Shown: positions 1 to 36,613 of the stretch, piece after piece
Numbering within the stretch: position 1 is the first letter of the stretch
Layout: each line of letters begins with the position of its first letter
Translations under genes and position numbers: made by a program
DNA from: Alistipes sp.
Lineage (GTDB): Bacteria > Bacteroidota > Bacteroidia > Bacteroidales > Rikenellaceae
DNA length: 36,613 nucleotides
NCBI GenBank assembly: GCA_017408825.1
Contig: JAFQTX010000004.1
Coordinates: 1 to 36,613, forward strand
Reading direction: 5' to 3'
Notes under the pieces: generated by a model
What the model was told of the DNA's origin: nothing
Database searches by the model: none
Seen by the model: the letters and a program-made list of their open reading frames with translations, nothing else

Positions 1-226
1 ACAAGGCTACTTTGTCGTTATGCTCGTTTTCGAAATGCTCATTTACAATAAGTAAACTCCGCTTTCTCCAACTTCGCAAGCCTAAAATTAGCTCTTGTTA
101 TGCAATTTTATTCTTGCGGCAACAAGGCTACTTTGTCGTTATGCTCGTTTTCGAAATGCTCATTTACAATAAGTAAACTCCGCTTTCTCCAACTTCGCAA
201 GCCTAAAATTAGCTCTTGTTATTCAA
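1..226. repeat. 121-bp tandem direct repeat, two copies
   Basis: Positions 1-101 are repeated base for base at 122-222, a period of 121 bp; after that the copies diverge (about 102-121 against 223-240). The first copy may begin before the window. The unit contains no ORF I believe. Function unknown; it lies far upstream of the susC promoter and may be the edge of a larger repeat array. From 227 to 467 the sequence is very AT-rich and I see no gene in it. Confidence 0.9.
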
Positions 227-467
227 TTCTTTTTTGCAAATGAGAGAGCTACTCCAGTAAGAAATCTCCGTTTGCGGTTGCAAATATACAAAAAATATGT
301 ATAGTTGTATGCCTGTGGTGAAAAATTTTGTAATTGTGGCGAAAAATCGAGTAATCGGCATAATAAAAGATGATAAAATATCGCAAAATAACGATATAAT
401 ATATTTATAAACATATTCTTTAATACGATGAATATGGTCTAAAGATGCTCGGGTTTATCCAGTTTTT

Positions 468-504
468 AGGGGTGCAAAAACAGCTCTGTCAGCACCTCTT
501 TTTT
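468..504 (+). terminator. Rho-independent terminator upstream of susC operon
   Basis: An 8-bp stem (468-475 with 492-499, one G-U pair) closes a 16-nt loop and is followed by a T run (499-504). It lies upstream of the susC promoter, so it would end a transcript coming from the left (none visible as an ORF) or a short untranslated RNA. Confidence 0.6.
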
Positions 505-623
505 ATCATAAAAATGCCAGTTCACATATATATTTACGCCTGCGTGTAGTCCCTCTGAGCGCAACTTAATTTTTTTCAAAATATTTAATAATACAAATTG
601 TTGAAAAAAAAAGTTGTTGTTTT

Positions 624-654
624 TTTGCTAATCAAAATTATTGGTTTATCTTTG
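624..654 (+). promoter_or_regulatory. Bacteroidetes-type promoter for the susC operon
   Basis: A -33 box TTTG at 624-627 and a -7 box TATCTTTG at 647-654 are separated by 19 bp, matching the primary sigma factor (sigma-ABfr) consensus TTTG / 19-21 / TAnnTTTG. Transcription would begin near 658, giving an AT-rich leader of about 87 nt before the ATG at 745. Confidence 0.8.
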
Positions 655-744
655 TGCATTAACTCTGCGGAAAAACTACGCCTTTTTGTGTAGGGTGAAC
701 GAAAAACTTTATAACTTTATATAAACTTTATTTAATTAAAACTA

Positions 745-3700
745 ATGCTTATGGTTAGAAAAGTTGTACTATCAATGGTTGCAACTCTGCTCTTGGGCTG
801 CTTCGGCGTATATGCTCAAGGTCAGCGTGTTACCGGTACAGTGACCGATGAGACTGGTGCGCCAGTCATCGGAGCAGCGGTTGTTGTCGAGGGTACTACC
901 CGAGGCACATCAACTGACGTTGCCGGTTCTTATGAAATCGCAGCTCCTGCGAATGCTAACTTGGTATTTACTTACCTTGGTTACAAGTCGCAGACCGTAG
1001 CTGTTTCGGGTCGCTCGACTATCGACATCGTTCTCGTTGCCGATTCAGAGCAGATCGAGGAGGTCGTAGTACAGGCGTTCGGTGTTGCTAAGAAGGAGGC
1101 GTTCACCGGTTCGGCTGCTACTATCAAGTCGGATGACCTTGTGAAGACTCAGTCTTCTAACGTTGCTAATGCCCTTCAGGGTAAGGTAGCAGGTCTTCAG
1201 ACATCACAGGGTTCAGGTTCGCTTGGTTCAGAGCCAGTTATCCGTATCCGTGGTATCGGTTCTATCAACGCTGGTAACGATCCATTGTGGGTTGTTGATG
1301 GCGTGCCTTACGAGGGCGACAAGAACAACATCAACATGGCCGATATCGAGACTATGACAGTCTTGAAGGATGCTGCATCTAACGCACTTTATGGTGCTCG
1401 TGGTGCTAACGGTGTGATCATGATCACTACCAAGCGTGCTAAGGCTGGTGATGCTCGTGTAAACTTCGACGCTAAGTGGGGTGTTAATATGGCTGCTCGT
1501 CAGCTTTATGACTACACTCGCGATCCTGGTCAGTACTATGAGATGCACCACAAGTCGTTGAAGAACTACTTCATGTATGGTGAGGGCCAGGGCTACGATC
1601 CTACTACTGCTCACATGATGGCTAACGAAGCTCTTACTTCAAATGGTATCGGTGGTCTTGGTTATAATGTATTTACGCTTCCTGCTGGTCAGACTCTTAT
1701 CGGTAACGATGGTAAGTTGAATCCTAACGCTAAGCTCGGCCGTAAGTTTACTCACAATGGTCAGGAGTATACCGTTACACCAGACGATTGGTACGATGAG
1801 TTGTACGATCCTTCATTCCGTCAGGAGTACAATATCTCTATCGCAGCTGCTTCAGAGAAGTCTAACTTCTTCGCATCGTTCGGTTACTTGAACAACGTAG
1901 GTATCACCGATGGTTCTAACATGTACCGTTGGACTGCTCGTTTGCGTGCTGACTACCAGGCTAAGAAGTGGTTGAAGGTTGGTGGTAACTTCAGCTATAC
2001 TAACTTCAACTGGAATGGTGCATCTACATCTAACGAGGGTGATGGCTCTACTGGTGACGTATTTGCTGCTGTAGCAGATATGGCTCCTATCTATCCTGTA
2101 TATATCCGCGATGGCGAGGGTAATATCATGTACGAGGATAACAGAGCTGGTCACGATTACTTCGGTAAGAAGTATGACAAGAAGTGGCCTATCTACGACT
2201 CTGGTGATGGTTCTGTTTGGGGTATTTCACGTTTCTCTGGTACTCAGTCTAACCCATTGCAGAACATCTGGTTGGATGAGTCTAACTCAGAGGGTAACGC
2301 ATTCTCTGTTAGCGGTTTCGCTGATTTCACTATCATCCCTGGTTTGGTTCTCACATTGAACGGTTCGGTAACTATCGACGAGACTCGTTCTACTTCATTG
2401 CAGAACCCATACTACGGCCAGTTCGTAGCTAACAAGGGTATCCTCTCTAAGGGTCATGGTCGTTCATACCACCACAACTTGCAGCAGTTGTTGAACTACA
2501 ACAAGTCGTTCGGTGCAAACGACGAGCACAACCTTCAGGTATTGCTCGGTCACGAGACTTATAACCTCCGTTCTTACTCATTGAGCGCTTACAAGACCAA
2601 TATTTACTCAACAGACAACCTCGAGCTTAACGGTGCTATCGTTGATGGTAAGGGTTCTGGCTCATCATTTGGTGAGTATGTAAACGAGGGTTACTTCCTC
2701 CGTGCTATGTATGAGTACGATGGTCGTGTATTCGCATCTGCATCATATCGTCGTGATGCTTCATCTCGTTTCCACCCAGATCACCGTTGGGGTAACTTCT
2801 GGTCAGTAGGTGGTGCTTGGATCATCAACCGTGAGTCTTGGTTCAACGCTCCTGTATTCAATATGTTGAAGATCAAGGCATCTTACGGTTCACAGGGTAA
2901 CGATGCTATCGGTATGTACCGCTACACAGATATCTACGCTGTGACTAATGACGGTAACGATGGTATCTCTATCGTGTTCCAATCTAAGGGTAATCCTAAC
3001 ATCACTTGGGAGACTAACTCTAACTTGAACGTAGGTGCTGAGTTTGGTTTGTGGAACGACCGCTTGTCAGGTAGCTTGGACTTCTTCTATCGTAAGACCA
3101 CTGATATGTTGTTCTCAGTGCCAGTAGCTCCATCTATGGGTTACTCTTCATACTACGACAACATTGGTGATATGGCTAACACTGGTATCGAGCTTGTTTT
3201 GAACGGTGATATCATCCGCACTCAGAACGTTGTTTGGTCTATTGGTGCTAACCTTACTTGGGTTAAGAATAAGGTGTTGAGCTTGCCAGAGTCTCGTAAG
3301 GATCGTGTTGTTGATGGCCACGCTGGTTTCATCTCAGGTAGCACATTCCTTGCTGAGGGTCTTCCATTGAACACTCTTTACATCCACGAGTATGCAGGTG
3401 TTGATCCTGATACTGGTAAGTCAAGCTGGTATAAGAAGGATCCTGAGACTGGTGAGTGGGGCACAACTACCGACTACGGTAACCAGCTCGCTGCTGACCA
3501 CGACTCTAAGAAGCTCTTCGACTCTACAATGGCTGATGTATTTGGTGGTTTCAATACTACTTTGTATGCTTACGGTTTCGACCTCTCTATCGCATTTGAC
3601 TATCAGCTTGGTGGTACCACTATCGATGGTGCTTATGCAGGTTATATGAATAACTCTTCAGCATCTTCACTTGGTAAGAACTACCACCTCGACTTGCTCG

Positions 3701-4008
3701 ATGCTTGGGACAAGGAGAAGAATCCTAACTCAGACATTCCACGTTTCCAGTATGCTGATGAGTATGTAAGCGCTACATCAACTCGTTTCTTGACAAGCAC
3801 TAACTACTTGAATATCTCTAACATTAACCTTGGTTACTCATTCCCTGCTAAGTGGTGGAATGGTCATATCCAGAATTTGCGTGTATACATCGCTTGCGAC
3901 AATGTATGGTATTGGTCTGCACGTAAGGGCTTCGATCCACGTGGTACAGGTACTGGTCAGTACTCACCAATCCGTACTATCTCTGGTGGTGTAACCTTGA
4001 CATTCTAA
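745..4008 (+). CDS. SusC/RagA-type TonB-linked outer-membrane transporter
   Basis: This is a 1087-residue TonB-dependent outer-membrane transporter of the SusC/RagA family, which forms a gated pore with a SusD lid to import oligosaccharides or, in RagAB, peptides. Residues 1-25 are a signal peptide (cleavage near VYA-QG). Residues 27-100 form a carboxypeptidase-regulatory-like Ig domain. A TonB-box-like stretch (EEVVVQAFG, about 105-113) and a plug domain (about 115-230, with VIRIRGIGS, VDGVPY and GARGANGVIMITTK) follow. The rest is a 22-strand-type barrel ending in phenylalanine, the usual barrel signal. An ATG two codons later (751) is an alternative start. Codon use is narrow (GGT, GCT, TCT, AAC, AAG), as in highly expressed genes. 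It is followed after 9 bp by the susD-like gene. The substrate cannot be read from sequence; neighbouring proteases suggest peptides. Confidence 0.96.
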   Translation: MLMVRKVVLSMVATLLLGCFGVYAQGQRVTGTVTDETGAPVIGAAVVVEGTTRGTSTDVAGSYEIAAPANANLVFTYLGYKSQTVAVSGRSTIDIVLVADSEQIEEVVVQAFGVAKKEAFTGSAATIKSDDLVKTQSSNVANALQGKVAGLQTSQGSGSLGSEPVIRIRGIGSINAGNDPLWVVDGVPYEGDKNNINMADIETMTVLKDAASNALYGARGANGVIMITTKRAKAGDARVNFDAKWGVNMAARQLYDYTRDPGQYYEMHHKSLKNYFMYGEGQGYDPTTAHMMANEALTSNGIGGLGYNVFTLPAGQTLIGNDGKLNPNAKLGRKFTHNGQEYTVTPDDWYDELYDPSFRQEYNISIAAASEKSNFFASFGYLNNVGITDGSNMYRWTARLRADYQAKKWLKVGGNFSYTNFNWNGASTSNEGDGSTGDVFAAVADMAPIYPVYIRDGEGNIMYEDNRAGHDYFGKKYDKKWPIYDSGDGSVWGISRFSGTQSNPLQNIWLDESNSEGNAFSVSGFADFTIIPGLVLTLNGSVTIDETRSTSLQNPYYGQFVANKGILSKGHGRSYHHNLQQLLNYNKSFGANDEHNLQVLLGHETYNLRSYSLSAYKTNIYSTDNLELNGAIVDGKGSGSSFGEYVNEGYFLRAMYEYDGRVFASASYRRDASSRFHPDHRWGNFWSVGGAWIINRESWFNAPVFNMLKIKASYGSQGNDAIGMYRYTDIYAVTNDGNDGISIVFQSKGNPNITWETNSNLNVGAEFGLWNDRLSGSLDFFYRKTTDMLFSVPVAPSMGYSSYYDNIGDMANTGIELVLNGDIIRTQNVVWSIGANLTWVKNKVLSLPESRKDRVVDGHAGFISGSTFLAEGLPLNTLYIHEYAGVDPDTGKSSWYKKDPETGEWGTTTDYGNQLAADHDSKKLFDSTMADVFGGFNTTLYAYGFDLSIAFDYQLGGTTIDGAYAGYMNNSSASSLGKNYHLDLLDAWDKEKNPNSDIPRFQYADEYVSATSTRFLTSTNYLNISNINLGYSFPAKWWNGHIQNLRVYIACDNVWYWSARKGFDPRGTGTGQYSPIRTISGGVTLTF

Positions 4009-4017
4009 TAATAAATA

Positions 4018-5697
4018 ATGTATAAGATTATGAAAATTTCGAAGATATTGACAGTTGCGGTTGTTGCGCTTGGCGCAACAGTAGCACTCAGTGGATGTAT
4101 CCGCGAGACCTTCCCCAAGGAGGGTGCCATCACCAAGGATCAGCTTATGGGTGGTCAGATGGATATTGTTGCTGAGAACTTGCTTAAGGGTATCCCAAGT
4201 GGTATCCTCTCTCCAACCCCATACTTCTGGGAGCACACTGACTTCGGTTATCCATCAATCCCAGTATACACTGATCAGGCTGCAAAGCTCGTTGTAACCA
4301 GTGGCTGGATGCTGAATGGTAGCCCTGCATATAACCGTTTTATGCACGCTCCATGGGGCAAGGGTTACGGTTCAAATGGTTGGATGTCTACACACTTCTG
4401 GTATTCATACTATCCAAACATCAAGTCTTGTAACGACGTAATTGCTCTTACAGAGGGTAACGATAACTTGGCTTCATATTCGGCTATTGCTCGTGTTTAT
4501 CGTGCTAATATGTATCTCGACCTTGCTCGTTTGTTCGAGGCTATGCCAGTATATGCTGAGGATCTTGGCAACAGCAGCGCATACGACGATTTGTGTTTCA
4601 AGGTTCAGGGTCTTACTGTGCCTATCGTAAGCGAGAACACAGCTGAGGCAGATGCTAAGGCAAATCCACGTGTTTCACGCGAGGAGATGTTCACCTTCAT
4701 CTTTGATGACTTGAAGTTTGCTGAGGAGGCATTTGCAACTTATACTCCTGTAAATGCAACTGACCCATCATTGGCTGTTATTTATGGTCTTTACGCTCGT
4801 GCTTATATGTGGTTGGGCGGCTTTGAGGATGGTCTCAATGGTGAGCTTCCAGAGGGTGCTGCTGCATATGCTAAGGCTGCTGAGTACGCTCAGAAGGCTA
4901 TCGCTGCTCACAATGGCTCTATCACTACTGAGGCTGAGTGGTGTGACATTATCAACGGTTTCAACACTAAGGTTTCGTCTTGGATGTGGACTTTGTATCA
5001 GTCAACCGATACTATCGCATCTAACCTCCACCAGTTCCCAGCACATATGTGTCCTGAGGCTGACTATGGCTACTGCCAGTTCACAAGCCCTGGTATCAGC
5101 TCTGCTGCTTACGACCGTCTTAGCGACACTGACTTCCGTAAGAACCTTATCAAGGGCCCAGAGAAGGAGTATGCTGATTTCAAGCCATATACACAGCTTG
5201 ACGAGAAGACTTTTAATGGCTTTGCTCCATACACATTCTTCAAGTTCCGTCCTGGTCAGGGTAGCCGTACTGACTCGATGGTAGGTGGTTCTATTGCAAT
5301 TCCTATGATGCGTATTGAGGAGATGTATTTCATCGAGATGGAGGCTCTATTGCTCTCTGGCGATGTAGCTGGTGCTGATGCGAAGCTCTACGCATTCATG
5401 GCACATCGTGATAGCGCCTATAAGATGGAAACTAACAATCACCTTGACGAGATTCTCTTCCAGAAGGGTATTGAGTTCTGGGGCGAGGGTCTTATCATGT
5501 ACGATATGAAGCGTCTTAACATTGGCGTAGACTGCACCAAGAGTGTAAACTACGATCCACAGGCTCGTTTCAAGTCTACTGGTCGTCTTCCATGGTGGAC
5601 TGCATGTGTGCCACTCTCAGAGACTCAGGTAAATCTTGCTATCCCTGTTGAGAAGAACAATCCTGACCCTACTGATATCTATATCGCTATCCAGTAG
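4018..5697 (+). CDS. SusD/RagB-family substrate-binding lipoprotein
   Basis: This 559-residue protein is the SusD/RagB partner of the upstream SusC, a surface lipoprotein that acts as a lid over the transporter and captures substrate. It has a lipoprotein signal with lipobox LSGC (C27) and then an acidic/charged stretch. The body has SusD-type alpha-helical TPR-like segments (for example the Ala-rich helix around AAAYAKAAEYAQKA) and a C-terminal region with MRIEEMYFIEMEALL followed by FQKGIEFWGEGLIMYDMKRL, close to the RagB/SusD C-terminal pattern. An ATG at 4030 gives an equally good signal peptide; I keep 4018 because of the A/T-rich upstream region and its immediate position after the susC stop. 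Co-transcribed with susC. Confidence 0.94.
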   Translation: MYKIMKISKILTVAVVALGATVALSGCIRETFPKEGAITKDQLMGGQMDIVAENLLKGIPSGILSPTPYFWEHTDFGYPSIPVYTDQAAKLVVTSGWMLNGSPAYNRFMHAPWGKGYGSNGWMSTHFWYSYYPNIKSCNDVIALTEGNDNLASYSAIARVYRANMYLDLARLFEAMPVYAEDLGNSSAYDDLCFKVQGLTVPIVSENTAEADAKANPRVSREEMFTFIFDDLKFAEEAFATYTPVNATDPSLAVIYGLYARAYMWLGGFEDGLNGELPEGAAAYAKAAEYAQKAIAAHNGSITTEAEWCDIINGFNTKVSSWMWTLYQSTDTIASNLHQFPAHMCPEADYGYCQFTSPGISSAAYDRLSDTDFRKNLIKGPEKEYADFKPYTQLDEKTFNGFAPYTFFKFRPGQGSRTDSMVGGSIAIPMMRIEEMYFIEMEALLLSGDVAGADAKLYAFMAHRDSAYKMETNNHLDEILFQKGIEFWGEGLIMYDMKRLNIGVDCTKSVNYDPQARFKSTGRLPWWTACVPLSETQVNLAIPVEKNNPDPTDIYIAIQ

Positions 5698-5720
5698 TAG
5701 CGTTTAGTTGGTACTAATTA

Positions 5721-8036
5721 ATGATAAAAAAGAATTGTATGAAAAAGTTTAATTTTATATATCTTCTTCTTGCATTCGTGGGTGTCATGTCAATGACATC
5801 GTGCGAGCACAAGTATGAAGATTATGCACCCGGTAATCACGATGAGAATATGGGTGTATACTTGCCCAGCACAGCAGTCATTGAGGTAACAGCTGAGACC
5901 AAGTCAGTAGATATCGCTGTTGCTCGTTTCAATACTACTAATGCTGCTGAGGTAAGTGTTCGTGCAGAGTATGTTGCTGTTTCAGCTGATGATACTGCTG
6001 GAGAGTTGTTCACCATTCCTCAAAGCGTCTCATTCGCTGCTGGTAATGCTGAGACTAACTTCACTGTTACGTTTGATGGTAGCAAGCTTGAGGCTGGTAG
6101 AGAGTATGGCATTCGTGTTCAGCTCGACGCTGCTGAGGCTTCTAACTATGCCGTTTCGGAGCATGTTTTCACCATCATAATCCCTGAGCCATGGGAGACT
6201 ATGGGTACGGGTACTTACGTGGATGACTTCTTCCGTGTATTTATGGCTGCAATTGATGATAGCACTACCTATCCAGCTGGTATGACTGCTCCTATCGAGT
6301 TCCAGAAGCACGCTGTTGAGCAGAATCGTATTCGCGTGGTAAATCCTGCTGGTATGCCTGTATGGGGTAACTTGTTTACTGGTGTTCCAAGTTTCCTTGA
6401 TTTCGACGAGAATGATATCTACCTCGAGTTCGATATCACTGATCATAACAATGTTCTAATGGCTCAGAACCCATATCCACTTGGCTTTATCATCAATTTC
6501 TCTGATGCTTCTTGCCCTGCTTGTCTCTATGTTATTGACGACGAGAATGGTACATATGCAGCTCCTATCGTTTACCAGGATGGTGTAATCAAGTTCCCAA
6601 AGGGCAATGTTGTCTTTGGTTATGATTACGACGGTGAACTTTATGGCTGGTCTGCAAACGCTGAGGGTAAGATGATGTACTGCGAGCCAAATGTAACGCT
6701 TACAGACTACACTATCGCAGCTAACTATGCTGGTATGATCGTTTCTGCTGATAACAAGCAGAGCTCAGCTATCATCGAGTTTGCTCTTGGTGCTGATGTT
6801 GAGGCTTACAAGTTTGTCGTAGCTCCTGGTGCAATTGCTGATCTCGATGCTACTGTTGCTGCTATCAAGGATGGCTCTGCTGAGGGTATCGTTGAGGCTA
6901 CTGCTGAGCAGACTCAGTATATTGCTGAGCTTACTACTGGTACATATACCGTAGTTGCTGTTGCTTATGCTGGTGGCGAGAGCGTTGGCGTTCCTGCAAA
7001 ATCTGTCTTCTACTTCCCAGGTACAGGCGCTGGTGAGAAGCCAGAGGCTGAGGTTGAATTTGTGGTAAACTCAATGGCTAATATCTTTGCTGACAGGCCA
7101 GAGCTTGTAGCTCAGATGGAGGCTGATTACCCTGCTGAGTACTTCGTGGGTATCGCTCTTGGCATCAAGAACCCAGCTGAGATCACTGGTTTGAGATTCT
7201 ACAACAACGATACTGCTGCTGTACACAAAGCTATCGAGGAGGGTAAGTTCCAGGATTATGCTGAGTTAGTAGAAGAGTACGGATCTAATGTTTATAACTG
7301 GGTTGAGAAGATCGCTGAGGGTAACGTCCGTATCTTGAACCTCCCAGCAAACTCTGATTGCTGCTATATCTTCGCTGTAGATACTATTTATGGTACTACT
7401 CAGTACTACCACTACGACTACGATATGCCTGATTATTCAGGTAACTTCGCAGTTAGCCAGTATGTATTGAGCGAGGGTGAGACTACTTCAAACGTAAACT
7501 TCACTCCTGGTACTAACGCTACAACACTCTTCGTGGAGTTTGATATTATGCCTGGTTTCCAGTTCTATGCAGGTTATGATGAGGAGGCTCAGACTCTAAC
7601 GCTTACTGGTATGGCATATGGCTACGAGCAGTATGAGACACTCTTCGGCATGGGTCTTCCACTTGGTCCAGATGAGGCTAACCCATACTTGGTTCTTATG
7701 CCTTTCTCTGATGCGGAAATGAAGACTCGTGCTCAGGCAATCGAGATTAAGCTCACGGAGAATGTTCCTGCACAGTTGAACACATATCTTGGTGTATACA
7801 CAGCAAATGCCGATGTAGAGATCTCAGGTATGGTTTGCAAGTTCACTCCTGCTGCGAAGTTCGCTCCAGCGGCTGCTGCATTGTCACTCTCTAACTCAGC
7901 AGAGTTCAAGAGCGTTGTGATCAATACTACAACTGAGATGATCGAGCTTCCTGCACAGCAGATTGTTATCAAGCCATACTACGGCAACTATGTTCGTGAG
8001 TATAGGGTTAGCAAGAATAGTGCAAAGCAGTTCTAA
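5721..8036 (+). CDS. Surface lipoprotein, third gene of the susCD operon
   Basis: This is a 771-residue predicted lipoprotein with lipobox MTSC (C28, or C22 if translation begins at the ATG at 5739). Residues about 45-155 resemble a Calx-beta or DUF4843-like beta-sandwich, with the pattern of alternating strands and the segment VSFAAGNAETNFTVTFDG. The middle and C-terminal parts are further beta-rich, with no catalytic motif that I recognise. Position 23 bp after susD and before a strong terminator places it where SusE/SusF-like or other surface binding proteins sit, so a substrate-binding role is inferred. A secreted enzyme of unknown type is not excluded. Confidence 0.85.
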   Translation: MIKKNCMKKFNFIYLLLAFVGVMSMTSCEHKYEDYAPGNHDENMGVYLPSTAVIEVTAETKSVDIAVARFNTTNAAEVSVRAEYVAVSADDTAGELFTIPQSVSFAAGNAETNFTVTFDGSKLEAGREYGIRVQLDAAEASNYAVSEHVFTIIIPEPWETMGTGTYVDDFFRVFMAAIDDSTTYPAGMTAPIEFQKHAVEQNRIRVVNPAGMPVWGNLFTGVPSFLDFDENDIYLEFDITDHNNVLMAQNPYPLGFIINFSDASCPACLYVIDDENGTYAAPIVYQDGVIKFPKGNVVFGYDYDGELYGWSANAEGKMMYCEPNVTLTDYTIAANYAGMIVSADNKQSSAIIEFALGADVEAYKFVVAPGAIADLDATVAAIKDGSAEGIVEATAEQTQYIAELTTGTYTVVAVAYAGGESVGVPAKSVFYFPGTGAGEKPEAEVEFVVNSMANIFADRPELVAQMEADYPAEYFVGIALGIKNPAEITGLRFYNNDTAAVHKAIEEGKFQDYAELVEEYGSNVYNWVEKIAEGNVRILNLPANSDCCYIFAVDTIYGTTQYYHYDYDMPDYSGNFAVSQYVLSEGETTSNVNFTPGTNATTLFVEFDIMPGFQFYAGYDEEAQTLTLTGMAYGYEQYETLFGMGLPLGPDEANPYLVLMPFSDAEMKTRAQAIEIKLTENVPAQLNTYLGVYTANADVEISGMVCKFTPAAKFAPAAAALSLSNSAEFKSVVINTTTEMIELPAQQIVIKPYYGNYVREYRVSKNSAKQF

Positions 8037-8057
8037 TCTTAGACACTCCTATTGCTT

Positions 8058-8090
8058 GCGGCCTGCCCTTCGGGGCGGGCCGCTTTGCTT
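8058..8090 (+). terminator. Strong terminator of the susCD operon
   Basis: An 11-bp GC-rich stem (8058-8068 with 8073-8083, one T-G pair) is capped by a UUCG tetraloop. It starts 22 bp after the lipoprotein stop codon. The following T stretch is short and interrupted (TTTGCTT). Confidence 0.85.
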
Positions 8091-8130
8091 GTGATATAGG
8101 ACTATCCTCGGCGGACGTTAAGAGAATAGG

Positions 8131-8226
8131 GCAATTAAGAGAACAGAACCAAAAGGACCATTAAGACATTAAGACATTAAGACCATTAAGACAATTAGGA
8201 CCAATAGGACCATTAAGACAATAGGG
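8131..8226. repeat. GACCATTA short repeat tract
   Basis: About ten imperfect copies of an 8-9 bp unit (variants of AGGACCATT, AAGACATT and AAGACCATT) lie in a 340-bp gap between the susCD terminator and the first subtilase promoter. The same unit recurs at 26461-26492 and 36285-36320. No ORF crosses it convincingly. Confidence 0.85.
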
Positions 8227-8308
8227 ATAATGAATGTTTCCTGCGGACACTTGTATGCTCGTATATAACTCTGCATATGCAACTTTTTGCAGAGAAATAA
8301 CCAAAATG

Positions 8309-8339
8309 TTTCAACATCCGAAAATTTTATCTATATTTG
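8309..8339 (+). promoter_or_regulatory. Promoter of subtilase cassette 1
   Basis: The -7 box TATATTTG lies at 8332-8339, with a weak -33-like TTTC 19 bp upstream (8309-8312). The stretch TATATTTGCATCTTGAGA (8332-8349) is identical to 11130-11147 before the second subtilase, and TTTCAA occurs upstream in both. This suggests shared control of the two cassettes. Confidence 0.65.
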
Positions 8340-8380
8340 CATCTTGAGAAACTGCGAATATTTTTAATTTTTTAATAACT

Positions 8381-10459
8381 ATGAATAAGGGTAGAATTTT
8401 ATTGTTTGCCTTGGTTGCGCTACTCGCCGCATCGTGCGTGAAGGATCCTACTGCTGAGCCTCAGTCTCAGGGCGTGCAGAGCGTGTCCAAGAAGATTATT
8501 AACACTGCTGAGAATGCTGACCCAAGTAAGCTGATCCTCTATGTTGATGAGGAGACTGCCGACCTCTGGGCTAATATGGAGTCGGTAACACGCTCGGGCA
8601 ACGAATCTCTCGATGCTCTTGCTGTGGAGTTTGGTGCAAAATTCGTTAAACCAATCTTCAATATGGCGATCAATGGCGACCAGAAGCGAGAGATGAATAT
8701 GCACCGTTGGTTCTTGGTTTGTTTCGACTCTGAGACTGATGTTGAGGTTGCTGCCGAGAAGTTCGCAGCAATGAAGGAGATCAACCGTGTAGAGTTCGCA
8801 ACAATGTTGCAGCGTCCAAAGGTTACTGCTGTGCCCGTACACGAGATGCCTGCAACACGTGCAGATAATCAGATGCCTTATGACGACCCTATGCTTGAGC
8901 TTCAGTGGCACTACGATAATCAGGGCCTAACATCTATCTACGAGACAGCGAAAAAGGGTGAGGATATCAACGCCTTCGCCGCGTGGAAGTATGCCACAGG
9001 TAACCGTCAGGTGGTCGTAGCTGTGATGGACGAGGGTATTAAGTACACCCACGAGGATCTTAAGGATAATATGTGGGTAAACGAGAAGGAGTTAAACGGA
9101 CAGGCGGGTGTCGATGATGATAAAAATGGCGTTATCGACGATATCCATGGCGTAAACTGCGTGGATGAGGCCGCTACTACTGGTAGACTCACTGGAAATA
9201 TATCTTGGGATCAGGGCGTGTGGAAGACCGACCAATATGGTAATAAGTACTATGATGGCGACGTAGGTCACGGTACTCACGTAGCAGGTACGGTTGCTGC
9301 TGTAAACAATAATGGTATTGGTGTTGCTGGTGTTGCTGGTGGCTCGGGTAATGGCGACGGCGTACGTCTTATGTCTATCCAGATATTCGACGGTGAGGGC
9401 AATAGCTCATACGCTACAAATGCTGCCGGTGTGGAGTATGCTGCAGATAATGGCGCTTGTATCCTCCAGAGCTCTTGGGGTTATCCACTTAAGGAGGGCG
9501 TTAAGATGTCAGATTCAGACTACGAAAATATGGGCGGTGGTGTTGAGCTTGCAGCAATTCGCTACTTCGTAAAGCAGAGTGGTTGCTCGGCAATGAGTGG
9601 TAATGTGGCTATCTTTGCTGCTGGTAACGAGACAAAGGATACTGCTGACTATCCAGGTGCTTACAACGAGTTTATCGCCGTAACAGCTTACGCCCCAGAT
9701 GGTCTGCCTACAACCTATACCAACTATAAGCAGGGCTGTAACGTATCTGCTCCTGGTGGCGACTGGTGGGAGTTCCGTGCAGACGTTAGCGTTAAGGGCT
9801 GTGTGCTCTCTACCATTCCAGCTGAAACGATTGACCCTTCTACGGGTAGCTTGTATAACGCTGACTATGGCTATATGCAGGGTACTTCAATGGCGTGTCC
9901 TCACGTTTCGGGTGTTGCGGCTCTCGTATTGTCGTATGCGGTAGAGAATGGTATCACCCTTACAAATACACAGCTCTACGATATTCTTACATCGTCAGTG
10001 CGTGAGATTGATAGCCAACTATCGGGTACTAAGAAGACTGGCTATATTAGCAGCCTCACATTGGACAAGTATAAGGGTAATATGGGTACTGGTAAACTCG
10101 ATGCGTTGATGGCTATTCAGAGTGTGCGTGGTACTCGATGCGTACCTGCCATTGTTGGCAAGGAGTTGACGCTTGACCCCGCTAAGCTAATCGGTAATGG
10201 CGAAGGCTTTAACGTAAAGGGCTATGGCGAGTATAAGATCTCGGAGGATACCAAGAAGCGCCTTGGTATTGATAGGATTGATACATTCGGCGGTAAGATC
10301 TACTTCACACCAAAAAATGCCGGTATCGGTATGATCACCATCACCTATATCGCTGGCGGTAATGCCGTAGGCGGTGGCGGTACAACAGGCGGTAAGCTTA
10401 TGGAGAAGGAGGTCGTAATTGTTGTGCGCGATACAGACGACAATGGCGGCTGGATGTAA
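8381..10459 (+). CDS. Subtilisin-like (S8) serine protease lipoprotein, copy 1
   Basis: This 692-residue protein is a subtilase anchored as a lipoprotein (lipobox LAASC, C19). Residues about 45-150 look like a fervidolysin-type prodomain. The catalytic domain carries D217 (VVVAVMDEG), H297 (GHGTHVAG), the oxyanion asparagine N416 (FAAGNE) and S503 (GTSMACPHVSG), so it should be active. An Asp-rich loop near 244-254 (DDDKNGVIDD) looks like a calcium site. A beta-rich C-terminal domain (about 585-692) holds a Gly-rich turn (GGNAVGGGG) and ends in GGWM; its paralogue ends in GGWL. It probably degrades proteins at the cell surface or in the periplasm. A small lipocalin-like lipoprotein follows after 31 bp. 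Confidence 0.95.
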   Translation: MNKGRILLFALVALLAASCVKDPTAEPQSQGVQSVSKKIINTAENADPSKLILYVDEETADLWANMESVTRSGNESLDALAVEFGAKFVKPIFNMAINGDQKREMNMHRWFLVCFDSETDVEVAAEKFAAMKEINRVEFATMLQRPKVTAVPVHEMPATRADNQMPYDDPMLELQWHYDNQGLTSIYETAKKGEDINAFAAWKYATGNRQVVVAVMDEGIKYTHEDLKDNMWVNEKELNGQAGVDDDKNGVIDDIHGVNCVDEAATTGRLTGNISWDQGVWKTDQYGNKYYDGDVGHGTHVAGTVAAVNNNGIGVAGVAGGSGNGDGVRLMSIQIFDGEGNSSYATNAAGVEYAADNGACILQSSWGYPLKEGVKMSDSDYENMGGGVELAAIRYFVKQSGCSAMSGNVAIFAAGNETKDTADYPGAYNEFIAVTAYAPDGLPTTYTNYKQGCNVSAPGGDWWEFRADVSVKGCVLSTIPAETIDPSTGSLYNADYGYMQGTSMACPHVSGVAALVLSYAVENGITLTNTQLYDILTSSVREIDSQLSGTKKTGYISSLTLDKYKGNMGTGKLDALMAIQSVRGTRCVPAIVGKELTLDPAKLIGNGEGFNVKGYGEYKISEDTKKRLGIDRIDTFGGKIYFTPKNAGIGMITITYIAGGNAVGGGGTTGGKLMEKEVVIVVRDTDDNGGWM

Positions 10460-10490
10460 ACATGTTAGAAAACCTAAAAACATTCGAGAT

Positions 10491-10949
10491 ATGAAGAGTT
10501 TGAAGATATGGTCATTGGCAGTGTTGCTGCTTGTGACAATGGTGGGCTGCAAGAACAAATCTGGTGACGAACAAAAGATTGGCGGCTTCGATAAGATTGA
10601 GCAGGAGTGGAAACTCGTGTCGGTAAATGGCGTAGATGCAGAGTTCAACATCTATATCAGCTTCTCATCGGGTATGTTTGCCCTATATCAGCAGGCATTT
10701 ACAGTCGATTACAAGTTCTACGATGGCGAGTATCATGTAAGTGGCGACACGCTGTCGGGTAGCTACTTCGAGGGTGGCGATTGGAAGTGCGACTATACTG
10801 GTGGTATTACTGAGGATGGTAAGACCATGACGCTTAAGAGCAAGGAGGAGCATCCTATAACATGTGTGTACGAGGCTTGCACCATCCCTGAAGAGGTTAA
10901 GGAGGAGGCGACAGGTACACGTGCAGTGGATGTGATCCCATTCTTGTAA
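10491..10949 (+). CDS. Small lipocalin-like lipoprotein, partner of subtilase 1
   Basis: This is a 152-residue predicted lipoprotein (lipobox MVGC). I start it at the ATG at 10491 because a longer in-frame version would begin inside the subtilase gene and bury the signal peptide. The mature part has an all-beta pattern like small lipocalin-like proteins of Bacteroidetes: WKLVSVNG, then FNIYISFSSGMFALYQQ and DGEYHVSGDTLSGSY. It is clearly paralogous to the 147-residue protein at 13222; both end in V-I/V-PFL. No enzyme motif is seen. Its fixed pairing with a subtilase suggests an inhibitor, chaperone or product-binding role (inference). Confidence 0.85.
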   Translation: MKSLKIWSLAVLLLVTMVGCKNKSGDEQKIGGFDKIEQEWKLVSVNGVDAEFNIYISFSSGMFALYQQAFTVDYKFYDGEYHVSGDTLSGSYFEGGDWKCDYTGGITEDGKTMTLKSKEEHPITCVYEACTIPEEVKEEATGTRAVDVIPFL

Positions 10950-11078
10950 TTTTCGATTGTAAGGCAGATATCTACTGCCGCTCGACAAAAAATCCCGACA
11001 ATGAGCAGTACGCCAAGTACAGCACATCGTCGGGATTTTTGTCGAGCGTTGTATCGGCAACCATCCCAATCTCCTATT
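10948..11078. repeat. Long palindromic element A (terminator-like)
   Basis: The element begins AATTTTCGATTGTAAGGC, with its first bases inside the TAA stop codon of the preceding gene. Its central hairpin pairs 10981-10999 with 11029-11046 (one bulged A) over an inner ATGAGC/GCACAT arm and a GTAC-N-GTAC apex. The stem ends in a T run (ATTTTTG), so it should terminate cassette 1 transcripts. The right end has decayed compared with copies B, C and E. Confidence 0.85.
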
Positions 11079-11108
11079 GCTGTTCATTGCAATTTATCCG
11101 CTAAAAAC

Positions 11109-11137
11109 TTTCAATTACGGATTTTTTTGTATATTTG
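11109..11137 (+). promoter_or_regulatory. Promoter of subtilase cassette 2
   Basis: The -7 box TATATTTG is at 11130-11137, with a TTTC at 11109-11112 in a -33-like position (17-bp spacing, so weak). The box and the following CATCTTGAGA match the cassette 1 promoter exactly. Confidence 0.6.
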
Positions 11138-11200
11138 CATCTTGAGAGATTGTGAATTAAGCGGAGCTTACGAAACAAATAACTTTTAACTATAACATCT

Positions 11201-13192
11201 ATGAACAGAACAAAACTACTACTTCTTGCCCTTGTGGCCTTGTTCGTAGCATCGTGTGCTACTGACACTGTAGACCAGGGGGTTACCGCTGAGAGCATAG
11301 CAGCTAAGAAGTTTGTAAACACATCAGCTGATGCTGTTGCTGGCGAGCTGATTATCTATGTAGACGAGGCTACTGCCGAGCAGCTTCTCGCCTCGGAGTG
11401 CGCTACACGCTCAGGCGTTACCTCTCTCGACGGCTTTGCTGTTGAGGTGGGCGCTACGGAGCTTAAGCCTGTGTTCAACCTTAAGGTTAATGCTGAGCAG
11501 AAGCGCGAACTCGATATGCACCGCTGGTTTACAGTATGCTTCTCGGAGGATACTAACCTCGATGTGGCAGCTAAGCGCCTTGCTGAGTGCGAGGTTGTAG
11601 AGCGTGTTCAGTTTGCTACACGTGTCTCTCAGCCTAAAGTGACGGCAGAAGTGATTGATCCTGCTGAGTTGGCAACAACACGTGCTGTGAATGTGCCTTT
11701 CGATGATACGCTACTACCACGACAGTGGCACTACTACAACGATGGTAGTGTAGACTTCCCAAATGCTAAGGCTGGTGCCGACATCAACCTCTTTGCAGCG
11801 TGGGAGCATACCACTGGTCGCCCCGATGTTGTTGTAGCTGTCGTTGATGAGGGTGTTTGCTACACTCACAAGGACCTTCAGCCTAATATGCTCGTTAATG
11901 AGGCTGAGCAGAATGGTGCTGATGGCGTTGATGATGATGATAACGGCTATGTTGATGATATTTATGGCTACAATTTCGTAGATAAAGGTCGTGTGACATG
12001 GACTCGTCCTGGCGACTCTGGCCACGCTACTCACGTGGCAGGTACTGTGGCCGCTGTGACAAACAATGGCTTTGGCGTTGCAGGTATTGCTGGTGGCTCG
12101 GGCAATGGCGATGGCGTACGCATCTTATCATGTCAGATTATCTCTGATCGTAATGCTGCGGGCGTAAGTGCTACGGCAGCGGCGGTAGAGTATGCTGCTG
12201 ATCGTGGTGCTTGCGTATTGCAGAACTCTTGGGGCTTTGAAGCTGGTCAGCTCGCTAACGATAGTGCGTTTGAGACTGGTACGACAGGCGTTGAGTGGAA
12301 GGCATTCCAATACTTTATGGAAAAGAAGAATCATCCTAACCTTGAGGGTGGTATCATCATCTTTGCTGCAGGCAACGACGGTAAGTCTGTAGCTGGCTAT
12401 CCAGCAGCCTATAACAAGCTTATCGCCGTGTCGGCAATCGCACCAGATGGCTGTCCTACATACTACACATGCTACGATCGTGGCTGTAACGTGTCGGCAC
12501 CTGGTGGTGAGTATTTCATTCGTAACGGCGCTCGCTTTGAGAGTGGTTGCGTGGCATCTACATTCCCCGGCGACCAGTATGCTTTCATGCAGGGTACATC
12601 AATGGCGTGTCCTCACGTATCGGGTATAGCTGCTTTGGCTATCTCGTATGCTGCTGATAATGGCATCGTGCTTACACTCCCTGAGCTTAAGGATATCATC
12701 GTATCATCTGTCTCAGGTCTTGAGTTCAGTGGTACAAAGTCGCACTACGAGACTCAGGGCACGATGAACCTTACCAACTACAAGAATAAGATGGGTACAG
12801 GCCTTATCGATGCTTATCGTGTGTTGATGGCTGTGCGTGGTACCACATGTATTCCTTTGCCTCTTGGCGAGCAGGTAATTCTCGATATCAACTATTACAT
12901 TGGTGATGGTAACCTCCAGGTTAAGATGCTTGAGTCAGAAATCTCTGACGAGGTTAAGGAGAAGCTCGGTATTACAGACTGCCGCTTTATGGGTAGCAAG
13001 CTTCTTATCACTTGTACCAAGCCTGGTAGCGCACTTGTAAAGTTGAAGTATATTGCTGGTGGTACTGCCGTAGGTGGCGGAATGATTACAGGCGGTATGG
13101 AGGCTGAGCAGGAGTTCGCATTCGTGGTGCGTCCAGGTATTAAGGTTGATGACAGCACAGGTGCTCCAATCGTTCCTGGCGGCTGGTTGTAA
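11201..13192 (+). CDS. Subtilisin-like (S8) serine protease lipoprotein, copy 2
   Basis: This 663-residue paralogue of the upstream subtilase has lipobox FVASC (C19), the same prodomain arrangement (about 45-150) and a catalytic domain with D216 (VVAVVDEG), H275, N392 (FAAGND) and S467 (GTSMACPHVSG). The histidine motif reads HATH instead of the usual HGTH, a mild change next to an intact catalytic residue. The Asp-rich loop DDDDNGYVDD is kept. The C-terminal domain again has a Gly-rich loop (AGGTAVGGG) and ends in GGWL. It probably arose by duplication with its small partner gene, which follows after 29 bp. Confidence 0.95.
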   Translation: MNRTKLLLLALVALFVASCATDTVDQGVTAESIAAKKFVNTSADAVAGELIIYVDEATAEQLLASECATRSGVTSLDGFAVEVGATELKPVFNLKVNAEQKRELDMHRWFTVCFSEDTNLDVAAKRLAECEVVERVQFATRVSQPKVTAEVIDPAELATTRAVNVPFDDTLLPRQWHYYNDGSVDFPNAKAGADINLFAAWEHTTGRPDVVVAVVDEGVCYTHKDLQPNMLVNEAEQNGADGVDDDDNGYVDDIYGYNFVDKGRVTWTRPGDSGHATHVAGTVAAVTNNGFGVAGIAGGSGNGDGVRILSCQIISDRNAAGVSATAAAVEYAADRGACVLQNSWGFEAGQLANDSAFETGTTGVEWKAFQYFMEKKNHPNLEGGIIIFAAGNDGKSVAGYPAAYNKLIAVSAIAPDGCPTYYTCYDRGCNVSAPGGEYFIRNGARFESGCVASTFPGDQYAFMQGTSMACPHVSGIAALAISYAADNGIVLTLPELKDIIVSSVSGLEFSGTKSHYETQGTMNLTNYKNKMGTGLIDAYRVLMAVRGTTCIPLPLGEQVILDINYYIGDGNLQVKMLESEISDEVKEKLGITDCRFMGSKLLITCTKPGSALVKLKYIAGGTAVGGGMITGGMEAEQEFAFVVRPGIKVDDSTGAPIVPGGWL

Positions 13193-13221
13193 TATATTAA
13201 TGCTTAAAAGTATAACGAGAT

Positions 13222-13665
13222 ATGAAGAAGTTATTTGCAATTTTTGCAATCGTAGCACTCGCCCTGGTTGGTTGCGACAAGGATTCAGATGGCACAGGCG
13301 GCGATGTAAGCGCTGTTAATGGCCAGTGGCACATCACAGAGTGGAATGGCGAGTCTCCAGAGTTTGACGTTTATATCAACTTTGATAGCGGCAAGTTCGA
13401 GATCTACCAGCAGGTGTGGTCGCTCGACTACAAGCTGTTCAAGGGAACTTATAAGGTTAGTGGTGAGATTATTACTGGTACCTATGAGGATGGCTCTTTG
13501 TGGGCTTCGGGTTATAAGTTTGCTGTAAATGATGGAAAGCTCACTATGTATAGCCAGGAGGATCAGTCAATAACATCTGTTTACGAGAAGTGTACTATTC
13601 CTGACGAGGTTATCGCTGAGGCAACTACTGCTACTCGTAGTTCGGAGGTTGTTCCTTTCTTGTAA
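13222..13665 (+). CDS. Small lipocalin-like lipoprotein, partner of subtilase 2
   Basis: This 147-residue lipoprotein (lipobox ALVGC) is the paralogue of the protein at 10491. The shared core is W-H/K-I/L, NG, then EF-D/N-V/I-YI-N/S-F-x-SG-K/M-F and YQQ, followed by DYK and G-T/E-Y-K/H-VSG, ending in EVVPFL. The fold is predicted to be a small beta barrel; no catalytic residues are apparent. The repeated order S8 protease then this family in two neighbouring operons argues for a functional link. Confidence 0.86.
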   Translation: MKKLFAIFAIVALALVGCDKDSDGTGGDVSAVNGQWHITEWNGESPEFDVYINFDSGKFEIYQQVWSLDYKLFKGTYKVSGEIITGTYEDGSLWASGYKFAVNDGKLTMYSQEDQSITSVYEKCTIPDEVIAEATTATRSSEVVPFL

Positions 13666-13685
13666 TCTTTGATTGAACATATTGC

Positions 13686-13721
13686 GGGGTAGTCCTTTGA
13701 AGAGGATTACCCCCATTTTTT
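13686..13721 (+). terminator. Terminator of subtilase cassette 2
   Basis: An 11-bp stem (13686-13696 with 13703-13713, one G-T pair), a 6-nt loop and a run of six T (13716-13721). It ends only 3 bp before the ATG of the C10 protease, so it could also attenuate expression of that gene. Confidence 0.85.
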
Positions 13722-13724
13722 ACT

Positions 13725-15461
13725 ATGAGACGTATACTATTAATGTTGCTACTGCTGCTTACGGTTAGTGGGGTAGTGGCTAAGGAGATTTCATCGACAA
13801 GGGCTCTGGAGGTTGCACGTAGCCTTTTTGGCGACACTACACGTAGCTCGGAGCTGTGTGTGGCGTGGAATAGCAACATACTCAACCCAACACGAGCATA
13901 CTCTGCACCTACGTTCTATGTCGTTACGCCAAGGTCGGGGCAGGGCTTTGCAATCGTTGCTGGTGATGATTGCGTGGCGCCTATCTTAGCCTACTCGACG
14001 CAGGATGCTGTGTCGCAAGATGGTGTGTTGCCACCGAACTTTGAGGCGTGGCTAAGGTATGTCGATAGCGTGATAAGCTATGCACGAGTATATGGTGTCG
14101 TGCCATCGGACGATACTCTTAGGCTGTGGAGTGAGGGGTACACTCCTCTCGGAGCAATGTTGCTCAATACCGCTCGTTGGAGTCAGTATATGCCCTACAA
14201 TAAGTATTGCCCGTTGGATGATGGCGTGTCATCCTTGTCAGGTTGTACGCAGACAGCAATGGCCATTATTATGCACTATAACCGCTGGCCAGAGAGGGCG
14301 CAAGGTGTATCCGAGCCATTTACCACGCTTACTAAGGGTATAAATGTCCCCTCACGTGACCTTAATCACGTTTACGACTGGGATAATATGCTTGAAGAGT
14401 ATGTCGAGGGTGAGTATAGCGATGTTGAGGGTGATGCTGTGGCGGTGCTTATGGCCGACCTTGGCCATTCGTTCCAGGCCGACTACTCGTCAATCGGCAC
14501 TGCGGCACTACCCAATAATGTGGCGCTGTATGAGAACTATGGTTATAGTCCATCGTGCTACTATGCTATGCGTGATTACTACTCGGTGGATAGCTGGAAT
14601 GCTCTGCTACGTAGTGAGATAGATGCCAACCGTCCGGTATTCTATAGCGCATATACTGCCGAGGAGGCGGGGCACGCATTTGTTATCGATGGCTATGATG
14701 ACGGCGACTACTTCCACGTCAATTGGGGCTGGGGAGGTATGAGTAATGGTTTCTTTAAGATTGAGGGGCTTATTCTCGAGGAGTATATCTTCGATACGAG
14801 GCATTGGGCACTGCTTGGCATTCACCCTATGCGTGATGGCGAGGTTGATAATTGGATCTACCTCTCAACTCCAGGTATGACGACTAAGGCTACGGAGTTT
14901 ATGTCGGGACAGGCGTTTGTTATTGAGGGTATCTCAATTGCCAACCCAGCGGTTATCAACTTCGATGGTGAGGTGCGTGTTGGCGTTTGTGATATTACGG
15001 GAGAGTTTAAGTCGTGGGCCTCGGAGGCTATCCCCTTCTCGCTCGACTCGGGCTATGCTACCTCGGTGCTAAATATCGAGACAGAGATTAAGGACGATAT
15101 TGAGTCGGGCGATAGGTTGCGTGCTTTCTATCGTGCAAAGGGGAGAGATAAATGGTTTTGGATGATGCCATATGCCGATAATACTCAGTGGGAGATTGTG
15201 CTCAAACACCCCTCGATAGGAGATACCACATCGCTAAAGTTTGATAAATCAACGGGTATGATGACCATTAAGCATGCTACGGATGTCACCGCATCACTCT
15301 ATCTGCTCGGTAGCGCTGTGGAGAGTGGTGTTATGACCATGTCACGTTCGATGATTATTGATACTAAGAGCCTTAATCACAATGATATGTACACCATATA
15401 CTTGGAGCATAAGGATAGTGGCGAGAGCAGGAGCTATACATTTACTATCAAGGATTTGTAG
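13725..15461 (+). CDS. C10 (streptopain-like) cysteine protease
   Basis: This 578-residue secreted protein belongs to peptidase family C10 (streptopain SpeB, P. gingivalis PrtT, Bacteroides fragilis Bfp). Residues 1-19 form a signal peptide without a clear lipobox. Residues about 20-110 match the Spi-type propeptide, with APTFYVVTPRSGQGFAIVAGDD. The catalytic cysteine is C174 (SGCTQTAMAIIMHYNRWP) and the catalytic histidine H317 (AGHAFVIDGYDDGDYFHVNWGWGG in outline), with the downstream NWGWGG also conserved. The C-terminal ~230 residues are beta-rich and probably exported-domain Ig-like. No own promoter is visible in the few bases after the preceding terminator, so it may rely on read-through. 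It is followed 2 bp later by a lipoprotein gene. Confidence 0.93.
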   Translation: MRRILLMLLLLLTVSGVVAKEISSTRALEVARSLFGDTTRSSELCVAWNSNILNPTRAYSAPTFYVVTPRSGQGFAIVAGDDCVAPILAYSTQDAVSQDGVLPPNFEAWLRYVDSVISYARVYGVVPSDDTLRLWSEGYTPLGAMLLNTARWSQYMPYNKYCPLDDGVSSLSGCTQTAMAIIMHYNRWPERAQGVSEPFTTLTKGINVPSRDLNHVYDWDNMLEEYVEGEYSDVEGDAVAVLMADLGHSFQADYSSIGTAALPNNVALYENYGYSPSCYYAMRDYYSVDSWNALLRSEIDANRPVFYSAYTAEEAGHAFVIDGYDDGDYFHVNWGWGGMSNGFFKIEGLILEEYIFDTRHWALLGIHPMRDGEVDNWIYLSTPGMTTKATEFMSGQAFVIEGISIANPAVINFDGEVRVGVCDITGEFKSWASEAIPFSLDSGYATSVLNIETEIKDDIESGDRLRAFYRAKGRDKWFWMMPYADNTQWEIVLKHPSIGDTTSLKFDKSTGMMTIKHATDVTASLYLLGSAVESGVMTMSRSMIIDTKSLNHNDMYTIYLEHKDSGESRSYTFTIKDL

Positions 15462-15463
15462 AG

Positions 15464-16051
15464 ATGAGAAAGATACTATATATATTCGTTGTGCTGTCAC
15501 TTCTTGCTGGATGTAAGAGGGATAAGCCTCTGTCAGAGCCAAATATCGACACCATCGAGATGGCTACGGATAAATACCAGCTCGATTATAGGGAGCAGAT
15601 ATTGACACTCGAGTTCAAGACCAATGCCGAGTATTGTTTCGAGATTGGTGCAGACTGGATCATACCTACAGAGGATAGCCGTTCGATGGAGAGCTATGAG
15701 CAGAGTTTTGTGGTTGCCGAGAATAGAACATCTGACCTACGTAGTACATACATTAGGATAGTTGCTGGTGAGGTAGAGTATATGGTGACTGTTGAGCAGA
15801 GTGCTAAGGCTGAGACGTTTAATCTAACACTCAGGCATAGCACCCAGCATCTCAATTCGCCCGAGTGGAGTGGTGAAAATGTCCGTGGCAAGGTGGATTG
15901 GGGTGATGATACTAAGGAGGAGTACACCGAGGGGCTTAGCCACGACTACCCCTCGAGTGGCAGATATAGTGCGATGTTCGAGATGGAAAATGTTGAGGGC
16001 TTCGAGATTAAGCGCTTGGGTGACATAGAGCATCTTGATATAGAATACTAA
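15464..16051 (+). CDS. BACON/PKD-like small lipoprotein
   Basis: A 195-residue lipoprotein (lipobox LLAGC, C17). Residues about 40-115 resemble a BACON domain (YCFEIGADWIIP, then a strand ending VTVEQSAK). The C-terminal part has VDWGDDTKEEY and LSHDYPSSGRYSAMFE, reminiscent of a PKD-type fold. It sits 2 bp after the C10 protease and is very likely co-translated with it. A protease-associated binding module or inhibitor is possible; the function is unknown. Confidence 0.8.
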   Translation: MRKILYIFVVLSLLAGCKRDKPLSEPNIDTIEMATDKYQLDYREQILTLEFKTNAEYCFEIGADWIIPTEDSRSMESYEQSFVVAENRTSDLRSTYIRIVAGEVEYMVTVEQSAKAETFNLTLRHSTQHLNSPEWSGENVRGKVDWGDDTKEEYTEGLSHDYPSSGRYSAMFEMENVEGFEIKRLGDIEHLDIEY

Positions 16052-16072
16052 ACAAAATAGTAGTGGACTATT

Positions 16073-16096
16073 AAGCATTAATCAAAGTGCTTTTTT
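16073..16096 (+). terminator. Terminator after C10 protease operon
   Basis: A 7-bp stem with one G-T pair (16073-16079 with 16086-16092), a 6-nt loop and a T run through 16096, starting about 22 bp after the lipoprotein stop codon. Confidence 0.55.
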
Positions 16097-16105
16097 GTTA
16101 TAATT

Positions 16106-16166
16106 CACACCTTTAGGTGTGCAAGGCATAGCCTTGCCACAAGCCTCCCTTTGAGAAGGGAGGTTT
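16106..16166. repeat. Three consecutive small hairpins
   Basis: Three perfect stem-loops stand in a row: 16106-16112/16115-16121 (7 bp, 2-nt loop), 16022-type arm 16122-16127/16131-16136 (6 bp, 3-nt loop) and 16144-16151/16156-16163 (8 bp, TGAG loop). This is a dispersed-repeat-like intergenic unit; whether it acts as RNA or as DNA is unknown. Confidence 0.7.
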
Positions 16167-16193
16167 GGAGGGATTGTATATATGTAGATGTAT

Positions 16194-16239
16194 ATAAACA
16201 AGATATAGGATACTTGCAGGTATCCTATATCTTGTTTAT
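16194..16239. terminator. 20-bp perfect hairpin between convergent genes
   Basis: Positions 16194-16213 and 16220-16239 form a perfect 20-bp stem with a 6-nt loop. It covers the yraN stop codon and lies between convergent operons, so it probably serves as a bidirectional terminator, although neither side has a long T run. Confidence 0.7.
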
Positions 16240-16592
16240 AATATGTTCTCGACATACTCTATCGAGTAGCTGTCGTCATCATCAACCGTAATGGCTATAA
16301 GGTCGAATTGCAGGTTGAGCCTTATGTGGTGTATGGCTCGGTAGGCCGTAGCTCCACGACGCAACGTGCGGCGTTTCTGCTCGTCGATGCTGTCGTAGGC
16401 CGACTGCCAGCCCCCACGCTTACGAGTCTTAACCTCGACAAAGTGTAGCGTGTCGTAGTGCTCGGCGATGATATCTATCTCGTAGTGTCCTATACGCCAG
16501 TTGCGCTCGACGATATAGTATCCCCGCTCACGTAGCCACTCAGTGGCTATATCCTCGCCACGACTACCCGTTATAGCCTGCTGGCTGCTCAC
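16236..16592 (-). CDS. yraN: YraN/UPF0102 family endonuclease-like protein
   Basis: This 118-residue protein has the YraN (UPF0102) pattern: G-x-x-GE-x-x-A near the N terminus (GSRGEDIA), RGYYIVERNWR, then HYEIDIIA (E38, D40) and FVEVKTR (E53, K55), the PD-(D/E)XK-type nuclease core. The family is linked to DNA processing but its exact substrate is not established. It starts with GTG at 16592, overlapping the pepE stop codon by one base, so translation is probably coupled. Confidence 0.92.
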   Translation of the reverse strand: MSSQQAITGSRGEDIATEWLRERGYYIVERNWRIGHYEIDIIAEHYDTLHFVEVKTRKRGGWQSAYDSIDEQKRRTLRRGATAYRAIHHIRLNLQFDLIAITVDDDDSYSIEYVENIL

Positions 16593-17305
16593 TACTTAGT
16601 GCGGTTGATAAGGAACTCGATGTTGTCGCCTGGCTGCACCTCATAGGTCTCGATACCCTTCTTGAAGATGCGCATAGGGCGTGAGCCGATAAGCTCGATA
16701 GAGTCGCTTGTGACACGTAGCATACACCCCTCACGAAGTCCCACCACGTAGCGACTACGGTTGGCCTCGATATACTCGTTAATGCGCTGCTCACGAGTCT
16801 CGCCAGCGTGACCCTCGGGATTAGCATCGAGATAGTGAGGGTTGATCTGGAATGGTACAAGGCCGATAGCACGGAACGACTCGGGCTGCACGATAGGCAT
16901 ATCGTTAGTGGTGCAGATTGTTGGGCAAGTGACGTTGCTACCTGCCGACCAGCCTACGTATGGCACACCAGCCTTAACACGGCGATATATCATATCGAGG
17001 AGGTCCTCCTCCTGCATCTTCTTGAGTAGTGCAAAGGTGTTGCCGCCACCAATGACTATAGCCTGAGCGTGGCGTACGAAGTTGCGCTTGTTGAGTGCGT
17101 GGTGAACCGAACGCACCTTGATGCCGATCTCGTCGAATCGCTCCTGCACCTTGCGCTCATACTCGTCGTACGAGAATGTAACAGCAGCATAAGGGATGAA
17201 TACTACCTCTGTGACGCCCTCGAGGGTTTTAGCGATCTCGGCGATTGGGTACTTAAGATATGCCTCGCCGGCATTGGTGGAATTGGAAATTAGTAAAAGG
17301 TTCAT
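16592..17305 (-). CDS. pepE: Peptidase E (alpha-aspartyl dipeptidase, S51)
   Basis: This 237-residue cytoplasmic serine peptidase hydrolyses dipeptides with N-terminal aspartate. The nucleophile is S120 in GWSAGSN, with D135 and H157 at positions that match the Salmonella/E. coli PepE triad numbering, and the length fits the family. The N-terminal strand MNLLLISNST and GGGNTFALL are also typical. It forms a two-gene operon with yraN and is divergent from acpP, with 181 bp between the starts. Confidence 0.94.
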   Translation of the reverse strand: MNLLLISNSTNAGEAYLKYPIAEIAKTLEGVTEVVFIPYAAVTFSYDEYERKVQERFDEIGIKVRSVHHALNKRNFVRHAQAIVIGGGNTFALLKKMQEEDLLDMIYRRVKAGVPYVGWSAGSNVTCPTICTTNDMPIVQPESFRAIGLVPFQINPHYLDANPEGHAGETREQRINEYIEANRSRYVVGLREGCMLRVTSDSIELIGSRPMRIFKKGIETYEVQPGDNIEFLINRTK

Positions 17306-17396
17306 AATTCTCTGGTTATTAAGCGTTTAATAGCGTTTTGTTGAAAGTTGTTAATAATTTTTTTGCGAGATAATGTCAAAGATAATAAAAAAGTGT

Positions 17397-17404
17397 TATT
17401 TTTG
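17397..17404 (+). promoter_or_regulatory. Probable -7 element for acpP
   Basis: TATTTTTG matches TAnnTTTG and lies 82 bp before the acpP ATG. No good TTTG is seen 19-21 bp upstream, so the call is tentative. Confidence 0.45.
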
Positions 17405-17486
17405 CACCGTCTAAGGTGAAAATTTTTAGACAAATTACGGTAGAACAATATTTATAACAATAATGTTTAACTAAAACTTATTTATT

Positions 17487-17720
17487 ATGTCAGAAATTCA
17501 GTCAAAGGTTGTCGAGATTATCGTTGACAAGTTGGGCGTTAAGGAGTCAGAGGTAGTGCCCGAAGCAAGCTTTACAGCACATCTTGGTGCAGACTCTTTG
17601 GATCAGGTAGAGCTCATCATGGAGTTCGAGAAGGCTTTCGACCTTCAGATTCCTGATGGCGATGCTGAGAAGATCCAGACCGTTGGTGACGCTATCAGCT
17701 ACATCGAGTCTCACAAGTAG
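17487..17720 (+). CDS. acpP: Acyl carrier protein
   Basis: A 77-residue acidic acyl carrier protein, the carrier of growing fatty-acyl chains. The phosphopantetheine site is S37 in [10 protein letters not shown]. Length and sequence fit AcpP throughout. It is followed 36 bp later by fabF, as in many bacterial fatty-acid operons. Confidence 0.98.
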
Positions 17721-17756
17721 TAGACACACTACATATCTTTGCAAGTGAATTGTGCC

Positions 17757-19007
17757 ATGGAGTTGAGGCGTGTTGTTGTTACGGGTATTGGTACGATAAA
17801 CCCATTGGGTCACAACGTAGAGGAGTATTTCCAAAATCTTGAGGCTGGCGTTTCGAGTGCTGCGCCAATAACAAATTTCGATGCGTCGAAGTTTAAGGTG
17901 CGCTTTGCTTGCGAAGTAAAAAATTATGATTGGTCGCGATACTTCGATCGTCGCGAAGTACGTAAGTATGACCGCTTTGCACAGTTTGCTGTGATTGCAG
18001 CTACTGAGGCTGTGGACGACGCTAATCTTGGTGACGATGTAAATCGTCGTCGCTGTGGTGTGGTGTTTAGTTCGGGCGTGGGTGGTATCGAGACCTATTT
18101 CAATGAATGTATGGACTATGCCAAGGGAGGTGAACTCCCTCGGTTTAGTCCATTCTTTGTACCCCGTATGATCGCTGATCTCTCGGCAGGCCATATAGCT
18201 ATGAAGTACGGCTTTATGGGACCTAACTACACCGTGACGTCGGCTTGTGCATCCTCGAACCACGCCATCATCGACGCCCTCAATCTTATCCGTCTGGGCA
18301 AGGCCGATGTGATGATAACGGGTGGCGCTGAAGCTCCAGTGATGCAGGCGGGTGTGGGAGGCTTTAGCTCTATGCAGGCCCTCTCGACACGCAATGATGA
18401 CCCCGAGCATGCCTCACGTCCGTTTGACCGTGACCGTGATGGCTTTGTCATTGGCGAGGGTGCTGGTGCTCTGGTACTTGAGGAGTATGAGCACGCTGTG
18501 AAGCGTGGTGCAAAGATCTATTGCGAGGTTGTCGGCGGCGGTATGTCGGCCGATGCCTACCATATGACAGCCCCACATCCTGAGGGTGAGGGTGCTATAT
18601 TGTCGATGGAGGAGGCACTGTCGGATGCCCAAATGCAACCTTCGGATATCGACTACATAAATGTTCACGGTACATCGACACCTCTTGGCGATATCGCCGA
18701 GCTCAAGGCTTTGGAGGCTGTGTTTGGTCGTGACCTTAAGAGGATCAGTATCTCCTCAACTAAGTCTATGACGGGACACCTGCTTGGTGCTACGGCAGCC
18801 ATCGAGGCCCTTGCCTGCATCATGGCGATTACTCGTGGTGTCATCCCGCCAACTATCAATGTCCAAAATCTCGACCCCGAAATCGACCCTGAGCTTGACT
18901 TGACTCTTGGCGTGGCACGTAGACGTAAGGTGCGTGCGGCGTTGAGTAACACTTTTGGTTTTGGTGGTCACAACTCTACGGTAATCTTCCGTAGTCTTGC
19001 GGAGTAA
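17757..19007 (+). CDS. fabF: 3-oxoacyl-[ACP] synthase II
   Basis: This 416-residue condensing enzyme extends fatty-acyl-ACP chains with malonyl-ACP. The catalytic triad is C164 (TSACASSNHA), H304 (NVHGTSTPLGD) and H341 (KSMTGHLLGA), in line with E. coli FabF. The conserved tail NTFGFGGHNSTVIF is present. I use the ATG at 17757 rather than an upstream TTG, because MELRRVVVTGIG is the normal family start. It lies between acpP and rnc. Confidence 0.97.
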   Translation: MELRRVVVTGIGTINPLGHNVEEYFQNLEAGVSSAAPITNFDASKFKVRFACEVKNYDWSRYFDRREVRKYDRFAQFAVIAATEAVDDANLGDDVNRRRCGVVFSSGVGGIETYFNECMDYAKGGELPRFSPFFVPRMIADLSAGHIAMKYGFMGPNYTVTSACASSNHAIIDALNLIRLGKADVMITGGAEAPVMQAGVGGFSSMQALSTRNDDPEHASRPFDRDRDGFVIGEGAGALVLEEYEHAVKRGAKIYCEVVGGGMSADAYHMTAPHPEGEGAILSMEEALSDAQMQPSDIDYINVHGTSTPLGDIAELKALEAVFGRDLKRISISSTKSMTGHLLGATAAIEALACIMAITRGVIPPTINVQNLDPEIDPELDLTLGVARRRKVRAALSNTFGFGGHNSTVIFRSLAE

Positions 19008-19030
19008 TCGTATAAATCTATCACTCTGCA

Positions 19031-19825
19031 ATGTTTACATTCATAAAGCGTTATCTCCGTCGTAACTATGGCCCCGACAAGAACTTCTTCGTGGCCATCG
19101 ACGATATGTTTGGAATTATCCCCCACAACATAGAACTCTACAAGCTTGCGCTAATCCATAAGTCGGCCTCTGTTGAGCTCGAAGATGGCAGTCATATAAA
19201 CAATGAGCGCCTCGAGTTTTTGGGCGATGCCGTTATCGAGAGCATCACCTCGGACTACCTATTTATCGAGTTCCCCGATCGTGATGAGGGTTTTATGACC
19301 CAGCTACGCTCGAAGATTGTATCACGCCAGTCGCTTAATCGCATAGCCTCAGAGATTGGTCTTGACCGTCACGTCATATCGCACGCTGTGGGTAATATGT
19401 CGCAGAAACATATCTATGGCGATGCCTTCGAGGCGATGATGGGAGCTATCTACCTTGATCAGGGCTATGATGTGGCCAACAGACTACTCATCAACGATAT
19501 ATATGGCCGTTACCTCTCTATCGACGATGTGCTTTGCTCCGAGACAGACTTTAAGAGCCGCCTTATAGAATGGTGTCAGAAGAACCACTACTCTATAGAG
19601 TTCCGCACGGAGCAGGATCACTCTACGTCGTCGGCACATCCGGGCTTTGTCTCTACGGTCTATGTCGATGGTATCGCTGTGGGCTACGGTCTGGGTGATT
19701 CGAAGAAGGCCGCAGAGCAGAGTGCTGCACGCTCGGTATCGCAGTCGCAGACCAACACGCTGGACGATGAGAGCAGTGCTCGCATCCTCGATAAGCTCGA
19801 TCGTATGGCTGTTCGCGAGAGCTAA
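19031..19825 (+). CDS. rnc: Ribonuclease III
   Basis: This 264-residue double-strand-specific RNase processes rRNA and structured RNAs. The signature NERLEFLGDAV gives E59, E62 and D66, with D131 and E134 in GDAFEAMMGA completing the metal site. A C-terminal double-stranded-RNA-binding domain (about 170-240, with GYGLGDSKKAAEQSAA) follows. The order acpP-fabF-rnc is common in bacteria. Confidence 0.97.
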   Translation: MFTFIKRYLRRNYGPDKNFFVAIDDMFGIIPHNIELYKLALIHKSASVELEDGSHINNERLEFLGDAVIESITSDYLFIEFPDRDEGFMTQLRSKIVSRQSLNRIASEIGLDRHVISHAVGNMSQKHIYGDAFEAMMGAIYLDQGYDVANRLLINDIYGRYLSIDDVLCSETDFKSRLIEWCQKNHYSIEFRTEQDHSTSSAHPGFVSTVYVDGIAVGYGLGDSKKAAEQSAARSVSQSQTNTLDDESSARILDKLDRMAVRES

Positions 19826-19894
19826 TCAATAATATCCATAATAGTTTGGCGTGGCAAATATTTGGGCAATCGACAGATATTTGCTCTATGAAAA

Positions 19895-20019
19895 GTCGTA
19901 ACTTTTCCCTATCTCTGGCGTCATAGTGCCCCTCCTACTACAACATCTCTTTACATCGAATGGGTCGCACGTGATAATATGTCGTAACTTTTTCGTATCT
20001 TTGGCGTCATAATGATGCC
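19895..20019 (+). promoter_or_regulatory. Duplicated promoter-containing segment
   Basis: The segment 19895-19930 recurs at 19981-20019, 86 bp later. Both share GTCGTAACTT, then C/GTATCT-T/C-TGGCGTCATA and TGCC. The downstream copy has a perfect -7 box TATCTTTG (19996-20003); the upstream copy reads TATCTCTG and is probably weak or dead. Confidence 0.7.
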
Positions 20020-20050
20020 GTCTATTGTGGCATCCCTCTATATTCACGAT

Positions 20051-21127
20051 ATGATGAAACCTAAAAGATGGGTATCGGCAGGCAAGCTTATAGCGCTCGT
20101 TGGAGTGGGTGCAGTGCTGCTCCTCGTGGCGGTACACTGCTGTGACACTTTGCGTGTAGATGATAGATATGATGTTGATGCATATATATTCTACGAAGAT
20201 CCCACGCTTCGAGATAGTGTTGTCCTCGATGGAGATCCTTGGCTGGCAGACTATATCGTCATATCTAAGGAGTATCAGACACTTACACTCTACGACATTC
20301 ATGGGCGTGCCATACGCCATATCCCTGTGGCCGTGGGTGCTAACTTTGGTGATAAGCAGAGGCCTGGCGACCTAAAGACCCCCGAGGGAGTGTTTACCAT
20401 TGCGAGCATCGACGATGCCTCTTCGTGGGGGCAAGATTCGGGCGGTGTTAATGGCTACATACTGAAGAGCTATGGCAACTGGTTTCTGCGCCTTAATGCT
20501 CCGCCACATTATGGCATTGGTATTCACGCCACGATACGTCCCCATACCATTGGTACACGTGCTACCGAAGGGTGTACGACTATGCATACCGATAGCCTCG
20601 ATAGGCTGCAACCACTGGTTAGGATGGGTATGCGTGTGATTGTCGAGACCTCGTTGCGTGATATGGCGGCAGATGGACGTTGTGCAATCATCTACCGTAA
20701 CTCGATGGATGAGTATACTACCTATAAGACAGACCGTTATTATAGCGATCTGTCGGCCTTGGTGCTGCAAGATACCGTAGACCATAGGGTACAGCGGGGG
20801 GATACCCATCTGTCGTTGGCCGTAAAGTATCAGACCACACGTCGATGCATCGAGGTTCTTAACCCGGGTGTTGATATGAAAAACCTGCACCCTGGTCAAA
20901 TAATTAGGGTTAGGGGTAGTTTTAATATTGTCGTTCGGCGTCAGAGGAGTAGTAGGTTTACTACCGATATTGTGCCTTCAGAGCCGGCATACTACGTAGC
21001 CACCGAGGTAGATACCTTTGGCCGTATTGCTGTTATGCACAATACCACAGCCCAGCGTATCCAGGAGCTTAACCCCGATATCACTCCCGAAGAGCTTGTG
21101 CCAGGTGTGAGGATACGTGTGAGGTAG
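20051..21127 (+). CDS. L,D-transpeptidase (YkuD) with two LysM domains
   Basis: A 358-residue envelope protein: a transmembrane or signal segment (about 11-28), a YkuD-type L,D-transpeptidase domain (about 65-200) and two C-terminal LysM peptidoglycan-binding modules (about 245-287 and 313-358). YkuD enzymes cross-link peptidoglycan or attach proteins to it. Catalytic H159 (GIGIHATIRPH) and C175 (TEGCTTMH) are present, but the usual S-x-GC-x-R reads T-E-GC-T-T, so the site is altered. A start at 20012 would lie only 8 nt after the -7 box, so I prefer the ATG pair at 20051/20054; the other start remains possible. Confidence 0.85.
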   Translation: MMKPKRWVSAGKLIALVGVGAVLLLVAVHCCDTLRVDDRYDVDAYIFYEDPTLRDSVVLDGDPWLADYIVISKEYQTLTLYDIHGRAIRHIPVAVGANFGDKQRPGDLKTPEGVFTIASIDDASSWGQDSGGVNGYILKSYGNWFLRLNAPPHYGIGIHATIRPHTIGTRATEGCTTMHTDSLDRLQPLVRMGMRVIVETSLRDMAADGRCAIIYRNSMDEYTTYKTDRYYSDLSALVLQDTVDHRVQRGDTHLSLAVKYQTTRRCIEVLNPGVDMKNLHPGQIIRVRGSFNIVVRRQRSSRFTTDIVPSEPAYYVATEVDTFGRIAVMHNTTAQRIQELNPDITPEELVPGVRIRVR

Positions 21128-21148
21128 TGGCTGTGTGGTAAGATATAC

Positions 21149-21181
21149 TTTGGTGCTATAATATTTTTTTTGCTAACTTTA
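21149..21181 (+). promoter_or_regulatory. Probable promoter of the TIR gene
   Basis: TTTG at 21149-21152 and TAACTTTA at 21174-21181 are 21 bp apart, one mismatch from the Bacteroidetes consensus. The gene therefore appears to be transcribed on its own. Confidence 0.55.
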
Positions 21182-21204
21182 CTGAATAAACAACACTACT
21201 AGCT

Positions 21205-22470
21205 ATGAAATACGACATCTTCATAAGTTACTCGCGAAAGGACTTGGATTTTGCAACTAAAGTGTGCGATGTACTTAATCGTTATGCTCGCTACTATTCA
21301 TTTAGGTACTTCTTCGATAAGGAGGAGATTAAGAGTCGTAATGAGTATCTTAAACGTATTAGCAGTGCTATAGATGGGAGTACGTTGATGCTATTTCTTG
21401 CAAGCAAAAATTCGTTTAGTTCAGAATTTTGTAGTAAAGAGCTGAATTTTGCATATAATCATAAAGTCCGCATTCATCAATATCGTATAGATAGCTCTAC
21501 ACCCCCTTATGATATAGAGTTACTGTTGGGTAATTATCAATATCTTGAGGCATCGACAACTCCAATTGAGGCGGTTGTTCAAGAGGTGTTGTCGGATGTT
21601 TTGGACTGTGATATAGCTCCTATTTTAGAGCTCGAGGAGCAGGATCGCAGAAGAAATGAGGTGGAGCGAGTACAATTAGATGCCAAGCAGCAGAAGTTGC
21701 GTGATATTATGGCAGCACTTGAGCAGCGTCGTCGTGCACTCGATGAAGAGATTGCAGCGGGCAAGAAGAGTTCTAATGTGCGTTTTGATAATACGTTAGA
21801 CAAGGTAGAAAGCGACACTCACTCAAGTAAGGGCAGTAATGGCAGTTGGAACCTATTTTGGAGGTGTGTGAAGAAAGCCATTAAGTTTATGCTTATTTTT
21901 ATACTCGTAGTGACTACTCTTGTGTTGGTCGTTTGGTTATTTAGCGACAAATATCGAGATAGAGTAACCTCTGCTCCGTACAAGGTTGGTGACTACTATA
22001 ATGAAAATGGTAAGCAGGGGGTGGTATTTGATGTGTATAATAGTGGATATAATGGCAAAATAGTTAGTCTTGATGAGGAGATACTCAAGTGGTCTACCAT
22101 TACTGATCGTATAGGGGTTGCATCTACCACAGATGGTAGGGCTAATACTGACCAAGTTATGGCCCGATCTAATGCTAACAAGTTCTCAGCATTTGTTTGG
22201 TGTCGGGATCATGGCGAAGATTGGTATTTGCCATCCGTGGAAGAGTTAGAAAATATATTTGAAGAATATTATACAATCAATATAACCCTTGATAAGATAG
22301 AATTTGCCAAGAAACTTCAAATTGATGATGACTTTAAGTATTGGTCATCCAATGAAAGTAGAAATGAGCAATTTAGTGCATTGTTTTTCGCATGCGATGG
22401 TAATAAAAGATATTATGAGAGTGGTGATAAGACCGACCGCCGCAATGTCCGTGCAGTATCAACATTCTAA
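21205..22470 (+). CDS. TIR-domain membrane protein with lectin-like (DUF1566/Lcl) C-terminal domain
   Basis: A 421-residue protein with four parts. Residues 1-135 are a TIR domain (KYDIFISYSRKDLDFA at the start; FYF-type beta strands; SSEFCSKEL with E79 where TIR NAD-hydrolases carry the catalytic glutamate). Residues 145-187 are a charged coiled coil. Residues about 226-247 are a single transmembrane helix preceded by lysines and arginine, which favours a cytosolic N terminus. Residues about 258-421 resemble the DUF1566/Lcl C-type-lectin-like fold (VGDYYNENGKQGVVFDV, WYLPSVEELENIF, YWSSNESRNEQF, RRNVRAVSTF). The gene is visibly more AT-rich than its neighbours and monocistronic, hinting at transfer. 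Bacterial TIR proteins often act in phage defence by consuming NAD; a ligand-triggered role is inferred. Confidence 0.85.
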   Translation: MKYDIFISYSRKDLDFATKVCDVLNRYARYYSFRYFFDKEEIKSRNEYLKRISSAIDGSTLMLFLASKNSFSSEFCSKELNFAYNHKVRIHQYRIDSSTPPYDIELLLGNYQYLEASTTPIEAVVQEVLSDVLDCDIAPILELEEQDRRRNEVERVQLDAKQQKLRDIMAALEQRRRALDEEIAAGKKSSNVRFDNTLDKVESDTHSSKGSNGSWNLFWRCVKKAIKFMLIFILVVTTLVLVVWLFSDKYRDRVTSAPYKVGDYYNENGKQGVVFDVYNSGYNGKIVSLDEEILKWSTITDRIGVASTTDGRANTDQVMARSNANKFSAFVWCRDHGEDWYLPSVEELENIFEEYYTINITLDKIEFAKKLQIDDDFKYWSSNESRNEQFSALFFACDGNKRYYESGDKTDRRNVRAVSTF

Positions 22471-22594
22471 TACTGGTCGAAATAGATATGCTACTTTGAT
22501 GAAACTAAGGAGGTTGAATAAAAAGTCTATTTTGTTGTTATTGTGATACTATCTATAATTTTTTTTCGTAGCTTCGTGTGTTAAATATCCAATA

Positions 22595-23251
22595 ATGAAG
22601 AACGTAACAGATAAAATATTGTCGCGTGGTGCGGCGGCGCTCAGCGACGAGGAGCTTGTGGCTACGGTGGTGGCCGAGGATATGTCGGATGAGCGTGCTC
22701 AGAACTTAGCCCACGAGCTGATGCAGAGTGCCGAAGACTCGCTACAACGCCTTGCCGAGAGTGACCTGTCACGCCTACGTATGGTCGGAGGCTTAGGCCT
22801 GCGTCGTGCTATGCGCCTGAGTGCTGCCATTGAGCTTGGACGTAGGGTTGCAGTTGCCGAGGCCACAACACACGACACTATCGCATCGGATGCCGACGTG
22901 GTGCGCATTATGGAGCCTGTGCTGGGTGCTCTTCAACACGAGGAGTGCTGGGCGTTATACCTCGCATCATCGGGGCGTGTGCTTGAGCGTCAGCGTATTA
23001 GTCAAGGTGGTGTGCAGGCCACGGTGGTAGACAGCAAGCTAATACTTAAGCGTGCCATCGAGCTGCTTGCCTCGCAGATTGTTCTGGTGCATAATCACCC
23101 CTCAGGAAGTGCCGAGCCCAGTCGTCAGGATATGGAGCTCACGGAGCGTATTTCGGAGGCTGCCAAGCTCGTAGATATGCGTCTGCTGGACCACGTGATA
23201 ATAGCTCGTGGTGCACATTATTCGTTTCGGGGACATAATCTCGTGAAATAA
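22595..23251 (+). CDS. radC: RadC-family JAMM-domain protein
   Basis: A 218-residue RadC-like protein. An N-terminal helix-hairpin-helix-like region (about 1-85) is followed by a JAB/MPN metalloprotein domain with E116 and HNHPSGSAEPSRQD (H166, H168, D179), the complete JAMM zinc motif. The biochemical function of RadC is unresolved, despite the DNA-repair name. The spacing to the TIR gene (124 bp) speaks against one operon. Confidence 0.93.
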   Translation: MKNVTDKILSRGAAALSDEELVATVVAEDMSDERAQNLAHELMQSAEDSLQRLAESDLSRLRMVGGLGLRRAMRLSAAIELGRRVAVAEATTHDTIASDADVVRIMEPVLGALQHEECWALYLASSGRVLERQRISQGGVQATVVDSKLILKRAIELLASQIVLVHNHPSGSAEPSRQDMELTERISEAAKLVDMRLLDHVIIARGAHYSFRGHNLVK

Positions 23252-23253
23252 GA

Positions 23254-23282
23254 TTGTGTTTGCTAATTTTTGATTATCTTTG
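23254..23282 (+). promoter_or_regulatory. Promoter of the glyQS operon
   Basis: TTG at 23254-23256 and a perfect -7 box TATCTTTG at 23275-23282, 18 bp apart. The leader to the glyQS ATG (23344) is about 57 nt. I do not see a T-box. Confidence 0.65.
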
Positions 23283-23343
23283 CAGATTGAAATAAACCTG
23301 TGGTTTATGGCGTTGGAAAAATAACAAAAAACGATATACTTTT

Positions 23344-24891
23344 ATGACACAGGAAGAATTGTTCAAGAAACTGATTGCTCACTGCAAGGAGTATGGCTTC
23401 ATATTCCCTTCGAGCGAGATTTACGATGGCCTTGGCGCAGTATACGACTACGGTCAGAATGGTGTGGAGCTTAAGAACAACATCAAGCGATATTGGTGGG
23501 ACTCTATGGTTAAGCTCAACGAGAACATCGTGGGTATCGATGCAGCGATATTCATGCACCCACGTGTTTGGGAGGCCTCGGGCCACGTAGGAGCATTCAA
23601 CGACCCACTCATCGACAACAAGGATTCGAAGAAGCGCTATCGTGCTGATGTGCTTGTTGAGGATTGGCTCGCTAAGCAGGAGGAGAAGATCGCAAAGGAG
23701 GTGGAGAAGGCTCGCAAGCGTTTCAAGGAGAATTTTAATGAGGAGCAGTACCTCGCAACATCGCCACGTGTGCTTGAGATTAAGGCTAAGATGGAGGAGG
23801 TGCACTCTCGCTTTTCTGAGGCCCTTAATGCCAACAACCTTGAGGAGCTTAAGCAGATAATCCTCGACTGCGAGATCGTATGCCCAATATCGGGTACTCG
23901 CAACTGGACAGATGTGCGCCAGTTCAACCTTATGTTCTCGACACAGATGGGCTCTACGGCTGACGGTGCCAACACCGTATACCTCCGTCCAGAGACCGCT
24001 CAGGGCATCTTCGTGAACTACCTTAACGTGCAGAAGACTGGCCGTATGAAGCTGCCTTTCGGTATCGCTCAGATTGGTAAGGCCTTCCGTAACGAGATTG
24101 TTGCACGTCAGTTTATCTTCCGTATGCGAGAGTTCGAGCAGATGGAGATGCAGTTCTTCGTACAGCCAGGCACCGAGATGGAGTGGTGGAATAAGTGGAA
24201 GAATATACGTATGGCTTGGCATCGTGCGCTCGGCTTTGGCGATGATAACTATCGCTTCCACGACCACGACAAGCTCGCACACTACGCTAATGCAGCTACC
24301 GACGTAGAGTATAACTTCCCATTCGGCTTCAAGGAGGTTGAGGGTATCCACTCACGTACCGACTTTGATCTTGGCCGCCATCAGGAGTTCTCGGGCAAGA
24401 AGATCCAGTATTTCGATGCTGAGCGTGGCGAGAGCTATGTGCCATATGTTGTTGAGACCTCTATCGGCGTAGACCGTATGTTCCTTCAGATTATGTCGGC
24501 AGCATACTGCGAGGAGAAGCTCGAGAATGGCGAGGAGCGTGTTGTATTGCGCATCCCTGCAGCCCTCGCTCCTACAAAGGTTGCGGTTATGCCTTTGGTT
24601 AAGAAGGATGGTCTTCCAGAGGTTGCTCGCAAGATTATCGACGAGCTCAAGTACGACTACAATGTAGCGTACGATGAGAAGGACTCTATCGGCAAGCGCT
24701 ACCGCCGTCAGGATGCCGTGGGTACTCCTCTCTGCGTTACCGTAGACCACCAGTCATTGGAGGATGGCACCGTGACAGTGCGTCATCGTGATAGTATGCA
24801 GCAGGAACGCATCAAGATCGAGGCTCTGCGTGCTATGGTCGATGAGGAGGTATCATTCCGCCGCCTCTTCCAGACAATTAAGGAGGCATAG
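23344..24891 (+). CDS. glyQS: Glycyl-tRNA synthetase (dimeric type)
   Basis: This 515-residue class II synthetase charges tRNA-Gly. It is of the single-chain alpha2 type, not the split alpha/beta enzyme. Visible landmarks are GLGAVYDYGQNGVELKNN near the N terminus, the motif 2 segment FRNEIVARQFIFRMREFEQ and the motif 3 segment ETSIGVDRMFL. The C-terminal anticodon-binding domain begins near PTKVAVMPLV. It leads an operon with a 36-residue ORF and ruvX. Confidence 0.97.
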   Translation: MTQEELFKKLIAHCKEYGFIFPSSEIYDGLGAVYDYGQNGVELKNNIKRYWWDSMVKLNENIVGIDAAIFMHPRVWEASGHVGAFNDPLIDNKDSKKRYRADVLVEDWLAKQEEKIAKEVEKARKRFKENFNEEQYLATSPRVLEIKAKMEEVHSRFSEALNANNLEELKQIILDCEIVCPISGTRNWTDVRQFNLMFSTQMGSTADGANTVYLRPETAQGIFVNYLNVQKTGRMKLPFGIAQIGKAFRNEIVARQFIFRMREFEQMEMQFFVQPGTEMEWWNKWKNIRMAWHRALGFGDDNYRFHDHDKLAHYANAATDVEYNFPFGFKEVEGIHSRTDFDLGRHQEFSGKKIQYFDAERGESYVPYVVETSIGVDRMFLQIMSAAYCEEKLENGEERVVLRIPAALAPTKVAVMPLVKKDGLPEVARKIIDELKYDYNVAYDEKDSIGKRYRRQDAVGTPLCVTVDHQSLEDGTVTVRHRDSMQQERIKIEALRAMVDEEVSFRRLFQTIKEA

Positions 24892-24893
24892 CC

Positions 24894-25004
24894 ATGACCC
24901 AGAAGCCTACAACAACACGTAAGTGGGGAGTTATAGTCGCTATATTGGCTGTATGTCTTGGCGTAGGTTATGCCGCCGGCTATCTTATAGGTAGACTATT
25001 GTAG
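24894..25004 (+). CDS. Small membrane protein, 36 residues
   Basis: An unlisted short ORF fits exactly between glyQS and ruvX: ATG at 24894, TAG at 25002-25004, and the ruvX ATG 1 bp later at 25006. A short polar/basic N terminus (MTQKPTTTRKW) is followed by one hydrophobic helix with small-residue spacing (GVGYAAGYLIG). AGGAGG at 24881-24886, 7 nt before the ATG, is an ideal Shine-Dalgarno site, though it also encodes the end of glyQS. The tight packing argues that it is real. Function unknown. Confidence 0.65.
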   Translation: MTQKPTTTRKWGVIVAILAVCLGVGYAAGYLIGRLL

Positions 25005-25005
25005 T

Positions 25006-25428
25006 ATGCCACGACTCATTGCCATAGACTACGGCACTAAGCGTACGGGGTTGGCCGTAAGCGACCCGCTGGGTATCATCGCCTCGCCACTCGAGACTGT
25101 CGATACCAAGCAACTGGAGCGCTACCTCGCCGACTACTTTAAGCGTGAGGATGTCTCTACCATCGTTGTGGGATACCCTCGACAGATGAGCGGTGCGCCC
25201 TCGGAGACTATGCGCTATATACAACCTCTTATGGGTCGTCTGCGCCATGCATACCCCGATAAGCAGGTCGTGGCCTACGATGAGCGCTTCACGTCGGTAC
25301 TTGCCCAGCGTACTATTCGTGAGAGCGGCATAGGTAAGATGGCACGCCGTGATAAGGCGCTTGTGGATAAGGTCTCGGCAGCAATAATCCTCCAGGACTA
25401 TATGGCTTCGATAAATGAGTTTAGGTAA
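25006..25428 (+). CDS. ruvX: RuvX/YqgF pre-16S rRNA nuclease
   Basis: This 140-residue protein belongs to the YqgF/RuvX RNase H-like family, which acts in pre-16S rRNA 5-prime-end processing and was earlier described as a Holliday junction resolvase. IDYGTKRTGLAVSD at the start supplies the first acidic residue; VVGYP and YDERFTS are further family motifs, and a late Asp precedes SAAIILQDY. Same operon as glyQS; def follows after 41 bp. Confidence 0.94.
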   Translation: MPRLIAIDYGTKRTGLAVSDPLGIIASPLETVDTKQLERYLADYFKREDVSTIVVGYPRQMSGAPSETMRYIQPLMGRLRHAYPDKQVVAYDERFTSVLAQRTIRESGIGKMARRDKALVDKVSAAIILQDYMASINEFR

Positions 25429-25469
25429 GAAAAACAACGACGATAATTATTTATTACTAATTGTAGAAG

Positions 25470-26018
25470 ATGATATACCCAATCGTAATATACGGCTCGC
25501 AGATTTTGCGTAACGAGTCTGTGGATATCACCCCCGACTACCCAGAGCTTAAGAAACTTATCGATGATATGTGGACTACGCTCGCTGAGGCTGAGGGAGT
25601 GGGTCTTGCAGCACCACAGATAGGCAAGAACATACGCCTATTCATCGTTGATTGCACACCTTGGGGCGAGGATGATCCTACGCTTGCAGATTACCGCAAG
25701 GTATTTATCAATGCCCAGATATATGAGCGCTCGGAGGAGACAGCGCTCTTTGAGGAGGGTTGCCTATCGCTCCCCGGCCTACATGAGAACGTACGTCGCT
25801 CTGTGACTATCCGTATGCGCTACCTCGATGAGAACTTCGTGGAGCACGACGAGGAGTTTACAGGCAAGCCAGCACGTGTAATCCAGCATGAGTATGACCA
25901 TATCGAGGGCAAGGTCTTCACCGACCACCTTGCGCCCCTGCGCCGCAACCTTATTAAGAATAAGTTGCAGAAGATGGCACGTGGGTCGTATCGTGCGGCG
26001 TACAAAACAAAACGATAA
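25470..26018 (+). CDS. def: Peptide deformylase
   Basis: This 182-residue metalloenzyme removes the formyl group from new proteins. All three motifs are intact: GVGLAAPQ (43-50), EGCLSLPG with C98, and QHEYDHIEG with H140, E141 and H144. Length is normal. The TAA stop codon is shared with the start of palindromic element B. Confidence 0.97.
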   Translation: MIYPIVIYGSQILRNESVDITPDYPELKKLIDDMWTTLAEAEGVGLAAPQIGKNIRLFIVDCTPWGEDDPTLADYRKVFINAQIYERSEETALFEEGCLSLPGLHENVRRSVTIRMRYLDENFVEHDEEFTGKPARVIQHEYDHIEGKVFTDHLAPLRRNLIKNKLQKMARGSYRAAYKTKR

Positions 26019-26146
26019 TTTTCGATTATAAGGCCGCATCTGCGGTACATCCCCAAAAGTAAGAGACCTCGGGCTGTACGCTAAAGTACTATCCCGAGGC
26101 CTCTTCTTTTGCGATGCACCACATCTACGACCTTCTAATCAAAAAT
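26017..26146. repeat. Long palindromic element B
   Basis: A 130-bp element starting AATTTTCGATTATAAGGC (its first bases overlap the def stop) and ending in the near complement CCTTCTAATCAAAAAT. The central stem pairs AGAG-x-CCTCGGG with CCCGAGG-x-CTCT around an apex GTACGCTAAAGTAC. It abuts element C with no gap. It probably terminates the def transcript. Confidence 0.85.
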
Positions 26147-26276
26147 AATTTTCGACTATAAGGCAGACATCTACTTCCGCTAACAAAAAATGCCGTCAAT
26201 GGGACGTACGCTTTAGTACTACCCATCGACGGCATTTTTGCCGAGCGTTGTATCTGCAGCCTTCTAATCAAAAATT
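26147..26276. repeat. Long palindromic element C
   Basis: A 130-bp imperfect palindrome, AATTTTCGACTATAAGG to CCTTCTAATCAAAAATT. Its core stem pairs AAAAATGCCGTC with GACGGCATTTTT over ATGGG/CCCAT and an apex GTACGCTTTAGTAC. It has the same length as B and is in direct tandem with it. Confidence 0.9.
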
Positions 26277-26311
26277 GGGGCAGAGTGGGTTTAGGAAGTT
26301 TCAGTGGTGAT

Positions 26312-26435
26312 GGGGATTATGGGGATTATGGGGACGATGGGGACGATGGGGACGATGGGGACGATGGGGATTATTAACCTTAAATTCCCCAGTATCCCCA
26401 GTATCCCCAGTTTCCCCAGTTTCCCCACTATCCCT
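26312..26435. repeat. 9-bp-period G-rich and C-rich arrays facing each other
   Basis: Seven GGGG runs begin at 26312, 26321, 26330, 26339, 26348, 26357 and 26366 (units GGGGATTAT or GGGGACGAT). CCCC runs begin at 26387, 26396, 26405, 26414 and 26423, with a CCC at 26432 (units CCCCAGTAT or CCCCAGTTT). The two arms can partly pair, and the G arm could form a G-quadruplex. A decayed copy lies near 36189-36260. Confidence 0.9.
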
Positions 26436-26460
26436 CGTTAACAACCGTCTTAATTATTTT

Positions 26461-26524
26461 TAGGACCATTAGGACCATTAAGACCATTACGAGGTCGAGT
26501 ATCGGCTGTTGTCTCGGCCGTTGT
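26461..26524. repeat. GACCATTA triple repeat plus conserved tail
   Basis: Three 9-bp units (AGGACCATT, AGGACCATT, AAGACCATT) are followed by ACGAGGTCGAGTATCG and TTGTCTCGG. The same order and tail recur at 36285-36352, so this is the last part of a composite intergenic module. No gene is visible from 26019 to 26620. Confidence 0.8.
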
Positions 26525-26571
26525 TGCTCTTATCCGCAACCCTCAAGCTACTCTTAACTATACCTCACCAC

Positions 26572-26599
26572 AAAAAAAGACACCCCGCAGGGTGTCTTT
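26572..26599 (-). terminator. Terminator of the small outer-membrane protein gene
   Basis: A perfect 10-bp stem (26576-26585 with 26590-26599), a 4-nt loop and, on the minus strand, a run of seven T (26578-26572). It starts 22 bp after the stop codon. Confidence 0.9.
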
Positions 26600-26620
26600 A
26601 ACTCAAGATGAGCCTTCCGT

Positions 26621-27106
26621 TTAGAAGTTATATGTGCAAGTGATGCCGACGTTAGCAAAGCCCATATCGCGGAATGCAGCGTGTGAGTGACCACCACCGT
26701 AGCCAATACCTGGGCCAATTACAGGAGAGTAATCGAGAGATAGGCTTACTGGAGCGCCGTTGAATTTAATACCCAAACGAGCCATACCTGTTACACCTAC
26801 GTATGCGTAGTGCTCACGACCACCTACGTTAAGACCAATACCTGCATCAAAGAACCACTCACCTGCGCTTGGTGTCCAGTTCATAGTTGCAACATTCCAA
26901 TTGTGCATAATAGTGAAATCAGCAGTTACTGTGCCATGATCAATCCATGATGCGCCGAAGCGTGCCTCGAAATAATCACTGCCATTATAAGCATACTGGC
27001 CTACTGCCTGGAAACCTGAACCTATGCGAGCGCCGACTCTCCAATCCTGTGCAAAAGCACCTGTAGCCATAACTACTGCCACCAAAACGAGTAAAAGTTT
27101 TTTCAT
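26621..27106 (-). CDS. Small outer-membrane beta-barrel protein
   Basis: This 161-residue protein has a clear signal peptide (MKKLLLVLVAVVMATGAFA-Q) and an alternating aromatic/small-residue pattern of eight or so beta strands, ending in YNF as outer-membrane barrels do. No TonB or enzymatic motif is present. Similar small barrels of unknown role are common in Bacteroidales. It has its own promoter and terminator. Confidence 0.85.
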   Translation of the reverse strand: MKKLLLVLVAVVMATGAFAQDWRVGARIGSGFQAVGQYAYNGSDYFEARFGASWIDHGTVTADFTIMHNWNVATMNWTPSAGEWFFDAGIGLNVGGREHYAYVGVTGMARLGIKFNGAPVSLSLDYSPVIGPGIGYGGGHSHAAFRDMGFANVGITCTYNF

Positions 27107-27148
27107 AACGACAAATTTTTTGGTTAATAATTATTTTTTTTACGATTA

Positions 27149-27179
27149 CAAATATAAGATTAAAATATCAAATTTGCAA
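27149..27179 (-). promoter_or_regulatory. Promoter of the small outer-membrane protein gene
   Basis: On the minus strand, TTG (27179-27177) and the -7 box TATATTTG (27156-27149) are separated by 20 bp. The leader to the ATG is about 38 nt. Confidence 0.7.
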
Positions 27180-27228
27180 TAAATTTATAATACAACTCCA
27201 AAATATTTACATAGAAAACTGCATAATA

Positions 27229-27263
27229 TAGGCGCTGCGAAGAATAAATATTCGCAGCGCCTA
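27229..27263 (-). terminator. Terminator of the fibronectin-like lipoprotein gene
   Basis: A perfect 13-bp stem (27229-27241 with 27251-27263) and a 9-nt AT loop, starting about 20 bp after the stop codon on the minus strand. The T run beyond it is short. Confidence 0.75.
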
Positions 27264-27283
27264 CGTCACTTAAGTATTAATAC

Positions 27284-28851
27284 TTATGGATTATCGGTCG
27301 TAAATGGCTCAAGTTCGATGAACGACACTCCATTATCCATGTCAACAACCTTTATACACATTGTGTATGATGTGCTATACTTTAGGTAGTCCCACTTGTA
27401 GTCTACCTGCGACTCGAGGAACTGGCGCATAGAGTCGTGGCTGAGTCCAGGGATGAGCGAGAGCATACACTCCTCGTATGAGTCGTAGCCTGCCAAGGCA
27501 TACTTGCCATCCTTGATCTCCTGAAGGTTTGCGGTCTCCATCATAGCCACATAGCAGCACCATACATCATCGCCCAAGGTGCAATCGAACACAATACCAT
27601 TAACGTTTATCTCCTTGATATTAACCTCTACGGTACCCTGACCTGCTGCTTCGGCCTTGGTATGTACTTGTACAATCTCCACGCCGCCAAGCAGGTTATT
27701 CTCCTGACCCTCGCTATAATCCATCAGCGCAGCAAGAATAAGGTAGTCGGTAGACGAACTTACGTTCATCATATATCCCGGTACATACTCGCACATCTCG
27801 CCATTACGCCAGTCGAACGTGAGCGTACCCTCGAGCATAAAGCCATAGGTGACAACCCAAGCACCTGGGTTTGAGGCTGTCTGGTCGTAGACACGCTTGT
27901 CCACAACCGAGCAACGCCAATACTGACCCTCCTCGGCATTGATTCTAAAACGGAACGATGTAGATCCAACCTCAAGCACCTCGATAAGCTCCTTGCTTCC
28001 TGTGTTGTCGCCCTTAGGCACCGAGGCGCCAGACATTAGGCCATTGTATAGAGCCTGAATGCTCTTTTGTGTGCCATTCTCATCGTAGGTGAGCATAAGA
28101 TAGATCGAGTAGTAGCCATTGGCCACATCTACCGACACATAACCGTCAGTAAAGAGGTAGCCATTCTCATCTGATACACCATATGGAATGTAACCAGAGG
28201 TCTCGCTGTGGATGATAAATGGATCGTAAGAGTTGCCCACCGAATACTGGCCATATGGTAGGTAGCTGCTCATAGTCTCGTCAAGGGTGTAGAAGTCCAA
28301 GACGATGCGGTCGCCATTGTCACGTACCATCGTTACGTAGTAGTTGTATGGCTGATACCAGCGACCATCCTGAGTCTTTGTAATTACGATGTTCTCGACA
28401 CCATCAATATCGGGAAGCTCGGTATTACCACCATTACCACCATTGTCACTATTGCCACCATTGTCACCATTGCCACCGCCTGTCTCACCATCTTTAGAGG
28501 TGGTAAACTTTACACTCTCAGAGAGTACTGCACCCACGCTGTTACGTGCCGCAGCAATAACATAGTAGGTAGTCTCTGGTTCGAGGTCGTTAATTCTAAA
28601 GCCTACATCGCCACCTGTAACCTTACCTCCTTCGCTTAGAACCTGCTCAGCGGTAATCGTATCGCCATCGTAGAGCATATATGCATACTCGTCGGCGTTC
28701 TTGGTTACGATAGAGATTGTTGCCGAGGTGCTACCAACCTCGATAAGTGTGATGCTCACAGTGGGAGCAATGTTGTCGATGTTCTTCTGACAACTGTTGA
28801 GTGCCGTAATAGCACATATGGCTACGAAGAGCAGCCTAAAAAACGGTTCAT
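27284..28851 (-). CDS. Surface lipoprotein with Fn3-like domain; signal peptide apparently frameshifted
   Basis: The open frame encodes a lipobox (ITALNSC), a fibronectin type III-like domain (VGSTSATISIVTK to YYVIAAARNSVG), a Gly/Asn-rich linker and about 330 further beta-rich residues of unknown function. The natural start is the ATG at 28851, but it is one base out of frame: ATG-AAC-CG followed by six T (28843-28838). A seventh T would give MNRFFRLLFVAIC and a textbook lipoprotein signal of a 522-residue protein. Without it, translation would need a TTG at 28885 or GTG at 28879, or the ORF from 29023, which lies upstream of the promoter and inside the next gene. This is phase variation, a recent mutation or a sequencing error; I cannot tell which. 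Confidence 0.75.
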
Positions 28852-28889
28852 TATATAATAAGTTTAAGATTTGACACACCTTCAACGCA

Positions 28890-28897
28890 CAAAGGTA
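28890..28897 (-). promoter_or_regulatory. -7 box before the Fn3-like lipoprotein
   Basis: TACCTTTG on the minus strand, 38 bp before the ATG at 28851. A -33 TTTG is not clear. Its location supports the 28851 start region rather than 29023. Confidence 0.5.
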
Positions 28898-28914
28898 ATA
28901 AAATTTTCTAAATT

Positions 28915-29811
28915 CTACTCTTTGTGAGAGAATATTCCTCGAGATATGTTGTAGCGTAGGGCTATGAGATAGCGTGATTGCACAGGGCGATGTACCAGAC
29001 ATAGTGCGAGCGTGGCGCACCACTTAACCACCTCACCACAGTAGAGCCTAAGTCGTCTACCGTGGAGTGTGGCACGTCGTCTCTGGCTAACTCCCGTATT
29101 GAAGGCGAGGCGGCGGAAGTAGTCGAGCGTAAGTTTCTCCTCGGGAATTATGTGATACATTACGGCACGTGGGGCGTAGTAGCATGCAAAGTTGTGTTGT
29201 GCCATACGCTCGAATAGATCGCTCTCCTCGCCACCTATAAGGCGCTTTCCAGTGCGGCCTAACGAGGTGTCGAACACGCCTATTATATCAAATACTCTGC
29301 GGCGTATGGCCATATTGCCGCCACCAGGTATGCGTCCAGCGGGGAATAGCTTTACCTCAGCACCAAAGTCCATAGGATTGGCAATGGGTAGCTCGGCGTA
29401 GTGTGACATCCATCGTGGACGACCTGTGGGGTACTCAGCGATGATCTTACCACCAGCCGACATTGCCTCGGGGTGGCTGTCGAAAAGTTCAATATAGGCT
29501 GAGATAAACTCCGGACAAATGCGCTCGTCGTCGTCAATAAAGGCTACTATATCGCCTGTGGATAGCGCTATGCCAGCATTGCGTGCGTACGAGAGTCCTT
29601 GCTGAGCCTCAAACTTATAGCGTATGTTTAACTTAGGGTGCGAAGCACAAAACTCCTCAACACGCTGACGTGTTGCATCTTTCGAGTTGTTGTCCACAAC
29701 GATGCACTCCCACTCCTCGGTGGAGTGTTGTTGCTCGGCTACGGAGCGTAGCGTGACGAGCAGTTGCTCGCAGCGATTATATGTAGCTATGACAAGCGAT
29801 AGACGTATCAT
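28915..29811 (-). CDS. Family 2 (GT-A) glycosyltransferase
   Basis: A 298-residue inverting glycosyltransferase. LSLVIATYNRCEQL begins the GT-A fold, VVDNNSKD binds the nucleotide, FIDDDER (D93-D95) is the metal-binding DxD region, and GGGNMAIRR plus GGEESDLFERM form the acceptor/catalytic part. Donor and acceptor are unknown; no other polysaccharide genes are near, so a role in surface-glycan or protein glycosylation is open. Divergent from gph. Confidence 0.92.
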   Translation of the reverse strand: MIRLSLVIATYNRCEQLLVTLRSVAEQQHSTEEWECIVVDNNSKDATRQRVEEFCASHPKLNIRYKFEAQQGLSYARNAGIALSTGDIVAFIDDDERICPEFISAYIELFDSHPEAMSAGGKIIAEYPTGRPRWMSHYAELPIANPMDFGAEVKLFPAGRIPGGGNMAIRRRVFDIIGVFDTSLGRTGKRLIGGEESDLFERMAQHNFACYYAPRAVMYHIIPEEKLTLDYFRRLAFNTGVSQRRRATLHGRRLRLYCGEVVKWCATLALCLVHRPVQSRYLIALRYNISRGIFSHKE

Positions 29812-29815
29812 AGCA

Positions 29816-29852
29816 CAAAGATACGAATTTTTCGAAAAAAGTGATAACTTTG
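29816..29852. promoter_or_regulatory. Back-to-back promoters for glycosyltransferase and gph
   Basis: In the 45-bp gap, TATCTTTG lies on the minus strand at 29823-29816, 4 nt before the glycosyltransferase ATG (29811). TAACTTTG lies on the plus strand at 29845-29852, 4 nt before the gph ATG (29857). With the usual distance from -7 box to start site, both mRNAs would begin at or next to the ATG. Neither has a good -33 box. Confidence 0.65.
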
Positions 29853-29856
29853 CACT

Positions 29857-30516
29857 ATGAAATACGACCTTGTAATATTTGACCTTGATGGCACGTTGCT
29901 AAATACAATTGGTGACCTGGCTGCCTCCGTAGACTATGTTATGCGCTCACGTAACCTCCCTGAGCATACCGATGCCGAGTATCGACAGATGGTCGGTGGT
30001 GGCATCAAGCGCCTTGTGGAGCGTGCCTTACCCGAGGATTTGGCCCAAGATGAGGCATATGTCGAGGAGTGCGTAGCGCAGTTTAGACGCTACTATGTCG
30101 ATAATATTGATCGCCATACCGAGCCTTACGATGGTATACACTCGCTACTTGCCGAGCTTAGGGCGTGTGGCGTGAAGGTCGCTGTGGCCTCGAATAAGTT
30201 TCAGTACGGCACAGATCGCCTTGTGGCTAAGTTTTTTGGTGACATCGACTTTGTAGCCATCGAGGGTAATCGTGAGGGTGCACCGTTAAAGCCCGATCCA
30301 CAAATCGTGCATAATATCTTGCAGACGGCCAATGTTAATCCCGAGCGTGCCATAATGGTGGGTGACTCTGGGATAGATATTCGTACCGCACGAGCCGCTG
30401 GCATCGAGTCAGTGGGTGTGGCGTGGGGCTTCCGCTTTGCCGAAGAGCTTTACGATGCGGGGGCTACAAAGGTTGTATCTACCTCTTCACAGTTGCGTAA
30501 CCTGCTCTTTGATTAG
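29857..30516 (+). CDS. gph: HAD-family phosphoglycolate phosphatase-like hydrolase
   Basis: This 219-residue HAD phosphatase has motif I FDLDGTLLNT (nucleophile D9, acid D11), a helical cap, motif II VAVASNK, motif III lysine in LKPDP and motif IV MVGDSGIDIRTARAAG. These are typical of Gph/PGP-type enzymes, but the substrate is not certain. It ends 3 bp from the convergent sigma-54-type gene with no visible terminator. Confidence 0.88.
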   Translation: MKYDLVIFDLDGTLLNTIGDLAASVDYVMRSRNLPEHTDAEYRQMVGGGIKRLVERALPEDLAQDEAYVEECVAQFRRYYVDNIDRHTEPYDGIHSLLAELRACGVKVAVASNKFQYGTDRLVAKFFGDIDFVAIEGNREGAPLKPDPQIVHNILQTANVNPERAIMVGDSGIDIRTARAAGIESVGVAWGFRFAEELYDAGATKVVSTSSQLRNLLFD

Positions 30517-30519
30517 TGG

Positions 30520-31656
30520 TTAGATGTGGCAATAGCGATCTACGGTTTCGGCTGTGATCTGCTTGTCGCTAAGTATTATAAGGCGCTCTACGACATTGTG
30601 TAGCTCACGAATGTTCCCTGTCCAACGTCGATGTTCAAGCCTCTCCACAGCATCGTGGTCGATGCTCTTATACTCAATGTTGTAGCGTCCACATATCTCG
30701 CCGATAAAGTGGTTTACGAGTAGTCCTATATCCTCCTGACGCTCACGCAGAGGTGGCACGTCGATCTCAATGACGCTTAGACGGTGGTAGAGGTCCTCAC
30801 GGAAGTTGCCGATCTCTATCTCGTGGCGAATATCCTTGTTGGTGGCCGCTACTACACGTACATCTACGGGAATATCACGATCGCCACCTACGCGCGTAAT
30901 CTTATTCTCTTGCAAGGCACGTAGTACTTTGGCCTGTGCCGAGAGTGCCATATCGCCAATCTCATCCATAAAGAGTGTGCCTCCGTCAGCAAGCTCGAAC
31001 TTCCCCTTGCGCTGCTTTATCGCCGAGGTGAACGACCCCTTTTCGTGGCCGAACAACTCACTCTCGATAAGCTCGGCAGGGATGGCTGCACAGTTTACCT
31101 CAACAAAGGGGGCGGCCGAGCGAGCACTCTTGAGGTGTAGCCAGCGTGCTACAAGCTCCTTGCCTGTGCCATTTTCGCCTAAGACCAGTACACGAGCATC
31201 CGACGGAGCCACACGACTGATCATTCGGCGCACGTGCTCGATAGCCTCAGACGTGCCGATGATAGGTTGCGTTGAGGTGTTTGTGCGTCGGGGGTGTGTG
31301 CGTTGGGTTGTTCGCTGCGCTATGCTTTGAGACGCTTCGAGCGTGAAACTACGCACTCTCTCAAGAAGTAGGTTCATATTTATAGGTAGAGTTAGATAGT
31401 CGATAGCGCCACGTCGCAGGGCCTCTACGGCCGAGTCGATCGAGGGGTTGGCTGCTACCACTATTCGGGGTAGCGACAACTCTTTAAGCTCGATGTCGTC
31501 GCCCGTGATAGCGAGGTCGATATCTTTGGTGCGACATAGCTCCTCGGCTTCACTCTCGTCGAGAAGTTCGTAGGTCATAAAATTCTCAAACCGCAGCCGC
31601 TCACCGAGTGAGTTTAGCATACTTTTCGACTTGAAGATAAGTAAAATTTTTGTCAT
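30520..31656 (-). CDS. Sigma-54-type AAA+ regulator with pseudo-receiver and no HTH
   Basis: A 378-residue NtrC-like protein. Residues 1-105 have a receiver fold, but the phosphoacceptor position is glycine (DLAITG, G52), and the conserved lysine before the cis-proline is leucine (YLTLPI), so it should not be phosphorylated. The AAA+ domain (about 132-360) has Walker A GENGTGKE (160-167), the loop GSFTSA (207-212; consensus GAFTGA), Walker B GTLFMDEIGD and the arginine fingers region FREDLYHRL. It stops at residue 378 after NIRELHNVVERLI, without a Fis-type DNA-binding domain. No histidine kinase is adjacent. It may activate sigma-54 RNA polymerase from solution or have another AAA+ role. Confidence 0.9.
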   Translation of the reverse strand: MTKILLIFKSKSMLNSLGERLRFENFMTYELLDESEAEELCRTKDIDLAITGDDIELKELSLPRIVVAANPSIDSAVEALRRGAIDYLTLPINMNLLLERVRSFTLEASQSIAQRTTQRTHPRRTNTSTQPIIGTSEAIEHVRRMISRVAPSDARVLVLGENGTGKELVARWLHLKSARSAAPFVEVNCAAIPAELIESELFGHEKGSFTSAIKQRKGKFELADGGTLFMDEIGDMALSAQAKVLRALQENKITRVGGDRDIPVDVRVVAATNKDIRHEIEIGNFREDLYHRLSVIEIDVPPLRERQEDIGLLVNHFIGEICGRYNIEYKSIDHDAVERLEHRRWTGNIRELHNVVERLIILSDKQITAETVDRYCHI

Positions 31657-31886
31657 AGTTTGTATTTGTAAATAATTTGCATTTACTTTGTAGTGTAATT
31701 CCGAGGTTAATCGGTTCGATAGTTGTTATCCCCAGATGCAATATCTACAGCGGGGTAAACCAGGGTAAAGGTGCTACTATTTATCCATAGGTGCAAGCCG
31801 CCACGGTGAGTTTGAGCCTAATTGAATTAGTTAATGACTCGAATAGAATGTTTCGTCGAGCATATGTCTATGTAAACAGCAAGATT
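31657..31886. other. Intergenic region between divergent genes
   Basis: A 230-bp gap upstream of both the sigma-54-type gene and the DUF4290 gene. I see no convincing ORF, hairpin or full promoter; TTTACTTTG near 31683 is a partial -7 match. An in-frame GTG at 31791 extends the DUF4290 ORF, but the extension has no family match. Confidence 0.5.
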
Positions 31887-32555
31887 ATGAGAAAGAATTA
31901 TAACTATACGCGTCGCAAGCTCTACCTGCCAGAGTATGGCCGTCATATCCACGAGATGGTAGACTCGTTGCATCAGATCGAGGATCGTGCAGAGCGCACC
32001 CGTCAGGCTAAGGCGGTGATTGCGGTGATGGGTAATCTTAACCCTATGTTGCGTGATACTGAGGAGTTTAAGCATAAGTTGTGGGATCACCTCTACATAA
32101 TGTCCGATTTTCAGCTTGATGTCGATTCGCCATATACGCAACCTTCACGCCAAGATCTGACCATCCGCCCCGAAAAGTTGCCTTATCCCCAGACACGAAT
32201 ACTCTTTAAGCACTACGGCAAGTACACCCAGCAGCTGGTGCGCCATATTGCCGAGAAGTCGAAGAGCTGCGATACCGAGCAGGAGATACTCAACATCGCT
32301 CGTTATATGCGTACTAAGAGCTATGAGTTCAATAACGAGCACCCCAACAACGACTCTATCGTGCGTGACATACGTATAATGTCGGGTGGTGAGGTCGATG
32401 TCGATCTCTCGGAGATCACAAATATGCGTAGCGAGTATCGTCAGCACTCATCGTCGCAGCGTGGTGCTAAGGGCAAGAAACCACAGCACGCCAATCAGCG
32501 AAAGATGCAGAAGGGTGGTGCGAAGAATAGTGCTCGTCATCACCAGCATAGATAA
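31887..32555 (+). CDS. DUF4290 family protein
   Basis: A 222-residue protein typical of Bacteroidetes. The N terminus (YNYTRRKLYLPEYGRHIHEMV, then EDRAERTRQAKAVI and MGNLNPMLRD, FKHKLWDHLYIMSDF) is the DUF4290 signature. The C terminus is a low-complexity basic Lys/His/Gln tail (about 180-222). I start at the ATG at 31887, where homology begins. Function unknown; first gene of an operon leading to thyA and folA. Confidence 0.88.
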   Translation: MRKNYNYTRRKLYLPEYGRHIHEMVDSLHQIEDRAERTRQAKAVIAVMGNLNPMLRDTEEFKHKLWDHLYIMSDFQLDVDSPYTQPSRQDLTIRPEKLPYPQTRILFKHYGKYTQQLVRHIAEKSKSCDTEQEILNIARYMRTKSYEFNNEHPNNDSIVRDIRIMSGGEVDVDLSEITNMRSEYRQHSSSQRGAKGKKPQHANQRKMQKGGAKNSARHHQHR

Positions 32556-32617
32556 CCACTTTTTAGGTAGAAGAGTATATTTTTGTGGCCCTCGGGCCGA
32601 GCATTGAAAGAGAGATA

Positions 32618-33760
32618 ATGAAGAGATTTTTGTTGGCCGCAATGGCCTCTGTTGCGCTCCTTGCCTCGTGCAGTAATAATGGAGCAAATACCACCGTTGA
32701 GGGTCGTTTTGTTAGCGACCGTGTCGATTCAGTATACCTCGAGCGTATATCGGATAGCTATGATGCCGTGGAGCGTATTGATGGTGTAGCGCTGGGTTCG
32801 GACGGAGGATTTAAGTTTGAGTTTGATGTCGATGATGAGACCTCTCCACGCCTTTATCGCCTAAGTTTCAATACTAACGTGCGCCCAATAACACTGGTCG
32901 TTGCTGCGGAAGATAACATCTATCTCGACTCGGCAGGCGATCTGTTCCTAAACTACGAGGTGAAGAACTCCGAGGAGTCGCAGCTCATCAAGCAGTTTAA
33001 CCGAGAGTACTACTCGGCCGTAGATCGTCTTGCACGTCTCAGCCAGCGCATAGCCACGACCGAAGGTGATATGCTCGAGCTTAATAAGGAGGCATATAAG
33101 GCGGCTATGGAGGCTATTCAGTGTCAGGTGCGCTTTGTGGGTAGCAACCCCAATACTTTGGCAGCATTCTACGCGTCACGCCAGCACGTAGCCGAGGAGT
33201 ATGTGCCTATGCTCGAGGGTAAGGGTATCTCCACTCCTCATATTCATATGCTCAAAGAGGGCCTTTCGGAGAGCTATCCCGATAGCCCATATATCGCTCT
33301 GTTGCAGAGTGAGATTGAGAGTGCCGAGGCCTTTGCCAATCTTGCCGATAAGATTGTTGAGAGTCCATACCCCGATATCGAGCTCGACGATATGTATAAG
33401 AATATGCACTCGTTGTCGGAACTCTCTGGCAAGGTTGTGTTGCTCTATTTCTGGACCGCCGAGCTGCCCCTGTGTAACAACATAAATGCCGAGCTTAAGA
33501 CCCTCTATGAGAAGTATCACGACGAGGGCTTTGAGGTATATCACGTATCGGCAGATGCAAACCGTGCACTATGGATCGAGGCTACACGTGCTCAGCAGCT
33601 ACCATGGATCTCGGTATTCGGCTCAACCGACCCACGAGTATTCTCGCTATATAGCGTCGTAGAGTTGCCTATGGCCTACATTATATCTAAGTCGGGCGAT
33701 ATTGAACTCTGCCCTCTGGCTATTGATGGGCTCGAGCGTGAAATCAAGAAGCGACTATAA
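32618..33760 (+). CDS. Thioredoxin-like lipoprotein with degenerate active site (DUF4369-type)
   Basis: A 380-residue lipoprotein (lipobox LLASC, C18; ATG at 32618 chosen because it opens the signal peptide). The N-terminal part resembles the DUF4369 domain found ahead of Bacteroidetes periplasmic thioredoxins. The thioredoxin fold starts near LSGKVVLLYFW; the usual WCxxC is replaced by ELPLC (282-286), so only the second cysteine (C286) remains. The cis-proline (VELPMAYII) is kept. It is therefore unlikely to be an ordinary disulfide reductase. Followed 3 bp later by the lpxH-like gene. Confidence 0.85.
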   Translation: MKRFLLAAMASVALLASCSNNGANTTVEGRFVSDRVDSVYLERISDSYDAVERIDGVALGSDGGFKFEFDVDDETSPRLYRLSFNTNVRPITLVVAAEDNIYLDSAGDLFLNYEVKNSEESQLIKQFNREYYSAVDRLARLSQRIATTEGDMLELNKEAYKAAMEAIQCQVRFVGSNPNTLAAFYASRQHVAEEYVPMLEGKGISTPHIHMLKEGLSESYPDSPYIALLQSEIESAEAFANLADKIVESPYPDIELDDMYKNMHSLSELSGKVVLLYFWTAELPLCNNINAELKTLYEKYHDEGFEVYHVSADANRALWIEATRAQQLPWISVFGSTDPRVFSLYSVVELPMAYIISKSGDIELCPLAIDGLEREIKKRL

Positions 33761-33763
33761 CCA

Positions 33764-34507
33764 ATGATCTACTTTGCCTCAGACATACACCTTGGTGGAG
33801 GTACTTCGGAGCAGGCTAAGCGCACCGAGAGGGCCTTCTGTCGTTGGCTGGATAGCATCGTAGTAGATGCTACGGATATATATCTGCTTGGTGATGTTTT
33901 CGACTTCTGGTTTGAGTATCGTATGGTAGTGCCTCAGGGCTTTGTGCGTGTGCTGGCACGTCTTGCTACGCTTACGGACCGTGGCGTGCGAGTGACTCTA
34001 TTTACCGGCAACCACGATATGTGGTGCTACGACTATCTAAGTCGTGAGTGTGGCATTCATATCGTGCGACGTCCCGAGGTTGTTGAGTTGTATGGTCGTA
34101 AGCTGCATCTTGCTCACGGAGATAATATGAATATCAAGGGGCAGCCACTGCTGCGACTGATGAATGCCACGTTCCGCTCCAAGGTGGCACGTTGGCTCTT
34201 TAGTTGGTTGGTGCATCCCGACCTGGCGCTTAAGTTTGGCCGTGGGTGGAGTGGCCGCTCTCGCAAGTCGCACGGCGGCGAGAAGATCACCCCCAGCCAT
34301 CTGGAATACTTGGTGGAGTATGCTCGTAAGCACTATGCCGAGGCGAGCGATACGTATGCCTATATCTTTGGCCATATGCACTATCCACATAGCGTTGCCG
34401 AGGGTGACTTTAGGGTGTTGTTCCTAAGTGATTGGTCTGGTGACGAGGCCACATATGCGGTGATGGACACCGACCATAAACTCGAACTTAAAACCTTTAA
34501 TATATAG
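33764..34507 (+). CDS. lpxH: UDP-2,3-diacylglucosamine diphosphatase-like metallophosphoesterase
   Basis: A 247-residue calcineurin-like phosphoesterase. Metal ligands are D7 and H9 (SDIHLG), D44 (LLGDVFDFWFE), N83 and H84 (TGNHDMW), H118 (LAHGD) and the late GHMHYP. This matches LpxH, which hydrolyses UDP-2,3-diacylglucosamine to lipid X in lipid A synthesis; the LpxH/LpxG relation in this phylum makes the name probable rather than certain. Stop TAG directly abuts the thyA ATG. Confidence 0.88.
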   Translation: MIYFASDIHLGGGTSEQAKRTERAFCRWLDSIVVDATDIYLLGDVFDFWFEYRMVVPQGFVRVLARLATLTDRGVRVTLFTGNHDMWCYDYLSRECGIHIVRRPEVVELYGRKLHLAHGDNMNIKGQPLLRLMNATFRSKVARWLFSWLVHPDLALKFGRGWSGRSRKSHGGEKITPSHLEYLVEYARKHYAEASDTYAYIFGHMHYPHSVAEGDFRVLFLSDWSGDEATYAVMDTDHKLELKTFNI

Positions 34508-35401
34508 ATGAAACAGTATCTCGAGCTACTATCAACCATACGTGAGCATGGCGTGGTGCGTGGTGACCGTACAGGCACAGGCACAAAGGGAGTATTTGGC
34601 TATCAGATGCGCTTTAACCTCGCTGAGGGCTTCCCGTTGCTTACCACCAAACGTGTATTTATGAAGGGTATCATCCACGAGCTGTTATGGTTTCTTCGTG
34701 GCGACACCAATATAAAGTACTTGGTGGATAATGGCGTGCATATCTGGGATAGTGATGCTTTTCGTTACTACAACGAGCTCTGTGTCAAGCACGGCGTGTT
34801 GCCCGTAGACCTCAATACTTTCCTCGCTGCGGCAGGTGTAGAGTCACCCATTGAGGGCTACCGCTTTGGCGACCTTAACCATGTCTATGGCTATCAGTGG
34901 CGCTCGTGGCCCAAGGCTTCGGGCGAGAGTATCGACCAGATACAAAATGTAATAAACACGCTCAAGACAAACCCTACGTCACGCCGTATGATTGTCTCGG
35001 CGTGGAACGTGGCCGATGTTGAGGATATGGCCCTGCCCCCTTGTCACACGATGTTTCAGTTCTTTGTTGCCGAGGGTAAGCTGTCGTGCCAGCTCTATCA
35101 GCGTAGTGCTGACTGCTTCCTTGGCGTGCCATTCAATATTGCGTCGTACGCTCTGCTTACGATGATGATAGCCAAGGAGTGTGGCCTCGAGCTTGGCGAC
35201 TTTGTACACACGCTCGGCGATGCACATCTCTACCTTAACCATCTCGAGCAGGCTGACGAGCAACTTAGCCGTGAGCCACGCAGGCTCCCCAAGATGAGGC
35301 TCAATCCCGATGTAAAGTCAATATTCGACTACCGCTACGAGGACTTTACACTTGAGGGCTACGACCCGCACCCAGCAATTAAAGCACCACTATCATTCTA
35401 A
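34508..35401 (+). CDS. thyA: Thymidylate synthase
   Basis: This 297-residue enzyme converts dUMP to dTMP with methylene-tetrahydrofolate. The nucleophile is C179 in [17 protein letters not shown] near the start and [20 protein letters not shown] are conserved. Its start touches the lpxH stop, and folA follows after 7 bp, as expected because thymidylate synthase produces dihydrofolate that DHFR recycles. Confidence 0.98.
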
Positions 35402-35408
35402 TATAACC

Positions 35409-35891
35409 ATGCTAAGTATTATCGTCGCCGTAGCTAAGAACGGCACTATCGGAGATAAGAATGCCCTGCTCTGGCATATTAAGGAGGATATGCGTTTCTT
35501 CCGCACTACAACCTCGGGCCACGCCGTGATTATGGGTCGCAAGACCTTTGAGTCGTTGGGCTCTAAGCCACTTCCTAAGCGCACAAACATCGTTATCACA
35601 CGCTCTGATGCATCGTTCGAAGGTGCTCTCACGGCCCACTCACTGGAGGAGGCTGTGCGTCTTGCGGGCGACGACGAGGAGATATTTGTTATTGGCGGTG
35701 CGCAGATATATGCCGAGGCACTCAAGGTTGCTGATAGGCTATACCTCACACGTGTTGAGCGAGACTATGAGGGCGACACCTCGTTCCCCGAGTTTGACCT
35801 CGGCAGGTGGCAGCTTGTTCATGAGGAGCATCACGAGCGTGGGGAGGAGTTTGAGTATCCGTTTACCTTCCTCACCTATGATTTCTTGTGA
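35409..35891 (+). CDS. folA: Dihydrofolate reductase
   Basis: A 160-residue DHFR reducing dihydrofolate to tetrahydrofolate. The ATG at 35409 gives the standard start LSIIVAVAKNGTIG. D27 (HIKEDMRFF) is the catalytic acid, and VIMGRKTFESLG and IFVIGGAQIYAEAL bind NADPH. An in-frame start at 35352 lies inside thyA and adds no homology. Confidence 0.97.
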   Translation: MLSIIVAVAKNGTIGDKNALLWHIKEDMRFFRTTTSGHAVIMGRKTFESLGSKPLPKRTNIVITRSDASFEGALTAHSLEEAVRLAGDDEEIFVIGGAQIYAEALKVADRLYLTRVERDYEGDTSFPEFDLGRWQLVHEEHHERGEEFEYPFTFLTYDFL

Positions 35892-35892
35892 T

Positions 35893-35993
35893 AAGGGGTC
35901 ATCTGCAGCCTCTCAATCTAAAGCCCGAATGGGAAATACACTAAGTATGTCCCATCCGGGCTTTCTCTTAATCGAGGCCACATATAACCCCTT
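35893..35993. repeat. Long palindromic element D (shorter variant, folA terminator)
   Basis: The core stem pairs AAAGCCCG (35920-35927) with CGGGCTTT (35957-35964) over ATGGGA/TCCCAT and an apex ATAC-N-GTAT. Outer arms AAGGGG (35893-35898) and CCCCTT (35988-35993) close it. Part of its left arm recurs at 36014-36043. It begins 1 bp after the folA stop. Confidence 0.85.
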
Positions 35994-36045
35994 CTGACAA
36001 GAAATTTGGTTGTGATAAGGGGTCATCTGCGGCCTCTCAATCATG

Positions 36046-36174
36046 AATTTTCGATTATAAAGCCGCATCTACTTCCGCTAACAAAAGAAAATGCGAATGA
36101 GCAGTACGCCCAAGTACAGCCCATCCGCATTTTTTTTGCCGAGCGTTGTATCTACAGCTTTCTACTCAAAAATT
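36046..36174. repeat. Long palindromic element E
   Basis: A 129-bp copy, AATTTTCGATTATAAAGC to GCTTTCTACTCAAAAATT. The core stem pairs AAAATGCG (36088-36095) with CGCATTTT (36126-36133) around an apex GTACGCCCAAGTAC. The end arms changed on both sides compared with C (AAAGC/GCTTT against AAGGC/GCCTT). Confidence 0.88.
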
Positions 36175-36188
36175 GGGTCGGCGTTGGT

Positions 36189-36352
36189 CGGGGAGTTTCG
36201 GGGAAGATGAGGACGATGAGGATCTCTATCCATAAATTCCCCACTATCCCCAGCATCCCTCGTTCACAGCCGTCTTATTTTTTTTGGGACCATTGGGACC
36301 ATTAAGACAATAAGACCATTACGAGGTCGGGTATCGCCGTTGTCTCGGTCAT
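36189..36352. repeat. Decayed second copy of the composite 9-bp-array module
   Basis: After element E come G-rich units (GGGGAGTTTC, GGGGAAGAT, GAGGACGAT, GAGGAT), AAATTCCCCACTATCCCCAG, then CCCTCGTT-C/A-ACAGCCGTCTTA, GGGACCATT repeats (36285-36320) and ACGAGGTCGGGTATCG. The order is the same as at 26277-26524. No gene is visible between 35892 and 36478. Confidence 0.8.
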
Positions 36353-36414
36353 AGCCATCTTATCGTCCTAAATCTGTTTTCCGAGCCACGCTTGGCAACC
36401 GCAAATAAAAGAAA

Positions 36415-36454
36415 GGAGGTGACTAAAAAGTTAATTAGCCACCTCCGTTTTTTT
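36415..36454. terminator. Bidirectional terminator
   Basis: An 11-bp stem with one A-C mismatch (36415-36425 with 36436-36446) is followed on the plus strand by GTTTTTTT. On the minus strand it starts a few bases after a TAA stop and is followed by TTTCTTTT. Confidence 0.8.
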
Positions 36455-36478
36455 ATTCAGCCTCTTTTGTAGCTGAAG
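36453..36478 (-). pseudogene. Possible last codons of a minus-strand gene cut off by an IS
   Basis: Reading the minus strand leftwards from the IS end gives an open frame T-S-A-T-K-E-A-E and TAA (36455-36453), directly followed by a terminator. An acidic Ala/Glu tail is plausible for a real protein C terminus. Only eight codons are visible before the IS border, so this is tentative. Confidence 0.3.
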
Positions 36479-36613
36479 TGACCCCAAAAGTTTGGACAAA
36501 AAACTTTTGGGGTTTCATTATGCGCAAAAAACACGATTATGTAGCATTACTCAAATATATGAGGATGCTCGAAGATGGTTACTCGGTCAAATCAATTGCT
36601 AAAAATTATGGTA
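36479..36613 (+). mobile_element. Left end of an IS3-like insertion sequence (partial)
   Basis: The element appears to begin TGACCCCAAAAGTTTGGACA, typical of terminal inverted repeats of Bacteroidetes IS3-group elements. A 13-bp perfect inverted repeat (36481-36493 with 36501-36513) forms a hairpin just before the transposase start. The right end lies outside the window. Confidence 0.75.
36520..36613 (+). CDS. IS3-family transposase OrfA, N-terminal fragment
   Basis: ATG at 36520 opens a frame that runs off the window: MRKKHDYVALLKYMRMLEDG, then YSVKSIAKNYG. The helix-turn-helix pattern (GYSVKSIAKNYG) and Lys-rich N terminus are those of OrfA DNA-binding proteins of IS3/IS150-like elements. 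Truncated by the window edge, not by mutation as far as can be seen. Confidence 0.75.
   Translation, partial: MRKKHDYVALLKYMRMLEDGYSVKSIAKNYG

Follow-up and report, generated by a model that had tools for sequence, protein, structure and literature searches.

A dispersed, genus-restricted family of stop-codon-flush hairpins in Alistipes that resembles small mobile DNA of a type not yet described

Five long palindromes in a 36,613-nt window, the whole stretch of DNA that was analysed (Alistipes sp., GCA_017408825.1, contig JAFQTX010000004.1, positions 1-36,613; genome size 1.89 Mb), are members of a large dispersed family of hairpins that is restricted to the genus and has the look of small mobile DNA of a type not yet described. 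Our favoured reading, held with middling confidence, is that the hairpins form a superfamily confined to the genus, are non-coding and non-autonomous, and have been copied into or over sites flush with stop codons; their mobility is suggested by dispersal, nesting and turnover. Placement on stop codons throughout the family, a bias towards folding of the antisense strand, exchange of cores and restriction to the genus are all new relative to the preliminary description of this DNA. If mobile, such hairpin elements would locate gene ends almost to the base, in many species of a single gut genus, and would do so without the enzymes best known to move hairpins of this kind; their mover would explain the choice of stop codons. 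If functional instead, they would be a large group of rapidly evolving structures at the 3' ends of housekeeping genes. In both cases, many orthologous sites are now available for comparing filled, swapped and element-free states.

Five hairpins in the window and their dispersed relatives

The existence of the five palindromes A to E was confirmed, and each folds much more stably than its dinucleotide shuffles (z of -3.5 to -9.3 as DNA and -5.7 to -9.7 as RNA; none of 200 shuffles per element did as well; D folded with full arms, 35881-36005). Element A (10947..11079, + strand; type I core AAAAATCCCGAC; 94.7 bits) overlaps the stop codon TAA (10947-10949) of the upstream ORF and has lost its right outer arm, the left arm being kept and the right end ..CCATCCCAATCTCCTATT being unpaired with it. 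Element B (26016..26147, +; type III core with a CCTCGGG stem), which was located by the arm-motif finder and is absent from the default search results of model R1, begins on the stop codon TAA (26016-26018) of the peptide deformylase gene def (25470..26018, +). It is followed head-to-tail by element C (26146..26277, +; type I core AAAAATGCCGTC), which with 149.9 bits is the highest-scoring match of the genus search. In relatives, the stops of def orthologs carry different hairpins or none. Element D (35879..36007, +; type II core, arms TTTCTTGTGATAAGGGG / CCCCTTCTGACAAGAAA; 66.9 bits) supplies from its left arm the stop codon TGA (35889-35891) of a dihydrofolate reductase gene (35352..35891, +), which thus ends inside the element. 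Downstream of D lies element E (36045..36175, +; type I core AAAATGCG; 129.6 bits), and direct reading revealed a partial extra copy of a D-type left arm, TGATAAGGGGTCATCTGCGGCCTCTCAATC (36013..36042, +), between the two.

The preliminary description had assigned one common plan with shared end arms, AATTTTCGATTATAAGG / CCTTCTAATCAAAAATT, to all five. These arms recur with small changes in B, C and E and are missing from the right end of A, and the internal types differ (A, C and E are type I, B is type III and D is type II). D, previously bounded at 35893-35993, is larger and has arms of its own, ATTTCTTGTGATAAGGGG / CCCCTTCTGACAAGAAAT. Other details held: every core stem is different and pairs with its own complement, paired changes are seen in the apex of D (ATAC/GTAT) and in the arm of E (AAAGC/GCTTT), and A and B begin in the preceding stop codon, with D as a further element that ends its gene.

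Dispersal of the hairpins, as proposed earlier, was borne out by searches of the own genome and of the genus. At least 28 element sites are present in 389,557 bases of the own genome; this count, a rough lower bound, comprises 26 distinct model places minus the weakest (L099:8704, E 0.088) plus three arm-finder sites added by hand (B, L100:14352 and L101:10166), while a second-copy element near C40:235055 appears in neither of the two lists and one of the 28, L105:15006, has shrunk. A blastn search with element C alone against the whole own genome gave 45 match rows, at least two of which repeat a listed copy on its other strand. The arm-motif finder returned 20 elements in 390 kb of the own genome versus one match in one codon-block shuffle. 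Its full set consisted of 85 sequences, of which 77 folded below -30 kcal/mol and 64 were kept after removal of 10 whose arms matched at only 12 positions and of three chance matches inside genes, taken out by hand. Stretches of genome G028 were chosen around known elements and those of G029 partly so, and element densities there are therefore biased.

Matches were obtained in 70 of the 121 genus genomes (own included), 51 being without a match, and in 1 of 197 other genomes of the order, where the match is weak. A search of genome contigs for the apex pattern yielded three loci, two of which, in ruminant 'Alistipes sp.' MAGs, are true elements; the third lies in a Clostridia stretch that reads as coding and was taken as chance. 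The pattern was also present in two viral contigs, neither of which has an element by reading. An unbiased folding scan for long hairpins was dropped as a census for being too permissive. Full-text searches of the literature, mostly outside subscription journals, listed no paper that appears from its title and the start of its abstract to deal with such elements.

Stop-codon placement, strand bias and turnover

Among the 22 elements other than second tandem copies, 15 start exactly on the stop codon of a gene on the same strand (P of ~2e-12 against TRAT sites and 8e-15 against TRA sites). Five of the 22 first-in-line elements differ in that two have no called stop nearby and three have the stop inside the arm. 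The genes purH, lpdA, kbl and ridA retain their native protein ends, with the best model matched through to its final position, and purB very nearly does (435 of 436 positions); the def protein terminates where its orthologs do. Where protein ends are native, gene truncation by the element was rejected as the reason for the stop-codon fit; it is likely for the dihydrofolate reductase gene at D and for dxs, where the stop lies inside the arm. At purH, a hairpin is located between the gene and the next one in the own genome and in 11 of 27 relatives read.

Comparison of the two strands revealed the antisense strand as the better fold in 33 of 34 type I, 11 of 11 type II and 6 of 6 type III copies; type IV has no bias (antisense better in 4 of 11). 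For other hairpins examined, the antisense strand was better in six of seven, the exception being purH of G022, where the gene strand folds better. Mismatch cells on the antisense strand amount to 135 G.T versus 14 A.C, or 46 versus 14 when three fixed G.U columns are removed (about 8 columns versus 6 by our own count). The gene-strand fold is still strong in the kept copies, at about -37 to -70 kcal/mol.

Turnover became apparent from two related species, G028 and G029, in which four of the five stop codons occupied in both carry a different core, with gene ends at those sites 91-95% identical. The 11 orthologous stops compared divide into four with a different core (one G029 copy partial), one with the same core, one with another hairpin family, two with remnants (one a weak alignment) and three without this element; L129:6990, L132:10242 (partial; G029) and L157:368 (G028) were left out as queries, and L129 was returned as an ortholog. 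One core pattern was counted nine times in the G028 sequence read versus zero times in G029.

Selection might instead keep the hairpins as 3'-end RNA elements that protect the upstream message, an alternative that we hold to be rather unlikely. By its logic, a stem starting at the stop leaves no tail for 3'-to-5' exonucleases, so that the upstream message is protected, as previously proposed for REP sequences, and A.C mismatches of the messenger strand would deny RNase III a long perfect duplex to cut. The exact flush placement on native stops of housekeeping genes, the recurrent hairpin behind purH, the compensated stems and the still strong gene-strand fold are consistent with this role. However, the better antisense fold of types I to III is the opposite of what selection for a messenger hairpin would give, 51 genus genomes are without a match, orthologous genes manage without the element, and the role needs no rapid exchange of cores.

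Architecture and compensated stems

The elements are ~130 bases long with ends that are mostly ATTT..AAAT, and follow a conserved plan of outer arms, two conserved linkers, a variable core stem, an inner arm and a GTAC apex. In an alignment of 33 copies (32 of the 34 type I copies, those shorter than 140 bases, plus window element A), 96.4% of 1547 pair cells were paired and two-sided changes were seen in 24 of 47 pairs. The covariation score of 0.375 exceeded that of shuffled (0.125; 0 of 500) and slid (0.04-0.09) controls, in agreement with the covarying stems of the preliminary description. The linkers are 93-97% identical and the core and outer arms 73-75%; the outer arms vary from locus to locus, and the stems retain three G.U pairs that are almost fixed.

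Compensation of this kind could also arise with no structural selection at all, if template switching during replication kept correcting the palindrome arms against each other, which makes stems look compensated, while chance recombination spread the copies. We consider this improbable. Whole cores change in matched fashion rather than by single pairs, the left arm in G021 lacks TTTG and its right arm the matching bases, and unrelated hairpin families and 9-base repeat hairpins occupy the same places, all of which would suit such a process. Mutual correction nevertheless predicts perfectly matched arms, whereas the asymmetric linkers stay nearly identical and the G.U pairs persist, and it leaves the placement on stop codons unexplained.

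The preliminary description had further taken A and B as probable terminators as well as dispersed elements; that the hairpins are intrinsic transcription terminators which became dispersed now appears very improbable. As with a terminator hairpin, the elements are positioned at gene ends in gene orientation, and TTTTT was read past the inner hairpin on both strands of many type I copies, the type I inner hairpin alone being followed by ATTTTTG. A simple terminator scan, however, called none at A to E, with other calls in the vicinity (e.g. 26599-26576 and 36446-36415, both on the minus strand); the complete hairpin has no T-run after it, types II and III have no plain T-run, the transcribed-strand fold is the weaker of the two in types I to III, and the purH hairpin has an intra-operon position.

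Possible mobilisation and comparison with known systems

For the favoured reading of elements copied into or over stop-codon-flush sites, spread would proceed by copy-in or copy-over: the antisense strand would fold as single-stranded DNA (or RNA), the conserved linkers would be bound in trans by a putative recombination enzyme, and the copy would enter beside a stop codon, the place of least harm, or replace a resident element. As the left arm carries stops of its own (TAATTT.., ..TGATAAGG), insertions a few codons early would also be tolerated. A bolder proposal, which we regard as a long shot, is a new kind of mobile nucleic acid for which the translation stop codon itself would direct insertion, for instance by way of an RNA intermediate that is cut or primed where translation of a message stops. 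The folded antisense strand would then be what is recognised, and copies would exchange modular cores.

A transposase with matching ends was not found: cargo-bearing versions of up to 4 kb were missing from ~1.0 Mb covered by seven contig reads of three genomes (the window and C40 and C29 of the own genome, G000; C24 and C13 of G029; C32 and C2 of G028). The 12 arm pairs encountered comprised seven tandems or shortened copies (144-273 bases) and two pairs spanning two known elements; the last three were rejected, one being a stray left arm plus a known element across a gene and two lying inside coding sequence. The RAYT/Y1 transposase family PF01797 had no match in the own genome and one among the 121 genus genomes, which are incomplete drafts, namely in G100, itself without elements (5 of 14 control genomes were positive); RAYT/IS200 was rejected as mobiliser on account of this near absence. 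An IS110 or bridge-RNA system was rejected as well, with the DEDD transposase PF01548 in 5 of 121 genomes, none of them element-bearing. Reverse transcriptases (PF00078), of which the own genome has one, do not track the elements, with 18 of 70 element-bearing versus 19 of 51 other genomes (Fisher P 0.23), though the one in the own genome may still have a role. Rfam 15 gave no match over the gathering score in the window; at B and C, five matches up to E 10 were far below that score, the best (E 0.08) being to a microRNA model.

REP/REPIN sequences, which RAYT transposases mobilise, are described as dispersed, hairpin-forming extragenic palindromes that are often paired and suspected to be mobile (PMC3116915, PMC3733652), REPs being 20-40 bases long with a GTAG tag at one end (PMC3733652). 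Many dispersed extragenic hairpin copies exist here too, but they are far longer, lack the GTAG tag, lie flush on stop codons, exchange cores at orthologous sites and occur in a genus in which the Y1 transposase is missing from 120 of 121 genomes. CGTC-tagged palindromic repeats are also short palindromes apparently without a dedicated transposase (PMC3733652); the present elements differ from them in length, ends, conserved internal linkers and stop-codon placement. MITEs of DNA transposons are likewise short, non-coding and dispersed with terminal inverted repeats, whereas here the terminal repeats are not sequence-conserved between copies, no parent transposon was seen and no target duplication was seen in the nested case.

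Integron attC sites follow stop codons, fold on the bottom strand and carry GTTRRRY/RYYYAAC end boxes. It is scarcely credible that the present elements are attC-like recombination sites: they share imperfect palindromes, conserved asymmetry, a variable stem in a conserved architecture, a folded antisense strand (types I to III, not IV) and a flush position after stops, and other, ordinary tyrosine recombinases, present in nearly all genus genomes, weakly match the integron integrase model TIGR02249 in 120 of 121 genus and 13 of 14 control genomes, but no match exceeded the cut-off in the 121 genomes (a cut-off not exercised by the controls, which held no positive above it) or reached E 1e-10 in the own genome, the genes stand in ordinary orders rather than cassette arrays, and the end boxes were not seen by eye.

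Junctions were read at several loci. Copies of the repeat TATTTTGTCGTT/ATGCTCGCCC in L098, L100 and L109 have no element, and the bases past the junction vary there; those in L022, L026 and L027 have an element nested in them, that of L028 being cut by the contig end, and no target duplication was seen at these nested insertions. In the two clearest comparisons of stop codons, def in L065 and site s11, a 4-base AATT duplication and a short replacement fit equally well (three sites read). An insertion event within one species was not seen in the sequences compared, and in G128, the closest genome by purH, the printed intergenic regions at the same sites differ wholly, with no clean empty site. 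The outer arms at purH are alike across many species (TTTGTTGTGATAA) and the inside changes, a pattern as compatible with in-place conversion as with new insertion.

Further repeats adjoin the elements of the window. A companion region downstream of C (26277..26500, +; bounds approximate) consists, in this order, of 9-base repeats GGGGATTAT/GGGGACGAT, their complement CCCCAGTAT and GGACCATTA repeats, and a similar region follows E (36176..36340, +; bounds approximate).

Architecture and structural constraint of the palindromes

The window, which is the whole of contig C26 of a draft genome (1.89 Mb, 83% complete), carries five imperfect palindromes of ~130 bases each, elements A (10947-11079), B (26016-26147), C (26146-26277), D (35879-36007) and E (36045-36175), and for every one of them dinucleotide shuffles fold much worse than the real sequence. 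The left half of a type I element consists of an outer arm, a conserved left linker (near GCATCTACTTCCGCTAAC), a variable core stem and an inner ATGGG/CCCAT arm, followed by the apex GTAC-GCnnAA-GTAC and the mirror parts, with a right linker (near GCCGAGCGTTGTATCT) unlike the left one. The stems are as claimed in the preliminary description of the five palindromes, while its arms and boundaries were partly wrong: the right arm is lost in element A, and element D is longer and bears other arms than those noted.

Alignment of the 33 type I copies from which the family covariance model was built revealed standard pairs in 96.4% of 1547 cells and two-sided changes at 24 of 47 pairs. The covariation score, for a structure derived from this same alignment, was 0.375 compared with 0.125 after shuffling. 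Kinship alone can lift real sequences above shuffles without any structure, an artefact that is less likely here because slid partners, which retain the relatedness, score 0.04-0.09. Identity amounts to 93-97% in the two linkers, 74-75% in the outer arms and 73% in the cores. The structure of the family is constrained, and the covariation initially proposed for the stems was upheld.

With strands named from the orientation of the upstream gene, antisense gave the more stable fold in 33/34 type I, 11/11 type II and 6/6 type III copies, and in 4/11 copies of type IV. Antisense-strand cells of the type I alignment contain 135 G.T versus 14 A.C, a ratio that becomes 46 to 14 once three nearly fixed G.U columns are removed and only about 8 to 6 when counted by column. 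Of seven additional hand-picked hairpins, six likewise favour the antisense strand and the seventh the gene strand. Folding of an antisense RNA or of a DNA strand could underlie this bias, as could the avoidance of a strong messenger hairpin.

Distribution and placement on stop codons

A genome-wide blastn search with one element copy returned 45 match rows, several of them at contig ends, so that element copies probably break the assembly. Over 389,557 bases (the window and contigs C40 and C29 of the same genome), the model together with an arm finder, which searches for arm motifs, located at least 28 sites; scaling up this density extrapolates to >100 copies per genome. Within the genus, 70 of 121 genomes, the own genome counted, gave model matches, with up to 28 candidates scored per genome and some genomes represented by a single weak match. 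These numbers bear out the dispersal suggested at the outset. In the sampled rest of the order, 1 of 197 other genomes matched, weakly, and among named records the only carriers found were two MAGs called Alistipes sp. (cattle gut and buffalo gut), which would assign the window to an Alistipes-like genus living in the herbivore gut. Weak model matches near contig ends (38-40 bits; L217, L219, L221) were noted in G262, a genome from another family of the order. Sorting 64 copies by internal type yielded 34 of type I, 11 of type II, 6 of type III and 11 of type IV, with 2 unplaced.

As the 28 sites include 6 second copies behind another element, placement was counted on the other 22, using simple gene calls made in this analysis. 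In 15 cases the element start coincides exactly with a same-strand stop codon (TAATTT or TGATTT); two further elements lie within four bases of an exact fit, in three the left arm contains the stop, and two have no same-strand called stop nearby. Against a background in which 99 of 1274 non-coding or stop TRAT sites are stops, this fit corresponds to P ~2e-12. Genes ending at elements include def, purH, purB, lpdA, kbl, pth, ridA, dxs and folA. The products of purH, lpdA, kbl and ridA match their family models to the last position and that of purB to 435/436, so in testable cases the element did not make the stop by truncation. The def and pth proteins extend past the end of their models. The dxs product stops ten positions short of its model, and truncation by the element probably created the stop in folA and dxs.

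At the def stop (30 loci, own included, from 38 matching genomes), different hairpins lie flush on the codon in G000 (the window's genome), G022, G017 and G025, while the other loci printed show other hairpins or none. In more distant species (L083, L089, L090, L092), the def stop is directly followed by other sequences that resemble one another; the one in L090 reads GTTTTAACAAGGC...GCTCTTGTTAAAACC and folds better in antisense (-65.6 vs -46.6). For purH, the comparison covered the 27 relatives whose printed sequence includes the end motif, G118 being left out. A long hairpin lies flush on TAA in 11, by reading five of type II, one of type I (G021), four of a CTCATTTAC..GTAAACTC type and one of another kind (G022), most with similar outer arms and different insides; of the others, one holds a remnant (G076), four carry hairpins of 9-base repeats behind TAG and the last 11 show none of these. 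Pairing was kept in the G021 hairpin, because both arms lost matching bases.

Turnover and nesting

Between genomes G028 and G029, 11 orthologous stops were comparable. Both species carry an element at five, four of which differ in the core (one as a partial copy in G029) despite 91-95% identity over up to 300 bases before it; the remaining stops comprise one with another hairpin family, two with remnants (one via a weak alignment) and three without such an element. In the sequence read, one core pattern occurs nine times in G028 and never in G029, and another four and seven times, respectively. We interpret these differences as probable replacement, by conversion or re-insertion, with the core now current in the respective genome. 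At L144 (G028 C15) versus L131 (G029 C14), ~1.5 kb beside the element aligns in opposite orientation.

G000 also contains a second repeat, GAGGCTGAATAAAAAG..CTTTTTATTCAACCTC, that is dispersed and frequently abuts stop codons; its copies in L098, L100 and L109 lack an element, and those in L022, L026, L027 and, up to the contig end, L028 contain one. The element lies at the same internal point, without duplication, and such nesting would be a sign of insertion. The second repeat, with TTTACGCnnAGTAAA or a variant as its apex, was also seen in G028 (L139, L141), G029 (L114) and G031 (L086). Arrays built from 9-base repeats (GGGGATTAT, GGACCATTA), in many cases with the complement behind them so that further hairpins form, lie at window positions 26290-26500, 36190-36340 and 8145-8223, at 208173 of C40 in G000, and directly after the purH stop (TAG) in G128, G114, G097 and G083.

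Terminator function, candidate movers and neighbouring features

A terminator role, initially considered probable, finds no support: a simple scan called no terminator at any of the five window elements, and in several species the region separating purH from the following gene, presumably purD judging from its start, holds a hairpin. Normal terminator-like hairpins with a T-run lie nearby on the minus strand (26599-26576 and 36446-36415).

Among the 121 genus genomes, Y1 transposases were found in one, IS110 in five, none of these with elements, and integron integrase above the cut-off in none; weaker integrase-model matches in 120 were read as other tyrosine recombinases. Reverse transcriptases showed no association with elements in these genomes, and the contigs read yielded no long cargo-bearing version. 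We file the family as a new variety of dispersed palindromic repeat, mobile or at least actively exchanged.

The window ends in the start of a putative insertion-sequence ORF (36480-36613, MRKKHDYVALLKYMRMLEDGYSVKSIAKNYG), cut by the contig edge, whose sequence also follows the second repeat in L022. Before element A, the ORFs 8381-10459 and 10419-10949 (the latter without a Pfam match) overlap on the same strand in different frames and may represent a single frame-changed gene. Stretches of the neighbouring genes 9256-10428 and 12010-13131 are 71-82% identical, which suggests a likely tandem duplication, and two 112-base direct repeats, 97% identical, occupy the very start of the contig (1-233).
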